Source: a virus
Reading direction: 5' to 3' (one strand)
Virus record (IMG/VR): IMGVR_UViG_3300044620_001722
Location: 1-40,442 of that record
Length of the DNA stretch: 40,442 nt
Part shown: piece by piece, positions 1 through 40,442 of the stretch
How positions within the stretch are numbered: position 1 is the stretch's first letter
Layout: the number at the start of each line of letters is the position of its first letter
Notes under the pieces: generated by a model
What the model saw: the letters and a program-made list of their open reading frames with translations, nothing else
Databases searched by the model: none
Told to the model about the DNA's origin: nothing
Translations under genes and position numbers: made by a program

Positions 1-205
1 AAAACCCCAGCGAACGCCCAGCAGACGCCGGGCGACCACGGATTACTGCCAAGGGGGCGTGGGGAGGGTCGGCGAGGCCAAAACCGCCCGGAATAAACCC
101 GGGTATTGTGGGCGGATAACCCCCCGCAGCGCGCACGCGAGAGGGCACGGGCCTGGGGCGTGCATGGGGGTTTTCGGTGCGGTGAATAGAGGCCCGTGGC
201 GGCGT
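1..205. repeat. Left copy of 205-bp terminal direct repeat
   Basis: Bases 1-205 recur at 40238-40442 with one difference (C at 78, T at 40315). Either the contig is a circular genome with an assembly overlap or the virion DNA has short direct terminal repeats. A perfect k-mer overlap would not normally carry a mismatch, which slightly favours a real repeat or population variation. The repeat contains one complete copy of the dispersed palindromic element (82-117). Confidence 0.9.
82..117. promoter_or_regulatory. Palindromic site A
   Basis: Left half-site AACCGCCCGGAATA (82-95), 8-bp spacer (96-103), right half whose reverse complement is ATCCGCCCACAATA (104-117). It lies in the terminal repeat, so it also occurs at 40319-40354, about 490 bp upstream of the first minus-strand gene (start 39828). 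It matches the consensus of the other sites, including the exact 8-bp spacer. Operator or promoter function is inferred. Confidence 0.75.
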
Positions 206-207
206 TT

Positions 208-315
208 GAGGGCCGGGGGTATGCCACGGTATTGACCGGGGGGTGATCGGGCCACCACGGGCCGGGAAATGGCCTCCGCGCCGGTCGGGCTCACGGCGCA
301 CCACCCCCGGACAAC
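208..315. other. Non-coding left-end segment
   Basis: No convincing gene. Together with bases 195-207 it shares two blocks (CGTGGCGGCGTTT at 195-207 and CCACGGGCCGGGAAAT at 255-270) with the region just upstream of palindromic site F (27304-27316 and 27363-27377). The inter-block spacing is nearly the same, 47 versus 46 bp. This suggests an old duplication of a leader or control region. Confidence 0.5.
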
Positions 316-345
316 AAAAAACCCCCCGGGGATGAGCCGGGGGGC
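316..345 (-). terminator. Intrinsic terminator of the left minus-strand gene pair
   Basis: Read on the minus strand, CCCCCCGG and CCGGGGGG form an 8-bp GC stem with a 7-base loop followed by six T residues. It sits 85 bp downstream of the stop of the 430-945 gene, so it would end transcripts from the 1067-1309 / 430-945 pair. Confidence 0.85.
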
Positions 346-360
346 TGTGCGGGTCGGCTC

Positions 361-374
361 AATGAGCCAGAATA
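361..374. promoter_or_regulatory. Orphan half-site of the dispersed palindrome
   Basis: AATGAGCCAGAATA matches half-site D-left (AACCGGCCAGAATA) at 11 of 14 positions. The partner half expected 8 bp further on is absent. It lies between the terminator and the 430-945 gene and is probably a decayed copy. Confidence 0.35.
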
Positions 375-429
375 CCGAAAAGCTCTAACCAAGCTTCCGG
401 TGGGAGGTCGATCGCCTGCGCGGTCATGG

Positions 430-945
430 TCAGAACCCGGCGAGCAAGGCTTCGCCATCGATCCCGCCGTCCTTCGCTTGCGCGGCGCGGATTTCCTCGA
501 TCGCCGCCGCCACCGCCGGCACCTTGCGCACGGCTGCTTGTTGTTCCTTCGTCAGGCCGTCGAGATACGCGCGGATCTCCGCCGGGGTCTTGTCCGCCTT
601 GACCTTGCACAGGGCCTTGAACAGCAGGCCACCGGCGCCGCCACCTTCCCCGGCTTCCCGGGTCTTGTTCCACTGCCCAGCTTGCAGGCGCGTGAACACC
701 TCGATCATCGCGTTGTATTTGTCCTCGATCGTTGCGCTGCGGCCGGTTTCGGGATTCCGGCTCAACGCAGCCGCGTCGCCGATTTTTTGCTTCAACCCAT
801 GCATCATCGCGGCTTCGCGGATTTCGTCCGACAGGGCGGCAGCCTCAACCGTGAGGGTCTCGCCCGTGGCTGTGGTGAACACAAGCCGCGTGCCGGTGAT
901 CTCGGCGGCAATGGCGGGGGTGCGGGGGGTTTCAGTCTTCGACAT
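430..945 (-). CDS. Conserved phage protein, paralogue of the 38250-38813 product
   Basis: The product is 171 aa, starting at the ATG at 945, which has GGAG 8 bases upstream (a longer in-frame extension to 1002 lacks a ribosome site). Function unknown. It aligns over most of its length with the 187-aa product of 38250-38813. Both start M(S/A)KTE, share an IEDK stretch, an ALC plus charged helix, a VPAV motif, and end IDG(E/D)ALLAGF. The Gly-rich GEGGGAGG stretch precedes a predicted helical C-terminal half. No signal peptide or membrane segment. It is the second gene of a minus-strand pair closed by the terminator at 316-345. High copy or structural use is possible, but nothing in the sequence shows it. 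Confidence 0.8.
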   Translation of the reverse strand: MSKTETPRTPAIAAEITGTRLVFTTATGETLTVEAAALSDEIREAAMMHGLKQKIGDAAALSRNPETGRSATIEDKYNAMIEVFTRLQAGQWNKTREAGEGGGAGGLLFKALCKVKADKTPAEIRAYLDGLTKEQQAAVRKVPAVAAAIEEIRAAQAKDGGIDGEALLAGF

Positions 946-1041
946 GGTAGGTTCTCCAATGATATGGCCTGGGATCGGCCGGGTTGCCCATGCGGATTGC
1001 ATGGGGTGAAGCCAGTATCGCGTGCTGGGCTCACCTCATGC

Positions 1042-1061
1042 AACCCCCTGAATCGGGGGTT
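1042..1061 (-). terminator. Hairpin between 1067-1309 and 430-945 genes (attenuator-like)
   Basis: AACCCCC / GGGGGTT form a 7-bp stem around a 6-base loop, directly after the stop of the 1067-1309 gene. On the minus strand it is followed by TTGC, not a T run, so it is more likely an mRNA-stabilising or attenuating hairpin than a strong terminator. Confidence 0.45.
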
Positions 1062-1066
1062 TGGCC

Positions 1067-1309
1067 TCATTCTATCAGCGTGAAACCGGCGCCGATGAGG
1101 CATTCCGCCACCTGGGCGCGCGATCCCGCATAATGCAGGGTGCGGGTGGCTGCGCGATGATCGGGGTCTAGCACAATAACCCCGTCTGGCAGGCGCTTCA
1201 TCGGCACTAGCACCCATTGGCGGAGCGGTGCATACCCCGTGACGGTCAGCGTGCTGGTGGCCAGCCCCACAATGCCGGTGTCATTTCGTGAGAATCGGGT
1301 GTTTTTCAT
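1067..1309 (-). CDS. Small hypothetical protein (80 aa)
   Basis: The ATG at 1309 is preceded by GGAGC at good distance, and this start was chosen over the longer frame to 1342. The 80-aa product has a basic N-terminus (MKNTRFSRN), a beta-rich centre (TSTLTVTGY, LPDGVIVLD) and a C-terminal AECLIGAGFTLIE. No recognisable domain, signal peptide or membrane helix. It is the first gene of the left minus-strand pair, divergent from the late operon across the control region 1310-1747, which suggests early expression. Confidence 0.65.
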   Translation of the reverse strand: MKNTRFSRNDTGIVGLATSTLTVTGYAPLRQWVLVPMKRLPDGVIVLDPDHRAATRTLHYAGSRAQVAECLIGAGFTLIE

Positions 1310-1406
1310 TTCGTCAGCTCCGGTGCGTTGTTGATGACTCAAGTATCGGGGAGCTGCCCGCCAATTCCATAGGTGAAAACCCTAACCCTACCCCCATCCG
1401 CCCTGC

Positions 1407-1435
1407 CTGTTACAACCATGACAGCCGCGTGACAA
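1407..1435 (-). promoter_or_regulatory. Weak sigma70-like promoter candidate for the left minus pair
   Basis: Minus-strand -35 TTGTCA (1435-1430), 17-bp spacer, -10 TAACAG (1412-1407). The -35 is good (5/6) and the -10 poor (3/6). It would give a leader of about 95 nt before the ATG at 1309. Tentative. Confidence 0.3.
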
Positions 1436-1614
1436 TCCCGTGACAGCCAGCCTGCGAGCACCCCCCGGGGGTCTTCGGCAGGTGGGGGTGGCGATTTCAG
1501 CACCTTTAGGGCTATACCCCTCCACGCACCCGGCCCTTCCCCACCCCTCGCAGCTCTCTCCCCCTCAACACTGCCAGGGACTCCCGCCAAAAATCCGGAA
1601 AAGGTGCAGGAATG

Positions 1615-1650
1615 AACCGCCCGGATTACTCGGCCGTATTGTGGTCGGTT
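1615..1650. promoter_or_regulatory. Palindromic site B
   Basis: Half-sites AACCGCCCGGATTA (1615-1628) and, on the other strand, AACCGACCACAATA (1650-1637), separated by 8 bp. It lies 30 bp upstream of the sigma70-like promoter of the late operon, a position suited to an activator or repressor. The C/T opposition at half-site position 6 would break an RNA stem, so the conserved object is the DNA half-site. Confidence 0.8.
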
Positions 1651-1679
1651 AACCGGGTCGGCTGACCCCGCGCCGGAGC

Positions 1680-1708
1680 TTGACAACGCCCGGCCCAGCG
1701 CGCACAAT
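1680..1708 (+). promoter_or_regulatory. Sigma70-like promoter of the late (structural) operon
   Basis: Perfect -35 TTGACA (1680-1685), 17-bp spacer, -10 CACAAT (1703-1708, 4/6). Predicted start near 1715, with the TerS ATG at 1748. The only promoter with a consensus -35 on the plus strand, placed right after palindromic site B. Confidence 0.6.
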
Positions 1709-1747
1709 GGGCGCAAGCGCCGGCAGCCCCGGCCAAGGAGCAACGGG

Positions 1748-2302
1748 ATGAATTTCGACGCAGCAACCGCCGCCTTCATCGGCGCAAAATCGCCCCCGCT
1801 GGTGGGCACGGGCTCGGCCGCTGGCGCAATTGCCCGGGTGAAGTACTCGCACGACGCGATGATCGATCTGATGATCGAAAACCCGTCGATCAGCCAGAAT
1901 GAGCTGGCCGCTCGCTTCGGCTACAGCGTGCCCTGGGTGAGCCGGATCTGCAATTCGGATGCCTTCCTGGCCCGGCTGGCTCAGCGCAAGGCCGATCTGG
2001 TAGACCCGACGATCGCAGCGAGCCTGGAGGAAAAACTTCGGGCTCTGGCCTCGGCGAGCCTCGATGTGGTGCTGGAAAAGGTCGTCACGACGAAGAACCC
2101 AGATCTGGCCCTCAACGCCGCAAAGCTCTCGACTACCGCGCTGGGCTTCGGCGCCCGGCAGGCCAATGTCGCGATTCAGCAGAATTTCGTGGTTCCGCTG
2201 CCGGCAAAAGCCGAATCGGCCGCTAGCTGGGGGGCGGCGTACGCACCGAAGGCTCTGGCTGATCGCGTGGTCGAAGCCGAATCTCGCATCATCGAGGGCT
2301 GA
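1748..2302 (+). CDS. terS: Terminase small subunit (putative)
   Basis: 184 aa; ATG with AAGGAG upstream. The central part reads as a helix-turn-helix (residues about 43-62: NELAARFGYSVPWVSRI), followed by a helical segment rich in Ala/Leu that resembles the oligomerisation region of small terminases. The N-terminal 30 residues are low-complexity. TerS binds the packaging site and loads TerL. The assignment rests on the HTH, the size and its place as first gene before TerL, since TerS proteins are too divergent for motif-level recognition. It is first in the late operon behind the promoter at 1680-1708. Confidence 0.75.
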   Translation: MNFDAATAAFIGAKSPPLVGTGSAAGAIARVKYSHDAMIDLMIENPSISQNELAARFGYSVPWVSRICNSDAFLARLAQRKADLVDPTIAASLEEKLRALASASLDVVLEKVVTTKNPDLALNAAKLSTTALGFGARQANVAIQQNFVVPLPAKAESAASWGAAYAPKALADRVVEAESRIIEG

Positions 2303-2304
2303 GC

Positions 2305-3204
2305 ATGGACCGGCAGCAGGCAATTCGGTACTTCAACGGGCTGGCTCGCGGGCTGGGGCCGGACAACCTTGGCGCCCCGGTCGATGCAGCCGCTGCCGCG
2401 TTGAACCTGGGTCTTGCCGGGGTGGGCTATGCCGGGCACAAAACCGGGCTGCTCAAGGAGCCCCTCGGTCTGATCGAAAAGCCTGTCGGAGGCAGCGACT
2501 GGATCGCGGAAAAGCTCGGAAATGCCGATGACGGGAGCGGGGCTTACACGGCGGGTAGACTGACCCCGATGGCCGTCGGTCTGGCTCGGCTTGGCGGGCG
2601 CGGGGCGGTCAAGGCCGTCGACAAAGCGTTGACCAGCGGTCCGGCAGCCCACGGCAAGGCAGCTCAACGTGGGGCTGTGAAAGTCGCGCTAAATCGGCGA
2701 GAACTTCTGGGGGAGCTGGAAAAGCTCACCGGCGCAAAAGCCCCAGAAGCTTTTGACACGGCGGAGGCCGGAATCTACTTCCGAAACCAGATGCGAAAAA
2801 ACGGGGCACTTGGCGGGGAGCTGGAGCAAAGCCGCTTGACTCCTGAAGTGCAACAGGTGTTATCCCGGCTACGCGCAACGGAAATCAGCAGAAATCCGAA
2901 GTTCCTCTACCACAGCACCTCTCCGGATCGGCTGGAAAGTATCAGGCAAGCAGGCCTGGTGCCGGGAGCCCCCGCACGGCATGAGGGCTTGTCGCAGACC
3001 GGTGTTTATTTCGCGGCTTCCCCGGAAGGGGCAAAGTATTTCAGCCAGCCTGGTGATATTTTGCTGCGGGTGCCGGCAAAAGGCGGGCCGACGGCGCTAG
3101 AACCGGATATTTTCGGCGGTGACGGGTCTTTCCTGTCTCGTGAAGGTGTTTTGCCGGAGCTTTTGGAGCTTCAGCAGGGCGGTAAATGGGGGAAACTGCG
3201 ATGA
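2305..3204 (+). CDS. Virion-type protein with C-terminal ADP-ribosyltransferase-like domain
   Basis: The product is 299 aa, ATG two bases after the TerS stop. Two parts are visible. The N-terminal ~100 residues carry LGAPVD (22-27) and KPVGGSDWIAEKLG (59-72), a pattern known in large phage ejection and minor head proteins. The C-terminal part (about 198-290) has the order expected of an ADP-ribosyltransferase fold: LYHSTS (201-206), IRQAGLVPG (213-221), GVYFAAS (233-239) and VLPELLEL (282-289), i.e. a candidate H203, Y235, E285 triad. It overlaps the TerL start by 4 bases (ATGA). Inference: a toxin-like or host-modifying enzyme packaged in, or associated with, the virion. Catalysis is not proven, and a KptA/Tpt1-like RNA 2'-phosphotransferase variant is an alternative. 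Confidence 0.65.
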   Translation: MDRQQAIRYFNGLARGLGPDNLGAPVDAAAAALNLGLAGVGYAGHKTGLLKEPLGLIEKPVGGSDWIAEKLGNADDGSGAYTAGRLTPMAVGLARLGGRGAVKAVDKALTSGPAAHGKAAQRGAVKVALNRRELLGELEKLTGAKAPEAFDTAEAGIYFRNQMRKNGALGGELEQSRLTPEVQQVLSRLRATEISRNPKFLYHSTSPDRLESIRQAGLVPGAPARHEGLSQTGVYFAASPEGAKYFSQPGDILLRVPAKGGPTALEPDIFGGDGSFLSREGVLPELLELQQGGKWGKLR

Positions 3205-4673
3205 ACGCCATCGCCGAAGCCGCGCAAACAGTCCTCTGGCAACCACAGCCCGGCCCGCAAACCGCGCTGATTGCCTGCCCGGTCTTCGAAGTGTTTTACG
3301 GCGGTGCTCGCGGCGGCGGCAAGACAGAATCGTCGATCGGTGACTGGCTCGATCACAGCTCCCGTTACGGCGAACACGCCATTGGAATCTTCTTCCGGCG
3401 GAAACTGGTCCAGCTCGCGGAGGTGATTGCCCGAACGAAGCAGCTCTTCCCGAAGCTCGGGGCGAAGTACAACGAGCAGCAAAAGACCTGGACGATGGCC
3501 AACGGGGCGCGCTTGAAGTTCGCCTACCTGGAAAAAGACTCCGACGCGGAAGAGTACCAGGGCCACTCCTACACGCGGGTTTACATCGAAGAGCTGACTA
3601 ACTTCCCCAGCCCGGGTCCGGTCAACAAGCTCCGCGCCACCCTGCGTTCTGGCGCCGGCGTGCCCTGCGGTATGCGCTTCACCGGCAACCCTGGTGGGCC
3701 CGGCCATACCTGGGTCAAAGCCCGATATATCGACCCAGCCCCGCAGGGCTACGAAGTCATCCCGGAAGAAACCGAAATCGAGCTGGACGGCGTCAAGTCA
3801 ACCGTCAGCCTCGATCGTGTCTTCATCCCGAGCAAGCTCGGCGATAATCACCTCCTGATGCGGAATGACCCGACGTATATCTTGCGCCTCCGGCAGTCGG
3901 GTTCAGAGGCGCTGGTCCGCGCGTGGCTGGAAGGCGACTGGTCCATCGTGGACGGCGCTTTTTTCGACGAGTGGAGCGAGCCCGTGCATGTCTTGCCCTC
4001 GAGCTTTGCCGCGCTGCTCAAGCCGAATTGGGTCCGATTCCGCTCCCATGACTGGGGGTCTGCGAAGCCTTTCAGCGTCGGCTGGTATTGCGTCGTTGAA
4101 GAGGCAATCGAGTTCGGTGATCGACTGATTCCCCGTGGCGCGCTGGTGAAGTACCGCGAATGGTACGGCGCAAAGGGCCCAAACGTCGGCATCAAAATGA
4201 TCGCCGAAGATGTGGCGGATGGCATCAAGGAGCGCGAAAAAGGTGAGCGCATTCGCTATGGCGTCGCTGATCCGGCGGTTTACATCCGCAACGGTGGACC
4301 CAGCATCGGCGAGAACATGGCCAAGCGCGGGGTGACCTGGCGGGCCGCCGACAACAAGCGTATCCCGGGCTGGTCGCAGGTCCGTTCCCGCTTGGTCGGG
4401 GATGACGGTGTCCCGATGCTGTACTTCCTGGAGACTTGCGAGGACACGATCCGAACGCTTCCAGTCATGCAGCATGATGAGGACAACCAGGAAGACATTG
4501 ACACGGACGGGGAGGATCACGCAGCTGACGAACTCCGCTACGCCTGCATGAGCCGTCCCTGGCTGCCCAGGCCCCCGCAAGCCGCCCCCTTGCCCCGGTG
4601 CCCCACAGAACGTACTATCGCGGAACTTATTGAAGCCAGGCGGCGTGCCCGCTTGAACAACTCGCGGAACTGA
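3201..4673 (+). CDS. terL: Terminase large subunit
   Basis: 490 aa from the ATG at 3201 (GGGGGA upstream; overlaps the previous stop as ATGA). ATPase domain: Walker A GGARGGGKT (34-42), Walker B VYIEEL (127-132), coupling-type motif TGNPGGPGH (161-169). Nuclease domain of RNase H fold: HDWG with D284, VADP with D357, and the acidic GEDHAADELRYA (437-448). These cut and translocate DNA into the prohead through the portal. Length and motif order are those of a complete large terminase. It acts with TerS (1748-2302) and the portal (6699-8690). Confidence 0.97.
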   Translation: MNAIAEAAQTVLWQPQPGPQTALIACPVFEVFYGGARGGGKTESSIGDWLDHSSRYGEHAIGIFFRRKLVQLAEVIARTKQLFPKLGAKYNEQQKTWTMANGARLKFAYLEKDSDAEEYQGHSYTRVYIEELTNFPSPGPVNKLRATLRSGAGVPCGMRFTGNPGGPGHTWVKARYIDPAPQGYEVIPEETEIELDGVKSTVSLDRVFIPSKLGDNHLLMRNDPTYILRLRQSGSEALVRAWLEGDWSIVDGAFFDEWSEPVHVLPSSFAALLKPNWVRFRSHDWGSAKPFSVGWYCVVEEAIEFGDRLIPRGALVKYREWYGAKGPNVGIKMIAEDVADGIKEREKGERIRYGVADPAVYIRNGGPSIGENMAKRGVTWRAADNKRIPGWSQVRSRLVGDDGVPMLYFLETCEDTIRTLPVMQHDEDNQEDIDTDGEDHAADELRYACMSRPWLPRPPQAAPLPRCPTERTIAELIEARRRARLNNSRN

Positions 4674-4683
4674 AAGGGCGATC

Positions 4684-6657
4684 ATGTCGACTGAATTTGG
4701 CAACAACCAGGGCGGTGTGCAAGCCTTGGCCAGCGCTACCCCGAACAACCCCAATCAAGGTTCTCGCCCGATTGGGTGGAATTTGATGGAGCCGCAAAAC
4801 GTGCCCGTGGTTTTGGGGGCAGACGACCAGCTTCGTACGGCTGACGGGCGCCTTCTTTATCAGGAATCGGTAGCCCGCCTCAACGGTGGCCGCTACATCT
4901 CGTGCCTCCCGATGAGCGACAACAGCCTGTCGCGAGGCTTTGCGCGAGACATCTCTGGCGCGGGCAATCACGGCATCCTGTTCGGCGTGACGCCTGCCGT
5001 GGCTTGGGCCAACGCTGGCTACTTCACCACGGACCCGACCGCCAGCGGCAACGGGTACATGTTTGTTGAGGGTTGGCGCGACTACTGGCGCTCGCTGACT
5101 CAGGCCGAGGCCAATCAGAAGACGATCATTGTCTCGATGGTCATCAAGCAGGCGCTTCCCGCTGCGAGTTCGTCGGATGGCTTCGGGTGTTTGGCCGCTG
5201 GCCCGTATTGGTTCCTGCGCGGCACGGGCGCCGGTTTCCCCGGTTCGATCCAGACATCATTTGCCGGCTCGGGCGGCTCGGTCAACGGTGGGCAAAACGG
5301 CGCGGTCTACCTGGACGGAGCCGACCACACGTTCACCATCGCGCTCGATCTGGCTGCGAAGCGGTATTACCAGTACCTGGACGGTGTGCTCGTCTGTGTC
5401 GGTGCCTACAACGTCTCGTCGCAGCCCAACAGCCCGATCCAGACGGCGATGGTCCCCGGCAACATGACCGAGTTTGCGATCGGCGTGAACAGTCCGCAGC
5501 TCGGCGCGGTGGCTCAGACGGCGACCGCCATGCAGGTTCGTGGGTTCCACCTGATCGTGCTGGATGGCATGCCGCTCAACATGCACGAAATCGCGCAGCG
5601 CCTGCATCGCGCGCCGGATGTCGCGCTGGCTTACAACGATGCTGTGATGCCAACCAAGCGCGTCGCCATTGCGTGGGCCGGCCAATCCAACGCGCAGGGC
5701 TTTGGCTCGACGGACCGCACCATGGCCGCCGCTGGTGAGCCGATCTTCGATCCGGTTTGGCCCAACGGCTCGGCCCAGGGCAAGGCGTCGATTCACACCG
5801 GAATCACCGAGCGCCTGGCCGCCTCTGGTGTCTATGCGCACATGATCAACACCGCAGTCGGCACGTCTGGCCTCTGCGACCACTGGGTCGGCCGCCTGCG
5901 CACCTGGGCCAGCAACATGACGTTGGGCATCGGCTCCTACGTCATCAACGGCGGCGGCGTGTGGAAGGTGGCCGCCAAGCCAACCGGCGTGTCTGGCACA
6001 GCAAGCGCGCGAAGCTCGTTGCAGTTCGCAGCGGGCACCACGGGGCCGACCGGAACGGCCGACGTTGCAGCGACCGCCACGACCCCCAGCTACACCTACC
6101 TCGGCGCAGCGACTGCCGCCGATGTCAACGGCACGATCTATGAGTTCGGCAGCCCGCGATTCGACCCGAACGGCTTTGTTGCCGCCCTGGTGACCGAGCT
6201 GAACAAGGCCGACGCAAGCGTCTTCGAACGGTGGGTTGCGGTCATGTTCGGGGAGTCCGATTCCACCATGGGCGTGACCGCTGCCGAGTACCGCGCTGCA
6301 TTGGCCAGCCTGTCGAATCGCGTCATCTCTGCATGCGGGGCCAAAGTGCTGATCGGCGCAAGCAACCGCACAGACCCGACCGACAGCGCGGCCACGGGCG
6401 TCATCGACGGGCAGCTGCTCCCTGCTCGCCTGCAAGCCCTGGCAGATCCCAACCTCTCGGGCCGCGTTTTTGCAGGCGCTGACCTGGCGACTGCCTTGGG
6501 TGCGCTGCCTCGCGCCACCTTCGGGCCGACCGACCGCCCAGCAAACAACACCGCAGGGCTGTTCAACGAGAGCAGCGTCTACGTGCACATGAACGACAAG
6601 GCCATCCGGCAGGCTTCGGCGGCCTGGGTTTCGGCGATCTTGCCGAGCGTGCTTTAA
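4684..6657 (+). CDS. Tail fibre/spike with SGNH (SASA-type) esterase domain
   Basis: 657 aa, ATG after AAAGGG. Residues about 70-300 are beta-rich, with a jelly-roll/LamG-like flavour (DHTFTIALDLAAKRYYQYLDG). From 326 an SGNH hydrolase begins: AWAGQSNAQGFG with nucleophile S335, GESD at 523-526, and a C-terminal YVHMND with H635 as candidate catalytic His. This is the order found in sialate O-acetylesterase-like (SASA) enzymes. An insertion at about 410-490 carries a fibre-like module (YVINGGGVWKVA). Likely a receptor-binding protein that removes O-acetyl groups from capsule or LPS. Its place between TerL and portal is unusual for a fibre gene. Confidence 0.8.
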   Translation: MSTEFGNNQGGVQALASATPNNPNQGSRPIGWNLMEPQNVPVVLGADDQLRTADGRLLYQESVARLNGGRYISCLPMSDNSLSRGFARDISGAGNHGILFGVTPAVAWANAGYFTTDPTASGNGYMFVEGWRDYWRSLTQAEANQKTIIVSMVIKQALPAASSSDGFGCLAAGPYWFLRGTGAGFPGSIQTSFAGSGGSVNGGQNGAVYLDGADHTFTIALDLAAKRYYQYLDGVLVCVGAYNVSSQPNSPIQTAMVPGNMTEFAIGVNSPQLGAVAQTATAMQVRGFHLIVLDGMPLNMHEIAQRLHRAPDVALAYNDAVMPTKRVAIAWAGQSNAQGFGSTDRTMAAAGEPIFDPVWPNGSAQGKASIHTGITERLAASGVYAHMINTAVGTSGLCDHWVGRLRTWASNMTLGIGSYVINGGGVWKVAAKPTGVSGTASARSSLQFAAGTTGPTGTADVAATATTPSYTYLGAATAADVNGTIYEFGSPRFDPNGFVAALVTELNKADASVFERWVAVMFGESDSTMGVTAAEYRAALASLSNRVISACGAKVLIGASNRTDPTDSAATGVIDGQLLPARLQALADPNLSGRVFAGADLATALGALPRATFGPTDRPANNTAGLFNESSVYVHMNDKAIRQASAAWVSAILPSVL

Positions 6658-6698
6658 GCGCTGATTCTGAGTTTTAGGCCGTGTGGCGGGGGAATCCT

Positions 6699-8690
6699 AT
6701 GCTTATGAAAGACAACGCGGGGACCGTTGAAAACGACGGCCGGGTGGCGGAATGGCTGCGAGAGCTGCACCTGTCCGCCGAGCGTGAGAAAAATTACCGG
6801 AAGGAAGCTGCGGAGGTTCTGAAGATTTACCACGGCAAGCGCCCAGAGCAGGACCAGTTCAACATCCTGTACTCCAATACGGAGACGCTGGCTCCGGCAC
6901 TGTACAACTCCACCCCGCGCCCGACGGTGAAGCGGCGCTTCAACGACGCTGATCCGAAAGCCAAGGCCGCTTCGTCCATCGTTCAGCGGATCTTACAGTA
7001 CCACCTCGATGACGGGCTGGCGGAGTACGCGACCTTCGATTCACTGATCGATTCCGCGGTGCTGCACTCCCTGGTGCCGGCCCGCGGTGTGACTCGCTTT
7101 TGCTACGAAGCGGAGATCGAGAAGCTCGAAGATGGGACGGAGGCCGTCGCTTCGGAGAAGGTCTATGGCAAGTCCGTTGCCTGGGACCACTTCCATCACG
7201 GTTACGGTAAGACCTGGGAAGAAGTGCCCTGGGTCGCTTTCGATCACTTCATGACGAAGGACGAGGTCGAAAAGAACTTCCCGGAAAAGCTGCATCTGCT
7301 CACCCCGAAGCTTCAGCGCCTCGACGAAGAAGACGAGCGGCACATGGACCCACAGCTCAAGGGCCACAAGGTCGTTAAGATCGTTGAGATCTGGGACAAG
7401 GTCACAAAGATGCAGTACTTCCTGTGCCCGGAAGTGCCAGAAGCTTTCTTGCGCGAGCCCGCCCCGGATCCGTACAAGCTATCCGGGTTTTTCCCCTGCC
7501 CGAAGCCGCTCATGCTGTTCAACAGCATTGGGAGTTGCGAGGCGATCCCGCTGTACCGGCTCTACAAGGCGCAGGCGGAAGAGCTCAACGTCGTCACCGT
7601 GCGTATTCAGCGCATCACCAAAGCCTTGAAGGTCCGCGGTTTCTTTGATGCGTCCGTGCAGGGCATCGAGAAGCTCATGGATGCCGACGACAACACGCTG
7701 CTGCCGATGGAAAATGCGGCGGCGCTGTACGGTTCCGGTACTGGTGGCGGTCTCGACAAGGCGATCCTGCTCCTCCCGATCGAGAAGCTCGTCTCCGTGC
7801 TGCAGCAGCTCTACACGCAGCGGGATCAGGTCAAGCGCACGATCTACGAGATCACCGGCATTGCTGACATCATGCGGGGTGTGAGCCAAGCCAGCGAAAC
7901 CCTGGGCGCCCAGGAACTCAAGAACCAATGGGGCACCCTGCGTCTCAAGCGTTTCCAGCGTCGCACGGCTCTGTATGTCCGGAATTGCCTGCGGATGCTG
8001 GCGGAGCTCTCGGTGGAGAACCTCTCCCAGCCGCTGATCGCCTCGATCACGGGCCTGCAGTTCCCGACGGCCGAGGAAAAGGCGCAAGCGCAGGTGCTGA
8101 TCCAGGCCATTCAGCTGCAGGGCGGTCAACCCGACCCGATGACGGTGCAGATCCTGCAGCAGCCGTCTTGGGAAGAGCTCTTGGAGCTGCTGAAAAGCGA
8201 CCTCCAGCGTTCCTACCGCATCGATATCGAGACGAATTCCACACTGGATGCCGAGGCCACGGAAGACAAGCAGGACATTCAAGAGCTGTTGACCGGGCTG
8301 TCGCAGTTCTTCGCGGCTGTCAGCCCGATGGTGGAGAGCGGTACGCTGCCGTTCGACGTTGCCAAGGGCATGCTCGTTGCCATTACTCGTCGGTATCGCC
8401 TGGGCCCGGAGTTCGAGGACGAACTGAACAAAATGCAACCGCCGCAACCACCGGCTGACCCTGCGGCGGAGCTCAAAAAGCTCGAACTGCAGGCCAAGCA
8501 AGCTGAAATGGAGCACGACAAGGAGATGCGCGCTCTGGACATGCAGCTCAAGCGTGAAGAGTTCGCGCTGAAGCAGGCCGATATGCAGCAAAAAGGCGAG
8601 CTGGCCAAGCAAAAGCACGTCATGGACCTGCAAAAGCTTGTGCTCACCGCCCAAGTGCAGTCGCAAAAGCCGGATTCCGACGCGGATTAA
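6699..8690 (+). CDS. Portal protein
   Basis: 663 aa from the ATG at 6699, chosen because GGGGGA lies 6 bases upstream (GTG at 6681 and ATG at 6705 are alternatives). Features of large podovirus portals: a helical N-terminus (ERNEKNYRKEA-like), NILYSNTETLAPALYNSTPRP around residues 52-73, a long stem region, and a C-terminal Gln/Lys-rich coiled coil (about 590-655). Forms the dodecameric DNA channel at one capsid vertex and binds TerL and the adaptor. The stop codon abuts palindromic site C. Identification is by overall pattern and position between TerL and scaffold. Confidence 0.9.
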   Translation: MLMKDNAGTVENDGRVAEWLRELHLSAEREKNYRKEAAEVLKIYHGKRPEQDQFNILYSNTETLAPALYNSTPRPTVKRRFNDADPKAKAASSIVQRILQYHLDDGLAEYATFDSLIDSAVLHSLVPARGVTRFCYEAEIEKLEDGTEAVASEKVYGKSVAWDHFHHGYGKTWEEVPWVAFDHFMTKDEVEKNFPEKLHLLTPKLQRLDEEDERHMDPQLKGHKVVKIVEIWDKVTKMQYFLCPEVPEAFLREPAPDPYKLSGFFPCPKPLMLFNSIGSCEAIPLYRLYKAQAEELNVVTVRIQRITKALKVRGFFDASVQGIEKLMDADDNTLLPMENAAALYGSGTGGGLDKAILLLPIEKLVSVLQQLYTQRDQVKRTIYEITGIADIMRGVSQASETLGAQELKNQWGTLRLKRFQRRTALYVRNCLRMLAELSVENLSQPLIASITGLQFPTAEEKAQAQVLIQAIQLQGGQPDPMTVQILQQPSWEELLELLKSDLQRSYRIDIETNSTLDAEATEDKQDIQELLTGLSQFFAAVSPMVESGTLPFDVAKGMLVAITRRYRLGPEFEDELNKMQPPQPPADPAAELKKLELQAKQAEMEHDKEMRALDMQLKREEFALKQADMQQKGELAKQKHVMDLQKLVLTAQVQSQKPDSDAD

Positions 8691-8725
8691 ACCGCCCAGA
8701 ATACAGGAGAATAATTCATGCCGAT
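8690..8725. promoter_or_regulatory. Palindromic site C (left half intact)
   Basis: Half-site AACCGCCCAGAATA (8690-8703) begins on the last base of the portal stop codon. The 8-bp spacer (8704-8711) carries the AGGAG ribosome site of the next gene, and the right half (8712-8725) overlaps its ATG and is degenerate. On the plus strand AATAAT falls 17 bp after TTAAAC, a weak sigma70-like pair. Confidence 0.6.
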
Positions 8726-9131
8726 GTATTCCTATCACTGCGAGGGGTGTGGGACCTCTCAAGACATTTTCAAGGCCATTCGTGATCTTGACCTGCCGGA
8801 GCCCTGCGAGCGCTGCGAAACGGCGATGACCCGCAGGATCTGCGCACCGGCTGTGCGTGGCGATTACCCGCCCTACAGCTGCCCGATCACCGGGGTCATC
8901 ATCGAAGGCCGTCGCGCTCACGAGGAAAACCTCAAAAAGCACGGTTGCCGGGTTTATGAGCCCGGCGAAATGGCTGACCACCAGGCTTTTCGAGCTGCCG
9001 AAGACGCTGCGTTCGAGAGCAGCATCGAGGCCACGGTTGAGGAATTCGTGGAAAAGCTGCCGCCTCGCAAACGTGAGCAACTGGCGGTAGAGTTGGAAAA
9101 TGGCGCCGATGTTGGCGTGGTTCGCGCATAA
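8718..9131 (+). CDS. Zinc-ribbon protein (FmdB-like)
   Basis: 137 aa, ATG with AGGAGA 8 bases upstream. The N-terminus MPMYSYHCEGCG followed by EPCERCE is a CxxC...CxxC zinc ribbon of the FmdB regulatory type. CAP...YSCPITG follows, and the rest is a charged helical tail. Such proteins are common between portal and scaffold genes in podoviruses, where their role (assembly cofactor or regulator) is unknown. The ribosome site is embedded in palindromic site C, so translation or transcription of this gene may be controlled there. Confidence 0.8.
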   Translation: MPMYSYHCEGCGTSQDIFKAIRDLDLPEPCERCETAMTRRICAPAVRGDYPPYSCPITGVIIEGRRAHEENLKKHGCRVYEPGEMADHQAFRAAEDAAFESSIEATVEEFVEKLPPRKREQLAVELENGADVGVVRA

Positions 9132-9141
9132 GGAGCAAAAA

Positions 9142-10188
9142 ATGCCGAGTGAAAACGACCTGGGAAGTGGCAGCAATTTCGACATGGACAGCGCTTTGGC
9201 GCAAATGTCCGAGGGTTTGGGTTTCGACGCTGATGAGCCCGTAGGCAGTGGCGCTGCCCCCGGCGATGACGAGTTGGACGCCGTTGTCGACGCTGGTATC
9301 GATGCGGCTGCCCCGGGCTCGGAAGCTCAGACGGACGCGCCTCCGACTGGCACCGATCCGACGACCCCGGCCGCACCAGCTGCTGGCCTGGAAGCCCCGA
9401 AGACCTGGCGCAAGGAAGCTGCGGAGCAATGGGCTGCTCTGCCTGACGCCGTTCGCTCCGAGGTGCTGAAGCGTGAAGAGGACATGTTCCGCGGCCTGGA
9501 AACCTACAAGGCAGACGCCAACTTCGGCCGCTCGCTGAAGCCCGCCCTGGAGCCTTACCTGCCTGTGCTGCAGCAATTCGGCATCGAGCCCGCCCAGCAG
9601 ATCAGCTCGCTGATGCAGGCACACCACACGCTGGCTCTGGGCTCCCCGCAGCAAAAAGCCGAGCTGTTCCGTCAACTCGCTTCGGACTACGGCGTCAACC
9701 TCGGGGAGCTGGCTTCCGCCGAGCCCGTCTTCGTCGACCCGGCAGTGCAGGCCTTGCAGACCCAAGTCCAATCGTTGCAAAGTACCCTCACGGCCCGCGA
9801 GCGTGCGGAGCAGCAAACGCGAATGACAGCGATCACATCCGAGATCGAGGCCTTCGCGGCTGACCCCAAAAACGCTCACTTCGACACCGTGGCAAACGAC
9901 ATTGCCGCGATGCTGAAATCGGGCGCGGCAAAAACACTGTCCGAGGCTTACGAAAAAGCCGTCTGGGCCAACCCGGTGACCCGTCAGCAAGAGATCGCTC
10001 GCCAACAGCGAGACCTGATCGAAAAGCAGAAGGAAGAAGCCACCAAGAAGGTCCAAGCGGCGCGGCGAGCCTCATCTGCCGTCGTTCATGCCAAACCGCG
10101 CTCTGCGAGCGGGACGGCTCCCACGGGAAGCATGGAAGACACGATGCGTGAGACGCTGGCTGAAATCAACGCCCGCGCCTCCAATTGA
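9142..10188 (+). CDS. Scaffolding protein (putative)
   Basis: 348 aa from the ATG at 9142 with AAGGAG (a longer frame to 9100 lacks this). Acidic, Ala/Pro-rich N-terminus (to about residue 85), a helical middle with a TERE-like coiled coil (about 210-310), and a basic C-terminal tail ending in a short helix (METDMRETLAEI-like), the usual site of coat binding in phage scaffolds. It directly precedes the major capsid gene, the expected place. No protease motif is visible, so scaffold exit rather than cleavage is likely. Confidence 0.8.
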   Translation: MPSENDLGSGSNFDMDSALAQMSEGLGFDADEPVGSGAAPGDDELDAVVDAGIDAAAPGSEAQTDAPPTGTDPTTPAAPAAGLEAPKTWRKEAAEQWAALPDAVRSEVLKREEDMFRGLETYKADANFGRSLKPALEPYLPVLQQFGIEPAQQISSLMQAHHTLALGSPQQKAELFRQLASDYGVNLGELASAEPVFVDPAVQALQTQVQSLQSTLTARERAEQQTRMTAITSEIEAFAADPKNAHFDTVANDIAAMLKSGAAKTLSEAYEKAVWANPVTRQQEIARQQRDLIEKQKEEATKKVQAARRASSAVVHAKPRSASGTAPTGSMEDTMRETLAEINARASN

Positions 10189-10211
10189 CACCCACTTTCT
10201 AGGAGCTTACC

Positions 10212-11183
10212 ATGCCCTCTCCCAATCAGGTTTTCACCGAGCTGGTGACGACCACCTTCCGCAAGCACCGCAAGGACCTGAAGGACAACTTGTCGAAGCA
10301 CAACGCGCTGCTGCGCCGGCTGACCGACAAGGGCCAGATCCGCCACGAAGACGGCGGCCTGTCCATCGTCTGCGGCCTCGATTACGCTGCCAACGGTACC
10401 TACCAGCGCTACAGCGGCTACGATGTGTTGAACATCGGCGCCAGCGACGTGCTGAGCGCGGCCGAGTACCAATGGCGTCAGATCGCAATCAGCGTGACCG
10501 CCAGCGGCCTCGAACTGCGCACCAACTCGGGCGGCAGCCGCATCATCAACCTGGCCAAGGCTCGCATGAAAAACGCCATGCGCACCTTCAAGAACAACTT
10601 CTCCGCTGACCTGTACAGCGACGGCACGCTGTCGAACCAGATCGACGGTCTGCAGAAGTTGGTCGCCGACAACGGCCTGGGCACCGTTGGTGGCATCGAC
10701 TCCAACACCTGGGCCTTCTGGCGCAACAAGGTGCAGTCGGCCGCTGCCCCGCTGCAAGGTGGCGCCGCCGTCACGATCTCGAAGGACACCATCGAGAACC
10801 AGTGGCTGCATCTGTGGCTGGCCCTGTCGCGCGGTGATGACACCCCCGACCTGATCGTCACCTCCAACGACCGCTTCGCGTTCTACGAAGCCAGCCAGGT
10901 CTCGCTCAAGCGCTACACCGGCGACTCGACGGCCAAGGGCGGCTTCCAGGCCTTGAAGTACAAGACCGCGGACGTGATCTTCGACGGCGGCTCTGGCATC
11001 CCCGACGCCCACTCGTACTTCCTCAACACCGACTACCTGGAGCTGGTGGCCCACACCGACGCCGACATGGAAGTCATGGAAGAGATGAAGCCGATCAACC
11101 AAGACGCGGCCGTCATCCCCATCCTCTGGATGGGCAACACGACTTGCAGCAACCGTTCGCTGCAAGGCGTCGAGAAGGCCTGA
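10212..11183 (+). CDS. Major capsid protein
   Basis: 323 aa, ATG with AGGAG upstream. Composition and motif pattern fit an HK97-fold podovirus coat: an N-terminal arm (FRKHRKDLKDNL), GLDYAANGTYQRYSGYDVLNI, an NLAKARMKNAMRTFKNNFSADLY-type spine helix region, DLIVTSNDRFAFYEASQ, and a C-terminal region with DADMEVM and ILWMGN. Codons are strongly biased to C/G at third positions compared with neighbours, as expected of the most expressed protein. It follows the scaffold and is followed by palindromic site D. Confidence 0.93.
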   Translation: MPSPNQVFTELVTTTFRKHRKDLKDNLSKHNALLRRLTDKGQIRHEDGGLSIVCGLDYAANGTYQRYSGYDVLNIGASDVLSAAEYQWRQIAISVTASGLELRTNSGGSRIINLAKARMKNAMRTFKNNFSADLYSDGTLSNQIDGLQKLVADNGLGTVGGIDSNTWAFWRNKVQSAAAPLQGGAAVTISKDTIENQWLHLWLALSRGDDTPDLIVTSNDRFAFYEASQVSLKRYTGDSTAKGGFQALKYKTADVIFDGGSGIPDAHSYFLNTDYLELVAHTDADMEVMEEMKPINQDAAVIPILWMGNTTCSNRSLQGVEKA

Positions 11184-11187
11184 TGAA

Positions 11188-11223
11188 AACCGGCCAGAAT
11201 ACTCCCCCGTAATCTGGCCGGTT
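11188..11223. promoter_or_regulatory. Palindromic site D
   Basis: The most symmetric copy: AACCGGCCAGAATA (11188-11201), 8-bp spacer, and AACCGGCCAGATTA on the opposite strand (11223-11210), 13 of 14 identical. It sits 4 bp after the capsid stop and 28 bp before the next ATG. As RNA it could also fold into a long hairpin, but there is no T run after it. On the plus strand CGTAAT lies 17 bp after GAAAAC, a poor sigma70 match. Confidence 0.8.
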
Positions 11224-11251
11224 CATCCTTCAACTTTTCCAGGAGCAAACC

Positions 11252-11509
11252 ATGCCCGCAGTCATCCCCTTGGTCGGCGTGAACTTCGCCCGACGCACCA
11301 CGAACCGTGAGTTCAAGCTCGGCACCCCGCAGCTGGACGACGACAACCGCACCTGGGTCTACGTCCAGGCCAGCGAGGCTGTCGCCACCGGCACCTGCAC
11401 CGTCAGCGGGGCTTTTGCCCTGACCGACGCGGCCGGCAACTACACGGCCGACACCGCTTTCGTCTCTGGCGAATACGGCTGGGTTCGCAAGACCACCACG
11501 CCGCTGTAA
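11252..11509 (+). CDS. Small structural protein, possible capsid decoration protein
   Basis: 85 aa, ATG with CCAGGAGC. Beta-rich, Thr/Ala-rich sequence (VYVQASEAVATGTCTVSG) without helices or membrane segments. The position right after the coat gene and the highly optimised codons suggest an abundant head-associated (cement or decoration) protein, but no family is recognised. A strong intrinsic terminator follows, so it ends a sub-operon headed by the capsid region. Confidence 0.7.
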   Translation: MPAVIPLVGVNFARRTTNREFKLGTPQLDDDNRTWVYVQASEAVATGTCTVSGAFALTDAAGNYTADTAFVSGEYGWVRKTTTPL

Positions 11510-11536
11510 AAAACGTTCCGCCTCCCCAGGGCGTTT

Positions 11537-11566
11537 CCTCAGGGGCTTCGGCTCCTGGGGTTTTTT
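11537..11566 (+). terminator. Strong intrinsic terminator after the capsid sub-operon
   Basis: CCTCAGGGGC and GCTCCTGGGG pair over 10 bp (two G-U wobbles) around a TTCG tetraloop, followed by six T residues. It would limit read-through from the very highly expressed capsid genes into the tail genes. Confidence 0.9.
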
Positions 11567-11597
11567 GGGGATGATCTTTTCCTGGGAAGGTGCTGCA

Positions 11598-12194
11598 ATG
11601 CCCGAAATCATGAAAGAACGTCCGCCGTATGTGACCTTTGAAGTCCGTGCGGAAGAAGACCGTCAAGCCTCCATTGAAGCTGGCCACTACGTCACCAAGG
11701 ACGTGGACTACGCCATCATCACCCCCGCCGGTTCCAAGGATCGCGTCGAACGCGTGGCTTCGGACTGGTTTGCCAACTTGACGCGCCAAGTCGACGAAGG
11801 TCGCTTCCCGCAGGAATGGCTGACCGCCTTCCAGGGTCGCTTCGATCACTGGAAAAAGGGCCAAGAACTGCCGGTGGATGGCACTTCCGTCCGCCAGTGG
11901 AACGTGCTCTCGCCGTCGCAGTGCAAGACCCTGCTGGACCTGCATGTCCTGACCATCGAAGACCTGTCGGTGGCCAACGAAGAAACCATCGCCCGCTTGG
12001 GCATGGGCGGACGTGATTTGCAGCGCCGTGCGCGCGAATGGCTGCAAGCCTCGACCAACGTGGGCCAAGTCTCCGAGCGCGCGGCCGCCATGGCCACTGA
12101 AAACGAGGCGCTGAAAGCGCGTCTCGGCGAAATGGAAAAGCAGCTCCAGCAGCTGCAAGCCAACCTCGCCCGTCGTCAGCCCGCCCCCGCCTGA
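11598..12194 (+). CDS. Hypothetical protein with HhH/SAM-like segment and coiled-coil tail
   Basis: 198 aa from ATG 11598 (GGGAAGG upstream; the track-length form from 11565 would start inside the terminator T run). Residues about 100-145 (LSPSQCKTLLDLHVLTIEDL...IARLGMGGRDLQ) resemble a helix-hairpin-helix fold. Residues about 155-190 form a heptad coiled coil (LKARLGEMEKQLQQLQANL). Genes of this kind lie between capsid and adaptor in related podoviruses and are usually virion-associated, but the job is unknown. Confidence 0.7.
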   Translation: MPEIMKERPPYVTFEVRAEEDRQASIEAGHYVTKDVDYAIITPAGSKDRVERVASDWFANLTRQVDEGRFPQEWLTAFQGRFDHWKKGQELPVDGTSVRQWNVLSPSQCKTLLDLHVLTIEDLSVANEETIARLGMGGRDLQRRAREWLQASTNVGQVSERAAAMATENEALKARLGEMEKQLQQLQANLARRQPAPA

Positions 12195-12203
12195 GGTTGA
12201 GCC

Positions 12204-12917
12204 ATGAATCTCCTGCAACTCTGCAACGCCTTTGCACTCCGCACCGGGCTCCCCCGCAGCGTGGCCGTGGAGGCGTCGACGACTTACCAGCAATTGGCGG
12301 GTCTGTTGCAGGAGATCTTGGATGACCTGACGACAAATTACGCTTTCCAATCGCTCGTTGAAGAAGCGCAATTCACCACAAATGGTGTTGTTTCCTACCA
12401 AGGTGACCTGTCGGCTATCGCACCCCTCGGCTTTGAGCGGATGCGCCAAGGCACGTTCTTCAACCGTACGTTGCGGATCGAAGTCCCGGGCCCGCTCACT
12501 CCGACGGAATTCCAGGCCCTGCAGGCTCTGAGCCAAACTGGCCCGGTTTCGCACTTCCGCATCAAGAGCAATGCGCTGTTTCTCGACCCGATCCCGGGTG
12601 AGGGGCAGCTCTGCGCTTTCGAGTATTTCAGCAAATTTGCAGTGGTCGGCCCTTCTCCCTCGTTCACCCGGAAGCAATACCCCGAGGAAGACGGGGATAC
12701 TTTCCTGCTCCCTGATGAGCTGCTTCTCGCTGGCTTGCGTTGGCGTTGGAAGGCCGAAAAAGGCTTCGACTACGCCGAAGAGTTCGCGACGTACCAGCTC
12801 ATGGCGAAGGCAAAAGCCGCCACTTCCGAGGTCGCTCGGCCAATCTCCATGGACGGCAGCGCGCGTGATGCACGTCCTGGCATCGTTGTCCCCGCCGGGA
12901 CCTGGATTCAGTCATGA
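12204..12917 (+). CDS. Head-tail adaptor protein (P22 gp4-like, putative)
   Basis: 237 aa. Helical N-terminus (LLQLCNAFALRTGLPRSVAV), a central beta section with FRIKSNALFLDPIPGEGQLCAFEYFSKFAVV, and a helical C-terminus with LPDELLLAGLRWRWKAEKGFDYAEEFATYQ, a pattern I associate with podovirus adaptor or tail-tube-A proteins that sit under the portal. Overlaps the nozzle gene by 4 bases (ATGA), consistent with stoichiometric tail assembly. Confidence 0.75.
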   Translation: MNLLQLCNAFALRTGLPRSVAVEASTTYQQLAGLLQEILDDLTTNYAFQSLVEEAQFTTNGVVSYQGDLSAIAPLGFERMRQGTFFNRTLRIEVPGPLTPTEFQALQALSQTGPVSHFRIKSNALFLDPIPGEGQLCAFEYFSKFAVVGPSPSFTRKQYPEEDGDTFLLPDELLLAGLRWRWKAEKGFDYAEEFATYQLMAKAKAATSEVARPISMDGSARDARPGIVVPAGTWIQS

Positions 12918-14479
12918 TCCGTACACCCGCCATCTTGCGTTCTTCCAGGGGCCGTCGTCGGGCCCTTTCGGACTTTCTGGGCCCGCCAGTTGGCGGTTGG
13001 AACACGCGAGATCCCCTGGATCGTATGTCGGCTTCCGATGCCGTTGTGCTGGAAAATTGGTTCCCGCGCCCGGGGTCGGTTGATCTGCGTGGCGGCTACC
13101 AGCCCCATGTCACTGGGTTTGAAAGCTCCCCGCAACTGCTCATGAGCTGGGCGGGCACCACGAGTTCGAAGCTCTTCGCCGTCACGCCAACGGATGTCTA
13201 CGACGTCTCCGCGTCTGGTGCGCTGGGGGCTTCCTCGGTGACCGTCACCTCGTCGAACTTCTCCTACACGAACTTCGAAACCCCGGCAGGCAATTTCCTC
13301 GTCGCTGTCAACGGTGCAGACAGCTTGAAGCTTTTCGACGGCACCTCCTGGGCCGACATCACCGACACGGGAGCGATCAGCATCACCGGGCAGGCAACCA
13401 ATACCCTGAACTCCGTTGTGGCGCTGCATCGACGCCTGTGGTTCACGAAAGCCGGCAGCAAGTCCGCCTACTACCTCCCGGTGGCCCAAGTTGGTGGGGC
13501 ACTCGTGGAATTCCCTCTCGGGCAGGTCTTCACCCGTGGGGGCTATCTCGTCGCCATTGCCGCTTGGAGTTCCGACCCTGACGCCGGCCAGAATGACTAC
13601 ACGGTGTTCATCAGCAGCGAGGGCGAGGTCGCTCTGTACTCTGGCACGGACCCCACGGACGCTTCGACTTTCCAGAAAATCGGCGTCCTGCACATTGCCC
13701 CGCCGATCGCTGGCCATCGTTGCACAGCCCGCCTGGGTGGTGACTTGCTTATCCTCTGCCGTCTCGGTTTGTTCCGTCTCAGCCAAGTGCTGTCCGCCAA
13801 GGCTGACACGACGTCGCAGCTCGCCCTGACCGACAAGATCAACAGCGCCTTCACCCGCGCTGTGTCGTCCTACGCCTCGAACACGCACTGGCAAGTCATC
13901 AGCTATCCTCAAGAGCAGGCCCTGATCGTCAACATCCCGATCACCGACAGTTACTCCGAGCAATACGTCATGAACACGTTGACAGGGGCCTGGGCGCGCT
14001 TCGTTGGCTGGTTTGGCCAGAACTTCTGCGTTCACACTGGCAAGCTCTACTCCGCCGGTTCTAGCCGCGTTGATCTGTCCTGGGTCGGGACCTCCGACAA
14101 CAACAGCGCGATCAAGGGCCGGATGCAGTCGGCTTACAACTACTTCGGCTTGCGCGGGTTTTTGAAGCAGATCAAGCTGATCTCCCCGAACGTCCAGACC
14201 ACCGCAGCGGTTACCGGCAGCCTCGGCGTTGACGTCGACTTCCAGATGCTCGGCTTGACCGATATCGCGGTGGTGAACCCCCCGGAAGGCGCGCGATGGG
14301 ATGAGGAAACCTGGGACAATGCCTATTGGGCTGGTGACTTCACCCTGTCTTCCGGCTGGGTCTCCCCGGTCTGCTCGGAAGGCTTTGCGCACTCGGTAAT
14401 CTATCGGCTGGAATCCCGCCTGGCTTCTGTGAAGCTCCTCGGCTTCAACATTTCCGGCGAAAAAGGCGGGGCAATGTGA
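12914..14479 (+). CDS. Tail nozzle/stabilisation protein (P22 gp10-like, putative)
   Basis: 521 aa, ATG overlapping the preceding stop. The N-terminus has GGWNTRDPLDRMSASDAVVLENWFPRPGSVDLRGGY, here cited only for the recognisable pattern GGWN...LENWFP, typical of phage tail nozzle proteins. The rest is beta-propeller-like, with repeated GxxxYSGTD/LYSAGSS and WDNAYWAGDF-type segments. Forms the distal tail tube. It is followed by a GTGA-overlapping acetyltransferase-like gene. Confidence 0.8.
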   Translation: MIRTPAILRSSRGRRRALSDFLGPPVGGWNTRDPLDRMSASDAVVLENWFPRPGSVDLRGGYQPHVTGFESSPQLLMSWAGTTSSKLFAVTPTDVYDVSASGALGASSVTVTSSNFSYTNFETPAGNFLVAVNGADSLKLFDGTSWADITDTGAISITGQATNTLNSVVALHRRLWFTKAGSKSAYYLPVAQVGGALVEFPLGQVFTRGGYLVAIAAWSSDPDAGQNDYTVFISSEGEVALYSGTDPTDASTFQKIGVLHIAPPIAGHRCTARLGGDLLILCRLGLFRLSQVLSAKADTTSQLALTDKINSAFTRAVSSYASNTHWQVISYPQEQALIVNIPITDSYSEQYVMNTLTGAWARFVGWFGQNFCVHTGKLYSAGSSRVDLSWVGTSDNNSAIKGRMQSAYNYFGLRGFLKQIKLISPNVQTTAAVTGSLGVDVDFQMLGLTDIAVVNPPEGARWDEETWDNAYWAGDFTLSSGWVSPVCSEGFAHSVIYRLESRLASVKLLGFNISGEKGGAM

Positions 14480-14937
14480 AGTCAGTCCTCATCGGTTACG
14501 ACGCGTTCGTTGGGACCTGGGTCAGCGAACGCACTGGTGCGCCGATGCATGAGGGGGACAAGACGCTTGGCTTGATGGACCCTGATAAGGGCCTAATCGC
14601 TGGCGTCTTGTACCAGGACTTCAACGGCGCTAATATTGTCGCGCACATCGCAGCCGAGCCTGGAGCGCGTTGGCTCACTCGCCAATTCCTCTGGATGATG
14701 TTCGATTACCCCTTCAACCAGTTGGGGGTTCGACGCATCACAGGCCAAGTAGCTGCGAAAAACATCCAAGCTCGGCAGTTCGACGAGCATCTCGGGTTTG
14801 TGGCTGAGGCGACCCTCAAAGACGCACTCCCTGACGACGACCTCATCATTTACTGCATGAGGCGTGAAAACTGTCGGTGGTTAGCTCTGAAAGGTCCCCA
14901 ATATGGGCAAGAAAGCCTCAACTCCAGCAACGCCTGA
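14476..14937 (+). CDS. GNAT-like acetyltransferase within the tail operon
   Basis: 153 aa with a GTG start overlapping the nozzle stop (GTGA). Contains the GNAT-like core FNGANIVAHIAAEPGARW (strands 2-4), RRITGQVAAKNIQARQFDEHLGF (acetyl-CoA loop and helix), and a C-terminal strand IIYCMRRE. Related podovirus tail operons also carry such genes. The substrate is unknown; virion incorporation or host-protein acetylation are possible. It overlaps the next gene by 35 bp. Confidence 0.75.
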   Translation: MKSVLIGYDAFVGTWVSERTGAPMHEGDKTLGLMDPDKGLIAGVLYQDFNGANIVAHIAAEPGARWLTRQFLWMMFDYPFNQLGVRRITGQVAAKNIQARQFDEHLGFVAEATLKDALPDDDLIIYCMRRENCRWLALKGPQYGQESLNSSNA

Positions 14938-15799
14938 TTACAAGGGCGCGGCCATTGCCACTGCCAACGCGAACAAGTACAACACCTCGGGCCCCTACGG
15001 CACGGGGACTTGGTCCATGCGGCCGGGGGCTGATCCCAACAACCCGCAGGCTGGCGATTGGACGCAAACCACGCAGCTGAGCCAGGAGCAGCAACAGCTC
15101 TACGACCTGAACGCCAGCAACAAGCTCGCGGCAGGTGGTGCTCTGACCGGGATGGTCGGGGATCTGGGCAGTCGCCAGCAGATCGCGGACGCACTGTATG
15201 GCAAGGCCACGCAGTACATGGGGCAAGCTTTCGGGGATCAGGAAAACGCCCTGATGAGCCGACTGCAAAACCAGGGCCTCGTGGAAGGCTCTGACGCTTA
15301 CGAGCGCGCCATGCGGAACTTCATGCAGACTCGCGGGCAGGCTTATGAAGGCGCAGCCAGCAGCGCAGTCATCAACGCGGACACGGCAAGCAACAACGCT
15401 GTCAGCCGGATTGCACAACTGCTGGCGGCAACGAAGGAAACCGTGCCGACTGGTGCGGGCGTGGGCGGTGGCGCGGACCTGCTCGGAGCTTTGCAAGCTC
15501 AGTACGGCGCCGACCTGAATCGCTCAAATGCGAAGAACGCGCAGAAGGACAGCGACATGCAGACCGCTCTGCAACTCGGCGCAACCGCCGCGATGTTCTT
15601 CAGCGATCGTCGACTCAAGTCCGACGTCAACCTCATCGGGGTTGCCGCAGGTCTGCCCGCCTATGAGTACAAGATCTTCGGCAAGACCGAGCGCGGCTTC
15701 ATGGCGGACGAAGTACAGACCCTGTATCCGGATGCCGTGCACGAACATCCCAGCGGTTATTTGATGGTCGATTACGCAAAGATCGGGGGTCGCCCGTGA
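14903..15799 (+). CDS. Tail/ejection protein with S74-type intramolecular chaperone end
   Basis: 298 aa, ATG with GAAAGG upstream inside the previous gene. Mostly helical, Gln/Ala-rich (residues 40-225), then FFSDRRLKSDVNLIG (about 233-247) and YEYKIFGKTERGFMADEVQ, the signature of the peptidase S74/endosialidase-type chaperone domain, ending VDYAKIGGRP. In P22-like and other podoviruses this combination is found in ejected or needle-associated proteins. The Ser/Lys dyad needed for auto-release would be S234/K240, with cleavage just before. Confidence 0.7.
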   Translation: MGKKASTPATPDYKGAAIATANANKYNTSGPYGTGTWSMRPGADPNNPQAGDWTQTTQLSQEQQQLYDLNASNKLAAGGALTGMVGDLGSRQQIADALYGKATQYMGQAFGDQENALMSRLQNQGLVEGSDAYERAMRNFMQTRGQAYEGAASSAVINADTASNNAVSRIAQLLAATKETVPTGAGVGGGADLLGALQAQYGADLNRSNAKNAQKDSDMQTALQLGATAAMFFSDRRLKSDVNLIGVAAGLPAYEYKIFGKTERGFMADEVQTLYPDAVHEHPSGYLMVDYAKIGGRP

Positions 15800-17103
15800 G
15801 CACTGCTCCTTTCACCGATTTCGCCGCACAGGCAGCCGCTCTCGAGCGCAAGCGCGCGCTGGCTCAAGCCATGCTGCAGCAAGGCATGACGCCGCAGCAA
15901 GGTTCAATGGTCGGTGGCCACTACATCCGGCGCGGCCCGCTTGGCGCCCTGGGACAAGTCGCGCAGATGGCCGGCGGTCACTTCATGGGCCAGCAGGCTG
16001 AGGCCGGGCAAGCCGCGCTCGCCAAGGACTACCAAAGCGGGCTGGCGCAGGGACTGGAGAAGTATCTCCAAACCCGCGAGGGTGCGCCTGGCCAAACCAT
16101 GAACGATCAGCAGGCGGCTGACTTGATGATGAACGATCAAGCGCCGACGCTGGCCGAGCCGGTCAAAGCCGATCCTCGCCGTGCCGTGATCGAAGCCATG
16201 ACAAGCCAATTCCCGGAGCTGCAAAAGGTCGGGCAGCTGGAACTCGGCGCCATGCTGAAGCCGAAGGGCCGCGATCCGTCGATGATCAGGGAGGCTGGCG
16301 GCCGTTTCTACGACTTGTCCAGCGGGCAGCCTGTCGAAATCGGCGGGAATGAATTCGGCGGGATCGAAGTCATCAATGGTGACACCTACCAGCGCGGACC
16401 TGGCGGCAAGCTGATCAAGCTGGACAATGCCACGAAGGTCAGCACCGTGGTGAATAACAACCCGACGCAGGCGGGGCTCAAGAAGTACCAGGAAGCTGTG
16501 GGCGAAAGCCTTGCCCCCGGGGGCAAGTCGCGCGTGGCTGCGGAGCAAGCTCAGGAAGGCCTCACCGCTTCTGTCGAAGCTCTGCAGGCTGTCAACGACG
16601 GCGCACGCATGGGCATCGCGCAGCCGGCCATGCAGGTTGTTCGCAAGCTCGGCGCGGAGCTGGGCATTGCCAACGCTGAGACGGCTCCGACCGATGCCTT
16701 GTCCGCTGCGCTGAAGCAGTCGGTGTTCAAGGACCTCGGAGGCCTTGGTGCGCAGATCTCTGACGCAGACCGCAAGTTCGTGACGGAGTTCTCGGGCGAT
16801 CTGACCACTGACACCGGCGCGCTGAAACGCATGCTGGCAATTCGCATTGCCGCACAGATCAAAAAGGTCAACGCTCACAACAAGAACGTCGCCGCTTTCG
16901 GGCGCACCGCCGAAGACCCGAACTTCGAAGGCCTTGCCGGGATGCCCCTCAGCATCCAGATCCCTGATGATGAGGTCGCCGCGATGGTGGACAACGTGCT
17001 GCAGGGCAAGCCCACGACAGCCGGGATGGCGAAGCCTCCGAGCAAAACCGGCAAGGTCATGACCGCTGAAGAATGGCTCCGCTCTCGGAAAGGTGGCCAA
17101 TAA
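15796..17103 (+). CDS. Internal virion (ejection) protein
   Basis: 435 aa, GTG start overlapping the previous stop (GTGA). Gln/Ala/Gly-rich, predicted mainly helical, with MLQQGMTPQQG and HYIRRGPLGALGQVAQMAGG near the N-terminus, a form common in podovirus ejection proteins that enter the host envelope with the DNA. No catalytic motif. The stop overlaps the next ATG by one base (TAATG). Confidence 0.7.
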   Translation: MSTAPFTDFAAQAAALERKRALAQAMLQQGMTPQQGSMVGGHYIRRGPLGALGQVAQMAGGHFMGQQAEAGQAALAKDYQSGLAQGLEKYLQTREGAPGQTMNDQQAADLMMNDQAPTLAEPVKADPRRAVIEAMTSQFPELQKVGQLELGAMLKPKGRDPSMIREAGGRFYDLSSGQPVEIGGNEFGGIEVINGDTYQRGPGGKLIKLDNATKVSTVVNNNPTQAGLKKYQEAVGESLAPGGKSRVAAEQAQEGLTASVEALQAVNDGARMGIAQPAMQVVRKLGAELGIANAETAPTDALSAALKQSVFKDLGGLGAQISDADRKFVTEFSGDLTTDTGALKRMLAIRIAAQIKKVNAHNKNVAAFGRTAEDPNFEGLAGMPLSIQIPDDEVAAMVDNVLQGKPTTAGMAKPPSKTGKVMTAEEWLRSRKGGQ

Positions 17104-19127
17104 TGCCGATTGTTCAGATGCCCGATGGGGCGCTGGTCGAGCTGCCGGACAACCCTGATCCGGCTTTGCTTGCTGAGATCGAGGCTGCCGTCGCTCCCGA
17201 AAACCCGGTGAAGCGGCAAGCCAAGCTCATCGGCTCTGACGTGGTGAAGGGTGGGCTTGGCTTGCCTGCAATGGCCATGGACGTCGGCCGCGAAGTGCTC
17301 AACATGCCCTTTACGCTGGGGGAACAGCTCGGCGACAAGGTCATGGGCCGCAAGCCCCGACCCTACGCACCGATCGGCCCGAAGGCTTCGATTGCGCTGC
17401 AAGATTTCGGCGTGAAGCCACAAACCGAAGCCGAGAAGTGGCAATCGCTACTGACGCAAGGCGCCGTCGGTGGTGTGGCTTCGCCCGGCGGGCTGACGCG
17501 TCCTGCCGTGCAAGCCTTCACCGGTGCCGCCGCTGCTGGTGGTTCCGAGGTTGCTGCGCGTCTCGGTGGCGACAACGCCCTGATGCGCGGCCTTGGCGGC
17601 GTCGTTGGCGGCGGACTGGCTGGGCTCGGTTCGAGCTTCCTCAATCGCAGCAGCCCCCGTGTCACCGAACTCGCTCGCGAAAGCCTCGATGGCCTCTCGC
17701 CGGATCAGCTGCAAGCCGCACGCACCTTCATGGAAGGTTCCGGCAAGAACGGTATGCCTCTGGACTTTGCACAAGCGCTCGAAGCCACCGGTGCCCAGCC
17801 ATCTGGCATGCGTGTTTTGCGCGATACCCTGGCGAACGTCAAGGAAGGCGATGCAACGCAGGCCCTGCTCAAGGAGCAACCTGGGCGCTTGCAGGACCTC
17901 TCGGCCCGCTGGGTCGGGAACCAGCCCGGTCGGATCTTCTCGCCGGAGCAAGCCGCAAACAACCTCAGCGAAACCGCTACGGGTGTGCTCAACAACGCGC
18001 GCAAAGCCCGCACGGCTGCGGTCAAACCGTACTTTCAAGCTGCGGGTGATCTCGGCGGGCAGTTCCGTCGTGAGGTGCTGAACGACTTCTCCGAAATGCT
18101 GCAGCAACCGGGACTGACTGACGACAGTGTCAGCGCGATCCGCTCGGCGATGACGAAGGTGAAGGTCCTGCCAGCTACCGGCTCCGTCATGGACGCCGCA
18201 GAGGACTACAACCAGCTGATTCGCGAGCTGCGTGGCAGCTTCACCGCCAACAACCCGAACCCGCGCGATGCGCTGACTCGCGGTCAACTTGGCGAACTGG
18301 CCGGCCGGCTGACCGATCGTTTGAAATCCGCTTCCCCAGAAATCGCGGAGGGCATGGCGAAGTACTCGCAAATCAGCCGCGAGGTCGTGGACCCGCTGAA
18401 GCAAGGTCAGGTCGGCACTCTGGCCGGTCGCTCAGGCTACGATGCTGCGAAGCAGACCCCGGTCAGTCGCATGACCGCGCTGTTTTCCGCCGGTCGCGAC
18501 CCCGCCGCCAAGCACAGCCCGTTGCTGGAAACCGCGCGCACGCTGAACAAGCAAGACCCGTCTGCGTTCGCCGATGCCGCAAAGACCTACTACAGCGGCA
18601 AGATCGCCGAGGCTTTCGACGCCGGCATCGGGGCTGGCGGCAAGGCCACGAACAAGGACGCGGGCTCGAAGATCTACTCTTCGCTGTTCGCCGACTCCAA
18701 GCAATACGCCGGGATGCGCGATGTAGTCACGGCAACGGCGGAAGCGGCCGGCCGCAAACCCGCTGAGGCCTTGCGCGGCCTGGAGAATTTCGCGAAGATC
18801 GTGCGAGCGACCCGCAGCCAGCCTGACAACATCGGGGGCATGAGCCGTCAGCAAATCATCGAAATGGCGGAAAAGCACTACGGGGCCAATGCCATCCGGA
18901 TCTTCGGTTTCCTGCCCTTCGAGCGCATGGCCAGGAACATGGAGTCGGCCACGATGACCAAGACCTTCCGGGAGCTGGACAAGCTCATCACCACCCCAGA
19001 AGGTGTCGATATCCTGATCAAGCTTTCGCAGACCCCTGTCATGGATAGGCGGGCACTCGCGCTGACAGCTACGGCTGGCGGTATGCTGCAATTTGTCGGG
19101 AAAACCGACCAGAATACACCGGAATAA
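17103..19127 (+). CDS. Large internal virion (ejection) protein
   Basis: 674 aa from ATG 17103 (chosen over the upstream in-frame extension because of TAATG coupling). Residues 40-95 (GSDVVKGGLGLPAMAMDVGREVLNMPF) and a Gly/Ala-rich stretch at 130-180 look amphipathic or membrane-active. The rest is long helices. This is the largest of the three consecutive ejection-type proteins and, by analogy with P22 gp16/gp20 and T7 internal proteins, may form the trans-envelope channel. Its last codons and stop lie within palindromic site E. Confidence 0.7.
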   Translation: MPIVQMPDGALVELPDNPDPALLAEIEAAVAPENPVKRQAKLIGSDVVKGGLGLPAMAMDVGREVLNMPFTLGEQLGDKVMGRKPRPYAPIGPKASIALQDFGVKPQTEAEKWQSLLTQGAVGGVASPGGLTRPAVQAFTGAAAAGGSEVAARLGGDNALMRGLGGVVGGGLAGLGSSFLNRSSPRVTELARESLDGLSPDQLQAARTFMEGSGKNGMPLDFAQALEATGAQPSGMRVLRDTLANVKEGDATQALLKEQPGRLQDLSARWVGNQPGRIFSPEQAANNLSETATGVLNNARKARTAAVKPYFQAAGDLGGQFRREVLNDFSEMLQQPGLTDDSVSAIRSAMTKVKVLPATGSVMDAAEDYNQLIRELRGSFTANNPNPRDALTRGQLGELAGRLTDRLKSASPEIAEGMAKYSQISREVVDPLKQGQVGTLAGRSGYDAAKQTPVSRMTALFSAGRDPAAKHSPLLETARTLNKQDPSAFADAAKTYYSGKIAEAFDAGIGAGGKATNKDAGSKIYSSLFADSKQYAGMRDVVTATAEAAGRKPAEALRGLENFAKIVRATRSQPDNIGGMSRQQIIEMAEKHYGANAIRIFGFLPFERMARNMESATMTKTFRELDKLITTPEGVDILIKLSQTPVMDRRALALTATAGGMLQFVGKTDQNTPE

Positions 19128-19138
19128 TCCGGTCGGAG
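19103..19138. promoter_or_regulatory. Palindromic site E
   Basis: AACCGACCAGAATA (19103-19116), 8-bp spacer, opposite-strand half CTCCGACCGGATTA (19138-19125). It supplies the final codons and the stop (19125-19127) of the large ejection protein and ends 7 bp before the next ATG. AATAAT lies 17 bp after GAAAAC on the plus strand: good -10, poor -35. Confidence 0.8.
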
Positions 19139-19145
19139 AATCATC

Positions 19146-19961
19146 ATGCCTTTCAACGGTGCAGGCGTCTACAGTCCCCCCAGTCCCCCCGTGTTCCCCG
19201 TCGTGACGGCGGAGCTGATCAAGGCGGCCGATTTCAACACGACGATCAGTGACATTGCGGCGGCTCTCACCAACTGCGTCACGAAGGACAACCAGTCGAC
19301 GACGCCGGCGTTGACTGTCGGTACGCTGACAGCGACCACGGCTGCAAACTTGCCGGCAAATGCTACGGTGGGCGGTCAGCCGGCTCTGACTCGTCGCTAT
19401 ACCACGGGCGAAGTGATTCTGTCGATCTCGTCGACTGCCCCAACGGGTACTGTCGCGATGAATGGCACGACCATCGGATCAGCCATTTCCGGCGCAACCG
19501 GGCGAGCCAACAGTGACACGCAGGCGCTCTTCGAGCTGATCTGGACTTCGAGCGACAACACACTGTCTCCGATTCAAGATGCCAGCGGTGCGCCCACAAC
19601 GCGCGGAGCTTCCGCAGCCGCGGACTTCGCCGCAAACAAGCGCATGCCTGTGCCGGCGCCGCAAGATGGCGATGCGCTGCTGATGGCGATTTCCAGCTCC
19701 GTGATTTCTCGGTCCGCTGGGGAAGTGCTGAGCCATACGCACACAGCGACTGCCGCAAATTCTGGCATCCATAATCATGGAGTTCCTTCGGGGTCCTCAG
19801 AAGGTGATGACCCTAATACCTGCACAAACGGCGGCGGGCGCAACGGAACCGTGTCTTCCGATGCTGCAGGGGAGCACTCTCACACCATCACCGTCGACGC
19901 TTTCGGCGGTACGAAGAACAAAGCCGCCGGCCTGTTCCTCAAGCCTTACATCGCGCTTTGA
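19146..19961 (+). CDS. Tail fibre tip protein with His-rich receptor-binding end
   Basis: 271 aa, GGAG 8 bases before ATG. N-terminal AELIKAADFNTTISDIAAAL is a virion-attachment-like helix. The C-terminal third has HTHTATAANSGIHNHG, GEHSHTITVDAFGG and ends GLFLKPYIAL, the His-pair collar motif seen in T4 gp37/lambda Stf-type fibre tips, where HxH pairs bind metal along the trimer axis. It probably acts as a second receptor-binding protein besides the esterase fibre at 4684-6657. Confidence 0.75.
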   Translation: MPFNGAGVYSPPSPPVFPVVTAELIKAADFNTTISDIAAALTNCVTKDNQSTTPALTVGTLTATTAANLPANATVGGQPALTRRYTTGEVILSISSTAPTGTVAMNGTTIGSAISGATGRANSDTQALFELIWTSSDNTLSPIQDASGAPTTRGASAAADFAANKRMPVPAPQDGDALLMAISSSVISRSAGEVLSHTHTATAANSGIHNHGVPSGSSEGDDPNTCTNGGGRNGTVSSDAAGEHSHTITVDAFGGTKNKAAGLFLKPYIAL

Positions 19962-19972
19962 CAGGAGATTAC

Positions 19973-20386
19973 ATGACCTGGATCCGTGAAGATTTCCAAC
20001 CTCGCCGGGCCTCCCCTGGCTTTCGCAAACTCAACCCCTTTTGGGCACTCTTTGGGAACGACGATGATGGATACTTCGGCGATGAGCGTTGGCGAGCAGG
20101 CCGAGCCAAAACCCTCGGCCTCGCTATTCAGTGGTGGTTTCGCAACCCCTTCCACAACCTCTTCTTCTACGTCATCGGCATTGCCGACAGGCCGCGGACG
20201 TTCTGGTCCCGCCCAGGGCGACTTTGGGGCACCGTCGATGGCTGGACCTTCCACTGGCTCAAAGCTCCTGATGTTCCCATCTGGTTCCCGTTCGCAAGCT
20301 TCCGAAATCATCGCGTCTCGGCGTATGTTGGGTGGCGTCCATACGGGGCTTTCGGATTCAAGTTCCAACTCAAACGAAAAAGGTGA
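19973..20386 (+). CDS. Conserved phage protein near lysis genes (DUF7338-like)
   Basis: 137 aa from ATG 19973 with AGGAGA. Trp/Phe-rich with WWFRNPFHNLFFYVIGIAD and a C-terminal AYVGWRPYGAFGFKFQLKRKR. This RNPxHNxxFYVIG pattern is common in uncharacterised phage proteins placed just before holin genes (I associate it with DUF7338; not verified). One possible membrane-dipping segment around residues 58-72. Role unknown. Confidence 0.7.
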   Translation: MTWIREDFQPRRASPGFRKLNPFWALFGNDDDGYFGDERWRAGRAKTLGLAIQWWFRNPFHNLFFYVIGIADRPRTFWSRPGRLWGTVDGWTFHWLKAPDVPIWFPFASFRNHRVSAYVGWRPYGAFGFKFQLKRKR

Positions 20387-20390
20387 AGTC

Positions 20391-20804
20391 ATGCCAATTG
20401 CGGAGACAACGGCAGCGGGCGCGCAAAGCGCAGGGCAAGGCTTTGGACTGCTCGCGGGAGCCGCTGTGGGCACTGCTGCGATTGGCGGTTTCAGCCTTGC
20501 AGCTTTCATCGTCATGGTGATGACGCAGCCACGCTCGACGAAGGAATGGGCCGTGGCCCTGATCTCGACGCTCGTCGGGAGCTTCGGCGGCGGGGCCAGC
20601 GCGATCGTCTACTTCGAGCTGTACAAGCACTTCGTGCCCGGCGATCCGGTGATGATGACGCTGGCGGTGATGGAACTCATCGGGGTGGCCTTCACTTGCG
20701 GCTTGCCTGGCTGGCTGGTCGTCCGCGTCGCTTTCAACACCATGAACGGCTGGCAAAGCAAAACCGCGCGGGAAGTCGCCAATGACGTGAAGGAAATGCT
20801 GTGA
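20391..20804 (+). CDS. Holin-like membrane protein
   Basis: 137 aa from ATG 20391 (AAAGGTG upstream); the long upstream extension in this frame is a shadow of the previous gene. Three hydrophobic segments: about 21-46, 55-77 and 84-108, then a short charged tail (WQSKTAREVANDVKEML). Size, topology and position directly before the endolysin fit a class I-type holin that forms inner-membrane holes at lysis. Overlaps the endolysin as GTGA. Confidence 0.75.
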   Translation: MPIAETTAAGAQSAGQGFGLLAGAAVGTAAIGGFSLAAFIVMVMTQPRSTKEWAVALISTLVGSFGGGASAIVYFELYKHFVPGDPVMMTLAVMELIGVAFTCGLPGWLVVRVAFNTMNGWQSKTAREVANDVKEML

Positions 20805-21232
20805 CCTCAATCACCCTGAAAGATTACTGGATGGGCCGGGATCAGCAGTACCCGCGCGCGCTGTCCACCGAGATCCGCGATGAGGCCGGGCGCACGGTTG
20901 ACCTGGTGAATCGGCTGCTCCGTGGCCTCTCGGCGGCGGGTGTGGAAACCCCGCGCAACCCCCGCACCGGCTCCGTGCTGACCAGTGGATGGCGTCCGCC
21001 CGAGGTCAACGAGGCCATCCCCGGGGCCGCTCCGCGCTCGCACCACCTCTGGGGGCGTGCCGCCGATATCTACGACCCCGAAGGCGAGATCGACGACTAC
21101 CTCATGACAACCGAGGGGCAAGAGCTGCTCACAACCCTCGGGCTGTGGTTGGAACACCCCGCTGCAACGAAAGGCTGGTGCCATGTTCAAACTCGACCCC
21201 CGCGTTCTGGACGTCGTGTCTTTTACCCTTAA
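20801..21232 (+). CDS. Endolysin, peptidase M15-type
   Basis: 143 aa, GTG start overlapping the holin stop. Zinc-peptidase pattern: SGWRPPEVN (about 66-74), SHHLWGRAADIYDPEGEIDD (84-103, H and D ligands) and WLEHPAATKGWCHVQ (about 120-134, with Glu base and third His). This is the D-Ala-D-Ala carboxypeptidase/L-Ala-D-Glu endopeptidase family used by phages to cut peptidoglycan stem peptides. No signal peptide, so release depends on the holin. The last 50 bp overlap Rz. Confidence 0.85.
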   Translation: MTSITLKDYWMGRDQQYPRALSTEIRDEAGRTVDLVNRLLRGLSAAGVETPRNPRTGSVLTSGWRPPEVNEAIPGAAPRSHHLWGRAADIYDPEGEIDDYLMTTEGQELLTTLGLWLEHPAATKGWCHVQTRPPRSGRRVFYP

Positions 21233-21518
21233 AGGGGCGGCGGTGCTTTTTGCACTGAATTGGGTTTACGAGGCGGGCAAAGCGGCAGAGCGGGCGGATG
21301 CCGCCGAGCAGGAAGCAGCCATCGTCGTGACCCGCACCGCCGCCGCAGAAGGAGCCGCAAGTGCAATCTCAGCCATCAAACTTGAATCCCGCACGGTCGT
21401 ACAGCGGACTCGGGAAGTCACTCGTGACGTTCCTGTGTATCGTGATTGCCTTCATGACGAGCGGGTGTTTGGCGACCTTAACCAACAGCTCCGTGGTGCC
21501 GGCAAAAGCGCTGATTGA
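21183..21518 (+). CDS. Rz: i-spanin (Rz-like)
   Basis: 111 aa. One N-terminal membrane segment (about 10-28, DVVSFTLKGAAVLFALNWV) followed by an Ala/Glu-rich periplasmic coiled coil and a tail with VPVYRDCLHD. Starts 50 bp inside the endolysin gene and contains the start of Rz1 in another frame. Together with Rz1 it bridges inner and outer membrane and fuses them at lysis. It shows that the host is Gram-negative. Confidence 0.85.
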   Translation: MFKLDPRVLDVVSFTLKGAAVLFALNWVYEAGKAAERADAAEQEAAIVVTRTAAAEGAASAISAIKLESRTVVQRTREVTRDVPVYRDCLHDERVFGDLNQQLRGAGKSAD

Positions 21519-21642
21519 AGCAAATTGTCCCGAAGACCTCGGAGCCTTGCGGAACCGGGAATTCGGGACAACGACGGAAAAGCTGCTGGAAGTGCTGGAA
21601 ACTTACCGGGCTTGCGTAGCGGCCGCTAAGGCTTGCCGATAG
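21361..21642 (+). CDS. Rz1: o-spanin lipoprotein (Rz1-like)
   Basis: 93 aa, GTG start with GAAGGAG upstream, out of frame with Rz, which it overlaps by 158 bp. Signal sequence LVTFLCIVIAFMTSGC ending in a lipobox (C36), then a short periplasmic part that is longer than lambda Rz1 and Pro-poor. The outer-membrane partner of Rz. Last gene of the plus-strand operon. Confidence 0.8.
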   Translation: MQSQPSNLNPARSYSGLGKSLVTFLCIVIAFMTSGCLATLTNSSVVPAKALIEANCPEDLGALRNREFGTTTEKLLEVLETYRACVAAAKACR

Positions 21643-21648
21643 CGGCGA

Positions 21649-22881
21649 TCATTGCAACAACCTGGACGGCTCTGCGGAGCCGTTTTTCGCTGTTGGGAGC
21701 TCCGCCGCGCCCAGGCGGACTTTGCTGCCGGCCATAGAGAGAAATCCGGCTTTGACACAGCCCGCGAACACGTCTTCGAAATCCCGCATGGAAGGGAAAT
21801 AGGTGTGGACGAAGCGGTAGACCTCAGGGTATTCCACCTCGCCCTTGGACGCAACGAAGTTGATGATCCGCTCGGCGTACAGGGAAGTGTCGGTCCGGCC
21901 GATCTTGGAGAACACGAACTGCATGTCCGGCTCCAGATCCGTAATCATCGTGTAAGCCACATCAAGATGATCAGGGGTGATAACCATAGAGTCGCTGCTC
22001 GCCGCAGCCAGGACCATCGCGAGTTTATGAATATGTGTCTGCTTGCGCGCAATGTACCCACCAAAACGCTCAGGGTCCAGGTTTGCACTCCTTGTTGAAT
22101 AATGCCTCTTGTACCAGGCCTCACCCCAAGCAACTGCGTCAGGGCTAAGAACGTACTCGCCAACGAGATTCTGAGAAATGTGCGTAAGATCGGCGACAAG
22201 ATCAGCCTCCAATTTCTGCAGCGTTGATGGGACGGCGAGCCCGGGGTATGCGACAAATTTCGCCTTGGCGTCGGCGTAGACAAAGATCGTCCGGGAAGTG
22301 AATCCACCCCCGATCATGTACTCGGGGAAGTTCCCTGCGATCCAGCTCGGTGTGGTGCAGGCGATGAGATTGATCCAGGGGTTTTCCACGCTGTCCGATC
22401 CACTGTGCTTTGTGGACTTTTGGAACGTTCCCTGCTTTCCGTCCCAGAGCGACACCAGGAGGTCGACCATCTGCTTGTCCTGCGGGTCCAGGAGATTCCC
22501 GAACTCGGAGGATTCGAGCGTCATGGCTGACATGGTGTGAATCTCCCCGCCGTGCTCGAAGCCTTCAGCAGCGCCTGAGAACGCCTCCACAAGCGCCGGC
22601 CACGTCACCACGTCAGGACCGAACTGTACGCCAGGGACCTTGCGCAGCAAGTTCATCGCTACCCCCGCTGTCGTGGACTTCGACACAATGCCGGGCGGGG
22701 CCACCAGGCAGATGTAGAAGTTCGGATACCAGCGGAAGTAGGCTTGATCGATCCAGACCTTACGGCGCAGGGCCCCGGCAACTGCCGACACTCCTGCCCA
22801 GAAGTACATATGCCGAGGGGCTTCACCGAAGGAGGAATACTCCAGAAAGCTGGTGAGCCAGTTCCCCAGGACTCGTGCCAT
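21649..22881 (-). CDS. DUF3987-like primase/helicase ATPase
   Basis: 410 aa, last gene of the minus-strand block, converging on the lysis genes. N-terminal domain with a P-loop variant APPGIVSKSTT (61-71), then SMTLESSEFGNLLD and WDGKQGTFQKSTKHSGSD, and NPWINLIACTTPSWI, matching the replicative ATPase region of DUF3987/primase-helicase proteins of phages. The C-terminal part is a helical winged-helix-like region. Probably the replication helicase or primase-helicase partner of the polymerase just upstream. Its ATG lies in a degenerate palindromic site (L). Confidence 0.7.
   Translation of the reverse strand: MARVLGNWLTSFLEYSSFGEAPRHMYFWAGVSAVAGALRRKVWIDQAYFRWYPNFYICLVAPPGIVSKSTTAGVAMNLLRKVPGVQFGPDVVTWPALVEAFSGAAEGFEHGGEIHTMSAMTLESSEFGNLLDPQDKQMVDLLVSLWDGKQGTFQKSTKHSGSDSVENPWINLIACTTPSWIAGNFPEYMIGGGFTSRTIFVYADAKAKFVAYPGLAVPSTLQKLEADLVADLTHISQNLVGEYVLSPDAVAWGEAWYKRHYSTRSANLDPERFGGYIARKQTHIHKLAMVLAAASSDSMVITPDHLDVAYTMITDLEPDMQFVFSKIGRTDTSLYAERIINFVASKGEVEYPEVYRFVHTYFPSMRDFEDVFAGCVKAGFLSMAGSKVRLGAAELPTAKNGSAEPSRLLQ
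21666..21687 (+). terminator. Intrinsic terminator ending the late operon
   Basis: ACGGCTC / GAGCCGT form a 7-bp stem with a TGCG loop, followed by a run of T. It lies inside the 3' end of the convergent minus-strand gene 21649-22881, so one sequence serves as terminator and coding region. Confidence 0.8.
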
Positions 22882-22908
22882 ATAAGTGTCTCCGAATTGT
22901 GGTCAATC
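22873..22908. promoter_or_regulatory. Degenerate palindromic site L
   Basis: One half (22895-22908, AATTGTGGTCAATC) matches the right half of site B at 10 of 14. The partner half overlaps the ATG of the 22881 gene and is decayed, as in site C. The 8-bp spacer contains the GGAG ribosome site of that gene. Minus-strand TTGACC is followed 16 bp later by TATATG. Confidence 0.5.
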
Positions 22909-25275
22909 GCACTCGCCCCAGGAAACCCGGGAGGTCTTGCAGCCAACAGGTATAACAAGAGGGTCGTCGTAGGGCAAGGGAATTTCTGCCAATTCGATGA
23001 CTCGGCGAGTTAGTTCGGCTTCTCGCCGCGTTGGGAATTGCCCGGCAAGCGAGTCATGGACCTGTAGCAGTATCTCAATTTCAGGTTCCTGCCGGTCAAT
23101 CTCCATGTAAGCTCGATTGATGAGGCAGCCCACGGTCGATTGGGGAATCCAAGCAATCGCGACGTTGAAAATTGTCCCTTCGATTCGTTCGAGGAAATAG
23201 CGACGATAGCCGAAAATGTTTTCAACCATTCGGCGCTTGACGACCTGATCCTTGACGTCATCTTGCCAACGGCGGATTTCCGGAAACTTACCGAAGTACC
23301 ATGCCTGCGTCTTCTCTGCTTCGTGGACAAGCAGACCAAGCCGCTCGGCAAGCCCCTTAGCCGAACCGAGGTAGTTTGTCCCGTGACAGAAGGCTTTGAA
23401 CAGCTGTCGGCGCGGGTCCTTTTTAGTGAGCGTTGGGTCATGGTAGAATTCCTTAGCGACTTCGGTGTAGGGGTCTAGGCCTTCGCGTAGCATGGCTTTC
23501 AGCTCGCTGGCCCCGGACTCCCAAACCACAATTCGTAGGTCAGCTGAACCGAGGTCGATATCGAAGAAGGTCCGGCCTGGGTCTGGGATAAACATGCTTC
23601 GAATGTTTGGCAGCGAAAGCCTGTCCCCGTCTTCCCCCTTCGGAATATTCTGAAGGTTGAGCCCTGTCCCGAAAGCGTTGGTTGAGGAACTGAACCGATA
23701 TGTGTCGGTTCCAGGGATGCTAAAACTGCTTCGCATTCTGCCATCAACATCACAAGAGCTGTTGATGAAGGTAGAGAGGAAAACACCAAGCGACCGGAGG
23801 TCTTGAATTTTCTCAATGAGGGGTCGTAGCGCAGGTTCGCGAGCAGCAATGCGCAAAAGCGCTTCATCGTCCGTTGAAGGCGTTCGTGTCTTTCGTCCCA
23901 GAACCACGGGCTGGCCCAGTTTGAGGTAGAAGAGCTCGCACATCTGGGCTGGCGAGCGTATGTTGATGGACTCGCCGAGTACGTCTTCGATCCAGGCTTG
24001 CCGGTCTTCGATTTGAGCCTGGACTGCTTTGCGGAATTCCGATCGTGTCGCTTCATTGATGCGCACCCCTCGTTGCATGGTCTTGAGAACGGGCCACCAC
24101 AAGGCTTGCTGGAAGTCGTGTGGGCCGCGCACTCCGATCATGTCGACAACGCGCTGCTCTTCGTCGTCGACCTCATAAGTGATCACTGCGTCTTTGCAGT
24201 TGTAGCCCCAATACTGGTCTTCCGGAATCGACGGGTTCCATTCTTTGCCTTCGTCTTTCCAGTACTCGTGGAAACCGCAGTACATCGAAGAGAGGAAATC
24301 GAGGCCCTTCTGCATCGTGGAGAAGCAGGAATGCTGCGCGATCATGGTGTCGCGAGTCAAGCGCGGGACGAAACCCCAGAATCTGTCAATGTACTGCGCG
24401 TCGTAGTGGAAATTCTGGCCGATGACGACAGCGTTGCGGTGTGTCAGCAATCGCCAGAGTCGGTAGACGATTTCAGCTTCTTCGTCCTCGGCCCAATAGC
24501 CTTCCACCCGCTCCGTGCACATCAACGGAATGCAGATCGCTTCGAGCTTCGACCACGCCAGCCCGATACACGCGATGTTGTAAGCACGGGTTTCAATGTC
24601 CACGCTGAGCTTCGTTGGCTCGGCTTCAACGAGGCGCTGAAGCAGGTCCAAGTAGTGCAGAACGGTGGCGTAATCCGGCCGAATTACGAAGGAATATTCT
24701 GGGCGTTTAAACCCCCCGGCGCGGAGGATCGAAACTGCGCGCTTGAGGTCCTGCACCACCACACCGCGCTTTTCCCATGCCGCGTTGACGAACCCCGGCG
24801 GAAGCGTCGGCACGACGGCCGGCTGGTAATCCAGACCCGTGGCCAGATCAGCGCTGAGCATCGAACCACGCCAGGAGGTAACGCCCCACTGGCCGGTAAG
24901 CATCCACATCGCGGCGTTGCCCAGGGCAATGATGACGGTCGGGCGGACTTGCTCGATCTCCCGGGCCAGCATCTGCATGTGATCGCAGACCAGGGGCAGA
25001 ACGTGCTTGTCACGGGTGATCGTGTGCGCTGGGGTGATGTCCTTCTTCTTCGTCGCGATCAGCGATTCGATCTCGCCACGCGGGGGGCGGATCTTCAGCG
25101 CGGACGTAATGTAGCACTGAGAACGCAAGATCCCGGCGTCCTTGAGCATGTCGTTGAAGGTCGAGCCGTTGCCGTCCGACAGGGCGACGCCGGCGCGGAA
25201 ATCCCCCTCGGAAGGGAACTCAGCGACGATCATGATGCGGGCCGGCGCTGGGCCGGAAGGGCGAATGAGGCTCAT
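22903..25275 (-). CDS. UDG-like domain fused to family A DNA polymerase
   Basis: 790 aa; ATG overlaps the previous stop by one base (TAATG). Residues 13-165 resemble a family 4/5 uracil-DNA glycosylase: IMIVAEFPSEGD, ITSALKIRPPRG (57-67), RPTVIIALGNAAMWMLTG (111-128), but the His-Pro of the second active-site motif is replaced (PTLPPG, 156-161) and the usual four Fe-S cysteines are lacking. The 3'-5' exonuclease has VDIETR (D226, E228), GQNFHYDAQY and YNCKDA (D362). Polymerase: TYRFSS...LNLQNIP (525-545), motif A DIDLGSADLR (572-581), motif B RRQLFKAFCHGTNYLG (K627, Y635), motif C QVHDS (H740, D741). The replicative polymerase. The domain linker (residues 190-201) coincides with palindromic site N. 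Confidence 0.92.
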   Translation of the reverse strand: MSLIRPSGPAPARIMIVAEFPSEGDFRAGVALSDGNGSTFNDMLKDAGILRSQCYITSALKIRPPRGEIESLIATKKKDITPAHTITRDKHVLPLVCDHMQMLAREIEQVRPTVIIALGNAAMWMLTGQWGVTSWRGSMLSADLATGLDYQPAVVPTLPPGFVNAAWEKRGVVVQDLKRAVSILRAGGFKRPEYSFVIRPDYATVLHYLDLLQRLVEAEPTKLSVDIETRAYNIACIGLAWSKLEAICIPLMCTERVEGYWAEDEEAEIVYRLWRLLTHRNAVVIGQNFHYDAQYIDRFWGFVPRLTRDTMIAQHSCFSTMQKGLDFLSSMYCGFHEYWKDEGKEWNPSIPEDQYWGYNCKDAVITYEVDDEEQRVVDMIGVRGPHDFQQALWWPVLKTMQRGVRINEATRSEFRKAVQAQIEDRQAWIEDVLGESINIRSPAQMCELFYLKLGQPVVLGRKTRTPSTDDEALLRIAAREPALRPLIEKIQDLRSLGVFLSTFINSSCDVDGRMRSSFSIPGTDTYRFSSSTNAFGTGLNLQNIPKGEDGDRLSLPNIRSMFIPDPGRTFFDIDLGSADLRIVVWESGASELKAMLREGLDPYTEVAKEFYHDPTLTKKDPRRQLFKAFCHGTNYLGSAKGLAERLGLLVHEAEKTQAWYFGKFPEIRRWQDDVKDQVVKRRMVENIFGYRRYFLERIEGTIFNVAIAWIPQSTVGCLINRAYMEIDRQEPEIEILLQVHDSLAGQFPTRREAELTRRVIELAEIPLPYDDPLVIPVGCKTSRVSWGECD
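24673..24708. promoter_or_regulatory. Palindromic site N, inside the polymerase gene
   Basis: ATCCGGCCGAATTA (24673-24686), exact 8-bp spacer, opposite-strand half AAACGCCCAGAATA (24708-24695). It encodes residues 190-201 of the polymerase, the linker between the UDG-like and exonuclease domains. On the minus strand TTTAAA is followed 17 bp later by CGTAAT, so a weak internal promoter is possible. Confidence 0.75.
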
Positions 25276-25814
25276 TAGACCCCCATCCAGTGAAGTTGCT
25301 CGGACCTTTTCCAGGCATGCACCGTACGATCTTGGTATTTGACGCGGCCGCGCACGGCGCCAACTGTCGAGTAATGCAAAAGTTTCGGGTACAGCTCCTG
25401 AACTTCCGGCCCGATAAGCTCGAACGTGTTGTCCGGATCATCCACGAAGCGGAGCTGAACCAGCAAAGGAAAGGTTTTTGCTTGCGGTTTTTTGGCCGCC
25501 TCAGCCTCCTCGATCAACGCAATCGCCAGCACAGCGTAATTGATCAGATCGTGGAAGCGCCCAACAATCGGCTCACTGAGTTTCGGCTCTTCTCCACGCT
25601 GCTTCGCGCGAACATAGGACGACACCGAATCCCAATGCTTCGCCATGTAGACGTGCAGTACCGTCAGAGGCTCCACCCCGGTATTGACCGCGCCGCGCTT
25701 AAAGTTCGCGAGCCGGTCTTCCGACCCTGCGTACTCGGCACCTTTACTAACGAGAATATCAACAGTGTCGGATTGAACGCGCTTGCACAGTGCTTCGAAA
25801 TCTTGCTGGTTCAT
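25275..25814 (-). CDS. DUF1599/Nmad1-like nucleotide-related protein
   Basis: 179 aa. Residues 1-115 show the pattern F..L..RV..D..DILVSKGAEYAGSEDRLANFKRGAVNTG, VYMAKHWDSVSSYV and EPIVGRFHDLINYAVLAIALIEE, which I associate with DUF1599 (nucleotide modification associated domain 1), a helical family thought to bind nucleotides. A C-terminal extension (VRGRVKYQDRTVHAWKRSEQLHW) is of unknown role. Coupled by one-base overlap to the polymerase and close to the methyltransferase, which suggests a role in the precursor pool or base modification. Confidence 0.65.
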   Translation of the reverse strand: MNQQDFEALCKRVQSDTVDILVSKGAEYAGSEDRLANFKRGAVNTGVEPLTVLHVYMAKHWDSVSSYVRAKQRGEEPKLSEPIVGRFHDLINYAVLAIALIEEAEAAKKPQAKTFPLLVQLRFVDDPDNTFELIGPEVQELYPKLLHYSTVGAVRGRVKYQDRTVHAWKRSEQLHWMGV

Positions 25815-25824
25815 GTCAGCTCCT

Positions 25825-27234
25825 TCAGATCATGGCCGGCTCTTCGCCGATTTTGATATCCTTCGCACGGCGGAGGCACAGACCGTAGTATTCGGGATTC
25901 AGCTCGGTGACGGTCGCTGCGCACTTGAAGCTGTGCGCCGCCGGGATCAGCGTGCCCGTGCCGCCGAAGGCGTCGAAGACACGGTCGCCGGGCTTGACGC
26001 TGCGCTGCAGCAGGTTTTGGTACAGCGCAACCGGCTTCTGCGCACCGTGCGACGTGTTCTTGTCGCCTTCGACCGAGATCACATCAGGGTAGATGTGCGT
26101 GACCGGCTTGTTGCCCTTGATCGCGTAGAGGATGATTTCGTACTGACGACGCGGGCCACGATCGGGCAAGGGCACGCGGCCGCTGTTGAGCTTGTGCACG
26201 ATCAGCGGGGTGCGGAAGACGTACCAGCCAGCAGCGAGCATGAATTCCTTGAGCTTGTGGAAGTTGTCGAAATCACAGAAGACGTAGGCGTGAGCTTCGG
26301 GCTTGGCCACGGCGAAGGACAGCGGAGCCCAATTGCGCATGAGGCTGAGCCAGCTCTCATAGCTGTCGTCATAATGGTGCTCCACGCCCGTGAGCTTGCC
26401 GCCAGCATCGCCGAAGGAATCAGCACCCATACCATACGGCGGGTCAGTCAAGATCACATCGAACTTTTTGTCCGCCGGGCCGTCAGCCACGCTGCGCATG
26501 AACTCCAGGCAATCGATGTTGAGGATGCTGTGAGCGTCAGCCGTGAACGTGGCGCCGATCACGCGGGCCAGCTCGACGTTGCGGCCAGCTTCTTCCTGCT
26601 TTTTCAGGATCTTGAACGCCTCATCGACTGACTTGGCTTTGGCCACAGCCGGGTTGTCGAGGTGCTTGGCCACGATCAGCTCTTTGCGGACCTTGTCGCG
26701 GTAGTTGCCATCGTCGCGGCCGTGGATTTCCAGCGCGGTGTCGTTGATCGTGTGGGCCGGGGTGGCTGGCTGCTCGGCGTCTGGCAAAGCCGCAACGGCC
26801 TTGGCGCGCTTGGCTTCAGCCTGCATCATGCGCAGCTCATGGAGCTTCTTCGTCGCGTCGGCACTTTCCTGCCACGTCAGATCTTTCCGGCGGATGTTCT
26901 CGTCCAGCTCGGCTTCGAAAGCGTCGATTTCCGACAGCTCGCCAAGGTCGGTGTACGGGATGACGCCGGCATCAGCTGTGTAGAGCTTACCGTTGTAGCG
27001 GAACTCGCCGCCCAGGGCGAAGATATCACCAATGACCTTGAGACGGGTTTCGCCCGCCACCAGTACCATGGCTTCACCTTCCCGCCGCAGCACCGGCGCG
27101 TGCATGAGCTGGGCATTCGGCCGGTCCTTGCTGGTCTCGATCGACGCCTGCATTTCCAGCATTTTGGTGGGGTCGAACTCGCGTCGCTGGCGATTGGGCT
27201 TGATGACGACGGCGGACAAAGCGATATCGGGCAT
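25825..27234 (-). CDS. ParB-like domain fused to DNA adenine/cytosine-N4 methyltransferase
   Basis: 469 aa from ATG 27234 (GGAG upstream; the longer frame to 27432 would run through site F). The N-terminal ~125 residues are ParB/sulfiredoxin-like: a VVIKPNRQRREFDPTKM start, HAPVLRREGEAMVLVAGETRLKV (46-67) and DLTWQESADATKKLHEL. The helical linker is followed by a beta-class amino-methyltransferase: TDPPYGMG (263-270, motif IV), then GDRVFDAFGGTGTLIPA (416-432, SAM-binding motif I). Methylates N6-A or N4-C in DNA. The ParB part may give sequence recognition or be a nuclease. It could protect phage DNA or mark control sites. Confidence 0.88.
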   Translation of the reverse strand: MPDIALSAVVIKPNRQRREFDPTKMLEMQASIETSKDRPNAQLMHAPVLRREGEAMVLVAGETRLKVIGDIFALGGEFRYNGKLYTADAGVIPYTDLGELSEIDAFEAELDENIRRKDLTWQESADATKKLHELRMMQAEAKRAKAVAALPDAEQPATPAHTINDTALEIHGRDDGNYRDKVRKELIVAKHLDNPAVAKAKSVDEAFKILKKQEEAGRNVELARVIGATFTADAHSILNIDCLEFMRSVADGPADKKFDVILTDPPYGMGADSFGDAGGKLTGVEHHYDDSYESWLSLMRNWAPLSFAVAKPEAHAYVFCDFDNFHKLKEFMLAAGWYVFRTPLIVHKLNSGRVPLPDRGPRRQYEIILYAIKGNKPVTHIYPDVISVEGDKNTSHGAQKPVALYQNLLQRSVKPGDRVFDAFGGTGTLIPAAHSFKCAATVTELNPEYYGLCLRRAKDIKIGEEPAMI

Positions 27235-27485
27235 TTTCGGGGCTCCATGGTGGCCGTGGGTGGCCGGGATTGGGGAGAGGCGCACGGCGGGGGTGGATCG
27301 GGCCGTGGCGGCGTTTTTGCCGTGGGGTGGGGGGTGGATATGGTCCGGGGTCGAAAATCGCGCCACGGGCCGGAAATAAAACCGCCCGAAATACGGCGGA
27401 TTATTCTGGTCGGTCAATCCCGCCACCCACAAGCGAAAGCGCCCCGTATAAGTCCGGGGCCACGACTGTCAGCGATCGGCGAGGA
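27235..27485. promoter_or_regulatory. Control region upstream of the methyltransferase gene
   Basis: 251 bp without a gene. Contains palindromic site F and, between it and the ATG, a leader of about 145 bp that shares blocks with the left end of the genome (195-207, 255-270). The minus-strand TTGACC (27417-27412) is a good -35; the -10 choices (GTATTT at 17 bp, TATTTC at 18 bp) are weak. Confidence 0.55.
27380..27415. promoter_or_regulatory. Palindromic site F
   Basis: AACCGCCCGAAATA (27380-27393), 8-bp spacer, opposite-strand half GACCGACCAGAATA (27415-27402). Lies about 150 bp upstream of the ParB-methyltransferase start. The minus-strand flank completes TTGACC, pointing the possible promoter at that gene. 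Confidence 0.8.
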
Positions 27486-27950
27486 TCAGTAGGCCTTGGT
27501 CACGCCCTTCACGTCGTTGTAGATCGTTTCGGGGTCGTCAGCCTTCGGGCGCTGGGTGACCTTGATCTTGACCAGACGGCCAGAGAACATGGTCATGGCG
27601 AAGGGTTGGCCGGGGACGTTGAGGCCGCAGGCTTCGCGGAGACGGCCCAGGCCGACGTTCTTGCCCTTGCCCATGTCGAGGTTCTGGCCGTCTTCGGTCA
27701 GGTCGAGCATGACACCCTGGCGCACCGTGAGCTTGTCGCGGCCGGTGGCGTCCTTGGCGGCTTGATCGTCGATCAGGTACTCGACGTCCAGGCGCAGGCC
27801 GGATTGGCTGCCGTCCTTGGATTGCCAGGTGCTGATCTTCGCGCTTTCGATGACGGCTTGGTATTCGCCTTCGGGGATGGGAAGCAGCTTGGTGTCGTTG
27901 ACTTCGCTGGTGGTGGTTTCCATCAAGGATGCGGGATCGAAAGTGGACAT
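27486..27950 (-). CDS. SSB-like / DUF669-type protein
   Basis: 154 aa. The sequence LLPIPEGEYQAVIESAKISTWQSKDGSQSGLRLDVEYLID and a later GRLVKIKVTQRP resemble phage DUF669/single-strand DNA-binding proteins with an OB-like beta barrel. High-frequency G/C-ending codons suggest strong expression. Sits between the Sak4-like ATPase and the methyltransferase/polymerase genes, fitting a replication and recombination role. Confidence 0.7.
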   Translation of the reverse strand: MSTFDPASLMETTTSEVNDTKLLPIPEGEYQAVIESAKISTWQSKDGSQSGLRLDVEYLIDDQAAKDATGRDKLTVRQGVMLDLTEDGQNLDMGKGKNVGLGRLREACGLNVPGQPFAMTMFSGRLVKIKVTQRPKADDPETIYNDVKGVTKAY

Positions 27951-28058
27951 GGTGTGTTCCTATGTGAAAGTTGGGAAAACGGGGCGGGTGAAAGCTGATG
28001 CAGGCTGCCCCAATACCTGCGGCCGGGGGTTGAATCATGCCGGGGACCGGCCGAGCTG

Positions 28059-28958
28059 TCAAGCCTTTTGCGGCAAGGTCTGCGTAGCCGGGCGAATCGC
28101 TGCGTCGCGAGCGCGCCACTTGTCGATGATGGGCTTGAAGCTCGGGGGCAGGTCTTGGCTGACGGCGAGGTTGCGGGTCTTGAGGTCAGCCATCGGGTTG
28201 GCCGTGTCCCACTTCCACTTCGCGCCTTCGCGAACGCAGAGGATCACGTCGGAGAACATCGCGGGAATCTTCGGCGCGAGCTTCTGTCCCAGCGTGCTGA
28301 CCATGAGCTTGATGCCGCCGAGGACTTCGTCCTTCTCGCGTTCGACGTGAGCCAGCAGCACAAAATGGCAACGCATGTTGTTCGTGAGCTTGCCGAGTAG
28401 CGTTTCGACTTGCTGCTGAGCCAGGCCCCAATCGGGCATCGAGCGGACGGGCTTGCCGCCGATGACGCTGAGCATCGACGCGGTGTTGACGCCGGTCAAG
28501 CCGTCGATGGCCACGGCGCGGCTAGTGTCGAACTTGTCCACCGAGCCGAAGGCCTCGCCTGTGCGCTGGTCGACGAAGTTGTTCAGCACCTCGTAGAGCG
28601 AGCGGAACTGGTTGTACTTCGAGCGGTTGGTGTCCTGGATCTTCGAAAGCATTTCCAGGCTCATCGTGTTGATCTTCGTCGCGGTGTCGAGCAGCTCGGT
28701 GAAGCTCGCATCGGGGGCCTTGACGATGTGCCAGTGGAGGTTCGGCGGAACTGGCTGCCCGCGGTCGACCCAGTAGCCGAGCAGGGATTCCAGACCCGGT
28801 TCCAGCGCGATGTAGAACACTTCGACGCCGGCGTCGACCAGCGTGCCGATGGCGTGGGTTTTGCCGGTGCCGGCGGGGCCCATCAGCAGCACGTTGAGGC
28901 CTGGGAGGCCCGCGACGGCCGCAGACACTGGGGTTTGAACTGGTGCGTTCACTTGCAT
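28059..28958 (-). CDS. RecA/Sak4-like ATPase
   Basis: 299 aa. Walker A GPAGTGKT (27-34) near the N-terminus, a hydrophobic strand followed by acidic residue (RAVAIDGLTG) as Walker B, and HFVLLAHVEREKD as a later sensor strand. Size and pattern match the phage AAA_24/Sak4 group, single-strand annealing recombinases related to RecA core. Together with the SSB-like neighbour and the Cas4-like nuclease two genes upstream it forms a recombination set. Start overlaps the upstream small gene by 10 bp. Confidence 0.8.
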   Translation of the reverse strand: MQVNAPVQTPVSAAVAGLPGLNVLLMGPAGTGKTHAIGTLVDAGVEVFYIALEPGLESLLGYWVDRGQPVPPNLHWHIVKAPDASFTELLDTATKINTMSLEMLSKIQDTNRSKYNQFRSLYEVLNNFVDQRTGEAFGSVDKFDTSRAVAIDGLTGVNTASMLSVIGGKPVRSMPDWGLAQQQVETLLGKLTNNMRCHFVLLAHVEREKDEVLGGIKLMVSTLGQKLAPKIPAMFSDVILCVREGAKWKWDTANPMADLKTRNLAVSQDLPPSFKPIIDKWRARDAAIRPATQTLPQKA

Positions 28959-29188
28959 TTCCTTTCGAGGTCGCGGAGACTGCGGGAGAGGATCAGCAGC
29001 TCATTGCGGAGCCTGTTGACTTCCCGGAATTCTTCCGCAGAGAGCTTGGTTGCGTTACGGCCAAGAGCGGCGCAGAAATTCGCTTCCGCCCCCTCGGCGA
29101 TGCGCATGAGCCAGGAGAGTTGCCTGTGCCTGACTTGTGCATCGGAGGGGACGTGGCCGTTGCGATCGCGCTTAGTATGCCTTGCCAT
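28949..29188 (-). CDS. Small basic hypothetical protein (79 aa)
   Basis: 79 aa, overlapping both neighbours (10 and 17 bp). Basic N-terminus (MARHTKRDRNGH) and a helical remainder ending in SRSLRDLERKCK. No known domain. The tight overlaps with MazG-like and Sak4-like genes argue that it is a real, translationally coupled gene. Confidence 0.6.
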   Translation of the reverse strand: MARHTKRDRNGHVPSDAQVRHRQLSWLMRIAEGAEANFCAALGRNATKLSAEEFREVNRLRNELLILSRSLRDLERKCK

Positions 29189-29669
29189 GCTTGAAAGGCC
29201 GCGTGGTGTTGTACGCGAGCTTTTCGATGATGGCTTCGCCGAGGCGGAGCTGGTGACGACCGGCGAAGTCCAGGATGCGGATCACGGTGTCAGCCAGCTC
29301 CGCTTCGATGCCGGTATAGGCCGGGATCTTGTCGTCGCTGGTGATACCCTTGCGATCGGCTTCGAGGGCTTCGCTCAGCTCGCTGTGCATCAGGGCGATC
29401 TTGCCGGGGGTGCTGTCCTGCGAGCCGGCCCAGAAGCCCTGCGCGGCGTGCCAGTCGTAGACGATGGTTTGCAGCGTGTTCAGCGTGCCGACGAGGGAGC
29501 CGCCGACACCGACCAAGGCTTGGTTCATGGCGCGAACGCGCTCGCTGTGATTGTGCTCGTCGGTCAAAGACTGCTGCAGCTCTGCGGCGTCTGCGGTGAT
29601 CTGGGCTTCGATTTCGGCGCGGCTGCGTTTGCGGCGGGTGGCTTGTGCTTGGTTGCTTTCGGTGTTCAT
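29172..29669 (-). CDS. MazG-like nucleotide pyrophosphohydrolase
   Basis: 165 aa. After a basic N-terminus, residues about 72-165 give the MazG-type helix pattern: LMHSELSEALEADRKG (ExxE), GIEAELADTVIRILDFAGRH (E..D) and a C-terminal KLAYNTTRPFKHGKAY. These acidic residues bind Mg2+ and hydrolyse (d)NTPs to monophosphates. It may shape the dNTP pool or degrade an alarmone. ATGA overlap with the upstream gene. Confidence 0.8.
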   Translation of the reverse strand: MNTESNQAQATRRKRSRAEIEAQITADAAELQQSLTDEHNHSERVRAMNQALVGVGGSLVGTLNTLQTIVYDWHAAQGFWAGSQDSTPGKIALMHSELSEALEADRKGITSDDKIPAYTGIEAELADTVIRILDFAGRHQLRLGEAIIEKLAYNTTRPFKHGKAY

Positions 29670-30025
29670 GTTCGTTGTACCTTGTCAAGTTGGTCAAGAT
29701 GCCTTTCGAGTTCATATCGCAGCACGGCATCGGGGAATGCTGCGATCAGGTCCTTGTCCCAATTCAGCCAGAGGCTGCCGGGGACTCGGTAGAAACCGGC
29801 GCCGGGCTCCACGCACCGGCGGCAGGTGGAAGCGTAGCTCTGCCAGGGGGATTGCTTGCCGGCGAGGTTGAGCACAGGGCTGCGGGCAAAAACGTCCCCG
29901 CAATGCTGGCAGAACCAAAGGTAGCTGTAAGGCGCCCGCAGCTCTTCGTGAGCGAAGAAAGCGGCGACAGGGGATTCGCCGAGGTAAGTGCCTTCGACGA
30001 CGAAGAGCCTGCGAAAGTTAGCCAT
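29666..30025 (-). CDS. Zinc-knuckle hypothetical protein (119 aa)
   Basis: 119 aa with CQHCG (about 39-43) and CRRC (about 68-71), likely one Zn2+ site. Aromatic N-terminal region (SYLWFCQHCGDVFARSP) resembles zinc-ribbon phage proteins. C-terminal helix LRYELERHLDQLDKV. Coupled by ATGA to MazG-like gene. No function known. Confidence 0.65.
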   Translation of the reverse strand: MANFRRLFVVEGTYLGESPVAAFFAHEELRAPYSYLWFCQHCGDVFARSPVLNLAGKQSPWQSYASTCRRCVEPGAGFYRVPGSLWLNWDKDLIAAFPDAVLRYELERHLDQLDKVQRT

Positions 30026-30028
30026 CGC

Positions 30029-31033
30029 TCAGCCCTGATGCCCCCAGCTCGCTTCCCACTCTTCCACCGTGAGCTGCTTCCGAGCCAGCGGATCCCAGAC
30101 CCGGCGCTCAAAGTAGATCGGCAGCCAGCTTTCGGGCTCGGGGGACTTGCAGACTTCGACCATCGAGCAGCCGCCGTACTCGCCGCAGGCGTGATCGAGG
30201 TTGTGGTCCCAATAGCCTTGGCGCCACATTTCCATGGCGCGAGCAATGTCGCGCTGGGTCTGCATCTGCCAGCGGTCGATCTCGTACTGGCTGCGATGCG
30301 TGATCGCCTGCTGCGTGTCGTACTTGGTCTTGAGGATGCTGACACCGCGGACGACAGCACCGGCGGCTTCGATACCAGCCCGGCGAGCGGCCCAGACGTA
30401 GCCGGTGAACTGGCTGCGCATTTCCCACTGCTTCGACCAGCTGGCGCCCAGGGAACTCGTCGTCTTCTCGTCCACGACGTAGATGCCGTTCATGTACTCA
30501 GCGACGAGGTCGCTGCGGCCGGTGTACAGGATCGGATCGCCGGTGACGGGGTGGACGAGATCGAGGGGCTCGGCGAAGCTGAACTCGATCGCGTTCTTGC
30601 CGCCGACAACGTGGGGGGCCATGCCGTCATCACCCAGCGGGTAGGCGGAGAGGTAGAACTCCAGTGCACCGCACATGCGTTCGAGGGACTTGGCGCTGTC
30701 GCTGGGGCAGGAGAAATCGCCGTAGGCTTGCATCAGAGCTTCGAGGCCAGCGGCTTCGGCATCCTCTCGGCTGACGCCGTAGTCGAAAAAGGCCTTGCGG
30801 GCGACTTCGATACCCTTCGCGAAAGCCCCGCCGGCGACGAGGTGCACCGACTCGGCCTTGGGCTTCCAATGCTCGACGTAGGTGCGAAAGCACTTCTGCG
30901 GGCAAGACCGGAAGGCTGCGAGCATCGTCGAGTCCCAGGTGTGCGGGAACATCGGACGGCCGCGGGGGGCGACTTGCGCCGTGGGGGTGTCGAAGTGGCC
31001 GCGGACTTCGGCCGACATGAGGGGGTGGTTCAC
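30029..31033 (-). CDS. Cas4-like PD-(D/E)XK nuclease with Fe-S cysteines
   Basis: 334 aa, GTG start overlapping the upstream stop (GTGA). Cys44/Cys48 (CPQKC) near the N-terminus and C283, C289, C295 at the C-terminus could hold a 4Fe-4S cluster. The nuclease core has E150, GRSDLVAEY (D175) and VVDEKTTS (D188-E189-K190), i.e. the D...ExK motif, and QFTGYVWAA as the QxxxY-type motif IV. This is the RecB/Cas4 exonuclease arrangement, in phages used for recombination or end processing. There is no Cas1/Cas2 or repeat array nearby, so a CRISPR role is not supported. Confidence 0.85.
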   Translation of the reverse strand: MNHPLMSAEVRGHFDTPTAQVAPRGRPMFPHTWDSTMLAAFRSCPQKCFRTYVEHWKPKAESVHLVAGGAFAKGIEVARKAFFDYGVSREDAEAAGLEALMQAYGDFSCPSDSAKSLERMCGALEFYLSAYPLGDDGMAPHVVGGKNAIEFSFAEPLDLVHPVTGDPILYTGRSDLVAEYMNGIYVVDEKTTSSLGASWSKQWEMRSQFTGYVWAARRAGIEAAGAVVRGVSILKTKYDTQQAITHRSQYEIDRWQMQTQRDIARAMEMWRQGYWDHNLDHACGEYGGCSMVEVCKSPEPESWLPIYFERRVWDPLARKQLTVEEWEASWGHQG

Positions 31034-31260
31034 TGTGTGTTCTCCAAGGCGGCTTGCGCCGCTGTAAGTTGCTCATGAAGGTCGCTGACCTGCTCTTCGA
31101 GAGCTTGGATGCGAGCTTCGAGTTCGTCGACCTTCTCGGCTTCCTCCCTGCCCCAATCTCGCAGGCTCTCGTTATCCTTGCGGAGTTCTTCCGCGATGGC
31201 GATGAGCTTGTCGATGTCTGGACAGGTATAAGCCACGGGTTCGCGGTCGTGGCGGCTCAT
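31030..31260 (-). CDS. Coiled-coil protein (76 aa)
   Basis: 76 aa, ATGA-coupled to the upstream gene and GTGA-coupled to the nuclease. PDIDKLIAIAEELRKDNESLRDW followed by a continuous heptad coiled coil (EARIQALEEQVSDLHEQL). Typical of small phage accessory genes; function unknown. The coupling might allow it to be a partner of the Cas4-like nuclease. Confidence 0.65.
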   Translation of the reverse strand: MSRHDREPVAYTCPDIDKLIAIAEELRKDNESLRDWGREEAEKVDELEARIQALEEQVSDLHEQLTAAQAALENTQ

Positions 31261-31574
31261 GACACTTCGTGAGTGATGGCCAGCAGATTGGAGATCCGAG
31301 CCCGCAGGTCGTTCTCGACCTTTTGAGCTTCAGCCATCTTGCGGGTCAGTTCCGCGTTGAGCGACTGCATCGCGGATTGCAGGAAGTCAACGTTGAGGGC
31401 TTCGATCGAAACTTCGAACTCGGCCAGGATCGCAGCTCCGATCGGCGGGGGCGAGCCGTAGGCGACGTCATCGCCTTGCACTGTCGTGGCAATTTCCCAT
31501 GAATTGAACTTGTGGGCGGGGTTTTTCGCCTTGGCTTCGCAGCCTTCGGTCGTGGCGTAAAGCGTGACTTTCAC
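31257..31574 (-). CDS. Hypothetical protein (105 aa)
   Basis: 105 aa, GTG start with AGGAGA upstream. N-terminal beta region (MKVTLYATTEGCEAKAKNPA, SWEIATTVQGDDV) and a C-terminal long helix (LNAELTRKMAEAQKVENDLRARI). No recognised family. First gene after the hairpin at 31614-31634. Confidence 0.65.
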   Translation of the reverse strand: MKVTLYATTEGCEAKAKNPAHKFNSWEIATTVQGDDVAYGSPPPIGAAILAEFEVSIEALNVDFLQSAMQSLNAELTRKMAEAQKVENDLRARISNLLAITHEVS

Positions 31575-31613
31575 GGTGATTTCTCCTGTGATATCGCTAC
31601 AGGGGCGTAGCCG

Positions 31614-31634
31614 AAAACCCCCGAGTCCGGGGGC
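31614..31634 (-). terminator. Minus-strand hairpin terminator/attenuator
   Basis: CCCCCG / CGGGGG stem with a 4-base loop followed on the minus strand by TTTT. It separates the 31650-32330 genes from those starting at 31574. Strength is moderate (6-bp GC stem, four T), so it may attenuate rather than stop. Confidence 0.65.
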
Positions 31635-31649
31635 TTGATGGCTGCGTCC

Positions 31650-32330
31650 TCAGGGGCGGGCGAAGCGACGTGCAGCTTCGTAATCAGCCTGAAGCTGAAA
31701 GCGCTCCTGCGCAGTGCAAGTCGATTGCAGCTTTTCGCAGTAGGCGTAGTAAAGCTGCCCGCGGCTGAGCCCCTGCGTCCAAGGGGGTATGCTCAAAGCA
31801 GATCCAGCAGCGCTTGCCCGTCCGGCTTCGCCTTGGGCGCGGCCTTGGTTCGCGTCGAAGCGCTCTTTGGCTTCGCGGCAGGCGCGCTCACAGCTCCCCG
31901 TGTTTCGCGAATGAGCGAGATCGCTCGCTTCATGTCCTCGCGCGTCGCCGTGCCCGCTTTGACCTTCTCTCGGATCGCGTTGATCTCCATAAGGTACGAA
32001 GGATCCGAAAAGCTCCGCGCCACGGGAGCTTGCGCAGGCAGTTGAGCCGAAAGCAAATCGGCCGGTGCGGGTGTTGCCGTCGATGTGGAGCCATTCAAGG
32101 CTGGCGTCGACGAGGGGCTGGAACTCTGAGACAAAGGCGTCAAAGAGGCCGTCGACGTCGCTGCTCGCTGGTCCAGGTCGCTGGGGATGAAGCTCATGTG
32201 GTGTCCTTTCAAAAACTTCTTCGGCCGAGGGGGCCATGTTGATCGCGGGGGCCTTGGCTTCGACCTTACGGCCAAGAGCAGGCAACGGGTCAAGCGCATT
32301 CAGCGTTGTGAGAGCGAGGAACTTTTGCAT
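31650..32330 (-). CDS. Competing open frame (226 aa) or two short genes overlapping the 134-aa gene
   Basis: An ATG at 32330 with GGAGC 5 bases upstream, 35 bp after the -10 of promoter G, opens a frame that stays open to 31650. Its first 45 codons (MQKFLALTTLNALDPLPALG) and last 48 codons (from a TTG at 31796 overlapping the neighbouring stop: SRGQLYYAYCEKLQ...) look protein-like, and the middle has high G/C third positions. The middle is antagonistic with the 134-aa frame at 31793-32197. Possibilities: one 226-aa gene, a short N-terminal gene, or a separate 48-aa gene at 31650-31796. Confidence 0.35.
   Translation of the reverse strand: MQKFLALTTLNALDPLPALGRKVEAKAPAINMAPSAEEVFERTPHELHPQRPGPASSDVDGLFDAFVSEFQPLVDASLEWLHIDGNTRTGRFAFGSTACASSRGAELFGSFVPYGDQRDPREGQSGHGDARGHEASDLAHSRNTGSCERACREAKERFDANQGRAQGEAGRASAAGSALSIPPWTQGLSRGQLYYAYCEKLQSTCTAQERFQLQADYEAARRFARP
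31793..32197 (-). CDS. Hypothetical protein (134 aa) with basic C-terminus
   Basis: ATG 32197 with AAAGGA upstream. N-terminal half Ser/Thr/Pro/Ala-rich linker, then a conserved-looking helix pair SYLMEINAIREKVKAGTA...MKRAISLIRETRGAV and a Lys/Ala-rich tail ending PDGQALLDLL. The helix pair with KAGTATREDMKRAI is a form I have seen in many small phage proteins without known function. The low-complexity basic tail suggests nucleic acid contact. Confidence 0.6.
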   Translation of the reverse strand: MSFIPSDLDQRAATSTASLTPLSQSSSPSSTPALNGSTSTATPAPADLLSAQLPAQAPVARSFSDPSYLMEINAIREKVKAGTATREDMKRAISLIRETRGAVSAPAAKPKSASTRTKAAPKAKPDGQALLDLL

Positions 32331-32361
32331 AGCTGCTCCAGGTTCGTTGCGATGTGTCATT

Positions 32362-32397
32362 TACCGCCCGAATTATGCCGGATTATTCCGGGCGGTT
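32362..32397. promoter_or_regulatory. Palindromic site G
   Basis: TACCGCCCGAATTA (32362-32375), 8-bp spacer, opposite-strand half AACCGCCCGGAATA (32397-32384). Lies between the helicase stop and the next minus-strand start (32330). Confidence 0.8.
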
Positions 32398-32400
32398 CAA
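32372..32400 (-). promoter_or_regulatory. Sigma70-like promoter within site G
   Basis: Minus-strand -35 TTGAAC (32400-32395), 17-bp spacer, -10 CATAAT (32377-32372, 5/6). Predicted start near 32365, giving a leader of about 35 nt to the ATG at 32330. The same geometry as in site H. Confidence 0.6.
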
Positions 32401-32417
32401 CCCCATTCGGGGCAGTT

Positions 32418-33719
32418 TTAGTCCCCCAGGACCAATCGCTTGCGCGCCCGCGTGGCCGCAACGTAGAGGCACTTGAAGGCCTCCGTACGGTTGCGGTTCA
32501 GCAGAATGTCTGACCACAGGACAAAGGCATTGTCGTAGGTCGAGCCCTGCGCACGGTGAGCTGTGATGGCGTAGGCATGGCGGAGGCTGTGGAACGCGTC
32601 GTTGAAGTCCCAGAAGTTCCGCCAGAAGCGGCCGTTGGCCTTGGCCATCAGCGCCATGTCTTCTTTTTTCTTCGTCCAGGCGGTGAAGTCCCGGGGATGC
32701 AAGACCCGCGCGGTGACGACCTTGTTGGTGTCCAGCGTGATGGACAGCCGATTGATCGTGAACTCACCGTAAAGCGGGTGCGGCTCTTCGACAATGGCGT
32801 CGACGATGCCTTCGTCGTCGGTGCTGGCCAGCGGGCTGTCATCGAGGTCGCGGGCCGGGCTGGTAAAGATCACGCGATCACCGATGCACCAGGGGTCGGT
32901 GATGCCGGGAAAGATCTTGCTGCGAATCATCTTGTTCAGCCGGTCGACTTCGACGTTGCGCCACGCGATGGCCTTGGCGGTGATGCCGTCGGCGAACCAG
33001 CCCAGCCCGGCCTTGTCCAGGACCAGCAGCTCGAAGCGGCGACGATCGAGTCGCCAGACGCCTTCCTCGCCGTCGTTGTCGCTGGCCAGTGCGATCGACG
33101 GGGCGGGGTGGCCGATCTTGCCGCGGATCGTCGTTGCCAGCTTGAGGATCTGGTTGTCGTGACGCATGACGTGGGTCAGCTCCGCGATGACGGGCAGAGC
33201 CTCGACCGGGGACTTTTCTTCCTTCACCGGCGGGAGCTGGCAGGGGTCGCCCATGAAGAGAAAGCGAACGCCGCTGGTGCCCTGCGCGTGGCGAATCGCC
33301 GCCATCAGGGCACCCCCCACCATCCAGGCTTCGTCGATCACAACCAGCGTGTAAAGTCCGAGGTCGACGGGATCTTCCGGGACCGTGAGCTCTTTGATCT
33401 CCCCGTTGGCTTCAAGGCGCAGGCCGAGCAGGGAGTAGATCGTGCGGCACTCGGGCTTGTAGTCGTCGGCGGTCAGGGCTTCGCGCAGGCACTTCGTGGC
33501 CTTGTTCGTCGGGGCGGTCCAGACGACACGGCCCTTGAGGCGGCTGACAAGCCGGGCCATCATGAAGGTCTTGCCGGTGCCGGCGAAACCGCGAAGGGCT
33601 TTGAAAGGTTCGTAAGGGAAGGGCTCTTTCAGCCAGTCGAGAATCAGCCCCAGGGCTTTTTCCTGATCCTCGTTGAGCGGGGGGCCGTCAGCGAGCTGGC
33701 GGGGTGTTGCTGTTATCAT
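32418..33719 (-). CDS. SF1 helicase, RecD/Dda-like
   Basis: 433 aa from ATG 33719 (GAAAGGA upstream). Motif I GFAGTGKT (44-51), motif Ia WTAPTNKA, motif II VVIDEAW, motif III FMGDPCQLPPV, motif V-like YAITAHRAQGSTYD and motif VI LYVAATRARKRLVL: a complete superfamily 1B 5'-3' helicase, as in RecD2, Pif1 and T4 Dda. Expected roles are replication start, fork restart or recombination. It overlaps the small CxxC gene upstream by 32 bp. Confidence 0.92.
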   Translation of the reverse strand: MITATPRQLADGPPLNEDQEKALGLILDWLKEPFPYEPFKALRGFAGTGKTFMMARLVSRLKGRVVWTAPTNKATKCLREALTADDYKPECRTIYSLLGLRLEANGEIKELTVPEDPVDLGLYTLVVIDEAWMVGGALMAAIRHAQGTSGVRFLFMGDPCQLPPVKEEKSPVEALPVIAELTHVMRHDNQILKLATTIRGKIGHPAPSIALASDNDGEEGVWRLDRRRFELLVLDKAGLGWFADGITAKAIAWRNVEVDRLNKMIRSKIFPGITDPWCIGDRVIFTSPARDLDDSPLASTDDEGIVDAIVEEPHPLYGEFTINRLSITLDTNKVVTARVLHPRDFTAWTKKKEDMALMAKANGRFWRNFWDFNDAFHSLRHAYAITAHRAQGSTYDNAFVLWSDILLNRNRTEAFKCLYVAATRARKRLVLGD

Positions 33720-33921
33720 TGGTTGTCCTTTCGGGGTTGTGGTTGTCTGCTTGAAATTCACCGCACCAATCATTGTATTGCATGACAGGGAAGCGGGGGA
33801 GCCAGAGGCGCAAGTCTTGCCAAGCTTCGACGCGTTCTGCAACGGGGGAACGGCGACGGCATTCGAAAGTGTCGTTGGCGGAGGGCGCGGAGAAAGCGCA
33901 TTGCGGGCAAGTGCTGGTCAT
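33688..33921 (-). CDS. Small CxxC zinc protein (77 aa)
   Basis: 77 aa from ATG 33921 (GGAGCC upstream, ATGA overlap with the upstream stop). CPQC (5-8) and a later Cys21/Cys53 may bind zinc. SPVAERVEAWQDLRLWLPRFPVMQYNDWC is aromatic-rich, and the last 20 residues are a polar tail. Short form of a larger open frame, which otherwise looks like a shadow. Function unknown. Confidence 0.65.
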   Translation of the reverse strand: MTSTCPQCAFSAPSANDTFECRRRSPVAERVEAWQDLRLWLPRFPVMQYNDWCGEFQADNHNPERTTNDNSNTPPAR

Positions 33922-34502
33922 CGCGGCTCCAGCTTGGGGGTGGCGCAGTTCTGGCACTTGAACGGCTCGTACCACTTCTGGATGGCCGGGGTTTGCTTCT
34001 CGTACTTGGCCTGCGTCATGAACCGCTGGAGGCCGCATGACTCGACCGGCGCGCGCAGACGCCATGCCACCACCTCCCCGCCGCTGGGCTGCTGCGCCTG
34101 CTCCTGGCTGGCCTTCGGCTCCGGGTTGCCGTCGGGGCAGCCTTCGCCGTAGCCGCTGCCGTCTTGCATGAACCCGCCGATCAGGCCATGGCCACGGCAC
34201 GTCTTGCACGGCTCCTGTCTGGCGGGCTGGTTGTTCCCGAAATCAGCTTCGGGAACATGGCTGGCGGGCTGGGCGGTGTAGAGCTTGGTGCCCAATGGCA
34301 GTGGGTTTGTCAATTTCACCCACGCGCTTTCTTGGCCGTCTTCGTCGGTGTCGATTGATTCGATTTCGCCAGCTTCAAGTACCGTCCCGCCCTCTGCGGG
34401 CTGGGTGGCGCGGAGCGCCTCGACAGCAATCGACAAGGCGAAGCCGTCATCAGCATCGTAGGCAGCAATCAAGTCGCGCAGCAGTTGGTTTCCGGTGGTC
34501 AT
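33918..34502 (-). CDS. Hypothetical protein with DnaJ-type zinc motif (194 aa)
   Basis: 194 aa from ATG 34502 (ATGA overlap). N-terminal helix (NQLLRDLIAAYDADDGFALSI), an acidic linker, then CKTCRGHGLIGG and GEGCPDGNPE (a CxxCxGxG-like zinc motif), and a C-terminal KCQNC. Two zinc sites likely. No family named with confidence; possibly an adaptor binding protein or nucleic acid. Confidence 0.65.
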   Translation of the reverse strand: MTTGNQLLRDLIAAYDADDGFALSIAVEALRATQPAEGGTVLEAGEIESIDTDEDGQESAWVKLTNPLPLGTKLYTAQPASHVPEADFGNNQPARQEPCKTCRGHGLIGGFMQDGSGYGEGCPDGNPEPKASQEQAQQPSGGEVVAWRLRAPVESCGLQRFMTQAKYEKQTPAIQKWYEPFKCQNCATPKLEPR

Positions 34503-34678
34503 GGTGTGTCCTTGGTGGGGTGGGTGGCGGGCAGCGTCGGCAGAGTGGCAGCGGCCCAAACCATCCCAGCCTTGATGTGCTCGGGGTAGGCGTCGATTCG
34601 GTCGGCCGCCTCCTTGACCTTCGCGGCGAACCATTCGCGGCTGTGCTTGCGCGGGGCGGGCTTCGGTGCTTTCGCCAT
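34499..34678 (-). CDS. Small hypothetical protein (59 aa)
   Basis: 59 aa from ATG 34678 (a GTG at 34681 is an alternative; GGAGGGGGG lies upstream). Basic start (MAKAPKPAPRKHSREW), helix (AAKVKEAADRIDAY) and hydrophobic segment around MVWAAATLPTLP. Overlaps its neighbours by one and four bases, so it is part of a coupled series. Confidence 0.55.
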   Translation of the reverse strand: MAKAPKPAPRKHSREWFAAKVKEAADRIDAYPEHIKAGMVWAAATLPTLPATHPTKDTP

Positions 34679-35325
34679 CACTTCCCCCCTCCCGCCTGGG
34701 CGGACATGGCGGCGTCAAAGCCGGGGTGCCTGAACTCAACCCCGCACTTCTTGCACTTCTCAAGCCCTGGCGCAACGTAGTCACGCGGGCAACGAGACTT
34801 TGCATGGCCGGTGTCCACCCACTCCCCCGTGAAGGGGTGTTCGTAGCCAGTCGGCTCCCACTGCTGCTTGGGGCATTCCCACTTGGCATGCTCGTGGCCC
34901 AGAGCCAAAGGTTTACCGGTTGCGTCGTAGTAGCCCCAGGTTGCCCGCACCACCCCCGCATCCAGCGCAGGGGCCGGGGCTTGAGGGGCGGCGTCAGACC
35001 AATCCAATCGCGCCGGCTCGCTCCCAGCGTCTGCAACCCATCCGCTGGTTGTCGCTTGCTGTGCGGGCTTGAGCGTGATGACGACCTCCAAACCAAGGTG
35101 TGCGGCCAGCTTCGTCAGATGTCGCAACTCGACGCGGCACCTGCCTGACTCGTAGTTGGTCACGCTGGTGCGCTCCACGCCAAGCACGGCGGCAACCTCG
35201 GCCTGAGTCATGCGCGCAGCTTGGCGCATGTTGAACATGGTCGCTGCGAGCTGGTCAGCGTCTGGATCGGGCAGCTTCGCTTTCGAGACGGGCTTGATGT
35301 CGTCGGTGTTCAGTTCGATCTTCAT
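34678..35325 (-). CDS. XRE-type HTH regulator with C-terminal zinc-binding region
   Basis: 215 aa from ATG 35325, ATGA overlap with the upstream gene. Residues about 25-85 form an XRE/Cro-type helix-turn-helix: MFNMRQAARMTQAEVAAVLGVERTSVTNYESG, of which the recognition helix is around VERTSVTNYESG. After a Pro/Ala linker the C-terminal third holds CPKQQ..., RCPRD and CKKCG cysteines that could bind zinc. The only clear sequence-specific DNA-binding regulator in the window, and a candidate reader of the dispersed palindromes. It could alternatively act as the antitoxin-like or Cro-like regulator of its own operon. Confidence 0.78.
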   Translation of the reverse strand: MKIELNTDDIKPVSKAKLPDPDADQLAATMFNMRQAARMTQAEVAAVLGVERTSVTNYESGRCRVELRHLTKLAAHLGLEVVITLKPAQQATTSGWVADAGSEPARLDWSDAAPQAPAPALDAGVVRATWGYYDATGKPLALGHEHAKWECPKQQWEPTGYEHPFTGEWVDTGHAKSRCPRDYVAPGLEKCKKCGVEFRHPGFDAAMSAQAGGGK

Positions 35326-35675
35326 GCCGCACCTCCCGCCTGGGCCTGGGTTTCGGGCAGCTTGGCCAGCCAGTTGCGGTCGAAGTCGTGCATGGCCGCT
35401 GACGGGCTGTTGCCAAACCCGGCCACGCCGTCTTGCAGGTTGTCGCCGTAGAGCGCGCGCCATTGGTTGCCGTCGATGCTCAGGGACGGGCGAAAGATGA
35501 CCGAGGGGCGGCGCTGTTCATCGGCGGTGACCATGAACTCTTGCGCAACGCACCGCATGTGGTGATCTGCCATGCTGAAGGCATCGCGCAGGGCGCTTTC
35601 CATGGTTTGCCCAACGTCGCAGCCTTGAATTCGGCTGCGCACTGCGTCGTAGATTGGTTGGTAGCTGTCGCTCAC
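35322..35675 (-). CDS. Hypothetical protein (117 aa)
   Basis: 117 aa, GTG start with AGGAGG upstream overlapping the previous stop (GTGA); the longer ATG form is a shadow. Start SDSYQPIYDAVRSRIQGCD, middle MADHHMRCVAQEFMVTADEQRRPSVIFRPSLSIDGNQW, and LQDGVAGFGNSPSAAMHDFDRNW, a compact alpha/beta pattern of small phage genes. Function unknown. Confidence 0.65.
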   Translation of the reverse strand: MSDSYQPIYDAVRSRIQGCDVGQTMESALRDAFSMADHHMRCVAQEFMVTADEQRRPSVIFRPSLSIDGNQWRALYGDNLQDGVAGFGNSPSAAMHDFDRNWLAKLPETQAQAGGAA

Positions 35676-35995
35676 TTGGAGCCTCCTGACTGGGTGGAAG
35701 TGGCGGGCATGTTGAGCCGCGCCCAGTGCGTGATCTCGTTGTGAGACGGGCCGAAGGTTTGCCACCGCTTTCCGTCTTTGAAGTCTCGGTGGTCATCCTT
35801 GAGCACGCGGCACAGACCCCACATGAACCGTGTTGCTGCCTCTGGCTTGAGCCACGGGGCCTTGGTGGCGTTCGTCGTGTCGCTTAGGATCCCCAGCGGT
35901 TCGACATCAACTTCTTGCCACCTCGGGCTTGCAGCGATCGACAGTCCGACCATCGCCGATAAACCGGCAATCAGCGTGCGTGAGTTGTGGCTCAT
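35672..35995 (-). CDS. Hypothetical protein with N-terminal hydrophobic segment (107 aa)
   Basis: 107 aa from ATG 35995 (GGGGAGC upstream). Residues 7-24 (LIAGLSAMVGLSIAASP) could be a signal peptide or anchor. The rest is soluble, with LKPEAATRFMWGLCRVLKDDHRDFKDGKRWQTFG. No known family. Coupled to neighbours by ATGA/GTGA. Confidence 0.6.
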   Translation of the reverse strand: MSHNSRTLIAGLSAMVGLSIAASPRWQEVDVEPLGILSDTTNATKAPWLKPEAATRFMWGLCRVLKDDHRDFKDGKRWQTFGPSHNEITHWARLNMPATSTQSGGSK

Positions 35996-36477
35996 TTGGG
36001 TTGCTCCCCGCTGGCGTCGTGCCAGCAAAAACCATCGCAGTTTTTGTTCGGGCGCTCACCGGCAAGGTAATTGCCCCACGGTGCCGGCAGCCCGTTGAGC
36101 ATCTTCACGGGGATGCCGTGAGCCGTGGCGAAAGCCCATTCTTCGGCGACACCGCGACTGGTTTCCCAGCCTTGCAGCGGAAGAATCCAGAGCTCATCGG
36201 CGGCGGCAAGGATCGGGAGACATTGCCCCATCCAGAAATTGTGATCGGCCAGCAGGCTGGTCGGGAGGTGCTGCGCCATCGAGTGCCCGTGCGTGATCGG
36301 GCTGTAGACGGCCTTGCCCATGACGGCCAGCCCAGCGGCGACGACCGAGGCGACTTCAACACGGGTCTGGCGAACCTCTCGGTCCAGGCTGGTGTAGGGG
36401 CAAGCCAGATAGATGAACGGGTTGGCCGAGCGGTGGGCCCAGCTGGGGGAGAACTGGCGAATGAGGCGGGTGGACAT
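35992..36477 (-). CDS. DUF1937-like (nucleoside deoxyribosyltransferase fold)
   Basis: 161 aa from ATG 36477 (GAAAGG upstream). YLACPYTSLDREVRQTRVEVAS, VYSPITHGHSM, LPILAAADELWILPLQGWETSRGVAEEWAFA: the DUF1937 pattern, a Rossmann-like fold related to nucleoside 2-deoxyribosyltransferases with the acidic residue E in the GVAEE segment as the likely catalytic site. It may act on nucleosides or nucleotides, alongside MazG and the Nmad1-like protein. Confidence 0.8.
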   Translation of the reverse strand: MSTRLIRQFSPSWAHRSANPFIYLACPYTSLDREVRQTRVEVASVVAAGLAVMGKAVYSPITHGHSMAQHLPTSLLADHNFWMGQCLPILAAADELWILPLQGWETSRGVAEEWAFATAHGIPVKMLNGLPAPWGNYLAGERPNKNCDGFCWHDASGEQPK

Positions 36478-36490
36478 GACGGCGGACCTT

Positions 36491-36760
36491 TCAGTTATCG
36501 AGGTTGTAGTGGGCGCGGGGGTCGGTGTTGGGTGGAAAGCGGCGGTAAACCAGCGGTGCGATCTCGTTCCAGATCTTGAAGTCCGGGTCGATCTCACGCT
36601 GCAGGAACTGCAGCTGCTCCAGGGCCAGCCGGCCGAGTCGCCAGATGCGCTGATCGTCGCTGTGCTCAAACTCCCAATCATGCTCGACCAGCATGGCGCG
36701 GTAGCGAGCGAGGGTCTGGGCGGCGGCTGAGGCCGGGTCGTTGAGGTGCTGATCAGACAT
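36491..36760 (-). CDS. Hypothetical protein (89 aa)
   Basis: 89 aa, ATG overlapping the end of the short upstream gene. Helical, acidic, Trp-containing (AMLVEHDWEFEHSDDQRIWRLGRLALEQLQFLQREID), C-terminal YRRFPPNTDPRAHYNLDN. No family recognised. Confidence 0.6.
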   Translation of the reverse strand: MSDQHLNDPASAAAQTLARYRAMLVEHDWEFEHSDDQRIWRLGRLALEQLQFLQREIDPDFKIWNEIAPLVYRRFPPNTDPRAHYNLDN

Positions 36761-36878
36761 GGATGAATCCCCAGGAAAGGGTGTTGGCTTCGAAGTGATA
36801 CTGCATCGCGCCCGGCACGCAGTGCCAAGCGAAGTGCGTGTGCCGAATGGTGGCGATGATTTCGGCTGCGTCAGGCAT
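36753..36878 (-). CDS. Short protein (41 aa), translationally coupled
   Basis: 41 aa; its ATG lies 8 bp inside the upstream gene and its stop 8 bp inside the next, a pattern seen all along this operon. Reads MPDAAEIIATIRHTHFAWHC then VPGAMQYHFEANTLSWGFIHV. A clear open frame with His/Trp-rich composition; too short for domain calls. The size is below usual ORF cut-offs, but the arrangement supports it. Confidence 0.5.
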   Translation of the reverse strand: MPDAAEIIATIRHTHFAWHCVPGAMQYHFEANTLSWGFIHV

Positions 36879-37206
36879 AATGCTTCTTCATCGTTTTGAA
36901 GGGTTCGAGATCATAGCCCAGAGCTTCCAGCTCGGCCACCAGGAGCTTGTCGGCTTCGCTGTGCCCGCCTTCGTGATCGCCGGCGGCGTGCATCTTGCAC
37001 AACATGAGCTGCACTGTCAAGTCCTCCCGGCGCTTCACCGCCGCGAAGTGCTGCGCAATGAGCCCCTCCACAAAGGCTGCCCAGGCGCCGTACGGCACAC
37101 GGCCTTCAAGCTCGCTGAACAGCTCCAGGTCAACGCGATCGACGACATCGCTGGACATGGTGATTTTCTTGTCGATCCGGGGGATCGCGGACTTCGGTCG
37201 GGCCAT
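36871..37206 (-). CDS. Ribbon-helix-helix-like small DNA-binding protein (putative)
   Basis: 111 aa; start overlaps the previous stop by one base (TAATG). Basic N-terminus MARPKSAIPRIDKKITMSSDVVDRVDL then FSELEGRVPYGAWAAFVEGLIAQHFA resembles an RHH (Arc/MetJ type) fold: short beta strand with KKITM, then helices. C-terminal half acidic, helical. If true it is a second potential operator-binding protein after the XRE regulator. Confidence 0.55.
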   Translation of the reverse strand: MARPKSAIPRIDKKITMSSDVVDRVDLELFSELEGRVPYGAWAAFVEGLIAQHFAAVKRREDLTVQLMLCKMHAAGDHEGGHSEADKLLVAELEALGYDLEPFKTMKKHYA

Positions 37207-37403
37207 TATTGCTCCTTGGCTGGCTTGGGGGTTTCGGTGGGATGGAGGCAGCGATCAGCCACCGGGTCGTAAGCCCGCGGTGGTGTGCGCTGGGCGCATT
37301 CGATCGCGCGGGTGTCTTCGTAATCGCGCTGGCCGGCCCAGCCGTAAAGCACGAGAATGACGGACAGGATCACGGCGAAGCGGAGGCGGAAAAGGAAAAG
37401 CAT
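37206..37403 (-). CDS. Small membrane or exported protein (65 aa)
   Basis: 65 aa, ATG with AGGAGCTCCC. Residues 1-24 form a hydrophobic signal or anchor (LFLFRLRFAVILSVILVLYGWA), the rest a polar tail with two Cys. No lipobox in the usual position. Such genes in early phage regions may be anti-host or superinfection factors, but there is no evidence here. Confidence 0.55.
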   Translation of the reverse strand: MLFLFRLRFAVILSVILVLYGWAGQRDYEDTRAIECAQRTPPRAYDPVADRCLHPTETPKPAKEQ

Positions 37404-37415
37404 GGGAGCTCCTGG

Positions 37416-37883
37416 TTAAGCGCCAACGGCGCTGGTTTCGCTGGCCCAATCAACTTCGTGGGCGTTGGCCAAGAGCCAGCCCTTGGCTTCCGCACAGTCC
37501 GGGCACATCGGGACCAGCCGGGGCTGGACGTAAACGCGATTCGACAGCGCGGCATCGGCCTTGTCCGCCCGGACAATCCGGTGGCTATCGCGCAGATGCC
37601 GGTGGGCTTCCAGTCGCATGAACTGCACGAAACGCTCGCTGACGGTTTCGCAGGTTGTGCAGGTTTCGCGCTCGAAAAGCGCGATGTTGGCTTCGGCCCG
37701 CCATTCGTGCCGGGCTTCCCACTCGGCGATGCGGGCTTGGTCTTCAGCCAGTGTCGCGCTGGCGACTGGCCCGCCGCGCTTTTGGCGGTCCCGGGCTGCT
37801 TTGGCCGCAGCCGCGTCAGCCTTGAGCTTGATCTGATCCGCGATGGCGGCGTTGAGGTCGGCGAAGTCGTCGAAGTTGCTCAT
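37416..37883 (-). CDS. Zinc-binding hypothetical protein (155 aa)
   Basis: 155 aa, first gene of the cluster downstream of promoter H. Ala/Lys-rich helical N-terminal half, then CTTC (about 75-78) and CPDC (about 131-134) defining a likely zinc site with a long loop, with His residues in between (RLEAHRHLRDSH). It resembles a treble-clef-like fold, perhaps HNH-related, but no HNH motif is clear. Confidence 0.65.
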   Translation of the reverse strand: MSNFDDFADLNAAIADQIKLKADAAAAKAARDRQKRGGPVASATLAEDQARIAEWEARHEWRAEANIALFERETCTTCETVSERFVQFMRLEAHRHLRDSHRIVRADKADAALSNRVYVQPRLVPMCPDCAEAKGWLLANAHEVDWASETSAVGA

Positions 37884-37951
37884 TGGGGGTGTCTCCAGGT
37901 GGCGGCGCTGATTCCGGGGCCGTGGTCCGGGGAACGCGGGGAAACCACGTT

Positions 37952-37987
37952 AACCGCCCATATTATCGCCGATTAATTCGGTCGGTT
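37952..37987. promoter_or_regulatory. Palindromic site H
   Basis: AACCGCCCATATTA (37952-37965), 8-bp spacer, opposite-strand half AACCGACCGAATTA (37987-37974). Stands 69 bp upstream of the 37883 start. Confidence 0.8.
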
Positions 37988-37990
37988 CAA
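37962..37990 (-). promoter_or_regulatory. Sigma70-like promoter within site H
   Basis: Minus-strand -35 TTGAAC (37990-37985), 17-bp spacer, -10 GATAAT (37967-37962, 5/6). Predicted start near 37955, with a leader of about 70 nt before the ATG at 37883. The best-scoring promoter in the minus-strand block. Confidence 0.65.
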
Positions 37991-38021
37991 CCCCCCGCCG
38001 CGCAGTATTGCACCGCGCCGG

Positions 38022-38135
38022 CTAGAACTTCCGGGGGGCCAAAAGGGCAAACGCCCCAGCAGGGAGACACTGCTGGGGCGGGCCCCCGGCGCTTTCGCCG
38101 GCGTCATCGGGGCTGTCGGCGCCCTCGATCGCCAT
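38022..38135 (-). CDS. Possible micro-gene (37 aa)
   Basis: ATG 38135 with GAGGAG ten bases upstream; reads MAIEGADSPDDAGESAGG and continues PPQQCLPAGAFALLAPRKF. The frame runs through the stem-loop at 38053-38079, which argues against it or for coupling of translation and termination. Low confidence. Confidence 0.25.
   Translation of the reverse strand: MAIEGADSPDDAGESAGGPPQQCLPAGAFALLAPRKF
38053..38079 (-). terminator. Stem-loop after the 38250-38813 gene (terminator-like)
   Basis: GCCCCAGCA / TGCTGGGGC form a perfect 9-bp stem with a 9-base loop. On the minus strand it is followed by GTTTGCCCTTTT, an imperfect T tract. It would end transcripts of the upstream gene before promoter H. Confidence 0.6.
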
Positions 38136-38249
38136 GAGGTATCAGCTCCTCACTCGCTATCCGCGCCTTGGCGCGTCCCCGCGTTGGCACCCAGCGGGGG
38201 GGTGGGCTTCCCAGAACGACTCCCGTCGCCGGCCTTCGGCTTGCGCCGA

Positions 38250-38813
38250 TCAGAAGCCTGCGAGCAGGGCGTCGCCGTCGATCTGCGGACGCTTGCTGGC
38301 CTTCTCGGCTTCCAGGCGCACGATGATCTCCTTGACGGCGGGCACTTCGCGCAGGGCGAGCTTCTCGGCGTGGGACTTGCCGTCGAGGAATTCCTTGACC
38401 TCGGCGACCGACTTGCCGCGCAGTTCGCACAGGGCGCGGATCAGCACGCTGGCGCCGGCCATGCCCGAGCCTTCGCGGCGGACGTTGAACTCGCCGGCGT
38501 TCAGGCGGTCGATCAGCGCGTCGATGGTCAGGACCTTGTCTTCGATGCTGGCTTCCTGGCCGGTCGAGGGGTCCTTGAGGCCGGCGATCTCGTCACCGAG
38601 CTTCTGCTCCGCGCCGTGGGCGGCGAATTGCAGCAGCAGCGCGCCCGGGACGGTGAACAGGCGGGTCTCGCCGTTGCGGAAGTCCAGGCGGACTTCGACC
38701 TTGCCGTCGGCCGTGATGGTCGAGGACTTCTGCAGCTGGCGCTTGCCGGGGAAGTCGACGATGCGCTCGTCGTCCATCTTGACGGTTTCGACTTGGGGTT
38801 CGGTTTTGGCCAT
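38250..38813 (-). CDS. Conserved phage protein, paralogue of the 430-945 product
   Basis: 187 aa from ATG 38813 (GAAAGG upstream). The N-terminal half has a beta-strand pattern (KVEVRLDFRNGETRLFTVPG), the C-terminal half helices with IEDKVLTIDALIDRL, ALCELRGKSVAEVKEFLDG and LREVPAVKEIIVRLEAEKA, ending PQIDGDALLAGF. It shares the C-terminal half and end with the 171-aa product at 430-945; the N-terminal halves differ more. Codon use is strongly biased to G/C, suggesting high expression. It has its own promoter and terminator-like hairpin, so it is a monocistronic unit. Function unknown. Confidence 0.85.
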   Translation of the reverse strand: MAKTEPQVETVKMDDERIVDFPGKRQLQKSSTITADGKVEVRLDFRNGETRLFTVPGALLLQFAAHGAEQKLGDEIAGLKDPSTGQEASIEDKVLTIDALIDRLNAGEFNVRREGSGMAGASVLIRALCELRGKSVAEVKEFLDGKSHAEKLALREVPAVKEIIVRLEAEKASKRPQIDGDALLAGF

Positions 38814-38914
38814 GATTGGGCCCTTTCGTGGATGATGTTGGCAGGCAGTTGAGTGGCCGATTAGCGACGGGTTGGGGTGCTTGCCGGTATGCCCCGCCCC
38901 GTCTCGGTACACCG

Positions 38915-38943
38915 ACGTTAGCCCGGTCCGGCGGGTCTGTCAA
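38915..38943 (-). promoter_or_regulatory. Sigma70-like promoter of the 38813 gene
   Basis: Minus-strand perfect -35 TTGACA (38943-38938), 17-bp spacer, -10 TAACGT (38920-38915, 3/6). A leader of about 95 nt precedes the ATG at 38813. The -35 overlaps the stop of the 38940-39281 gene. Confidence 0.55.
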
Positions 38944-39281
38944 CCCCCGCTGATGGCTTTTTTCACAAGTTCGATCTCGTGCGCTCGCGGGGGGTGGGCG
39001 GACAGCGAGAAGACCACGCAGTCTAGCTCGCTGCGGCGATGTGTTTTGAGAGCCCAGCCCGCCGCGAGCTTTTGACTCACGTCGGGTGCAACGCCGGGCC
39101 AGCGCTTAAACGCCCCGAGAAATGCGCGGAGCTTGCGCTGTTGCGTCTCGGCTTCACTTCGGCTCCGCCCTGGCAGAGCTACGATCCAGACGCGGAAGCC
39201 GGGCTGGCTGAAAGCCTCTCGCGCGCAGGCAATCCAATGCGCTGGGTAGGAATCAAGGGGATGGATTTTGCTGCTCGGCAT
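38940..39281 (-). CDS. Hypothetical protein (113 aa)
   Basis: 113 aa from ATG 39281 (weak GGGGGCC upstream; the longer frame is a shadow). Contains FRVWIVALPGRSRSEAETQQRKLRAFLGAFKRWPG and ALKTHRRSELDCVVFSLSAHP: alpha/beta with a basic face, typical of small phage proteins with a possible nucleic-acid role. 13 bp after the upstream stop. Confidence 0.6.
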   Translation of the reverse strand: MPSSKIHPLDSYPAHWIACAREAFSQPGFRVWIVALPGRSRSEAETQQRKLRAFLGAFKRWPGVAPDVSQKLAAGWALKTHRRSELDCVVFSLSAHPPRAHEIELVKKAISGG

Positions 39282-39294
39282 GGCTGGCCCCCGA

Positions 39295-39828
39295 TCAGTG
39301 CGATTCGCCGGGTTTTTCCCCGCGAGTGAAGAAGGGATTGGCGGTCGGGCTGGCCGAGCTGGGGAAGCTGTCGCGCTCTTCCAGCGGATCGATCGTGCGT
39401 GACTCGAAGGCGAACGCATCCGCGATGAGCCCCTCTCGCTGGCTCGCTCGCGCTTCGCCGGCTGCGGCCAGTGCATTGACGCGGGCCAGGGAGTCGGCCA
39501 CGGCCAGGTCTTCCGCGGTCACGGCAGCGTCGATGCTGACCCCGGCGTCGGCGAGCGCCGCAGACACCAGATCGACGACGCACTTCCGTGTCAAGCTCAC
39601 GCTCGGTGGATCGATGGTGACGCCGACTTTGAGCACGCCGAGGGCTTCGGCTAGCGCCGGGTCGGGCTGGGCTTTGCCGTCGCGAAATGGCTTCACCGCG
39701 TTGTAGAGCCTGAAGCGAAGATTCCGCGCGGTGGCGACGTCCGGGCAGGCGATGGTTAGGCCATCCGGGCGGGTGGCCGCTGTCCGCCATGCGGTTTGCA
39801 GGGTTGCGATTTCAGCTTTCGTTGTCAT
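39295..39828 (-). CDS. Hypothetical protein (177 aa), first gene of the minus block
   Basis: 177 aa, ATG 39828 without a clear Shine-Dalgarno. Residues 1-60 (LTIACPDVATARNLRFRLYNAVKPFRDG) give an alpha/beta basic segment of a type I have seen in phage early proteins; the middle (VGVTIDPPSVSLTRKCVVDLVSAALADAG) is beta/alpha; the tail is polar. No named family. Likely early, being first after the right-end control region. Confidence 0.6.
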   Translation of the reverse strand: MTTKAEIATLQTAWRTAATRPDGLTIACPDVATARNLRFRLYNAVKPFRDGKAQPDPALAEALGVLKVGVTIDPPSVSLTRKCVVDLVSAALADAGVSIDAAVTAEDLAVADSLARVNALAAAGEARASQREGLIADAFAFESRTIDPLEERDSFPSSASPTANPFFTRGEKPGESH

Positions 39829-40237
39829 GATGCTTGCGGGCTGAGCCCGGGTTTGCGGGTGGATAAAAGGCGCGTGGGCGCTGGTGCAGGTGCGTGCGCA
39901 CGCGAGCGGGCTTGACCAATAGCGGCTGGCCGCCGCGACCGGGCTGGGTTAAGCGGGCGAACCGTCCCCATCTCCCACCGATATTGGCCCGATCCACGCC
40001 CGCTTGCAAGCCATCCGCCGGAAGTATTGCGGGAGTATGCCGGGATTTTCATGAGCATCTGGCCGAGGTAAATGGCGTTGGGGGTGATTCCCGGTCCCCC
40101 GGGCCTATCCTCCTTCGTACGAGTTCTTAAAATGTCAAAAAAAAATACTGCCACAAAACGCCTCAAACACACGAAGGGATACGGCGGGGGGACCGGGAAT
40201 TTCAGCCAATCCGGCTTACAGCCATCGTTTTTCCACT
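39829..40237. promoter_or_regulatory. Right-end non-coding region
   Basis: 409 bp without a convincing gene (a minus-strand open frame here is low-complexity and lacks a good start). Contains a degenerate palindromic copy (40013-40049), a minus-strand TTGACA preceded by a T tract within an AT-rich stretch (about 40120-40160) without a good -10 at 17 bp, and an isolated AAGGAGG (minus) at about 40108-40114 with no start codon in range. Confidence 0.5.
40013..40049. promoter_or_regulatory. Degenerate palindromic site M
   Basis: ATCCGCCGGAAGTA (40013-40026) matches the half-site consensus at 10 of 14; the opposite half (TATGCCGGGATTTT, 40036-40049) also at 10 of 14 but with a 9-bp spacer. It lies about 190 bp upstream of the 39828 start. 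Probably a decayed or weak member of the family. Confidence 0.4.
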
Positions 40238-40442
40238 AAAACCCCAGCGAACGCCCAGCAGACGCCGGGCGACCACGGATTACTGCCAAGGGGGCGTGGG
40301 GAGGGTCGGCGAGGTCAAAACCGCCCGGAATAAACCCGGGTATTGTGGGCGGATAACCCCCCGCAGCGCGCACGCGAGAGGGCACGGGCCTGGGGCGTGC
40401 ATGGGGGTTTTCGGTGCGGTGAATAGAGGCCCGTGGCGGCGT
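40238..40442. repeat. Right copy of 205-bp terminal direct repeat
   Basis: Identical to 1-205 except for T at 40315 in place of C. It begins just after an AT-richer stretch and includes the second copy of palindromic site A (40319-40354). If the unit is circular this is the same locus as the left end. Confidence 0.9.
40319..40354. promoter_or_regulatory. Palindromic site A, second copy in the right terminal repeat
   Basis: Same sequence as 82-117. In this copy the element stands upstream of the minus-strand operon beginning at 39828. Confidence 0.75.

Follow-up and report, generated by a model that had tools for sequence, protein, structure and literature searches.

The 36-bp palindromic element that recurs across the viral genome studied here (the window, 40,442 nucleotides in all) is probably the operator of a phage-encoded ribbon-helix-helix (RHH) transcription regulator, the product of gene 36871-37206. 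We observe computationally the element itself, its geometry and places, its co-occurrence with this gene, the diversification of its half-sites and its overlap with promoter-like sequence. Nor is it peculiar to the window phage, as dozens of related viruses share the layout with other spellings.

The initial annotation listed nine loci and a duplicate, each with two 14-bp halves always 8 bp apart, and they read as described (Table 1). Scanning the window with a half-site matrix at a gap of 8 gave ten places at 33.9–43.9 bits, absolute scores that are flattered by training on the scanned sites themselves, and a next place at 0.0. In 100 third-order Markov resamples (shuffles) of the window no pair scored above 4.8 bits, against a minimum of 33.9 for the real pairs. 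An exact pattern matched eight of the ten places in the window's record, the same pattern read backwards matched none, and a mis-spaced pattern control gave 0/14. Because a reversed palindrome remains a palindrome, reversing the sequence offers no control when the TA edge is dropped; other gaps, other edge dinucleotides and shuffles were used instead. The record ends share a 205-bp repeat, with one differing base immediately left of the site; the duplication is therefore real, but it is the first site counted twice rather than an extra locus, which leaves nine distinct sites. The 'weaker copies' proposed alongside them were not counted: the pair at 40013 scored −11.0, that at 22873 did not rank among the best 25, and at 361 there is a single weak half (4.5 bits).

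Table 1. Coordinates of the element and of its proposed reader in the window
Feature	Coordinates	Strand	Remarks
Site 1	82..117		Operator-like 36-bp element; identical copy at 40319-40354
Element	1615..1650		Upstream of late operon, HTH/TerS-like gene 1748-2302
Element	8690..8725		Between portal gene and next gene (start codon 8718)
Element	11188..11223		Directly behind major capsid gene 10212-11183
Element	19103..19138		Over last 25 bases of gene 17073-19127, before 19146-19961
Element	24673..24708		Inside DNA polymerase gene 22903-25275 (minus strand)
Element	27380..27415		Upstream of ParB-like/methyltransferase gene
Element	32362..32397	-	24 bp behind Dda-like helicase frame; overlaps promoter-like match
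111-aa RHH-like protein	36871..37206	-	Proposed element reader
Element	37952..37987	-	Upstream of gene group with RHH gene; overlaps promoter-like match
Terminal-repeat copy of site 1	40319..40354		

The sites had been called intergenic with one exception. Six do lie between accepted genes (ignoring unsupported small frames such as 43-294 across site 82), but those at 24673, 19103 and 8690 overlap genes, and the degeneracy noted in the right half of the last arises because it covers the ATG of the next gene. Similarly, some sites stand at starts of gene clusters, as had been suggested, but others are directly behind the capsid and helicase genes or within the polymerase gene. The 14-bp half-sites are present, but the conserved unit is longer: in 66 oriented sites from eight genomes the flanks are conserved too (T,A at −2,−1 and T,T at +36,+37), and each half is thus a quasi-palindrome, TAAT-N8-ATTA. 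The half-site centres are 24 bp, or ∼2.3 turns, apart. Inverted arms flanking an 8-bp spacer also recall site-specific recombination sites of the lox/dif/FRT kind, the arm and spacer sizes of loxP and FRT being close to those of the element. However, all nine spacers in the window differ and the tyrosine and serine recombinase families (PF00589, PF00239) were found in 0/8 genomes, which makes such a role extremely improbable. A partition centromere with a ParA-type ATPase was rejected as well, as PF13614, the sole ATPase family searched, had no match in 8/8 genomes.

The layout is constant from phage to phage, but half-site spelling is not. The window phage and seven relatives (38.7–43.3 kb) carry 7–13 copies each, with 14-8-14 geometry and a TA-N8-TA core, and in all eight genomes the copies stand at matching genes with half-site sequences that differ from phage to phage. 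The site ahead of the HTH/TerS-like gene and the place behind the major capsid gene are kept in 8/8 genomes, as is the place in the polymerase gene, where the encoded peptide varies with the half-site type; the border corresponding to 19103-19138 is also occupied in all eight, although in G018 it was recognised via one neighbour only. Transcribed as RNA, the element could form an extended stem capped by an 8-nt loop, and several copies follow directly behind genes, the capsid gene for example, so that hairpins acting as terminators, processing or stability elements have to be considered. Against this, the two halves show no excess of complementarity over random pairing of halves from one phage (219 sites, 40 phages, z = −1.9), what is conserved is half-site identity rather than pairing, and a terminator scan picked out 27380 alone among the elements. 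We regard hairpins as very improbable. Halves that vary independently within a phage fit DNA half-sites, not an RNA hairpin, and support the earlier proposal of a protein reading two symmetric half-sites.

The association with the RHH-like gene was followed in 80 loci sampled solely for encoding a relative of the 111-aa protein (RHH profile). At least two same-motif sites (gap 8, TA edges) were found in 52/80 loci and at least three in 38/80. At least three sites were seen in only 0–1 of the 80 loci at gaps of 5, 6, 7, 9, 10, 11 or 12, in 0–3 with eight other inner dinucleotides, and in 0/400 over five shuffle rounds. With the TA rule dropped, the numbers were 29/80 at gap 8, one each at gaps 7 and 9, and 0/80 in shuffled sequence. 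Among loci of at least 16 kb, 24 of 31 had three sites or more. Some observations count against RHH as the reader: fewer than two sites were found in 28/80 loci, the RHH gene is absent from 10 of 11 clade fragments (4.7–25.5 kb), several of which bear sites, and site density beside the RHH gene is lower than 3–5 kb upstream.

Among the three candidate readers named at the outset, the RHH-like protein gains from this co-occurrence and from a profile match, whilst the XRE gene (34678-35325) was set aside, having no homologue among the matches listed in the eight-genome comparison. By profile, the protein matches the RHH (MetJ/Arc) superfamily: when 43 family members were compared by hhalign with 16 RHH_1-type proteins, 15 of which exceed the Pfam cut-off, the probability was 79% and the score 27.4 over 48 columns, as against at most 11.9 for controls (eight column-shuffled and one reversed). 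Aligned to RHH_1, residues 12, 14 and 16 (D, K, T) occupy DNA-facing places. The Pfam search returned no family above threshold, one member matching RHH_5 at E = 0.11, and the PHROG search no convincing match. In AlphaFold2 monomers (pLDDT 91.0 and 90.6) residues 1-18 are non-helical, with helices at 19-29 and from 39 or 41 onwards; the RHH strand pairs only within a dimer. Foldseek with these monomers listed no RHH structure among its matches, a fold search with the long model gave PcfF as an unusable top match (Z 4.1, Foldseek E = 1.9), nothing was found with the short model, and a sequence search of solved structures yielded matches at E = 1.3 only.

Phages that share residues 12 and 14 tend to have more similar half-sites, a trend that is not significant after full correction. 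In 29 non-redundant phages, motif similarity was 0.575, 0.628 and 0.731 for zero, one and two shared residues, and the pair ranked first of 55 i,i+2 pairs. Residue 12 was the best column (p = 2e-4, uncorrected); residues 11, 13 and 15 carried no signal, and residue 44 of the second helix likewise ranked high (p = 0.001, uncorrected). Under family-wise correction residue 12 was still best in 30 phages (p = 0.15), and in 17 phages the RHH value was p = 0.59.

The RHH protein could instead be a fellow traveller of the clade, with the element read by a different conserved protein of the phage, in the first place the ParB-like N-terminus of the methyltransferase (25825-27234). That gene is present in 8/8 genomes and in 14/14 further genomes tested, its ParB-like match is weak (E = 3.4e-4), and in the further genomes the HTH/TerS-like protein and the 38250 paralogue family occur in 12/14 and 13/14, respectively. 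Nor do column statistics separate the four proteins: best-column r was 0.32 for RHH against 0.55 for the methyltransferase, 0.51 for the 38253 paralogue and 0.57 for the HTH protein, but no rival column is significant (p = 0.84, 0.63 and 0.31, respectively) in a comparison limited to 15–17 phages and without power for the rival proteins. Against this alternative, the methyltransferase is 47–70% identical to the window's although the half-sites differ widely, whereas the RHH protein shows greater variation (31–42% identity in the seven relatives), and its residues 12 and 14 lead the 29-phage ranking. Another reader is, in our estimation, unlikely.

Returning to the RHH regulator, a functional setting is suggested by promoters. 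In the window, minus-strand promoter-like matches coincide with two elements, TTGAAC-17-CATAAT (32400-32372) with that at 32362 and TTGAAC-17-GATAAT (37990-37962) with that at 37952, and another, TTGACA-17-CACAAT, lies at 1680-1708, downstream of the element at 1615. A TTG at the −35 place occurs in 14 of 438 half-sites, from eight phages (including the close relatives L073 and L074); two of these half-sites lie in the window. In all 14 the −10 sequence 17 bp away matches in at least 5/6 positions, as it does in 153/424 of the others (Fisher p = 1e-6), so that these half-sites coincide with a predicted sigma-70 promoter of 17-bp spacing. In oriented sites TTG is found on the upstream side in 9/66 and on the downstream side in 0/66; as 57/66 are without it, a repressor reading covers only some sites.

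From these patterns we infer how binding, repression and roadblock by the RHH protein might operate. One dimer would occupy each 16-bp quasi-palindromic half, its paired beta-strands reading the middle 6–8 bp via residues 12 and 14, and the A/T edges may be contacted by basic N-terminal arms. Two dimers, 24 bp apart across the 8-bp spacer, would form a single complex. In the early sites, 32362 and 37952, the operator exactly covers the predicted core promoter: the outer edge of one half supplies the −35, and the −10 is made of the spacer end and the TAAT of the other. Binding there would exclude RNA polymerase and turn off early genes, the regulator's own group included, which would make it autoregulatory. 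At sites lacking a −35, such as those behind the capsid gene and inside the polymerase gene, the likeliest role, proposed tentatively, is that of a stoperator-like roadblock or tuning point for elongating polymerase.

The phage-specific spelling at conserved places resembles the diversification of immunity groups seen with stoperators, as far as the available text of PMC6550527 goes, and the sites could accordingly be operators of a lysogeny repressor, the RHH protein silencing a prophage and conferring homotypic immunity as in mycobacteriophages. However, the eight genomes gave no match to PF00589, PF00239 or PF13614, and a search through 84,980 species genomes of bacteria and archaea, in which an exact match to a conserved 10-residue pattern was required, found the protein on one 45-kb contig that also carries the methyltransferase; in the class to which the single bin with the protein belongs, 1/99 genomes has it, namely that bin itself. 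Immunity of this type is distinctly unlikely. As no integrase was found in the eight genomes, the window phage and its relatives are probably lytic. For the RHH operator we offer a tentative and rather doubtful extension, in which a lytic clade combines one rigid operator architecture with a fast-changing protein–DNA code: a resident RHH protein would silence early promoters of incomers with the same spelling, pressing the spelling to diversify, an immunity-like superinfection exclusion without prophages. The question raised is why operators in phages with no detectable integrase change spelling at fixed places, even inside a DNA polymerase gene. The analysis links a protein family, for which we found no Pfam or PHROG model, to a probable target, maps regulation across a large clade of uncultivated phages, and yields ∼29 natural protein/half-site pairs as material for learning the RHH recognition code.

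Neither this element nor the RHH-like family was described among the matches listed from the open-licence PMC literature. In NikR/Arc-type operators two RHH dimers bind two half-sites about two turns apart, with alternating strand residues reading the bases; the present half-sites are instead spaced by 24 bp, and as a set the operators extend across the entire genome of a seemingly lytic phage. The likeness in concept to mycobacteriophage stoperators, proposed initially, is borne out. In the available portions of PMC6550527 and PMC9283540, cluster A stoperators (L5, Bxb1) are likewise present in many copies genome-wide, some being operators at promoters and most lying elsewhere, with a lineage-specific consensus that, in their case, is matched to the phage's own repressor. 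Those sites number up to 30 per genome, measure 13 bp, are asymmetric and for the most part share one orientation relative to transcription; they belong to temperate phages with a helix-turn-helix-domain repressor, whereas the present element is 36–40 bp and two-fold symmetric, occurs 7–13 times per genome and has an RHH-type candidate in eight genomes where no integrase was found. The archaeal virus proteins SvtR and AvtR are small virus-encoded RHH proteins with several sites in their own genomes, SvtR repressing its own gene and AvtR having eight potential sites conserved within the genus; they differ in archaeal promoters and hosts and in their binding motifs, and the excerpted text (PMC5569661) mentions no rigid 14-8-14 geometry or virus-to-virus change of spelling. 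Lastly, SPBRE/MrpR of Bacillus phage SPbeta differs in its 15-bp motif, its repressor with a tyrosine-recombinase-like fold and its prophage state, but shares, in the part of PMC10516654 available, a repeated element at about ten phage promoter regions under one master repressor.

The 36-bp element and its architecture, re-spelled from phage to phage, are firmly established across the clade by computation. Searching IMG/VR with the exact element pattern returned seven contigs, every one similar to the window (one stretch, L009, weakly so); further relatives were gathered through their portal, polymerase and HTH genes, together with the GenBank phage MW202489. Dyads were then sought in the relatives, requiring TA at each inner edge and pairing at 11 or more of the 14 positions, and the gap was 8 bp in all hits except four. 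Site counts, taken from iterated matrices, were nine distinct sites in the window, 13 in G005, eight each in MW202489, G017 and G018, seven each in G012 and G020, and nine in G016, where two are identical and were counted as one to give eight. Judged by length (38.7–43.3 kb), these eight site-bearing records are taken as complete or nearly so. The ends of the window's record repeat each other, perhaps as an assembly overlap, which makes the genome about 40.2 kb long; its products include a terminase, portal, capsid, DNA polymerase, primase, Dda-like helicase, Sak4-like protein and ParB-like/methyltransferase. The half-site reads AACCGNCCRGAWTA in the window, is of the type CCGCCGGGTTTA in MW202489, is AATTGTGTGGGTTA in both G016 and G017, and elsewhere takes the forms ATCCGACCGNATTA, ACACGGCCGCATTA, ATCCGCGCGGATTA and others.

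Features discussed in the text, with positions in the window unless another stretch is named
Feature	Position	Strand	Remark
Terminal 205-bp repeat	1-205 and 40238-40442		one base differing
RHH protein, 111 aa	36871-37206	-	relative in 7/7 other genomes
ParB-like/DNA methyltransferase protein	25825-27234	-	found in 8/8 and 14/14 clade genomes
Paralogous pair, ~190-220 aa	430-1002 and 38250-38912	both -	relatives in all 7 other genomes; no Pfam match
Dyads with 9-bp spacer, relative G008	L012 7826 and 5336		spacer variant or chance
Palindromic set, phage with diverged RHH protein	L121 3495, 5754, 9389, 12168		AAATCTCCGGGGAT, shifted register, gap 12
RHH gene of G001	L031 13575-13778		reading includes one in-frame TGA
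Frame of MW202489	L019 39992-40171		GenBank label: class D beta-lactamase

The label on the MW202489 frame is doubtful because the frame is only 180 bases long. The more distant phage Pam5 has a single isolated dyad, and neither an element set nor an RHH gene was found in it.

The places of the elements are kept across the clade while the spelling changes. When the eight genomes were compared using genes picked by conservation, a site lay directly behind the capsid gene, within the polymerase gene, ahead of the HTH/TerS-like gene and at the border matching element 19103 in all eight, and 24–29 bp behind the helicase frame in six. The stop of a conserved gene lies at most 60 bp away for 27 of 69 site copies, as against 9.7% of random places. 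Within the polymerase gene even the encoded peptide tracks the spelling: it is RPDY or RPEY where the halves are of CCG or CGGCCGG type (five genomes) and CVDY in G016, G017 and G018, where the half is TGTGTGG-like. Each half-site is itself a quasi-palindrome centred on position 6.5 (match 0.48, against 0.14–0.33 at the other centres tried), extended outward by the outer T/A, and the left and right halves of an element vary independently.

The ribbon-helix-helix-like (RHH) protein and the element travel together. A profile built from eight proteins of this family gave 88 matches, of which 80 loci, some from near-identical phages, were kept with the protein as sole selection criterion. At least two elements of the same motif were present in 52 of these and at least three in 38, with controls near zero (two elements in 1/400 shuffles, three in 0/400). 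One element or none was seen at 28 loci, 16 of them shorter than 12 kb; 24 of the 31 loci of at least 16 kb carry three or more. Co-occurrence alone does not show binding, since three other proteins, one of them the methyltransferase, accompany the clade as well. The RHH protein is the likely reader of the elements, and we predict with some confidence that it binds them.

Profile comparison groups the protein with RHH_1 proteins; between the helices there are six inserted residues. By the RHH_1 alignment register, residues 12, 14 and 16 fall at the positions that face DNA in RHH proteins; the predicted models agree in helix order, and a fold search with the models was uninformative. For residue-motif statistics, 42 of 82 phages had too few sites, and the 40 with at least three were reduced to 29 non-redundant at 85% RHH identity. 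Residue 12 was the top column and 12+14 the top i,i+2 pair, residue 44 likewise ranking high. Motif similarity was 0.731 for pairs sharing residues 12 and 14 versus 0.575 for those sharing neither, and at low overall identity 0.674 (seven pairs sharing both) versus 0.586 (92 pairs). Half-site position 4 is C in 14/14 phages with an acidic residue 12 versus 10/15 others (p=0.04). The link between residues 12/14 and spelling is suggestive, not proof, since family-wise correction gave p=0.15 (30 phages) and none of four proteins reached significance on 15–17 phages. On the latter set the best columns of the rival proteins (methyltransferase, 38250 paralogue and HTH/TerS-like protein) lie numerically above those of the RHH protein; this slightly lowers our confidence in the RHH-operator reading as a whole, which is favoured at a moderate level.

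Promoter-like matches suggest how some of the elements may act. A generic scan of two 20-kb stretches gave six sigma-70-like matches, no more than expected by chance; elements 32362 and 37952 each coincide exactly with one, and a third starts 29 bp after element 1615. TTG occupies the -35 place in 14 of 438 half-sites (40 phages), and all 14 have a -10 match of at least 5/6 at 17 bp. At these half-sites the putative operator overlies the core of the promoter, an arrangement of the repressor kind, and repression of early promoters by the RHH protein is predicted as the somewhat more probable outcome. Most other sites are without a -35, and roadblocking there is a tentative best guess. The RHH gene belongs to the group of same-strand genes that follows the 37952 promoter-like match, a location that would fit autoregulation. 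In 37 of 38 loci the RHH gene has a site no more than about 2.3 kb upstream, which is no enrichment, because sites are denser 3–5 kb upstream. In its working the system resembles a multi-operator phage regulator and, in part, stoperators, although asymmetry, the defining feature of stoperators, is lacking in the element.

Three recombinase or ParA-type families (PF00589, PF00239 and PF13614) had no match in the eight genomes, and these phages are probably lytic. Among 84,980 species genomes scanned with a sequence pattern, one contig carried the RHH protein; it is 45 kb long, comes from a Saccharibacteria bin, and has the methyltransferase too and four elements spelled ATCTGTATAAATTA or similar.

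Follow-up and report, generated by a model that had tools for sequence, protein, structure and literature searches.

Operators inside coding sequences are known from Escherichia coli, where lac O2 lies in lacZ and a PurR site lies in purB. Roadblocking by LacI and PurR has been noted (PMC4132739), and for the controller protein C.Kpn2I a site in its own coding region has been described as an elongation roadblock (PMC6237814). Cluster A mycobacteriophages (L5 repressor) carry many operators or stoperators, at promoters and in short intergenic gaps, for which a role in stopping both initiation and elongation has been proposed; these sites are 13 bp long, asymmetric and oriented with transcription, and are bound by a two-domain helix-turn-helix (HTH) monomer (PMC9283540, PMC6550527). 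The sites analyzed here, one of which lies within a phage DNA polymerase gene, are palindromic and not asymmetric, and were not filed as stoperators.

The in-gene site and its family in the window

The window, i.e. the whole stretch of 40,442 nucleotides of viral DNA that was analyzed, contains on its minus strand a polymerase gene of 790 amino acids (22903-25275) combining UDG, 3'-5' exonuclease and family A DNA polymerase, for which Pfam places UDG at residues 8-175, exonuclease at 215-371 and Pol A at 412-762. The putative in-gene operator (24673-24708, minus strand) has 36 bp, formed by the 14-bp half-sites AAACGCCCAGAATA (24708-24695) and TAATTCGGCCGGAT (24686-24673) and the 8-bp spacer TTCCTTCG (24694-24687). 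Its in-frame product is K190-RPEYSFVIRP-D201, which according to the Pfam domain bounds puts the site in the linker that precedes the exonuclease domain. Downstream of it, on the same strand as the polymerase, lies a DUF3987 (ATPase-like) gene (21649-22881). Scored with a half-site profile built without this copy, the site reached 35.4 bits, while the maximum found by chance in 60 first-order Markov genomes was 9.6 bits and the highest-scoring place in the window outside the family gave 7.0 bits. By this score it forms one sequence family with the intergenic operators of its genome, which bears out the sequence-only reading of a site at this position with both half-sites and the 8-bp spacer, encoding residues 190-201. 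The two arms agree with each other at just 8 of 14 positions, and recognition of the site is based on the match of each half to the family consensus AACCGNCCRRAWTA.

Other family copies are distributed along the whole window. Those at 82-117, in the left terminal repeat, and at 40319-40354 (minus strand), at the head of the leftward early region, are a single site duplicated by the 205-bp terminal repeat; this direct repeat spans 1-205 and 40238-40442, with one mismatch (base 78), and includes one site copy. Further copies are located upstream of a small-terminase-like gene (1615-1650), immediately after the major head protein gene (11188-11223, the same place in nearly all relatives), between the gene at 17073-19127 and the fibre-like gene at 19146 (19103-19138) and at the start of the methyltransferase gene (27380-27415). 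Before an FmdB-like gene there is a half-site (8690-8725, or 8690-8717 in a narrower delimitation), with a perfect left half and the ribosome-binding site of this gene in the spacer; the other half is overwritten by the start codon of the gene, and the relative L001 has a full site (7753) at this place. The idea that all other copies mark gene boundaries holds, with two qualifications: the copy at 19103 overlaps the preceding stop codon, and that at 27380 falls within the first codons of the methyltransferase gene in its longest ORF reading.

Two copies on the minus strand lie over sigma-70-like promoters with 17-bp spacing, one at 32362-32397 (TTGAAC 32400-32395, CATAAT 32377-32372) and the other at 37952-37987 (TTGAAC 37990-37985, GATAAT 37967-37962), the latter upstream of the operon that contains the candidate regulator discussed below. 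In the window and in several relatives, early promoters of the form TTGA[AC][ACG]-N17-[CG]ATAAT (also given as TTGACR-N17-[CG]ATAAT) overlap the copies of the leftward early region in a fixed register, and no -35 element was found at the late copies nor at the polymerase (pol) copy. Relatives have their sites at corresponding places: one follows the major head protein gene, one precedes the small-terminase-like gene by about 110 bp, one comes ahead of the fibre gene, one is adjacent to the Dda-like helicase, one is found around 38250-38912 and one is in pol. The genome of relative L037 (G021) has in addition a strong family copy (17103, 35.5 bits) within the portal gene, a second in-gene operator there.

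Operator dialects and codon choice in the linker

Relatives were collected by their polymerase: viral contigs gave 8 loci at first and 80 with a profile, and a handful more came from genome contigs; GenBank MW202489.1 (L001, 64%) and Microcystis phage Mel-JY34 were also found. Site families were searched de novo in whole genomes or large genome pieces, with the search seeded on a TA-N8-TA core, so that families lacking this core would be missed. Most relatives have 3-12 dispersed TA-N8-TA palindromes, the arms of which differ from phage to phage. These dialects include CCGNCCRRAWTA in the window, CCGNCGGGTTTA in L001, ACACGGCCGCATTA in L005, TGTGTGGGTTA in L006 and L007, TGCGCGGATTA in L008, TCTCGACCGAGTTA in L027 and TTGNNNNTNCAATA in L022, others being present besides.

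When the UDG-polymerase junction was scored against the motif of every genome, the diagonal excess was 10.96 bits (18 genomes, permutation p<=5e-5), although the junction did not rank its own motif first in 8 of the 18, several dialects scoring others equally well. The own-dialect excess at the junction was the top of 750 pol positions, with 3.7 for the runner-up. The correspondence extends to the protein. The in-gene half-site of L027, AATCGACCGAGTTA, which encodes RPSY with Ser at 193, is identical in 14 of 14 positions to an intergenic site of its own genome (1988); L004 and L005 have Thr198 (ACG), resulting in TAACGCGGCCG; L022 has Gln in both halves of the in-gene site, and in L008 CV and RV take the place of RP. 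In the L064-L083 lineage, 44-46% identical, the peptide FHRDYxxLIAVD spells the dialect of that lineage, TTTCACCGNGATTA, and the in-gene site shares up to 26 of 28 arm positions with an intergenic copy. As judged from these sequence comparisons, the in-gene copy follows the dialect of its own genome, even via amino acid changes.

Codon choice in the linker was analyzed column by column in a 34-member clade. Codon 197 (Val, Ile or Leu) is NTA in 94% of its members, the gene mean being 10% and the highest NTA column outside the site segment 37%. The Asp codon 193 is GAT in 18 of 18 cases and codon 201 is GAT in 19 of 22, while CCG is used at codon 200 in 82% and at codon 192 in 73%. These are the most extreme biases in the 790-codon gene among columns of their kind. 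In the other 48 homologues, NTA drops to 38% at codon 197, and CCG to 9% at codon 192 and 15% at codon 200. This column-wise test superseded a windowed scan of synonymous conservation, which was less informative, as high scores also went to strongly conserved catalytic stretches. In addition, each linker was redrawn synonymously with the codon usage of its own gene and scored against the motif of its own genome; the observed own-motif match was reached at p 0.00025-0.00125 in every one of the 19 genomes (19/19). The sequence-only reading had set its proposal against an absence of nucleotide conservation beyond the protein, and the codon bias and the recoding test clearly reveal such conservation. 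The suggestion that the site still works is thus strongly supported, both by a codon choice that preserves it and by its co-evolution with the site family of its own genome, and these data indicate that 24673-24708 is almost certainly a working DNA site.

Candidate regulator, proposed action and origin of the site

P22 Arc and MetJ are small ribbon-helix-helix repressors, in which alternate residues of the N-terminal strand set the specificity. A candidate of this kind to bind the site family is the 111-aa product of the gene at 36871-37206 (minus strand), homologues of which were found in 23 of the 26 genomes examined, the remaining three being fragments. In a scan for covariation between whole proteins and motifs, it ranked first of 22 conserved proteins (r 0.38, p 0.002). 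Its residues 12, 14 and 16 change together with the sequence of the site and, with a partial Mantel r of 0.50 (p 2e-4, controlling for polymerase distance), rank first among 54 i,i+2,i+4 triples in covariation with the motif; they are D-K-T in the window and R-N-S in L006. By residue, K14 goes with CCGNCCGG, N, S or E at position 14 with CCC-GGG types, and the combination R12-N14 with TGTG or TGCG types. These alternate residues of the presumed strand apparently set base specificity, as far as covariation can tell. In the AlphaFold2 model the chain is extended up to residue 18, followed by helices at 19-29 and 41-74, with pLDDT values of 94-98 over residues 11-60, and a 60-aa homologue is likewise predicted. 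Sequence searches with this protein gave no Pfam, PHROG or PDB match and no HTH match, hhalign against MetJ and Arc (with approximate sequences) was negative, and Foldseek with the model returned no PDB match and no ribbon-helix-helix structure. The assignment to a fold class is therefore based on the predicted strand-helix-helix order, according to which the protein is probably ribbon-helix-helix-like. We consider it likely that this protein binds the 24673 site.

Two other proteins had been considered as binders. The small-terminase-like HTH protein (1748-2302) was last of 22 in the covariation scan (r -0.26), and the HTH_3/HTH_31 protein (34678-35463), perhaps a recent acquisition, has no homologue in the relatives examined and was discarded as a clade-wide binder. 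The methyltransferase (25825-27432) was second in the same scan (r 0.29, p 0.014), a value that is nonsignificant after correction and that may reflect chance, or methylation touching the sites.

The best explanation, and one that seems fairly probable from the sequence data, is that the site is an operator of a phage-wide regulon, located inside pol and bound by the 36871-37206 protein, a roadblock being its likeliest mode of action. The pol-linker site would be one of about eight syntenic operators of the regulon, and the protein would probably bind as two dimers at a distance of 22 bp, each on one half-site. In the early-operon promoters, where the operator lies over the -35/-10, the bound protein would block initiation, including that of the operon of the regulator itself. 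Since there is no early-type promoter in pol, the effect there would be exerted on passing RNA polymerase, for which the bound protein would most likely represent a roadblock; as infection turns late, the 3' part of pol and the DUF3987 gene would then be transcribed less, and looping from the pol site to other operators could possibly take place. Roadblock, looping and activation are not separated by sequence alone, and the chance that a roadblock, rather than another effect, operates at the pol site is put tentatively at slightly less than even.

As one way in which the site could still be active, the sequence-only reading had proposed an internal promoter for the polymerase and the downstream ATPase; such a promoter or operator would start transcription of the DUF3987 gene and of an N-terminally truncated polymerase. 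The location of other copies just upstream of genes, the overlap of the early copies with a sigma-70-like promoter in several genomes, and the fact that many relatives have CATAAT at the pol site in the register of a -10 would fit such a role, but we regard it as unlikely. The -35/-10 of the two early-operon copies are absent from the pol site, which shows no good -35 in the genomes examined; the A at -11 varies, with ATA in 15 cases, GTA in 12 and TTA in 5 at codon 197; no sigma-70-like match was found in 21600-25900, and there is no conserved in-frame start codon after the site. Because sigma-70 elements are absent at the pol site, an intragenic operator or roadblock is favored over an internal promoter.

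The genome-wide distribution of the copies, several of them without a recognizable promoter, could also suggest a dispersed genome-organizing element, or a centromere- or iteron-like site for replication or segregation, and not a transcription operator. This is improbable, given that the copies are syntenic and directly upstream of gene starts and that those of early promoters keep a fixed register over the -35/-10. Even less credit can be given to the copies being RNA hairpins (terminators, RNase III sites or translational operators) and not DNA sites. They are palindromic and many are in 5' leaders near start codons, but pairing of the arms is no better inside one site than across different sites of a genome (within-site minus between-site pairing had a mean of -0.38 pairs, and within exceeded between in 4 of 20 genomes), which argues against hairpins; moreover, the isolated half-site at 8690 is unable to form one, and the covarying partner resembles a DNA-binding strand.

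The position of the site between two domains, while other copies are intergenic, had led to the suggestion that separate UDG and polymerase genes with a control site between them were joined through the site. The comparison of relatives does not support this. All homologues in the codon alignment, from which the frame-interrupted loci L062, L077, L044 and L088 were left out, are UDG-exonuclease-polymerase fusions, down to 34% identity, and the length of the linker is nearly equal with and without the site. In a polymerase tree (81 rows) from which the linker columns had been excluded, the site is present in 40 rows, and its presence or absence requires 7 changes, compared with a mean of 27.3 after shuffling. 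The deepest branches, as far as an uncertain root allows them to be defined (L086, L068, L076, L084, L087 and L002), are fused and lack the site; these are ancient fused genes of precisely the kind that the sequence-only reading had listed as evidence against itself. Looking in relatives for split UDG and polymerase genes with the site between them, as it had recommended, yielded a single split at the linker. In this locus (L044:688-3383), an HNH-like endonuclease ORF (1343-1684) interrupts the polymerase a short way downstream of the site, the exonuclease-polymerase part starts at a separate ATG (1668), and the site's right half has degenerated; from its sequence, the split is a later endonuclease insertion into a fused gene. 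With relatives fused, the deepest of them without the site, and the L044 split being an insertion, a fusion through the site is very improbable. A selfish palindromic insertion of the Rickettsia palindromic element type, which would add residues with respect to site-free homologues, is likewise not supported, the linker having essentially the same length in both.

L044 has an additional HNH-like ORF at 288-728. In L088 (4929-8473) the polymerase is split near residue 545, with a 173-aa ORF (6978-7499), Lon/S16-protease-like by eye, between the parts. Within the clade, L021, L026, L035 and L051 have no pol site, which is therefore not indispensable. In L021 (L107/L108, G012), a close relative without the pol copy, the start of the methyltransferase gene, which lies upstream of pol, bears a site that may functionally replace the missing one.

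The weakest alternative is a coincidence at the protein level, by which the linker peptide RPDYxFIIRPD would merely be encoded by a site look-alike: the half-site can be read in the frame of this conserved peptide (CGN CCN GAN TAY), and random recoding alone reaches 9-21 bits in many genomes, but the codon biases, the recoding test, the match to the dialect of each genome and the different peptides with which L064-L083 and L008 spell their own dialects make it hardly conceivable.

Comparison with known systems

In the part of the literature covered, neither this site family nor any co-evolution of operators within a phage polymerase gene was found to be described. The data would be compatible with a polymerase linker dictated by the operator, in which the drifting dialects of the regulator drag amino acids of the polymerase along, so that regulatory co-evolution rewrites a protein; we lean slightly towards this interpretation. 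If true, the 36871-37206 family would constitute a transcription switch, new and phage-wide, whose residue-to-operator code can be read. Intragenic operators were already known, and what is offered here are dozens of natural replicates of one regulon in many dialects, with the evolution of the pol operator readable in both DNA and protein. How a regulator and all its sites shift specificity together can be tested in this group, as can the drivers of the fast turnover of phage operators and the extent to which regulatory DNA constrains an important protein. Another outcome is a map of regulation, together with a candidate global regulator, for a phage group that is widespread and almost uncharacterized.

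Like the stoperators of cluster A, the sites are present in numerous copies dispersed through a phage genome, mostly in short intergenic gaps; unlike them, they are 36-bp palindromes with an 8-bp spacer, are fewer, have a different candidate protein and include one inside the coding sequence of the DNA polymerase. The 36871-37206 protein resembles Arc and MetJ in its small size, in the predicted strand-helix-helix order and in the alternate residues of the N-terminal strand that apparently set specificity, but no match to known members was detected in sequence or fold, and the loop between its helices is longer than that of Arc. With the C.Kpn2I site the in-gene operator shares the location inside a coding sequence and would share the action as a roadblock; that system represents autoregulation in restriction-modification, whereas here the gene is that of a replicative polymerase and the site is one of a regulon. 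Finally, as in lac O2 and the PurR site of purB, the in-gene operator shares the specificity of the promoter operators, with the difference that here it tracks a changing specificity through amino acid changes in the host protein.
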